Shown here: piece after piece, positions 1-12,249 of the stretch
Numbering within the stretch: position 1 is the first letter of the stretch
Layout of the letters: each line of letters begins with the position of its first letter
From: Prevotellaceae bacterium
GTDB lineage: Bacteria; Bacteroidota; Bacteroidia; Bacteroidales; UBA932
Assembly: GCA_031257455.1 (NCBI GenBank)
Contig: JAIROQ010000116.1
Span: 1-12,249, forward strand
Direction of reading: 5' to 3'
DNA: 12,249 bases
Notes under the pieces: generated by a model
Told to the model about the DNA's origin: nothing
Database searches by the model: none
What the model saw: only the letters and a program-made list of their open reading frames with translations
Translations under genes and position numbers: made by a program

Positions 1-924
1 CCGGCAAATACCAAATTCAACTGGTGCGCCTATGCTTCCGATTGTCCGCCATTTGTTATAGCAAATAACGGGACGTATACGTTGCAGGGAACGCCCCCGT
101 TTATTTTAAAGGCAACAGACGGAACGTCCCTGACAGTAGAGGGAAACACATTACCTGCATCGTCGTTAACGATAGCTGCGGTAACTTTAACGGATAAAAC
201 GGAATGTCCAAGTTTCTTTTGTGCTTATACGGGTAGCGATTTATTACGGGATGAAACGCATCTTTGCGGACACAGAACAACTGGCGCACAGAATTGGGAA
301 GCATGGATAAAAGATACGCGGGACGACGAATTGTACAGAATTGTTTTGATGCCCGACAATCATTGGTGGTTGGCGCAGAATGTAAAATTAGCAAGCTATT
401 CCGGTAAATCGGCAGGTAGTGCATTTAGTAACTGCTCAACAGCTGATTGCGGCAGGCGCTATACCGTCGCTGAAACTGTTGGTGATTGGGGTGGAACAAA
501 TGGCAAGGGAGCAAATATACAAGGCGTTTGCCCTTCCGGTTGGGTTTTGCCTGTCAATGCTGATTGGGTGAATTTTATAACTGCAATAGAGCCAACGGTT
601 AGTTTTACATCTTATACAGCTGGGATCGTTAAAGGTGTATACACTGTAAATGCATCCGTAATGAACAAATTGATTAAGCCGGATGCAAAGTGTGGTGCAG
701 GCACGGATGTATACGGTTGGTCTGCCACAGAACTGCTTGAGACTGGAGGTAGATATAACCCACAGAAAATAACCTGGTGGTGCGGTCACGAAACTTACGC
801 GGGTAACTACAATACGTTAAACGACTTGCCCGGCTCTAGTAATGTGTGCAATTACATCGCCGCTGCTAGCCCCAGCAATGATAACGGGCTACGACTTGCA
901 GTCCGCTGTTTCCGCCAATTATAA
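1..924 (+). CDS. FISUMP-domain surface protein, 3' part (5' end outside window)
   Basis: The frame is open from base 1, so 307 C-terminal residues of a longer protein are visible; a TTG at 82 is only an internal codon. Numbering from the first visible residue, the hallmarks of the Fibrobacter succinogenes major paralogous domain (TIGR02145-like) are WLAQN at about 123-127, GVCPSGWVLP at about 175-184, and the terminal GLRLAVRC at about 296-303. The upstream part has Cys-rich, Gly/Thr-rich stretches (WCAYASDC, then CPSFFCAY) resembling short beta-sandwich repeats. Such proteins are usually exported and surface-attached; the signal peptide would be upstream of the window. No C-terminal sorting domain is visible after the FISUMP motif. 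The gene looks more AT-rich than the downstream housekeeping genes, which fits an accessory gene. The biochemical role of the domain is unknown. Family call fairly firm; function not assigned. Confidence 0.82.
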   Translation, partial: PANTKFNWCAYASDCPPFVIANNGTYTLQGTPPFILKATDGTSLTVEGNTLPASSLTIAAVTLTDKTECPSFFCAYTGSDLLRDETHLCGHRTTGAQNWEAWIKDTRDDELYRIVLMPDNHWWLAQNVKLASYSGKSAGSAFSNCSTADCGRRYTVAETVGDWGGTNGKGANIQGVCPSGWVLPVNADWVNFITAIEPTVSFTSYTAGIVKGVYTVNASVMNKLIKPDAKCGAGTDVYGWSATELLETGGRYNPQKITWWCGHETYAGNYNTLNDLPGSSNVCNYIAAASPSNDNGLRLAVRCFRQL

Positions 925-947
925 TTTTTGCCAAAATAATAATTAAC

Positions 948-969
948 AGGAAGCAAAAACTTGCTTCTT
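948..969 (+). terminator. Hairpin 24 bp after the FISUMP gene, possible terminator
   Basis: GAAGCAA (950-956) and TTGCTTC (961-967) form a perfect 7-bp stem with loop AAAC. A G-U pair and an A-U pair at the base extend it to 948-969. The downstream T tract is poor, so this is a weak intrinsic terminator at best. Confidence 0.35.
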
Positions 970-1110
970 AACAACACTATGTCCTGCTATCATTAGGCTT
1001 TCATCGCGCAACCATGAAAAAATAAAAATGTTCTTTAAATGTACTAATACAGGGGTAAAATAAATATAGCCCCAGTTTAACTCTGTCCAATAGGGATGAC
1101 CGTAAACGGC

Positions 1111-1176
1111 TTGCGTTGTAGAGTAGATTTCTCCATGCGCCCGCTCGTCCCTCGCGGGCTTGGTCGAAATGACGGC
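1111..1176 (-). repeat. Interspersed repeat with GTCATTTCGACC and GGAGAAATCTACTC ends
   Basis: On the minus strand the segment starts GTCATTTCGACC, passes through a GC-rich hairpin and ends GGAGAAATCTACTC. GCCCGC (1139-1144) and GCGGGC (1154-1159) give a 6-bp stem with a 9-nt loop. I recall sequences with these two ends as dispersed intergenic repeats in many Bacteroidetes genomes; that part is memory, not a search. Only one copy is present here, so dispersal cannot be shown from the window. It may be REP-like or a MITE remnant. Confidence 0.5.
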
Positions 1177-1183
1177 GTTTTTT

Positions 1184-1288
1184 AGTCATAAGTCGTAAGT
1201 CGCGGCAAGCGCGATGGCGCCAGCAAAATCTGTAAATCCGTAAATCTGTAAATACCCAATTAGTCACATTAGCAAATTAGCAAATTAT
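1184..1288. repeat. Tandem-repeat mosaic upstream of the yhbP-like gene
   Basis: Four pieces follow one another. Three 7-bp units (AGTCATA, AGTCGTA, AGTCGCG) run 1184-1204. A GC-rich block overlaps their end at 1199-1224; on the minus strand it reads GCTGGCGCC then GCGCTTGCCGCGAC. About three 8-bp units of the type TGTAAATC run 1227-1254. Last comes ATTAGTCAC followed by ATTAGCAA-type units (about 1259-1288), the same family as the arrays at 6925-6961 and 8335-8371. The mosaic ends 4 bp before the -7 box of the next gene, so it occupies the -33 region. Confidence 0.75.
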
Positions 1289-1291
1289 TAC

Positions 1292-1299
1292 TATTTTTG
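1292..1299 (+). promoter_or_regulatory. Bacteroidetes -7 box TATTTTTG for the yhbP-like gene
   Basis: TATTTTTG matches TAnnTTTG and ends only 4 bases before the ATG at 1304. With a start site about 7 nt downstream, the mRNA would be leaderless or nearly so. No clear -33 TTTG lies 19-21 bp upstream; that space is ATTAGCAA repeat. Confidence 0.55.
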
Positions 1300-1303
1300 C
1301 ATT

Positions 1304-1729
1304 ATGGCAACGATAGACCGCCGCATTATTGACTTTATCCACGAGCGCCATGTGCTGACGCTGGCTACGTGTAGCGCGCATCAGCCTTATTGTGCATCGC
1401 TGTTTTATGCCTATATGGAAGAAGAGAATGTATTTGTTTTTACGTCTGACGCTGCTACGCGGCATCTTTCCGAGGCATTGCAAAATCCTGCTGTCGCCGG
1501 CGCTATTGCATGGGAGACGAAAACCGTTGGACTTATTCGCGGCTTGCAATTTCAAGGCACGTTATTCCGTCCCGGCAAAGAATTAATCCGGCATGCCCAC
1601 TACGCCTATCTGCGCCGTTTTCCCTTTGCCATATTGCGTGGTACACCCCTTTGGACACTCCGTCCCACCTTTTTAAAATATACCGACAACCGCTTGGGCT
1701 TCGGTAAAAAAATAATTGTAACTTTGTAA
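1304..1729 (+). CDS. yhbP: YhbP/UPF0306-like flavin split-barrel protein
   Basis: The product has 141 residues, close to E. coli YhbP, and belongs to the pyridoxamine 5'-phosphate oxidase-like FMN-binding split-barrel fold. Family-specific stretches are KTVGLIRGLQFQG (about 73-85), RRFPFA (about 104-109) and the C-terminal KYTDNRLGFGKK (about 125-136), which parallel YhbP segments I recall. The N-terminal part (HVLTLATC, about 16-23; FVFTSDAATRH, about 44-54) is the usual first half of the barrel. No signal peptide is seen, so it is cytoplasmic. Members are thought to bind flavin, but the substrate is unknown and PLP synthesis should not be assumed. The start at 1304 is the only sensible ATG, just after a -7 box. 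Repeat-rich DNA lies on both sides, so it is probably a single-gene unit. Confidence 0.85.
   Translation: MATIDRRIIDFIHERHVLTLATCSAHQPYCASLFYAYMEEENVFVFTSDAATRHLSEALQNPAVAGAIAWETKTVGLIRGLQFQGTLFRPGKELIRHAHYAYLRRFPFAILRGTPLWTLRPTFLKYTDNRLGFGKKIIVTL
1694..1726 (+). promoter_or_regulatory. Possible promoter for the esterase-kbl-rlmN group
   Basis: TAACTTTG (1719-1726) fits TAnnTTTG and overlaps the last codons of the yhbP-like gene. TTGG (1694-1697), one base off TTTG, lies 21 bp upstream. Transcripts would carry a leader of about 70 nt containing the whole TAAACTT array. Because the box lies in coding sequence it may be chance. Confidence 0.4.
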
Positions 1730-1754
1730 AACAGGAAATGAAAAACCATGCCCA

Positions 1755-1803
1755 TAAACCTTAAACTTTAAACTTTAAACCTCAAACTTTAAACTTATAA
1801 ATC
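1755..1803. repeat. Seven contiguous heptads (TAAACYT) ending 3 bp before a start codon
   Basis: Units are TAAACCT (1755-1761), TAAACTT (1762-1768), TAAACTT (1769-1775), TAAACCT (1776-1782), CAAACTT (1783-1789), TAAACTT (1790-1796) and a degenerate ATAAATC (1797-1803). Only AAC separates the last unit from the ATG of the esterase gene at 1807. This is the cleanest array in the window and the only one without a GC-rich block. Confidence 0.9.
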
Positions 1804-1806
1804 AAC

Positions 1807-2643
1807 ATGAAATCTTTTCTTTTCGGTCTGATGACCCTGTGTGTATTCAACGCCGGCGCGGCGCGGGTAGATTCCGTAGCTATCGTCAGCGCGGCAATGA
1901 ATGTGCCGGTGAAAACGGTAGTTATTGTTCCCGATGCGGTGCGCCCTCATCCGGCGCAAAATTATCCGGTCATCTATCTGTTGCACGGCTATAGCGGGAA
2001 CGAACAGTCATGGATTACTACGAAGCCCGATTTGCCCCGTATTGCAGACGAACGGGGCGTTATCTTTGTCTGCCCGGACGGTAAAAACAGTTGGTATCTG
2101 GACAGTCCGATGGATACGCTCTCGAAGTATGAAACGTTTATATCCGTTGAATTGGTGGCGTATGTGGATACGCATTATCCCACGCTGGCAGGCAGGGCCT
2201 ACCGCGCAATTACCGGCTTGAGTATGGGCGGTCATGGCGCGCTGTACAATGCCTTCCGCCACAAGGATGTTTTCGGCGCGGTAGGCAGCACCAGCGGCGC
2301 GGTGGATATTCGCCAGCGCGGGTCGAACTACGGATTGGTGAACCTGCTGGGCGACCTCTCCACCCACAGGGAGAATTGGGAAAGCCGCTCGGTACATAAG
2401 CAAATAGCGCTTATCGGGAATGGCGACCTGGCGATTTATTTTGACTGCGGCGTGAGTGATTTCTGTTTTCCCTTGAACGAAGCCCTGCACCGCGCATTGT
2501 GGGAAAAAGGCATCGACCATGAATATACCACCCGCCAGGGCGCTCACAACCATACTTACTGGAACAATGCCATCGACTACCATATACTGTTTTTCTGCAA
2601 ATTCTTCCACAAGGAAGTCGGGAACGCGGGCACAGGAAAATAG
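1807..2643 (+). CDS. Exported FrmB-type serine esterase (alpha/beta hydrolase)
   Basis: The 278-residue product belongs to the putative esterase family (PF00756; FrmB/esterase D and feruloyl or acetyl esterases). Residues 1 to about 19 form a signal peptide (MKSFLFGLMTLCVFNAGAA) with no good lipobox, predicting a periplasmic soluble enzyme. PVIYLLHGYSGNEQSW (54-69) supplies the oxyanion-hole HG. GLSMGGHGA (137-145) is the nucleophile elbow with Ser139. The likely acid is Asp218 in CGVSDF, and the likely base is His247 or His249 in GAHNHTYW. The natural substrate cannot be read from sequence; an acyl or feruloyl ester of a glycan is as likely as S-formylglutathione, because FrmB itself is cytoplasmic. 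The last residues (about GNAGTGK) are encoded by a repeat that recurs just after the stop, so the C-terminus may have been lengthened. kbl follows after 59 bp. Confidence 0.85.
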   Translation: MKSFLFGLMTLCVFNAGAARVDSVAIVSAAMNVPVKTVVIVPDAVRPHPAQNYPVIYLLHGYSGNEQSWITTKPDLPRIADERGVIFVCPDGKNSWYLDSPMDTLSKYETFISVELVAYVDTHYPTLAGRAYRAITGLSMGGHGALYNAFRHKDVFGAVGSTSGAVDIRQRGSNYGLVNLLGDLSTHRENWESRSVHKQIALIGNGDLAIYFDCGVSDFCFPLNEALHRALWEKGIDHEYTTRQGAHNHTYWNNAIDYHILFFCKFFHKEVGNAGTGK

Positions 2644-2672
2644 GGGAGAACGCGCACAGGAAGTCCTGTGCG
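2622..2672 (+). repeat. Direct repeat plus perfect inverted repeat around the esterase stop
   Basis: GAACGCGGGCACAGGAA (2622-2638, inside the coding sequence) is repeated with a 2-bp deletion as GAACGCGCACAGGAA (2648-2662, after the stop). The second copy continues into a perfect palindrome, CGCACAGGA (2653-2661) and TCCTGTGCG (2664-2672). In RNA this could be a short hairpin between esterase and kbl. No T run follows, so it may lower read-through or stabilise a 3' end rather than terminate. Confidence 0.7.
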
Positions 2673-2702
2673 GTTAAAGCTGTAAATTTATAAATCTTTT
2701 TT

Positions 2703-3890
2703 ATGTACGGGAATTTTCAAAACCATTTGGCTGCCGAGTTGGCGGCCATCGAACAGGCCGGGTTGTATAAACACGAGCGGATTATTGTAACGCCCCAACA
2801 GGCGGTTATCAAAGTACAGGCGGGACAGGAAGCATTGAACTTCTGCGCCAACAATTACCTGGGTTTGTCGAACCACCCGCGGGTAATACGCGCGGCGCAA
2901 GAGGCGATGGACGAACGCGGCTACGGCATGTCGAGCGTGCGCTTTATCTGCGGTACGCAAGACCTGCACAAAGAACTGGAAGCGGCGATTTCGCGCTACT
3001 TCCAGACGGAAGACGCTATTTTATATGCCGCCTGCTTCGATGCCAACGGCGGGGTTTTTGAGCCCCTGTTTGACGAACATGACGCCATTATTTCGGACGC
3101 CCTGAACCATGCGTCCATCATTGACGGCGTGCGTCTGTGCAAGGCGCAACGCTACCGTTATGCCAATGCCGATATGGACGAACTGGAAAGCTGTTTGAAA
3201 ACGGCGCAGGCGCAGCGTTACCGCATTATCGTTACGGACGGCGTATTTTCCATGGACGGCAATGTAGCGCCGGTGGATAAAATTTGTGCATTGGCCGAAA
3301 AATACCATGCCCTGGTAATGGTGGACGAGAGCCACTCGGCGGGCGTGGTCGGCAAAACCGGCCGCGGCGTAAGCGAATATTTCGATGCCTATGGAAAGAT
3401 TGACATTTATACCGGCACGCTCGGAAAGGCATTTGGCGGCGCTATCGGGGGCTTCACCACCGGCCGCAGGGAGATTATTGCCTTATTGCGCCAACGTTCG
3501 CGTCCATATTTATTTTCCAACTCCCTCCCGCCGGCAGTGGTGAAAGCAGGGCTGGAAGTATTCAAGCTGTTGGACGAAAGTCACGAATTGCACGCCCGGC
3601 AGCAAGAAAATGTACGCTATTTCCGCGACAGGATGCAGGCTGCCGGTTTTGATATCAAGCCTACGCAAAGCGCCATCTGCGCCGTCATGCTGTATGACGC
3701 CGGCCTCTCGCAGACCTTTGCTTCCCGCATGTTAGAAGAGGGAATTTATGTTGTCGGGTTTTATTATCCGGTCGTTCCGAAAGGGCAGGCGCGTATTCGC
3801 GTACAGCTTTCCGCCGCCCACGAAAAAGCCCACCTCGACAAAGCCATCGCAGCATTTGTGAAAGTGGGGAAAGAGTTGAAAGTGGTATAA
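2703..3890 (+). CDS. kbl: Glycine C-acetyltransferase (2-amino-3-ketobutyrate CoA ligase)
   Basis: Kbl cleaves 2-amino-3-oxobutyrate with CoA to glycine and acetyl-CoA, the second step of threonine breakdown through threonine dehydrogenase. It is a cytoplasmic PLP enzyme of the alpha-oxoamine synthase group. Its 395 residues compare with about 398 in E. coli. Visible signatures are FCANNYLGLSNHP (47-59), SVRFICGTQDLHKELE (78-93), ISDALNHASIIDGVRLCKA (130-148; His136 should stack on PLP), MVDESH (206-211; Asp208 pairs with the pyridine nitrogen), TGTLGKAFGG (237-246; Lys242 forms the Schiff base) and PVVPKGQARIR near the C-terminus. The DALNHASIIDG and PKGQARIR blocks favour Kbl over BioF or HemA. 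No threonine dehydrogenase lies nearby, so the partner must be elsewhere. rlmN begins one base after the stop. Confidence 0.96.
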   Translation: MYGNFQNHLAAELAAIEQAGLYKHERIIVTPQQAVIKVQAGQEALNFCANNYLGLSNHPRVIRAAQEAMDERGYGMSSVRFICGTQDLHKELEAAISRYFQTEDAILYAACFDANGGVFEPLFDEHDAIISDALNHASIIDGVRLCKAQRYRYANADMDELESCLKTAQAQRYRIIVTDGVFSMDGNVAPVDKICALAEKYHALVMVDESHSAGVVGKTGRGVSEYFDAYGKIDIYTGTLGKAFGGAIGGFTTGRREIIALLRQRSRPYLFSNSLPPAVVKAGLEVFKLLDESHELHARQQENVRYFRDRMQAAGFDIKPTQSAICAVMLYDAGLSQTFASRMLEEGIYVVGFYYPVVPKGQARIRVQLSAAHEKAHLDKAIAAFVKVGKELKVV

Positions 3891-3891
3891 T

Positions 3892-4905
3892 ATGTATTCA
3901 TTCCTGCTTGGTAAAACCCTTTCCGAACTGACGGCCGTAGCGATACAGGCGGGTTTGCCTTCTTTTGCCGGAAAACAGTTGGCCGACTGGTTATACAGGA
4001 AAAACGTTATCACGATAGCGGAAATGAGCAACCTCTCGAAAACGGTGCGGGAAGCGTTGGGCAGGAAATATGAGGTCGGCGGTTTTGCGCCTGCGGAAGT
4101 GCAACGCTCGCAAGACGGCACGAAAAAATACCTTTTCCCCACGATGTCCGGGCATTTTATCGAAACAGTGATGATTCCTGAAGCAGGACGCGCCACGCTG
4201 TGTGTGTCATCGCAGGCAGGTTGCCGGATGGGCTGCCGGTTTTGCATGACGGCGCGGCAGGGATTTCAGGCGAACCTGTCGGCCGGTGAAATCATTGCAC
4301 AATTCAGCCGCGTGGATGAATGCGAACAACTCACCAACGCAGTATATATGGGCATGGGCGAGCCGATGGACAACATAGACGAAGTACTCAAAAGCTTGGA
4401 AATTCTAACCGCTCCCTGGGGTTGGGGCTGGAGTCCGCGCCGCATAACGGTTTCCACTATCGGCGTATTGCCGGCCATGCAGCGTTTGCTGGACGAGAGC
4501 CGCTGCCATGTGGCGGTGAGCCTCCACAATCCCTTTGACGCCGAACGGCAGGAATTGATGCCCACGCAAAAAGCATGGCCGTTGGCCGATGTGGTGGCGC
4601 TGTTGAAAAAATATGATTTCACCGGGCAGCGGCGCGTAAGTTTTGAATATATTCTATTCGCCGGCGTCAATGATTTGCCGCATCATGCCGATGAACTGGC
4701 GAGGCTGCTGCGAGGATTGGAATGCCGCGTGAACCTTATTCGTTTCCATGCTATTCCCGGTACGCCGTTGCAACCGGCCGGCGAAATGCAGCTGGAAAAA
4801 TTCAAGAACCACTTGAACAAAAAAGGACTGTTAACGACTGTCCGCGCCTCGCGGGGAGAGGATATTTCCGCCGCCTGCGGCTTGCTTTCTACGATGAAAC
4901 AATAA
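3892..4905 (+). CDS. rlmN: 23S rRNA A2503 / tRNA A37 C2-methyltransferase, radical SAM
   Basis: RlmN makes 2-methyladenosine at A2503 of 23S rRNA, and in tested bacteria at A37 of some tRNAs, using a methyl carried on a cysteine. The 337-residue protein has the accessory N-terminal domain (1 to about 95), then the radical-SAM core with cluster cysteines 111, 115 and 118 (CRMGCRFC). The two extra catalytic cysteines are present: Cys104 in TLCVSSQ and Cys329 in RGEDISAACG. MGMGEPMDN (153-161) is the SAM-binding GEP segment. Having Cys104 and Cys329 plus MGMGEP supports a standard RlmN; Cfr is a close relative but has no support here. It lies one base after kbl and is probably co-transcribed with it, although the functions are unrelated. 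Confidence 0.95.
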   Translation: MYSFLLGKTLSELTAVAIQAGLPSFAGKQLADWLYRKNVITIAEMSNLSKTVREALGRKYEVGGFAPAEVQRSQDGTKKYLFPTMSGHFIETVMIPEAGRATLCVSSQAGCRMGCRFCMTARQGFQANLSAGEIIAQFSRVDECEQLTNAVYMGMGEPMDNIDEVLKSLEILTAPWGWGWSPRRITVSTIGVLPAMQRLLDESRCHVAVSLHNPFDAERQELMPTQKAWPLADVVALLKKYDFTGQRRVSFEYILFAGVNDLPHHADELARLLRGLECRVNLIRFHAIPGTPLQPAGEMQLEKFKNHLNKKGLLTTVRASRGEDISAACGLLSTMKQ

Positions 4906-5010
4906 CCGGCAGTATCCTAAAAAAGGAATTACCGCAACAGGTCGTAAGTGGCGGCGGTATGCACGCCGTAAAGCAGCCATATTGATAAAACATGCGAATC
5001 AGCAGTCACA

Positions 5011-5085
5011 ATTGACTATTTTTATTGACTATTGACTATTTTGGCTGTCGCCAGCAAATCAGAAATCAGAAATCAAAAAATCAAG
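5011..5085. repeat. Two heptad arrays between convergent rlmN and tgt
   Basis: ATTGACT occurs at 5011-5017, 5024-5030 and 5031-5037 with 6-7-bp spacing. A shortened GC-rich block (GGCTGTCGCCAGC, 5043-5055) follows. Then come AAATCAG (5056-5062), AAATCAG (5063-5069), AAATCAA (5070-5076) and a slipped AAAATCA (5077-5083). The last three bases, TCA at 5081-5083, are the TGA stop of tgt on the minus strand, so the array abuts that gene exactly. The remainder of the rlmN-tgt gap (4906-5010) shows only a weak CGGCG/CGCCG hairpin at 4952-4968. Confidence 0.8.
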
Positions 5086-6214
5086 AAATTTTCCCAATCA
5101 GGGTTTGGCTGATACTGTTTTTCCATTGGATAAAATCACCGGCCTCGATGTGTTGGCGGCTCTGCTCCATGAGGCTGAGATAGAATGCGAGGTTGTGAAG
5201 GCTGGCAATCTGCGGCCCCAGCATCTCGCCCGAAATGAAAAGATGCCGCAGGTAGGCTTTGGTATATATGCTGTCCACAAACGATGTGCCTTTCGGGTCG
5301 ATGGGCGAGAGGTCGTCCGCCCATTTTTTATTGCGGATGTTGATCATGCCGTCCCACGTAAAAAGCGTGCCGTTGCGCCCGTTGCGCGAAGGCATCACGC
5401 AGTCGAACATGTCCACTCCGCGTGCAATGCATTCCAACAGATTGGCCGGCGTCCCCACGCCCATGAGGTAGCGGGGCATACCGACGGGAATAAGCGGCAT
5501 AACGGCTTCGAGTATTTCATACATCACCTCTGCCGGTTCTCCTACGGACAGGCCGCCGATAGCAATTCCGTCACACTGGAACGAGAGGGCATGTTCGGCA
5601 GCCATTTTCCGCAAATCCTGAAATACGCAGCCCTGAATGATCGGGAAAAAAAACTGCGGGTAATCGTACAACGGTTCGGTATGCCGGAAATGTTTTATGC
5701 CTCGTTCGAGCCATTGCTGGGTAAGCTGCAGCGAGCGCCGGGCATATATATAATCAGACGTGCCGGGCGGGCATTCGTCCAGCGCCATGATAATATCCGC
5801 GCCGATGATGCGTTGAATATCCACTACATTTTCCGGCGTGAAGAAATGCTTTGAGCCGTCAATATGCGAGTGAAATTCGCAACCGTCTGACGTTAATTTC
5901 CGGTGTTCTGCCAATGAAAAAATCTGGTATCCGCCGCTATCCGTTAATATCGGCCGCTTCCACGACACAAAGCGATGGATGCCCCCCGCTTTCCGCAATA
6001 TATTGATGCCCGGCCGGAGATAGAGGTGATAGGTGTTTCCCAAAATAATCTGTGCATTTACATCATTCCGAAGGTCGCGGTGGATAACGCCTTTGACGCT
6101 TCCTATCGTCCCGACAGGCATAAAAATGGGCGTGCGGATTTTGCCATGTGCGGTGTGTATAATTCCGGTACGTGCTTTGGATAATGGGTCTGTAGCTGTT
6201 AAATCAAATGTCAT
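5081..6214 (-). CDS. tgt: tRNA-guanine(34) transglycosylase, bacterial type, zinc cysteines absent
   Basis: Tgt exchanges guanine 34 of GUN-anticodon tRNAs (Asp, Asn, His, Tyr) for preQ1 in queuosine synthesis. The 377-residue length is normal. Asp92 in LTDSGGYQIFSL (90-101) is the general base, DECPP (146-150) and GGLSVGE (220-226) line the base pocket, and Asp271 in GVDMFDCVMPSRNGRNG (266-282) is the expected nucleophile. The structural zinc site of the enterobacterial and Zymomonas enzymes needs CxCxxC plus a His. Here the aligned positions are Gly309, Ser311 and Asp314, while His340 (SLHN) remains. The frame is intact around this change, so it is not a frameshift, and I recall the same loss in other Bacteroidales Tgt proteins. 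Its own promoter lies at 6243-6250; queE is upstream on the same strand. Confidence 0.95.
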   Translation of the reverse strand: MTFDLTATDPLSKARTGIIHTAHGKIRTPIFMPVGTIGSVKGVIHRDLRNDVNAQIILGNTYHLYLRPGINILRKAGGIHRFVSWKRPILTDSGGYQIFSLAEHRKLTSDGCEFHSHIDGSKHFFTPENVVDIQRIIGADIIMALDECPPGTSDYIYARRSLQLTQQWLERGIKHFRHTEPLYDYPQFFFPIIQGCVFQDLRKMAAEHALSFQCDGIAIGGLSVGEPAEVMYEILEAVMPLIPVGMPRYLMGVGTPANLLECIARGVDMFDCVMPSRNGRNGTLFTWDGMINIRNKKWADDLSPIDPKGTSFVDSIYTKAYLRHLFISGEMLGPQIASLHNLAFYLSLMEQSRQHIEAGDFIQWKNSISQTLIGKIS

Positions 6215-6242
6215 GTCGTCTGCCGTTCGTTAGTAAGAGCTA

Positions 6243-6250
6243 CAAAGATA
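6243..6250 (-). promoter_or_regulatory. -7 box TATCTTTG for tgt
   Basis: Minus-strand TATCTTTG is an exact TAnnTTTG, ending 28 nt before the tgt ATG (6214). A TTTA about 20 bp upstream could serve as -33. It lets tgt be expressed separately from queE. Confidence 0.65.
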
Positions 6251-6282
6251 GGAAAATTTTCTTGCGGAGTAAATCATAAAGG

Positions 6283-6324
6283 CCTTTTTGGATATAGGTT
6301 TTGTAACATTTATCCGGAAAAAGG
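6283..6324 (-). terminator. Long stem-loop 2 nt after the queE stop
   Basis: Bases 6283-6294 pair with 6311-6324 over 12 bp with a 2-nt bulge (GG) on one side and a 16-nt loop. The stem combines a GGATA/TATCC part with an AAAAAGG/CCTTTTT part. On the minus strand it comes directly after the queE stop (6329-6327) and before the tgt promoter, as expected for a terminator or processing hairpin. The T run lies within the stem, not clearly after it. Confidence 0.45.
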
Positions 6325-6326
6325 GT

Positions 6327-6920
6327 TCAGGGGATAGCTAAGAATTTATGTGTTTGGAGTGATAAGCGCCATTGGGGATGTTGCCGGATATACGCTACCA
6401 CCAACGGCGCAACAGCCGAGTACCTACTCCATTCCGGTTGCAGCAACCGCAGGCATTCCGGCGCTACTTGCCGGGCATTTTCTTCAGCCCATGCAAAATC
6501 ATCCGGCGCAGCGATGATCACCTTTAATTCGCCGGCGTGCCGGTAATTTTCTTGCCGCGGCGGTTGTTGCCGCTTGGGCGACAGGCAAACCCAATCCCAT
6601 GTCCCCGAAAACGCACCCGTGCCGGATGTTTCGAGGTGCAGGCGGCAATGCTGTTCCTTCAAGGGCGCACACAGCTTGTCCAGCGGATACAGCAACGGCT
6701 CACCGCCCGTAACAATCACCGTCCGGCACGGATAGGCGCTCACCCGTCCGGCAATGTCGCCGGCGGACAGGCGCCGGAATGCACCGGCGTTCCATGTTTC
6801 TTTTGCATCACACCACGAACAGGCGTTGCGGCATCCCGCCAGCCGCACGAAAACCGCCGGAACGCCCGCGTACCAGCCTTCGCCCTGTAATGAATAAAAT
6901 ATTTCTGCCACAGGAAACAT
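6327..6920 (-). CDS. queE: 7-carboxy-7-deazaguanine synthase, radical SAM
   Basis: QueE turns 6-carboxy-tetrahydropterin into 7-carboxy-7-deazaguanine, the step that forms the deazapurine ring on the way to preQ0, preQ1 and queuosine. With the start at 6920 it has 197 residues. The N-terminal AEIFYSLQGEGWYAG (5-19) is the QueE opening, and GCRNACSWCD (29-38) gives cluster ligands Cys30, Cys34 and Cys37. TGGEPLLYP (71-79) is the SAM-contacting GGEP, LETSGT (96-101) follows, and the protein ends SLQTHKFLAIP as family members do. The frame is open upstream to an ATG at 7031, but those 37 codons would be translated tandem repeats, so the ATG before FPVAEIF is the start. No TAnnTTTG box is visible; it probably depends on read-through from pfkA. 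It lies 112 bp from tgt, the later enzyme of the same pathway. Confidence 0.94.
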   Translation of the reverse strand: MFPVAEIFYSLQGEGWYAGVPAVFVRLAGCRNACSWCDAKETWNAGAFRRLSAGDIAGRVSAYPCRTVIVTGGEPLLYPLDKLCAPLKEQHCRLHLETSGTGAFSGTWDWVCLSPKRQQPPRQENYRHAGELKVIIAAPDDFAWAEENARQVAPECLRLLQPEWSRYSAVAPLVVAYIRQHPQWRLSLQTHKFLAIP

Positions 6921-6924
6921 TTTT

Positions 6925-7078
6925 TGATGTGCTAATATGACTAATGTGCTAATGTGACTAATTGGGCTGGCGCCGGAACTCAGTGAGCAGTGAACAGTGA
7001 ACAGTGAGCAGTGAACAACAGGCTGGCGCAAGCCACCTCATACTTCATACTTCATACCTCATACCTCATACCTCAAAA
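6925..7078. repeat. Repeat mosaic filling the pfkA-queE gap
   Basis: Nearly the whole gap is repeat. About two copies of a 17-bp unit (ATGTGCTAATGTGACTA, with one variant) lie at 6925-6961. A GC-rich block (GGGCTGGCGCCGG) is at 6964-6976. Five heptads CAGTGAR run 6981-7015. A second GC-rich block (GGCTGGCGCAAGCC) is at 7021-7034. Five YTCATAC heptads run 7037-7071, followed by a degenerate CTCAAAA. The heptad at 7065-7071 contains the pfkA stop codon (TGA on the minus strand, 7068-7066), and the last two pfkA codons (GAG GTA) continue the array. Confidence 0.9.
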
Positions 7079-8175
7079 AAATCCCCCATGCAAATGTTAA
7101 TCCCGCGGGCGGTTTGAACGAGGTTGTCGGTGTTTTGTACGAATTTCATGTGTCCCACAGCTTCGGTCAGCGGAACGGAAATAATGTCGGGCTGCCGGTA
7201 AGCGACCATATAGCCAAACTCGCCGTTTTTCACCATTTCAAAGGCTTTCACGCCGAATTGCGAGGCAAGGATACGGTCATAAGCCACCGGCGAGCCGCCA
7301 CGTTGCACGTGTCCCAATACGGTTTCGCGGATATCAAGGTCAATGCCGGCGGCTTTCAGTTCGGACGAAAGGCGTGCAGCAGCGCCGGCCAGACGGAAAT
7401 TTTCATACCCCACCTCTGTGCCGGCATAGCCCGACACCGCGCCGTCCAGCGGCTTCGCGCCTTCGGAAACCACTATTACCGCAAATCGTTTGCCACGCTG
7501 GAAACGGTCGTCCATACAACGTATAATACTGTCGATACTGTACGGTATTTCCGGTATCAGGCACACTTCAGCGCCGCCGGCAATGGCGCAACTCAAGGCA
7601 ATCCATCCGGCATCGCGCCCCATCACTTCCATAATCAGGATGCGGTTGTGGCTTTCGGCAGTAGTGACTAATTTGTCGAGCGCGTCTGTAGCGGTTTGTA
7701 CAGCGGTCTGGAAGCCGAAAGTATAGTCTGTAGCCGCAAGGTCGTTATCAATAGTTTTCGGAACGCCGATAACCGGCAGGCCTTTTTCAAACAGTTTTTG
7801 CGAGATGCGTTGCGAGCCGTCTCCGCCGATATTCACGACCGCATCAATGCCCAGCAGTTGGCACTTGCGAATCATTTCGTCAGAGCGGTCAACGGCTTCC
7901 CATGTGCCATCGGCTTTTTTGACCGGCCATGCAAAAGGGCCGCCCTTATTGGTAGTGCCGATAATCGTGCCGCCGCGCACATGAATACCCGACACTACTT
8001 TCGGGTCTAAAACCCGGATGTTCGTAGGCTCTTCCATCAGCCCGTTAAACGATTGGATACTGCCTAATACTTCCCATTCGCGTTCCTGATGAGCGCGTTT
8101 CACGAAAGCGCGAAGCACGGCATTCAGTCCGGGGCAATCGCCGCCGCCGGTAGCTACTAAAACTCGTTTCTTCAT
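7066..8175 (-). CDS. pfkA: 6-phosphofructokinase, group III (PfkA family)
   Basis: It phosphorylates fructose 6-phosphate to the 1,6-bisphosphate in glycolysis, in the cytoplasm. With the start at 8175 the protein is 369 residues, longer than E. coli PfkA (320), as in group III. Key segments are VATGGGDCPGLN (7-18), GGDGS (117-121), PKTIDND (139-145) with catalytic Asp143, IMEVMGRDAGWIAL (181-194) and ETVLGHVQRGGSP (284-296). Gly120 is the residue typical of ATP users, whereas PPi users have Asp there. Lys140 replaces the Gly of E. coli and is seen in both PPi-dependent and group III ATP enzymes. ATP is therefore the likelier phosphoryl donor, but this needs an assay. The open frame reaches 8229, but that start lies upstream of the -7 box at 8194-8201, so MKKRVLVATGG is used. 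The stop codon is inside a tandem repeat. Confidence 0.94.
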   Translation of the reverse strand: MKKRVLVATGGGDCPGLNAVLRAFVKRAHQEREWEVLGSIQSFNGLMEEPTNIRVLDPKVVSGIHVRGGTIIGTTNKGGPFAWPVKKADGTWEAVDRSDEMIRKCQLLGIDAVVNIGGDGSQRISQKLFEKGLPVIGVPKTIDNDLAATDYTFGFQTAVQTATDALDKLVTTAESHNRILIMEVMGRDAGWIALSCAIAGGAEVCLIPEIPYSIDSIIRCMDDRFQRGKRFAVIVVSEGAKPLDGAVSGYAGTEVGYENFRLAGAAARLSSELKAAGIDLDIRETVLGHVQRGGSPVAYDRILASQFGVKAFEMVKNGEFGYMVAYRQPDIISVPLTEAVGHMKFVQNTDNLVQTARGINICMGDFFEV

Positions 8176-8193
8176 TTTTTCAAAATTAAGTTG

Positions 8194-8201
8194 CAAAGGT
8201 A
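8194..8201 (-). promoter_or_regulatory. -7 box TACCTTTG for pfkA
   Basis: Minus-strand TACCTTTG fits TAnnTTTG and ends 18 nt before the ATG at 8175. A TTTT about 19 bp upstream is a poor -33. The box decides the start, because the longer open frame begins upstream of it. Confidence 0.65.
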
Positions 8202-8233
8202 ATACAATTTTATGGAGTTGAAAATGCAATTCA

Positions 8234-8371
8234 GTGATTAATGGTTAGTGGTTAATTGCGGCAAGCGCAGCGGCGTCAGCCAAAATAGTCAATAGTCAAT
8301 AATTAAATAGTCAATTCGCACCGGCGTCAGCCCAATTAGTCACATTAGCACATTAGTCACATTAGCACATT
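8234..8371. repeat. Repeat mosaic between rimO and pfkA
   Basis: Units from left to right: GTGATTA, ATGGTTA, GTGGTTA heptads (8234-8254); the fullest GC-rich block (TTGCGGCAAGCGC then GGCGTCAGCC, 8256-8281); AGTCAAT heptads with a degenerate middle (about 8286-8313), the complement of ATTGACT seen at 5011-5037; a second GC-rich block (GCACCGGCGTCAGCCC, 8318-8333); and two full 17-bp units (ATTAGTCACATTAGCAC) at 8335-8351 and 8352-8368. The last unit includes the rimO stop codon (8364-8362) and its two final sense codons. Confidence 0.9.
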
Positions 8372-9663
8372 TCCAAATCTCCATACAGGTCATACGTATC
8401 GGCGGCGGTGATGGTGATGTCGTAGAACTTTCCGGGTTGGAGGGTTTTTCCGGCTGCGGGGATGAGCGCTTCGCCGTCCACTTCCGGCGAGTCGTACTGC
8501 GTGCGGCCTGTATAATAATCGCCCTCGCGGCGGTCAATAATGGTGCGGAAAGTTTTCCCGATTTTCTCTTCATTCAGTTTTTGTGAAATGTGCGCTTGCA
8601 GCGACATAATGCGGTCGCGGCGCGCCTGTTTTTCCCGGTCGGGAATGGTATCCTGAAAGCGCTTCGCCCCATAAGTGCCTTCTTCTTCGGAATAACAAAA
8701 GACGCCGAGCCGCTCGAAGCGCGTTTTTTCCACAAAGTCTTCCAGTTCGCGGAAAGCCGCTTCATCTTCTCCCGGATGACCTACAATGAGCGTAGTGCGC
8801 AACGCGATACCGGGTATATCCGTACGCAGTTTTTCAATCAATGCGCGCGTCCGCCGTCCGTCTATACGGCGGCGCATCTTCTTCAATACCGTGTCGGATA
8901 TATGCTGCAACGGAATATCGAGGTACTTGCAAAGTTTCGGGTTATCGCGTATCACCGGCAGCACGTCTTTGGGGAAGTACGCGGGGTAGGCATAATGCAG
9001 GCGTATCCATTCTATTTCCTGCACTTCCGAGAGGGCGGTTAAGAGGCCGGACAGGTGGCGGCGGCCATAGAGGTCGATACCGTAGTATGTCGTGTCCTGC
9101 GCGGTAATCAGCAGTTCTTTTACGCCACGCGCCGCCAGGAATTTTGTTTCCGTCACTAACTGCTCAAGGGGAGTTGAGCGGTGTTTGCCGCGAATGAATG
9201 GAATAGCGCAATAGGAGCAGCCCCAGTTGCATCCTTCCGAGATTTTGAGGTAGGCATAATGCGCAGGAGTGGCCATCACCCGCTGGGTAGGGAATTTCGG
9301 AGAAGGCACGCCGCCCAGCGCTTCCACAATCCGGTCAAATTCGTCTATCCCGAAAAACCTGTCCACTTCGGGCAATTCCTGCTGCAACTCCTGCCGGTAG
9401 CGTTGCGAAAGGCAACCGAACACAAAGATACGTTCCACGTCCCCGCGTTTTTTCGCCTCCACCACCGACAGGATAGTATTCACCGACTCTTCCTTCGCAT
9501 CATTGATAAATCCGCAGGTATTGATAAGGACGGTCTTTGCGCCGGCGGCATGGTCGCTGTGCGTCGCATGGAACCCCGCCGCCTGTAACTGCCGCATCAG
9601 CCGCTCGGAATCCACCAGGTTTTTAGCGCAACCAAGCGTAATAAGTTGTAAGTCGTAAGCCAT
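8362..9663 (-). CDS. rimO: Ribosomal protein S12 methylthiotransferase, radical SAM
   Basis: RimO adds a methylthio group to the conserved aspartate of ribosomal protein S12 (Asp88 in E. coli). The 433 residues give the expected three domains. The N-terminal UPF0004 domain holds auxiliary-cluster cysteines 12, 50 and 84 (ITLGCAKNLVDSE, INTCGF, VFGCLSQRY). The radical-SAM core has Cys145, Cys149 and Cys152 (ISEGCNWGCSYCAIPFIRGKHRS). A C-terminal TRAM domain spans about 368-430. The LGCAKNLVDSE opening and the IPFIRGKHRS sequence favour RimO over MiaB. No -7 box is evident upstream; the 156-bp gap to rsmE is filled with repeats. Two oddities: the first codons (about 9661-9642) look like a run of ACTTACR heptads, and the last codons plus stop lie in the 17-bp array. 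Confidence 0.95.
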   Translation of the reverse strand: MAYDLQLITLGCAKNLVDSERLMRQLQAAGFHATHSDHAAGAKTVLINTCGFINDAKEESVNTILSVVEAKKRGDVERIFVFGCLSQRYRQELQQELPEVDRFFGIDEFDRIVEALGGVPSPKFPTQRVMATPAHYAYLKISEGCNWGCSYCAIPFIRGKHRSTPLEQLVTETKFLAARGVKELLITAQDTTYYGIDLYGRRHLSGLLTALSEVQEIEWIRLHYAYPAYFPKDVLPVIRDNPKLCKYLDIPLQHISDTVLKKMRRRIDGRRTRALIEKLRTDIPGIALRTTLIVGHPGEDEAAFRELEDFVEKTRFERLGVFCYSEEEGTYGAKRFQDTIPDREKQARRDRIMSLQAHISQKLNEEKIGKTFRTIIDRREGDYYTGRTQYDSPEVDGEALIPAAGKTLQPGKFYDITITAADTYDLYGDLEMC

Positions 9664-9667
9664 TTTA

Positions 9668-9829
9668 ATTGAAAATTGAGAGTGGAGAGTTGAAAATGTT
9701 TTTAGTTATGAGGTATGAATTATGAGGTATGAGTTGCGACAAGCGCACTGTCGAAAAGTCGCAAATCGAGTATCGAGTATCGCAACCTTAAATCTTTAAA
9801 TCTTTAAATCTTTAAATCTTTAAATTATA
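9668..9829. repeat. Repeat mosaic between rsmE and rimO
   Basis: Units from left to right: degenerate GAGAGTT/GTGGAGA-type heptads (about 9668-9697); GTTATGA, GGTATGA, ATTATGA, GGTATGA (9705-9732), the complement of the TCATACY family; a diverged GC-rich block (GTTGCGACAAGCGCACTGTC, about 9733-9752) continuing to GTCGCAAATC; GAGTATC twice (9768-9781); and four perfect AAATCTTT octamers (9790-9821) plus a degenerate fifth. The rsmE stop codon (9822-9820) lies at the edge of the fourth octamer. Confidence 0.9.
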
Positions 9830-10518
9830 TAGCTTGCCATGCAGGCAATCATTCCGGCGGTTTCGACCCGGAAGCGGCTTTCGCCGAAAGTCACGGGCTT
9901 GAAGCCGGCTTGCAGGGCGGCTTGCATTTCGCGTTTCGAGAAATCGCCTTCGGGGCCGATGAGCGTCAGGATACGCCGGCTCGAGGGCAGGACTTTCCAG
10001 AATAATTCGCGCGGTACGTCCGGGTGACAGCAACCGATGTATTTTCCGCAGTCGAAAGGTTGCCGGATAAAATCGTCAAAGGCGATGGGCGGGTTTAGTT
10101 GCGGCAAGCGCGTTTTCAGTGATTGCTTCATTGCGGCAACCAGTATTTTTTCCCACCGTTCCGTTTTTACTGTCCGGCGTTCGGAGTGGTCGCATATCAC
10201 CGGCGTGATTTCGTCTATGCCTATTTCGGTGACGGTGTCCAACAGTTGTTCGTAACGGTCGTTATTCTTGGTGGGCGCTACCGCCAGATGCAGATAATAA
10301 TTGCGTACGCCGTAATTTTCCTGCTTGCCGGTTATCTTTATTTCGCAATGTTTAATCCGGTCATCCGTGATTTGGGCGGTGTATAAAGCGCCTCTGCCGT
10401 CAGTCAAGTACAGCGTGTCGCCCACCGAAAGACGCAGCACGCGAAGACAGTGTTTGCTTTCTTCTTCCGGCAGCACATAACGCTCGCCGGAGATGTCGGG
10501 AGTATAAAATAATAACAT
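9820..10518 (-). CDS. rsmE: 16S rRNA (uracil1498-N3)-methyltransferase
   Basis: RsmE methylates N3 of U1498 in helix 44 of 16S rRNA in the assembled 30S subunit. The 232-residue length is normal. An N-terminal PUA-like RNA-binding region (about 1-70; HCLRVLRLSVGDTLYLTDGRG at 23-43) precedes a SPOUT (trefoil-knot) methyltransferase domain. Its knot motifs are visible: DEITPVICDHSERR (102-115), LTLIGPEGDFSKREM (185-199) with the SAM-binding GPEG at 188-191, and GESRFRVETAG (212-222), the family's LRxETA-type motif. No membrane segment is present. A -7 box lies at 10540-10547. The final codons run straight into AAATCTTT repeats. Confidence 0.93.
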   Translation of the reverse strand: MLLFYTPDISGERYVLPEEESKHCLRVLRLSVGDTLYLTDGRGALYTAQITDDRIKHCEIKITGKQENYGVRNYYLHLAVAPTKNNDRYEQLLDTVTEIGIDEITPVICDHSERRTVKTERWEKILVAAMKQSLKTRLPQLNPPIAFDDFIRQPFDCGKYIGCCHPDVPRELFWKVLPSSRRILTLIGPEGDFSKREMQAALQAGFKPVTFGESRFRVETAGMIACMASYII

Positions 10519-10539
10519 GGACGGGTTTATTTATTTTGT

Positions 10540-10547
10540 CAAAGTTA
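10540..10547 (-). promoter_or_regulatory. -7 box TAACTTTG for rsmE
   Basis: Minus-strand TAACTTTG fits TAnnTTTG and ends 21 nt before the ATG at 10518. No TTTG occurs at the right spacing upstream, where the strand is T-rich. Confidence 0.6.
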
Positions 10548-10612
10548 CAAAAAAACAAAAAATCGCTTTTCCCGGATTTTCAGCCATGACAATGGAGATT
10601 TCATATAATAAA

Positions 10613-10644
10613 AAAACAGGCTACCTGAGAAGACAGCCTGTTTT
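10613..10644 (-). terminator. Intrinsic terminator after rpmE
   Basis: AGCCTGTTTT (10635-10644) and AAAACAGGCT (10613-10622) form a perfect 10-bp stem with a 12-nt loop. On the minus strand a run of Ts follows the GC-rich part. It lies 15 bp beyond the rpmE stop and separates rpmE from rsmE, which has its own promoter. This is the clearest terminator in the window. Confidence 0.85.
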
Positions 10645-10659
10645 CATTCGTACAAAACC

Positions 10660-10920
10660 TTATTTTTTTGCTTCCAGCGCTTTTTTATAGCGGTTACGGA
10701 ATTTATCTACCCGGCCGGCGGTATCCACCAGTTTCATTTTCCCGGTGTAGAACGGATGCGAGGTGTTGGAAATTTCGACTTTGTATAAAGGATATTCCAC
10801 GCCGTCAAGGTTAATGGTTTCGCGTGTCTGCACGGTGGAGCGGGTAACAAACGTATGGTCGTTCGACATGTCTTTGAACGCCACTAAGCGGTAATTTTCG
10901 GGATGAAGATGTTGTTTCAT
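10660..10920 (-). CDS. rpmE2: 50S ribosomal protein L31, type B (cysteine-free)
   Basis: L31 bridges the 50S and 30S subunits. The 86-residue product starts [17 protein letters not shown] and carries [29 protein letters not shown] sequence in the middle, as in type B L31. It has no cysteine, so it lacks the zinc-binding CxxC of type A; type B proteins are zinc-independent and longer in the middle. The gene is its own unit, with a full promoter at 10954-10985 and an intrinsic terminator at 10613-10644. In Bacteroidetes type B is commonly the sole L31, so its presence need not mean a zinc-starvation paralogue. Confidence 0.95.
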
Positions 10921-10953
10921 ATAATTCTTTTTTCTTTTTCAAATTTCGGATTG

Positions 10954-10985
10954 CAAAAGTAGTATATTTTTCCTGATTATACAAA
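10954..10985 (-). promoter_or_regulatory. Complete Bacteroidetes promoter for rpmE2
   Basis: On the minus strand, TTTG (10985-10982) is followed by exactly 20 bp and then TACTTTTG (10961-10954). This matches the -33/-7 pattern TTTG-N19-21-TAnnTTTG. The -7 box ends 33 nt before the ATG at 10920. It is the best-formed promoter seen here. Confidence 0.8.
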
Positions 10986-11013
10986 TACCCTGCATTTTTT
11001 CTGTTTTCCGCCT

Positions 11014-11796
11014 TTAATTTTTTGCTTCCTTACAGGTCAGGATACTGATTTCATAAAGCAGGTAGAGCGGGACAGCGGCTAAAATCATGGAGAAAATATC
11101 GGCGGGCGTAATGATGGCGGCAAGGATGAGCAATACTACAATAGCGTGCCGGCGGTATTTGCGGAGCATCGCACGGTTCACCACGCCTATCCGCGAGAGA
11201 ATGTGTATCAGCACAGGGAACTCAAACACGATGCCCATAGCCAGTACCAGCGAAGTGAGCGTGCCGATATAGGATTGCAGCGAAATCTGGTTTTTCACTT
11301 CTGCGCTGACCTGGTAGCCGCCCAGAAAATGGAGGGCAAAGGGAAAAATCATCAGGTAAGCCACCGTCACGCCGGCATAAAACAGCAGTGACGAAAAGAT
11401 GAAAGCGCGTTTAATGCTGCGCTGTTCTTTCGGATACAGCGCGGGTGCAATGAAACGCCATAATTCCCAAATCAGGTAAGGAAAACCGAGTATGAGCGCA
11501 ATCCAGAAAGAAGTCGAAAGGTGAATAATGAACTGTGACGACAGGTTGATGTTGATAAGGTCTATATGGAATGGTTCGGGACACAAGTCCGCCCATGAAA
11601 ATTGGTTGTTTAATGCACACAACCATCGGTAGAGGATGAAATCAGACGAGCGCGGGGAAAGGATGAGCGTGTCGAACACAAAGGACTTGAACAGGAAAAC
11701 AACGACCATCAGCGCCGCCAGCGCGATAATCATGCGAAACAACATTTGCCGGAATTCTTCGAGATGTCCCCAGAAAGTGAGTTCTTTGTTTTTCAT
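11014..11796 (-). CDS. tatC: Twin-arginine translocase subunit TatC
   Basis: TatC is the inner-membrane receptor that recognises twin-arginine signal peptides of folded cargo. The 260-residue product begins KELTFWGHLEEFRQ (4-17), the conserved cytoplasmic N-tail with its acidic pair. Six hydrophobic segments lie at about 19-37, 90-112, 132-155, 175-200, 217-232 and 234-252. FPYLIWELWRFIAPALYPKE (105-124) is the conserved cytoplasmic-loop signature. The periplasmic stretch between segments 1 and 2 (about 40-88) is fairly long, as I recall for Bacteroidetes. It starts 23 bp after tatA ends and is surely co-transcribed from the tatA promoter. No terminator is apparent before the rpmE2 promoter. 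Confidence 0.94.
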   Translation of the reverse strand: MKNKELTFWGHLEEFRQMLFRMIIALAALMVVVFLFKSFVFDTLILSPRSSDFILYRWLCALNNQFSWADLCPEPFHIDLININLSSQFIIHLSTSFWIALILGFPYLIWELWRFIAPALYPKEQRSIKRAFIFSSLLFYAGVTVAYLMIFPFALHFLGGYQVSAEVKNQISLQSYIGTLTSLVLAMGIVFEFPVLIHILSRIGVVNRAMLRKYRRHAIVVLLILAAIITPADIFSMILAAVPLYLLYEISILTCKEAKN

Positions 11797-11819
11797 ACCG
11801 CCTCTTGCCGCCTGCCCGC

Positions 11820-12005
11820 TTAATCAATTTCTTTTTTGATGTCGTTTTCGGCTTCTTTGAGGCCTTCCTTAAAACTTTTCATGCCTTTGCCCAGGCCTTT
11901 CATCAATTCGGGAATTTTTTTACCGCCGAACAGCAGTACGATGGCCAATACGATAAGTACAATTTGCCATGGCCCCACAACCCCTAAAAAAGTAAGCATA
12001 TTCAT
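11820..12005 (-). CDS. tatA: Twin-arginine translocase subunit TatA
   Basis: TatA monomers assemble around TatBC-type receptors to form the Tat pathway. From the ATG at 12005 the product has 61 residues; the ATG at 11999 (MLTFLGV) is equally possible. Trp13-Gln14 before the membrane helix (about 12-26) matches the WQ of E. coli TatA, FGGKKIPELMKGLGKG (26-41) is the hinge and amphipathic helix, and a charged tail follows. The open frame reaches 12026, but that ATG overlaps the -7 box at 12024-12031 and so would not be transcribed. With tatC 23 bp downstream and no tatB, this looks like a two-component TatAC operon in which one TatA-like protein does both jobs. Confidence 0.92.
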   Translation of the reverse strand: MNMLTFLGVVGPWQIVLIVLAIVLLFGGKKIPELMKGLGKGMKSFKEGLKEAENDIKKEID

Positions 12006-12023
12006 AGTTTTGTAATTTTTGCA

Positions 12024-12031
12024 CAAAGATA
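12024..12031 (-). promoter_or_regulatory. -7 box TATCTTTG for tatAC
   Basis: Minus-strand TATCTTTG fits TAnnTTTG. The start site would be near 12017, leaving a leader of roughly 12-18 nt. There is no TTTG at -33; that space approaches the GGTATGA heptad array. Confidence 0.65.
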
Positions 12032-12046
12032 CAAAAAAAGTTAAGA

Positions 12047-12074
12047 AGTATGAGGTATGAAGTATGAGGTATGG
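12047..12074. repeat. Four RGTATGA heptads upstream of tatA
   Basis: AGTATGA (12047-12053), GGTATGA (12054-12060), AGTATGA (12061-12067) and GGTATGG (12068-12074) are contiguous. This is the same family, in opposite orientation, as YTCATAC at 7037-7071, and the same orientation as at 9705-9732. A GC-rich stretch (TTGCGAAGAACTGCGC, about 12077-12092) follows and may be a decayed copy of the spacer block. Confidence 0.8.
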
Positions 12075-12181
12075 AATTGCGAAGAACTGCGCTATTCAAA
12101 ATATTCACATCAAATAAATGTATTGAAATGGTTTTATTTTTAAACATATATATATTTATGGAAGGAGCGCTGAAAACTATT

Positions 12182-12212
12182 TTTAGCATTTCAAAAATAT
12201 TACCTACCTTTG
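12182..12212 (+). promoter_or_regulatory. Plus-strand promoter leading out of the right edge
   Basis: TTTA (12182-12185), 19 bp, then TACCTTTG (12205-12212) closely fits the -33/-7 pattern. It diverges from the tatA promoter. No start codon followed by an open frame occurs before the window ends (ATG at 12231 meets TGA three codons later), so the gene starts beyond 12249. The stretch 12093-12181 is AT-rich with no other signal seen. Confidence 0.6.
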
Positions 12213-12249
12213 TGTCATAGATTCTGTTTAATGAATCGGTGAAGAATAA

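Follow-up and report, generated by a model that had tools for sequence, protein, structure and literature searches.

Mosaics of 7- and 8-bp tandem arrays around GC-rich connectors in the intergenic DNA of a Prevotellaceae bacterium

Introduction

The label short tandemly repeated repetitive (STRR) sequences is used for the tandem heptamers of cyanobacteria. Tandem heptamers were described in cyanobacteria by Mazel et al. in 1990 (cited in PMC4692102), with several types of 7-bp unit per genome, and heptamers were found to be the commonest long simple sequence repeats in most genomes by Mrazek et al. in 2007, as that work is cited in PMC4679880 and PMC4692102. Direct repeats of TAACTGA occur in Beggiatoaceae, Cyanobacteria and Bacteroidetes (MacGregor 2015, PMC4679880); some relatives have shorter gaps without obvious repeats, and between two Cyanothece strains the indels at these repeats were mostly 7-nt steps (PMC4679880). 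GGGNATC heptamers are found in Xanthomonas and Nostoc (Rehm et al. 2015, PMC4692102).

REP/REPIN sequences, which are associated with RAYT transposases, have a palindrome with a stem of at least 5 bp and a GTAG or CGTC tag (PMC3733652). The ParB protein of plasmid pSM19035 binds to WATCACW sites, 7 bp each, that lie in tandem; with fewer than four contiguous repeats the ParA ATPase is not fully stimulated (passages of PMC9499535).

Here we describe a window, the whole stretch of 12,249 nucleotides that was analysed, from a Prevotellaceae bacterium, and compare it with a sample of the same assembly (G000) and with related genomes.

Tandem arrays in the window

Tandem Repeats Finder (TRF, score at least 30) detected short tandem arrays in all seven gaps in which an earlier note on this DNA had described them, with matching unit words, and unlike arrays do stand side by side in one gap (Table 1). 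An array to which the note had given a period of 17 bp is real, although it is a composite of 8+9 units (ATTAGTCAC-ATTAGCAC). A CRISPR array has longer repeats with unique spacers between them; here the 7-8 bp units run head to tail without spacers, and the note had rightly set that class aside. GC-rich connectors between arrays and stop codons embedded in arrays, both absent from the note, were also seen. TRF arrays and ORF ends together place the stop codons of four genes (TGT, PFK, RimO-like and RsmE-like) inside arrays, and the PFK reading frame has 369 residues in the window, with its stop at position 366 in six congeners.

Table 1. Arrays and connectors in the window
Position	Strand	Feature	Basis
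1184..1202	+	left-type cassette, AGTCGTA heptamers (G>C arm)	TRF; family AGTYRTA
1202..1224	+	GC-rich core connector, variant GCGGCAAGCGC-GATGGCGCCAGC	sequence
1226..1253	+	right-type cassette, AAATCYGT octamers	TRF; unit family recurs in genome sample
1258..1287	+	right-type cassette, ATTAGTCACATTAGCA(C) composite	TRF; its 22-mer x133 in G000 (<=2 mismatches), reversed control 0
1755..1801	+	TAAACYT heptamer array, directly upstream of esterase gene	TRF
5011..5040	.	ATTGACT heptamer array	TRF
5043..5055	.	short connector GGCTGTCGCCAGC	sequence
5056..5089	.	AAATCAG heptamer array, overlaps TGT gene stop codon (ORF end 5081)	TRF
6927..6962	-	ATTAGTCACATTAGCAC composite array	TRF
6964..6976	.	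short connector GGGCTGGCGCCGG	sequence
6981..7017	+	CAGTGAR heptamer array	TRF; 29 pattern matches in genome, reversed control 0
7021..7034	.	short connector GGCTGGCGCAAGCC	sequence
7035..7075	-	GTATGAR heptamer array, supplies PFK stop codon (ORF end 7066)	TRF
8233..8254	+	left cassette, TTAGTGG heptamers	TRF
8258..8281	+	core connector GCGGCAAGCGCAGCGGCGTCAGCC, zero mismatches to pattern	pattern search
8284..8315	+	right cassette AATAGTCAATAGTCAATAATTAAATAGTCAAT, irregular 32-mer	identical 32-mer at six sampled loci
8321..8333	+	half connector CCGGCGTCAGCCC	sequence
8335..8371	+	ATTAGTCACATTAGCAC composite, overlaps RimO-like stop codon (ORF end 8362)	TRF
9707..9733	+	left cassette, RTATGAR heptamers	TRF
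9736..9746	+	left half of core connector, GCGACAAGCGC	sequence
9765..9782	+	GAGTATC heptamers	TRF
9788..9825	+	AAATCTTT octamers, overlap RsmE-like stop codon (ORF end 9820)	TRF
12048..12073	+	GTATGAR heptamers	TRF

Period excess in a genome sample

The genome-wide period scan proposed in the earlier note was run on 61 contigs, covering 462,862 bp of the 1,586,482-bp assembly G000, which is a fragmented MAG of 225 contigs and 80% complete. Counting intergenic arrays with a TRF score of at least 40, we found period 7 (80 arrays) and period 8 (49) in real excess, followed by 14 (28), 21 (13) and 16 (12), and none of periods 2-6 in this sample. Period 7 dominates; with multiples included it accounts for 121 arrays of the sample, and period 8, at 65, for about half that number. 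Five Markov-1 simulations of equal intergenic length produced 11 arrays in total, two of them of period 21, one of period 16 and none of period 7, 8 or 14. When the window and six contigs chosen for their CAGTGAR arrays were left out, 81 of the 174 intergenic arrays in 49.6 kb belonged to period 7 and its multiples and 55 to period 8 and its multiples. Predicted coding frames of the sample contained 45 arrays of period 7 or its multiples. About 15% of the sampled intergenic DNA consists of 7/8-bp arrays. Arrays were present in 88 of 224 sampled gaps, and the unit count was 3-5 in 105 of 129 period-7/8 arrays (TRF).

The state of the MAG would suit an assembly artefact, yet intergenic period-7 or -8 arrays were present at the loci sampled in seven of eight other assemblies of the genus; the exception, G006, had none in the 7.7 kb of intergenic DNA sampled. 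Chance is opposed by the reversed-pattern controls, which gave 0, and by the Markov control, which was near 0. Artefact or chance is in our judgement scarcely credible.

A limited library of units

The description of the units as many and unrelated proved misleading. They form a limited library, with sixteen seed families in the sample; its members turn up repeatedly across the genome, the tested modules also do so in close congeners, and some blocks are copied whole. With up to 2 mismatches, ATTAGTCACATTAGCACATTAG has 133 copies in G000, 135 in G007, 98 in G002, 78 in G001 and 11 in G005, and 0-2 in each of the four remaining congeners; both the 31 genomes outside the genus and the control gave 0.

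Words resembling G000 units were also found in loci outside the genus. On a Brasilonema plasmid CARTRAA and CAGTTAY arrays are adjacent, CARTRAA being close to the G000 word through which the record was found, and on a Vibrio harveyi plasmid arrays of TTCATAC, a word also present in the window, flank the mipZ gene on both sides. In a survey of the phylum, four TTCACTN units were found in 27 of 395 genomes, many of these matches having N=T, a mirror-symmetric word for which the reversed control is not clean. A BLAST search of plasmids with a pure 42-bp array returned no match, and neither did one with a control word, for which low-complexity masking is the probable reason; of the mosaic queries, one gave 54 records and another a single weak match.

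The mipZ arrays raise the question of protein binding. By analogy with plasmid centromeres, a small protein, for example of the ribbon-helix-helix type, might bind tandem 7-8 bp sites cooperatively and organise the chromosome. The sites of pSM19035 are likewise contiguous and 7 bp long, and the need for at least four of them (passages of PMC9499535) agrees with the usual 3-5 units here. However, sixteen seed families would call for many proteins or one very loose one, and arrays stand in well over a third of the sampled gaps and differ among close relatives. Unlike the pSM19035 parS sites, the window arrays are dispersed, use many words and have no linked par genes; among the ten window proteins scanned, no Pfam match to a ribbon-helix-helix protein or ParA-type ATPase was obtained. 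We consider this explanation improbable.

The GC-rich connector and array polarity

The connector has the consensus GCGRCARGCGC-ANN-GGCGTCAGCC, or is a shorter relative of it. Allowing 2 mismatches, the pattern has 96 copies in G000, 12 in G007, 10 in G002, 4 in G004 and 2 in G022, a genome of the same family. It was absent from congeners G001, G003, G005, G006 and G008 and from 30 other genomes, and the reversed control was 0 in all 40. The tested modules are restricted mostly to a subclade.

In the sample, cassettes are dispersed and join the connector at recurring junctions. The irregular 32-mer AATAGTCAATAGTCAATAATTAAATAGTCAAT was present at six sampled loci with an identical junction before it and differing left arms; at least some blocks have been copied and have recombined with different partners. 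In addition, the array 5' of a connector tends to have more G than C and the array 3' of it more C than G, whichever strand is read. Copied arrays are not independent, so the following counts overstate the significance of what is a strong tendency in the sample: among 30 core connectors the left arm was G>C in 27, the right arm C>G in 27 and both in 24, compared with 23% at random intergenic points, and arrays next to any GC-rich connector obeyed the polarity in 73 of 100 cases in G000 and 44 of 64 in seven congeners (ties excluded), with 17 of 27 in G005 alone. Connector-free arrays in G000 had no such bias (32 vs 31).

We also compared units within 297 arrays of at least four units. Adjacent units were no more similar than shuffled ones (lag 1, z 0.3) and next-but-one units were more alike (lag 2, z -4.3), a signal that was weaker (z -1.9) in arrays of at least six units with ends trimmed.

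If slippage were the only process, arrays would arise in place through a polymerase step preferring 7-8 bp, in line with the published idea that the polymerase is in contact with about 7 nt, and mosaics would be independent events accumulated over time. The dominance of period 7 and its multiples in the sample, the prevalence of heptamers attributed to Mrazek et al. and the similar words outside the genus are consistent with this. Against it count the irregular block identical at six loci, the connectors with recurring junctions and polarity, the missing neighbour similarity expected from one-unit duplication and the conserved unit number of four homologous arrays (see below). The doubt about slippage in the earlier note is borne out in so far as single-unit slippage does not explain the copied 32-mer, the junctions or the polarity. 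Slippage alone is unlikely, although for founding words and for two-unit steps it is plausible.

All four core connectors tested folded with 3-bp stems, and connectors folded weakly (z -0.2 to -1.5); the short connector GCTGGCGCGTCAGC folded with a 5-bp stem. CGTC is present inside GGCGTCAGCC, where it does not tag a long stem. Matches to the Y1 transposase family (PF01797) numbered one each in G000 and G002 and none in seven other congeners, including the array-bearing G001, G005 and G007 (assemblies incomplete). The connectors resemble REP/REPIN sequences in forming small dispersed families, mostly downstream of coding regions and uneven across species (PMC3733652), but a RAYT-driven REP was rejected because the stems of the core connector are shorter than 5 bp and the transposase is patchy.

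Orthologous gaps

The comparison of orthologous gaps, also proposed in the earlier note, covered 51 syntenic gap comparisons in five close genomes. An array was present on at least one side in 17 comparisons, which share gaps (8 distinct ones, a single gap accounting for six). Cassettes often differed: where both sides had arrays (5 comparisons), these were unlike in 4. Arrays were one-sided in the other 12, and because 6 of these 12 comparisons still aligned better than shuffles, part of this difference is decay below threshold and not replacement. Four homologous arrays in three gaps had kept their unit number, with substitutions (by eye). In the PFK-QueE gap the spacer can be largely different between species with a 97% identical flanking protein. 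Inspection of the gaps by eye revealed neither terminal inverted repeats nor target-site duplication, and few if any clean empty sites.

Position relative to genes and RNA folding

Of 233 ORFs, 41 have their stop codon within an array and 8 their leftmost start codon. Arrays were present in 64 of 143 tandem, 17 of 46 convergent and 7 of 35 divergent gaps, and in 20 of 29 cases the gene on the right-arm side of a core connector is oriented into the element. Such positions, and a 3'-side C>G skew that is identical when read on either strand, would suit an RNA-level element, a bidirectional terminator or stabiliser of mRNA 3' ends in which the C>G arm might be a Rho-type loading site and the connector a hairpin. 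The position bias would fit promoter avoidance as well, though, and against the RNA-level element stand the weak connector folding, the elements folding no better than shuffled arms of equal skew (-20.97 vs -22.27 kcal/mol), and the window having no Rfam match up to E 0.1. We hold it to be as doubtful as the binding of a protein.

Three narrower candidates were rejected. A known RNA family in the window fails on the same Rfam search. An arm-to-arm hairpin was slightly better (-26.5) than re-paired arms (-24.7 to -25.9), with no gain over shuffled arms. Selection for stop codons, which a period that is not a multiple of 3 would place in every frame, was not supported by the heptamer units, 48 of 60 having a stop on one strand or both compared with 54 reversed and 48.3 shuffled; heptamer units with stops on both strands numbered 21, somewhat above shuffles (14.2; reversed 18).

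Discussion

By layout, namely tandem units of about 7 bp in several copies, mainly intergenic and dispersed, these arrays are heptameric STRRs or long simple sequence repeats. The claim that no named family fits is not supported: heptamer arrays between genes are on record for some Bacteroidetes as well as for cyanobacteria, Xanthomonas and Beggiatoaceae (PMC4692102, PMC4679880). G000 shares with cyanobacteria the several unit types per genome and differs in its mixed 7/8-bp library, lineage-specific GC connector, recurring junctions and polarity. The TAACTGA repeats likewise form heptamer arrays in intergenic DNA, and some Bacteroidetes mix them with further heptamers (PMC4679880), but they have one focal unit and in the main genome lie mostly just upstream of starts, whereas G000 has many units, oftener at stops than at starts; TAACTGA itself was absent among the 112 heptamer units of the sample. 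The GGGNATC heptamers are also dispersed and mainly non-coding, prefer four units and vary strongly in length and sequence among close relatives, but are a single G-rich, quadruplex-forming type, in contrast to sixteen seed units without GGG. Period 7 dominates here as in the repeats of Mrazek et al., as cited; slippage was proposed there, and some blocks are copied whole here. In those parts of the heptamer-repeat literature that were searched, no report of a connector-junction-polarity grammar was found. The heptamer words are of a known kind, and their layout in cassettes around a GC-rich connector seems new.

With somewhat better than even confidence, we favour over slippage alone the view that the mosaics are dispersed, copyable STRR-like cassettes that were copied or recombined into tolerated spacer DNA. 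Each cassette would be one short array from the limited library, with a word of 7 or 8 bp that mostly has 3-5 copies. Local replication slippage, the process suggested for heptamer repeats at large, would probably found new words. We infer that cassettes move; they may spread between gaps by copying or recombination, either through gene conversion at connectors and arrays or through a trans-acting transposition activity, settle where selection allows, in the stretch from a stop codon to the following promoter, and then decay through point mutation. We ascribe no host function to them; spacer DNA that is tolerated or selfish is the likeliest description.

A bolder reading is a mobile intergenic element of a new, modular class, in which a GC-rich connector carries interchangeable short array arms with strand-symmetric polarity. 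A dedicated activity would spread it, either through recombination at the connector or through a polymerase writing 7-8 nt repeats. This we think about as unlikely as slippage alone; if it were true, the heptamer arrays of cyanobacteria and other organisms would come from this machinery or a convergent one.

The PFK-QueE gap is a caution that intergenic spacers can differ largely where the flanking protein is nearly identical. Heptamer arrays have been known since 1990 and are still without an agreed mechanism. With its marked junctions, its amplified connector and congeners at several distances, G000 makes slippage and cassette movement testable against each other, and any mechanism must account for the strand-symmetric polarity, which is thereby a specific clue.

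Period and abundance of the arrays

An earlier note had claimed tandem arrays in seven gaps of the window, and TRF detected arrays in all the gaps named. The genome sample comprised 61 contigs (the window and 60 others, six of them picked for carrying CAGTGAR arrays) with a total length of 462,862 bp, of which 57,459 bp were intergenic by a simple ORF rule. In this intergenic DNA, 121 of the arrays found by TRF had a period divisible by 7 (7k), 65 had one divisible by 8 (8k) and 43 were others; no array had a period of 2–6. When the window and the six CAGTGAR-picked contigs were left out, 7k and 8k arrays accounted for 81 and 55 of 174 intergenic arrays, respectively. Predicted coding frames of the sample contained 45 7k arrays and 57 others. 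Five simulations with a first-order Markov model yielded 11 arrays altogether, including two of period 21 and one of period 16, and none of period 7, 8 or 14. The period-7 excess, for which the note had proposed a genome-wide scan, was borne out in the sample, where it stands alongside period 8. Arrays covered 15.5% of the intergenic DNA of the sample at a looser threshold, and 105 of the 129 intergenic period-7/8 arrays detected by TRF had 3–5 units.

Position of the arrays relative to genes

The window spans an entire contig of its assembly (G000), which has 1,586,482 bp in 225 contigs and is 80% complete. Ten proteins of the window were scanned with Pfam, by which we recognized a PNPOx-like protein, an esterase, an aminotransferase, RlmN, TGT, PFK, two radical-SAM proteins (one labelled here QueE-like; the other, with TRAM, RimO-like) and an RNA methyltransferase labelled RsmE-like; the leftmost open frame, of 307 aa, had no Pfam match. 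The closest named relative, among the matches listed for the RimO-like protein, was Prevotellaceae MAG isolate Roe453_bin86 (85% identity), and isolate names suggest the termite gut as the source habitat.

Among 233 ORFs of at least 200 aa, the stop codon lay within an array in 41 and the leftmost possible start in eight. Sorted by gene orientation, 64 of the 143 tandem gaps contained arrays, compared with 17 of the 46 convergent gaps and 7 of the 35 divergent ones. In six congeners PFK stops at position 366; the window frame continues for four residues and then takes its stop from array sequence. Stop-codon selection as the cause of the arrays was tested and was, with reservations, unsupported. 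Separately, one 1.6-kb stretch of the sampled locus L117 looks like a disrupted coding region with internal arrays (see table).

Side observations at sampled loci, with positions
Feature	Locus	Position	Description
Array-rich stretch	L117	13633-15229	1.6 kb without a long predicted frame; many ACTGCCN-type and other arrays
Stretch similar to GCTCCGGTCGAAATGACG-type repeat	window	~1090-1180	5' of left array cassette
GCTCCGGTCGAAATGACG-type repeat	L117, L122, L125		5' of left array cassettes
Alternating array	L246 (congener G005)	from ~base 5	14-bp AGTTCTT AACTCTT, ~eight dimers, a clear two-unit repeat
Noncoding ~250-nt stretch	L118	~16850-17230	long bulged inverted repeats; tail similar to L221
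Noncoding ~250-nt stretch	L122	~1880-2200	long bulged inverted repeats
Noncoding ~250-nt stretch	L111	~6000-6321	long bulged inverted repeats
Noncoding ~250-nt stretch	L221	~6500-6950	long bulged inverted repeats; tail similar to L118
Long TTCATAC heptamer array	L291 (Vibrio harveyi plasmid pvh5)	6921-7027	flanks mipZ and a small hypothetical gene
Long TTCATAC heptamer array	L291 (Vibrio harveyi plasmid pvh5)	7919-8043	flanks mipZ and a small hypothetical gene

A common connector and the polarity of its arms

Certain GC-rich 10-mers are over-represented in intergenic DNA; GGCGTCAGCC and CGACAAGCGC, for example, occurred 32 and 19 times in that of the sample versus 9 and 3 times in coding DNA, which is seven times larger. 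The core connector, a GC-rich linker between arrays, was found at 30 intergenic places in the sample and 8 in predicted coding frames (at most four substitutions). With at most two mismatches, there were 96 copies in the whole assembly and 4–12 in each of three of the eight congeners, and none in the other five. The junctions recur: relative to the core connector there is typically one fixed base at which left arms stop and one at which right arms start, as in ...GTAAGTC/GCGRC, ...GAGTT/GCGAC and ...GAAAATG/GCGRC on the left and GGCGTCAGCC/AAATC..., /AAAATAGTC... and /CAATTAGTC... on the right (the slash marks the junction).

The left arm was richer in G than C at 27 of the 30 core connectors and the right arm richer in C than G at 27 of 30; both arms obeyed this polarity at 24 of 30, as against 23% of random intergenic points. 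Of the 30, 15 had TTTTAG no more than 110 bp upstream, as against 9%. Beside any GC-rich connector the polarity holds less strictly: with ties excluded, it was obeyed by 73 of the 100 arrays of G000 and by 44 of the 64 from seven congeners, counts which include copied arrays that are not independent. It was seen in 8 of 8 in congener G001, a genome lacking any core connector with at most two mismatches, and in 17 of 27, 1 of 3 and 0 of 1 in G005, G008 and G006.

A separate dispersed repeat of the GCTCCGGTCGAAATGACG type, of which a 28-mer recurs at four sampled loci, was also observed; in the window, a stretch resembling it stands immediately before the AGTCGTA array.

Copying of cassettes

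One irregular 32-bp cassette was present at six sampled loci with a common left junction and with differing left arms and continuations, and further 28-mers of weak periodicity, running across array and connector, recurred at 3–6 loci each. The ATTAGTCACATTAGCAC composite had 78–135 copies in each of G000 and the congeners G001, G002 and G007, 11 in G005 and 0–2 in each of the remaining four; it was absent from 31 genomes outside the genus.

The unit library

The repeat units form a limited library, 59 of the 112 canonical heptamers of the genome sample occurring on at least two contigs. Units vary mostly at one to three positions, e.g. GTATGA[A/G], AGT[C/T][G/A]TA and AAATC[T/C]GT. In G000 and G007, 15 of the 16 seed families counted had more transitions than transversions among their unit variants, TGGCAGT being the sole exception; these families overlap, and one array may be counted twice.

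The vocabulary extends past the genus. At 79 RimO-anchored loci, the nearest four of which are possibly within the genus, 22 of 106 distinct heptamers were in the library (reversed, 8; shuffle mean, 11); with those four removed the figure was 20 of 95 (reversed, 7; shuffle mean, 10.1), which 3 of 1000 shuffles reached. Of 395 genomes from the phylum, 27 contained four-fold TTCACTN, subject to a caveat on the reversed control for N=T. One Brasilonema and one Sulfurovum plasmid also carried arrays whose word is CAGTGAR or closely resembles it; these records were found via that word and are thus evidence of occurrence, not of frequency.

Turnover between close genomes

In 51 syntenic gap comparisons among five close genomes, the gap was shorter than 20 bp in both genomes in 7 and lacked arrays in 27; in the remaining 17, which stem from 8 distinct gaps, one or both sides carried an array. 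Arrays stood on both sides in five of the 17 and were unlike in four of these; in the other 12 the array threshold was passed on one side only, and six of them nevertheless aligned better than shuffles. In the window the PFK–QueE gap consists of a mosaic of three cassettes; in G007 it is a AAATCTTT array, in G002 a worn copy of the G007 array, and in G005 only 12 bp, counted from the stop through the next start codon, even though PFK is 93–97% identical. The RsmE–RimO mosaics differ among the window, G001 and G007; that of G001 is unlike the window's, that of G007 is common to G002, and the window has short segments, for instance half a connector, in common with G007 and G002 beyond shuffles.

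Unit number or length was kept, with substitutions, in four homologous arrays of three gaps (G002/G007, RsmE–RimO twice and PFK–QueE once; G005/G007, L244/L227), judged by eye and few in number. Across 297 arrays with at least four units from all genomes sampled, adjacent units were no closer than shuffled ones (z 0.3), but next-but-one units were more alike (z -4.3; z -1.9 in arrays of at least six units with trimmed ends). This argues against single-unit slippage and is compatible with two-unit steps.

Relation to known elements

Tests for specific hairpins, REP/RAYT elements and Rfam families gave, with reservations, no support for any of these. The noncoding stretches at L118, L122, L111 and L221 are possibly a dispersed structured RNA; Rfam gave only sub-threshold microRNA matches at these loci, none at the stretches themselves. 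The TTCATAC arrays of pvh5, whose word also occurs in the window, are a candidate plasmid centromere.

Our comparison with the literature rests on parts of PMC4692102, PMC4679880, PMC3733652, PMC9499535 and PMC3542288. Titles and abstracts on tandem heptamers in cyanobacteria, termite Bacteroidales and Bacteroidetes, mostly from open-access coverage, contained no connector-plus-array grammar. Intergenic heptamer arrays are an already known kind; apparently new here are the cassettes, the connector, the polarity and the mixed 7/8-bp library.
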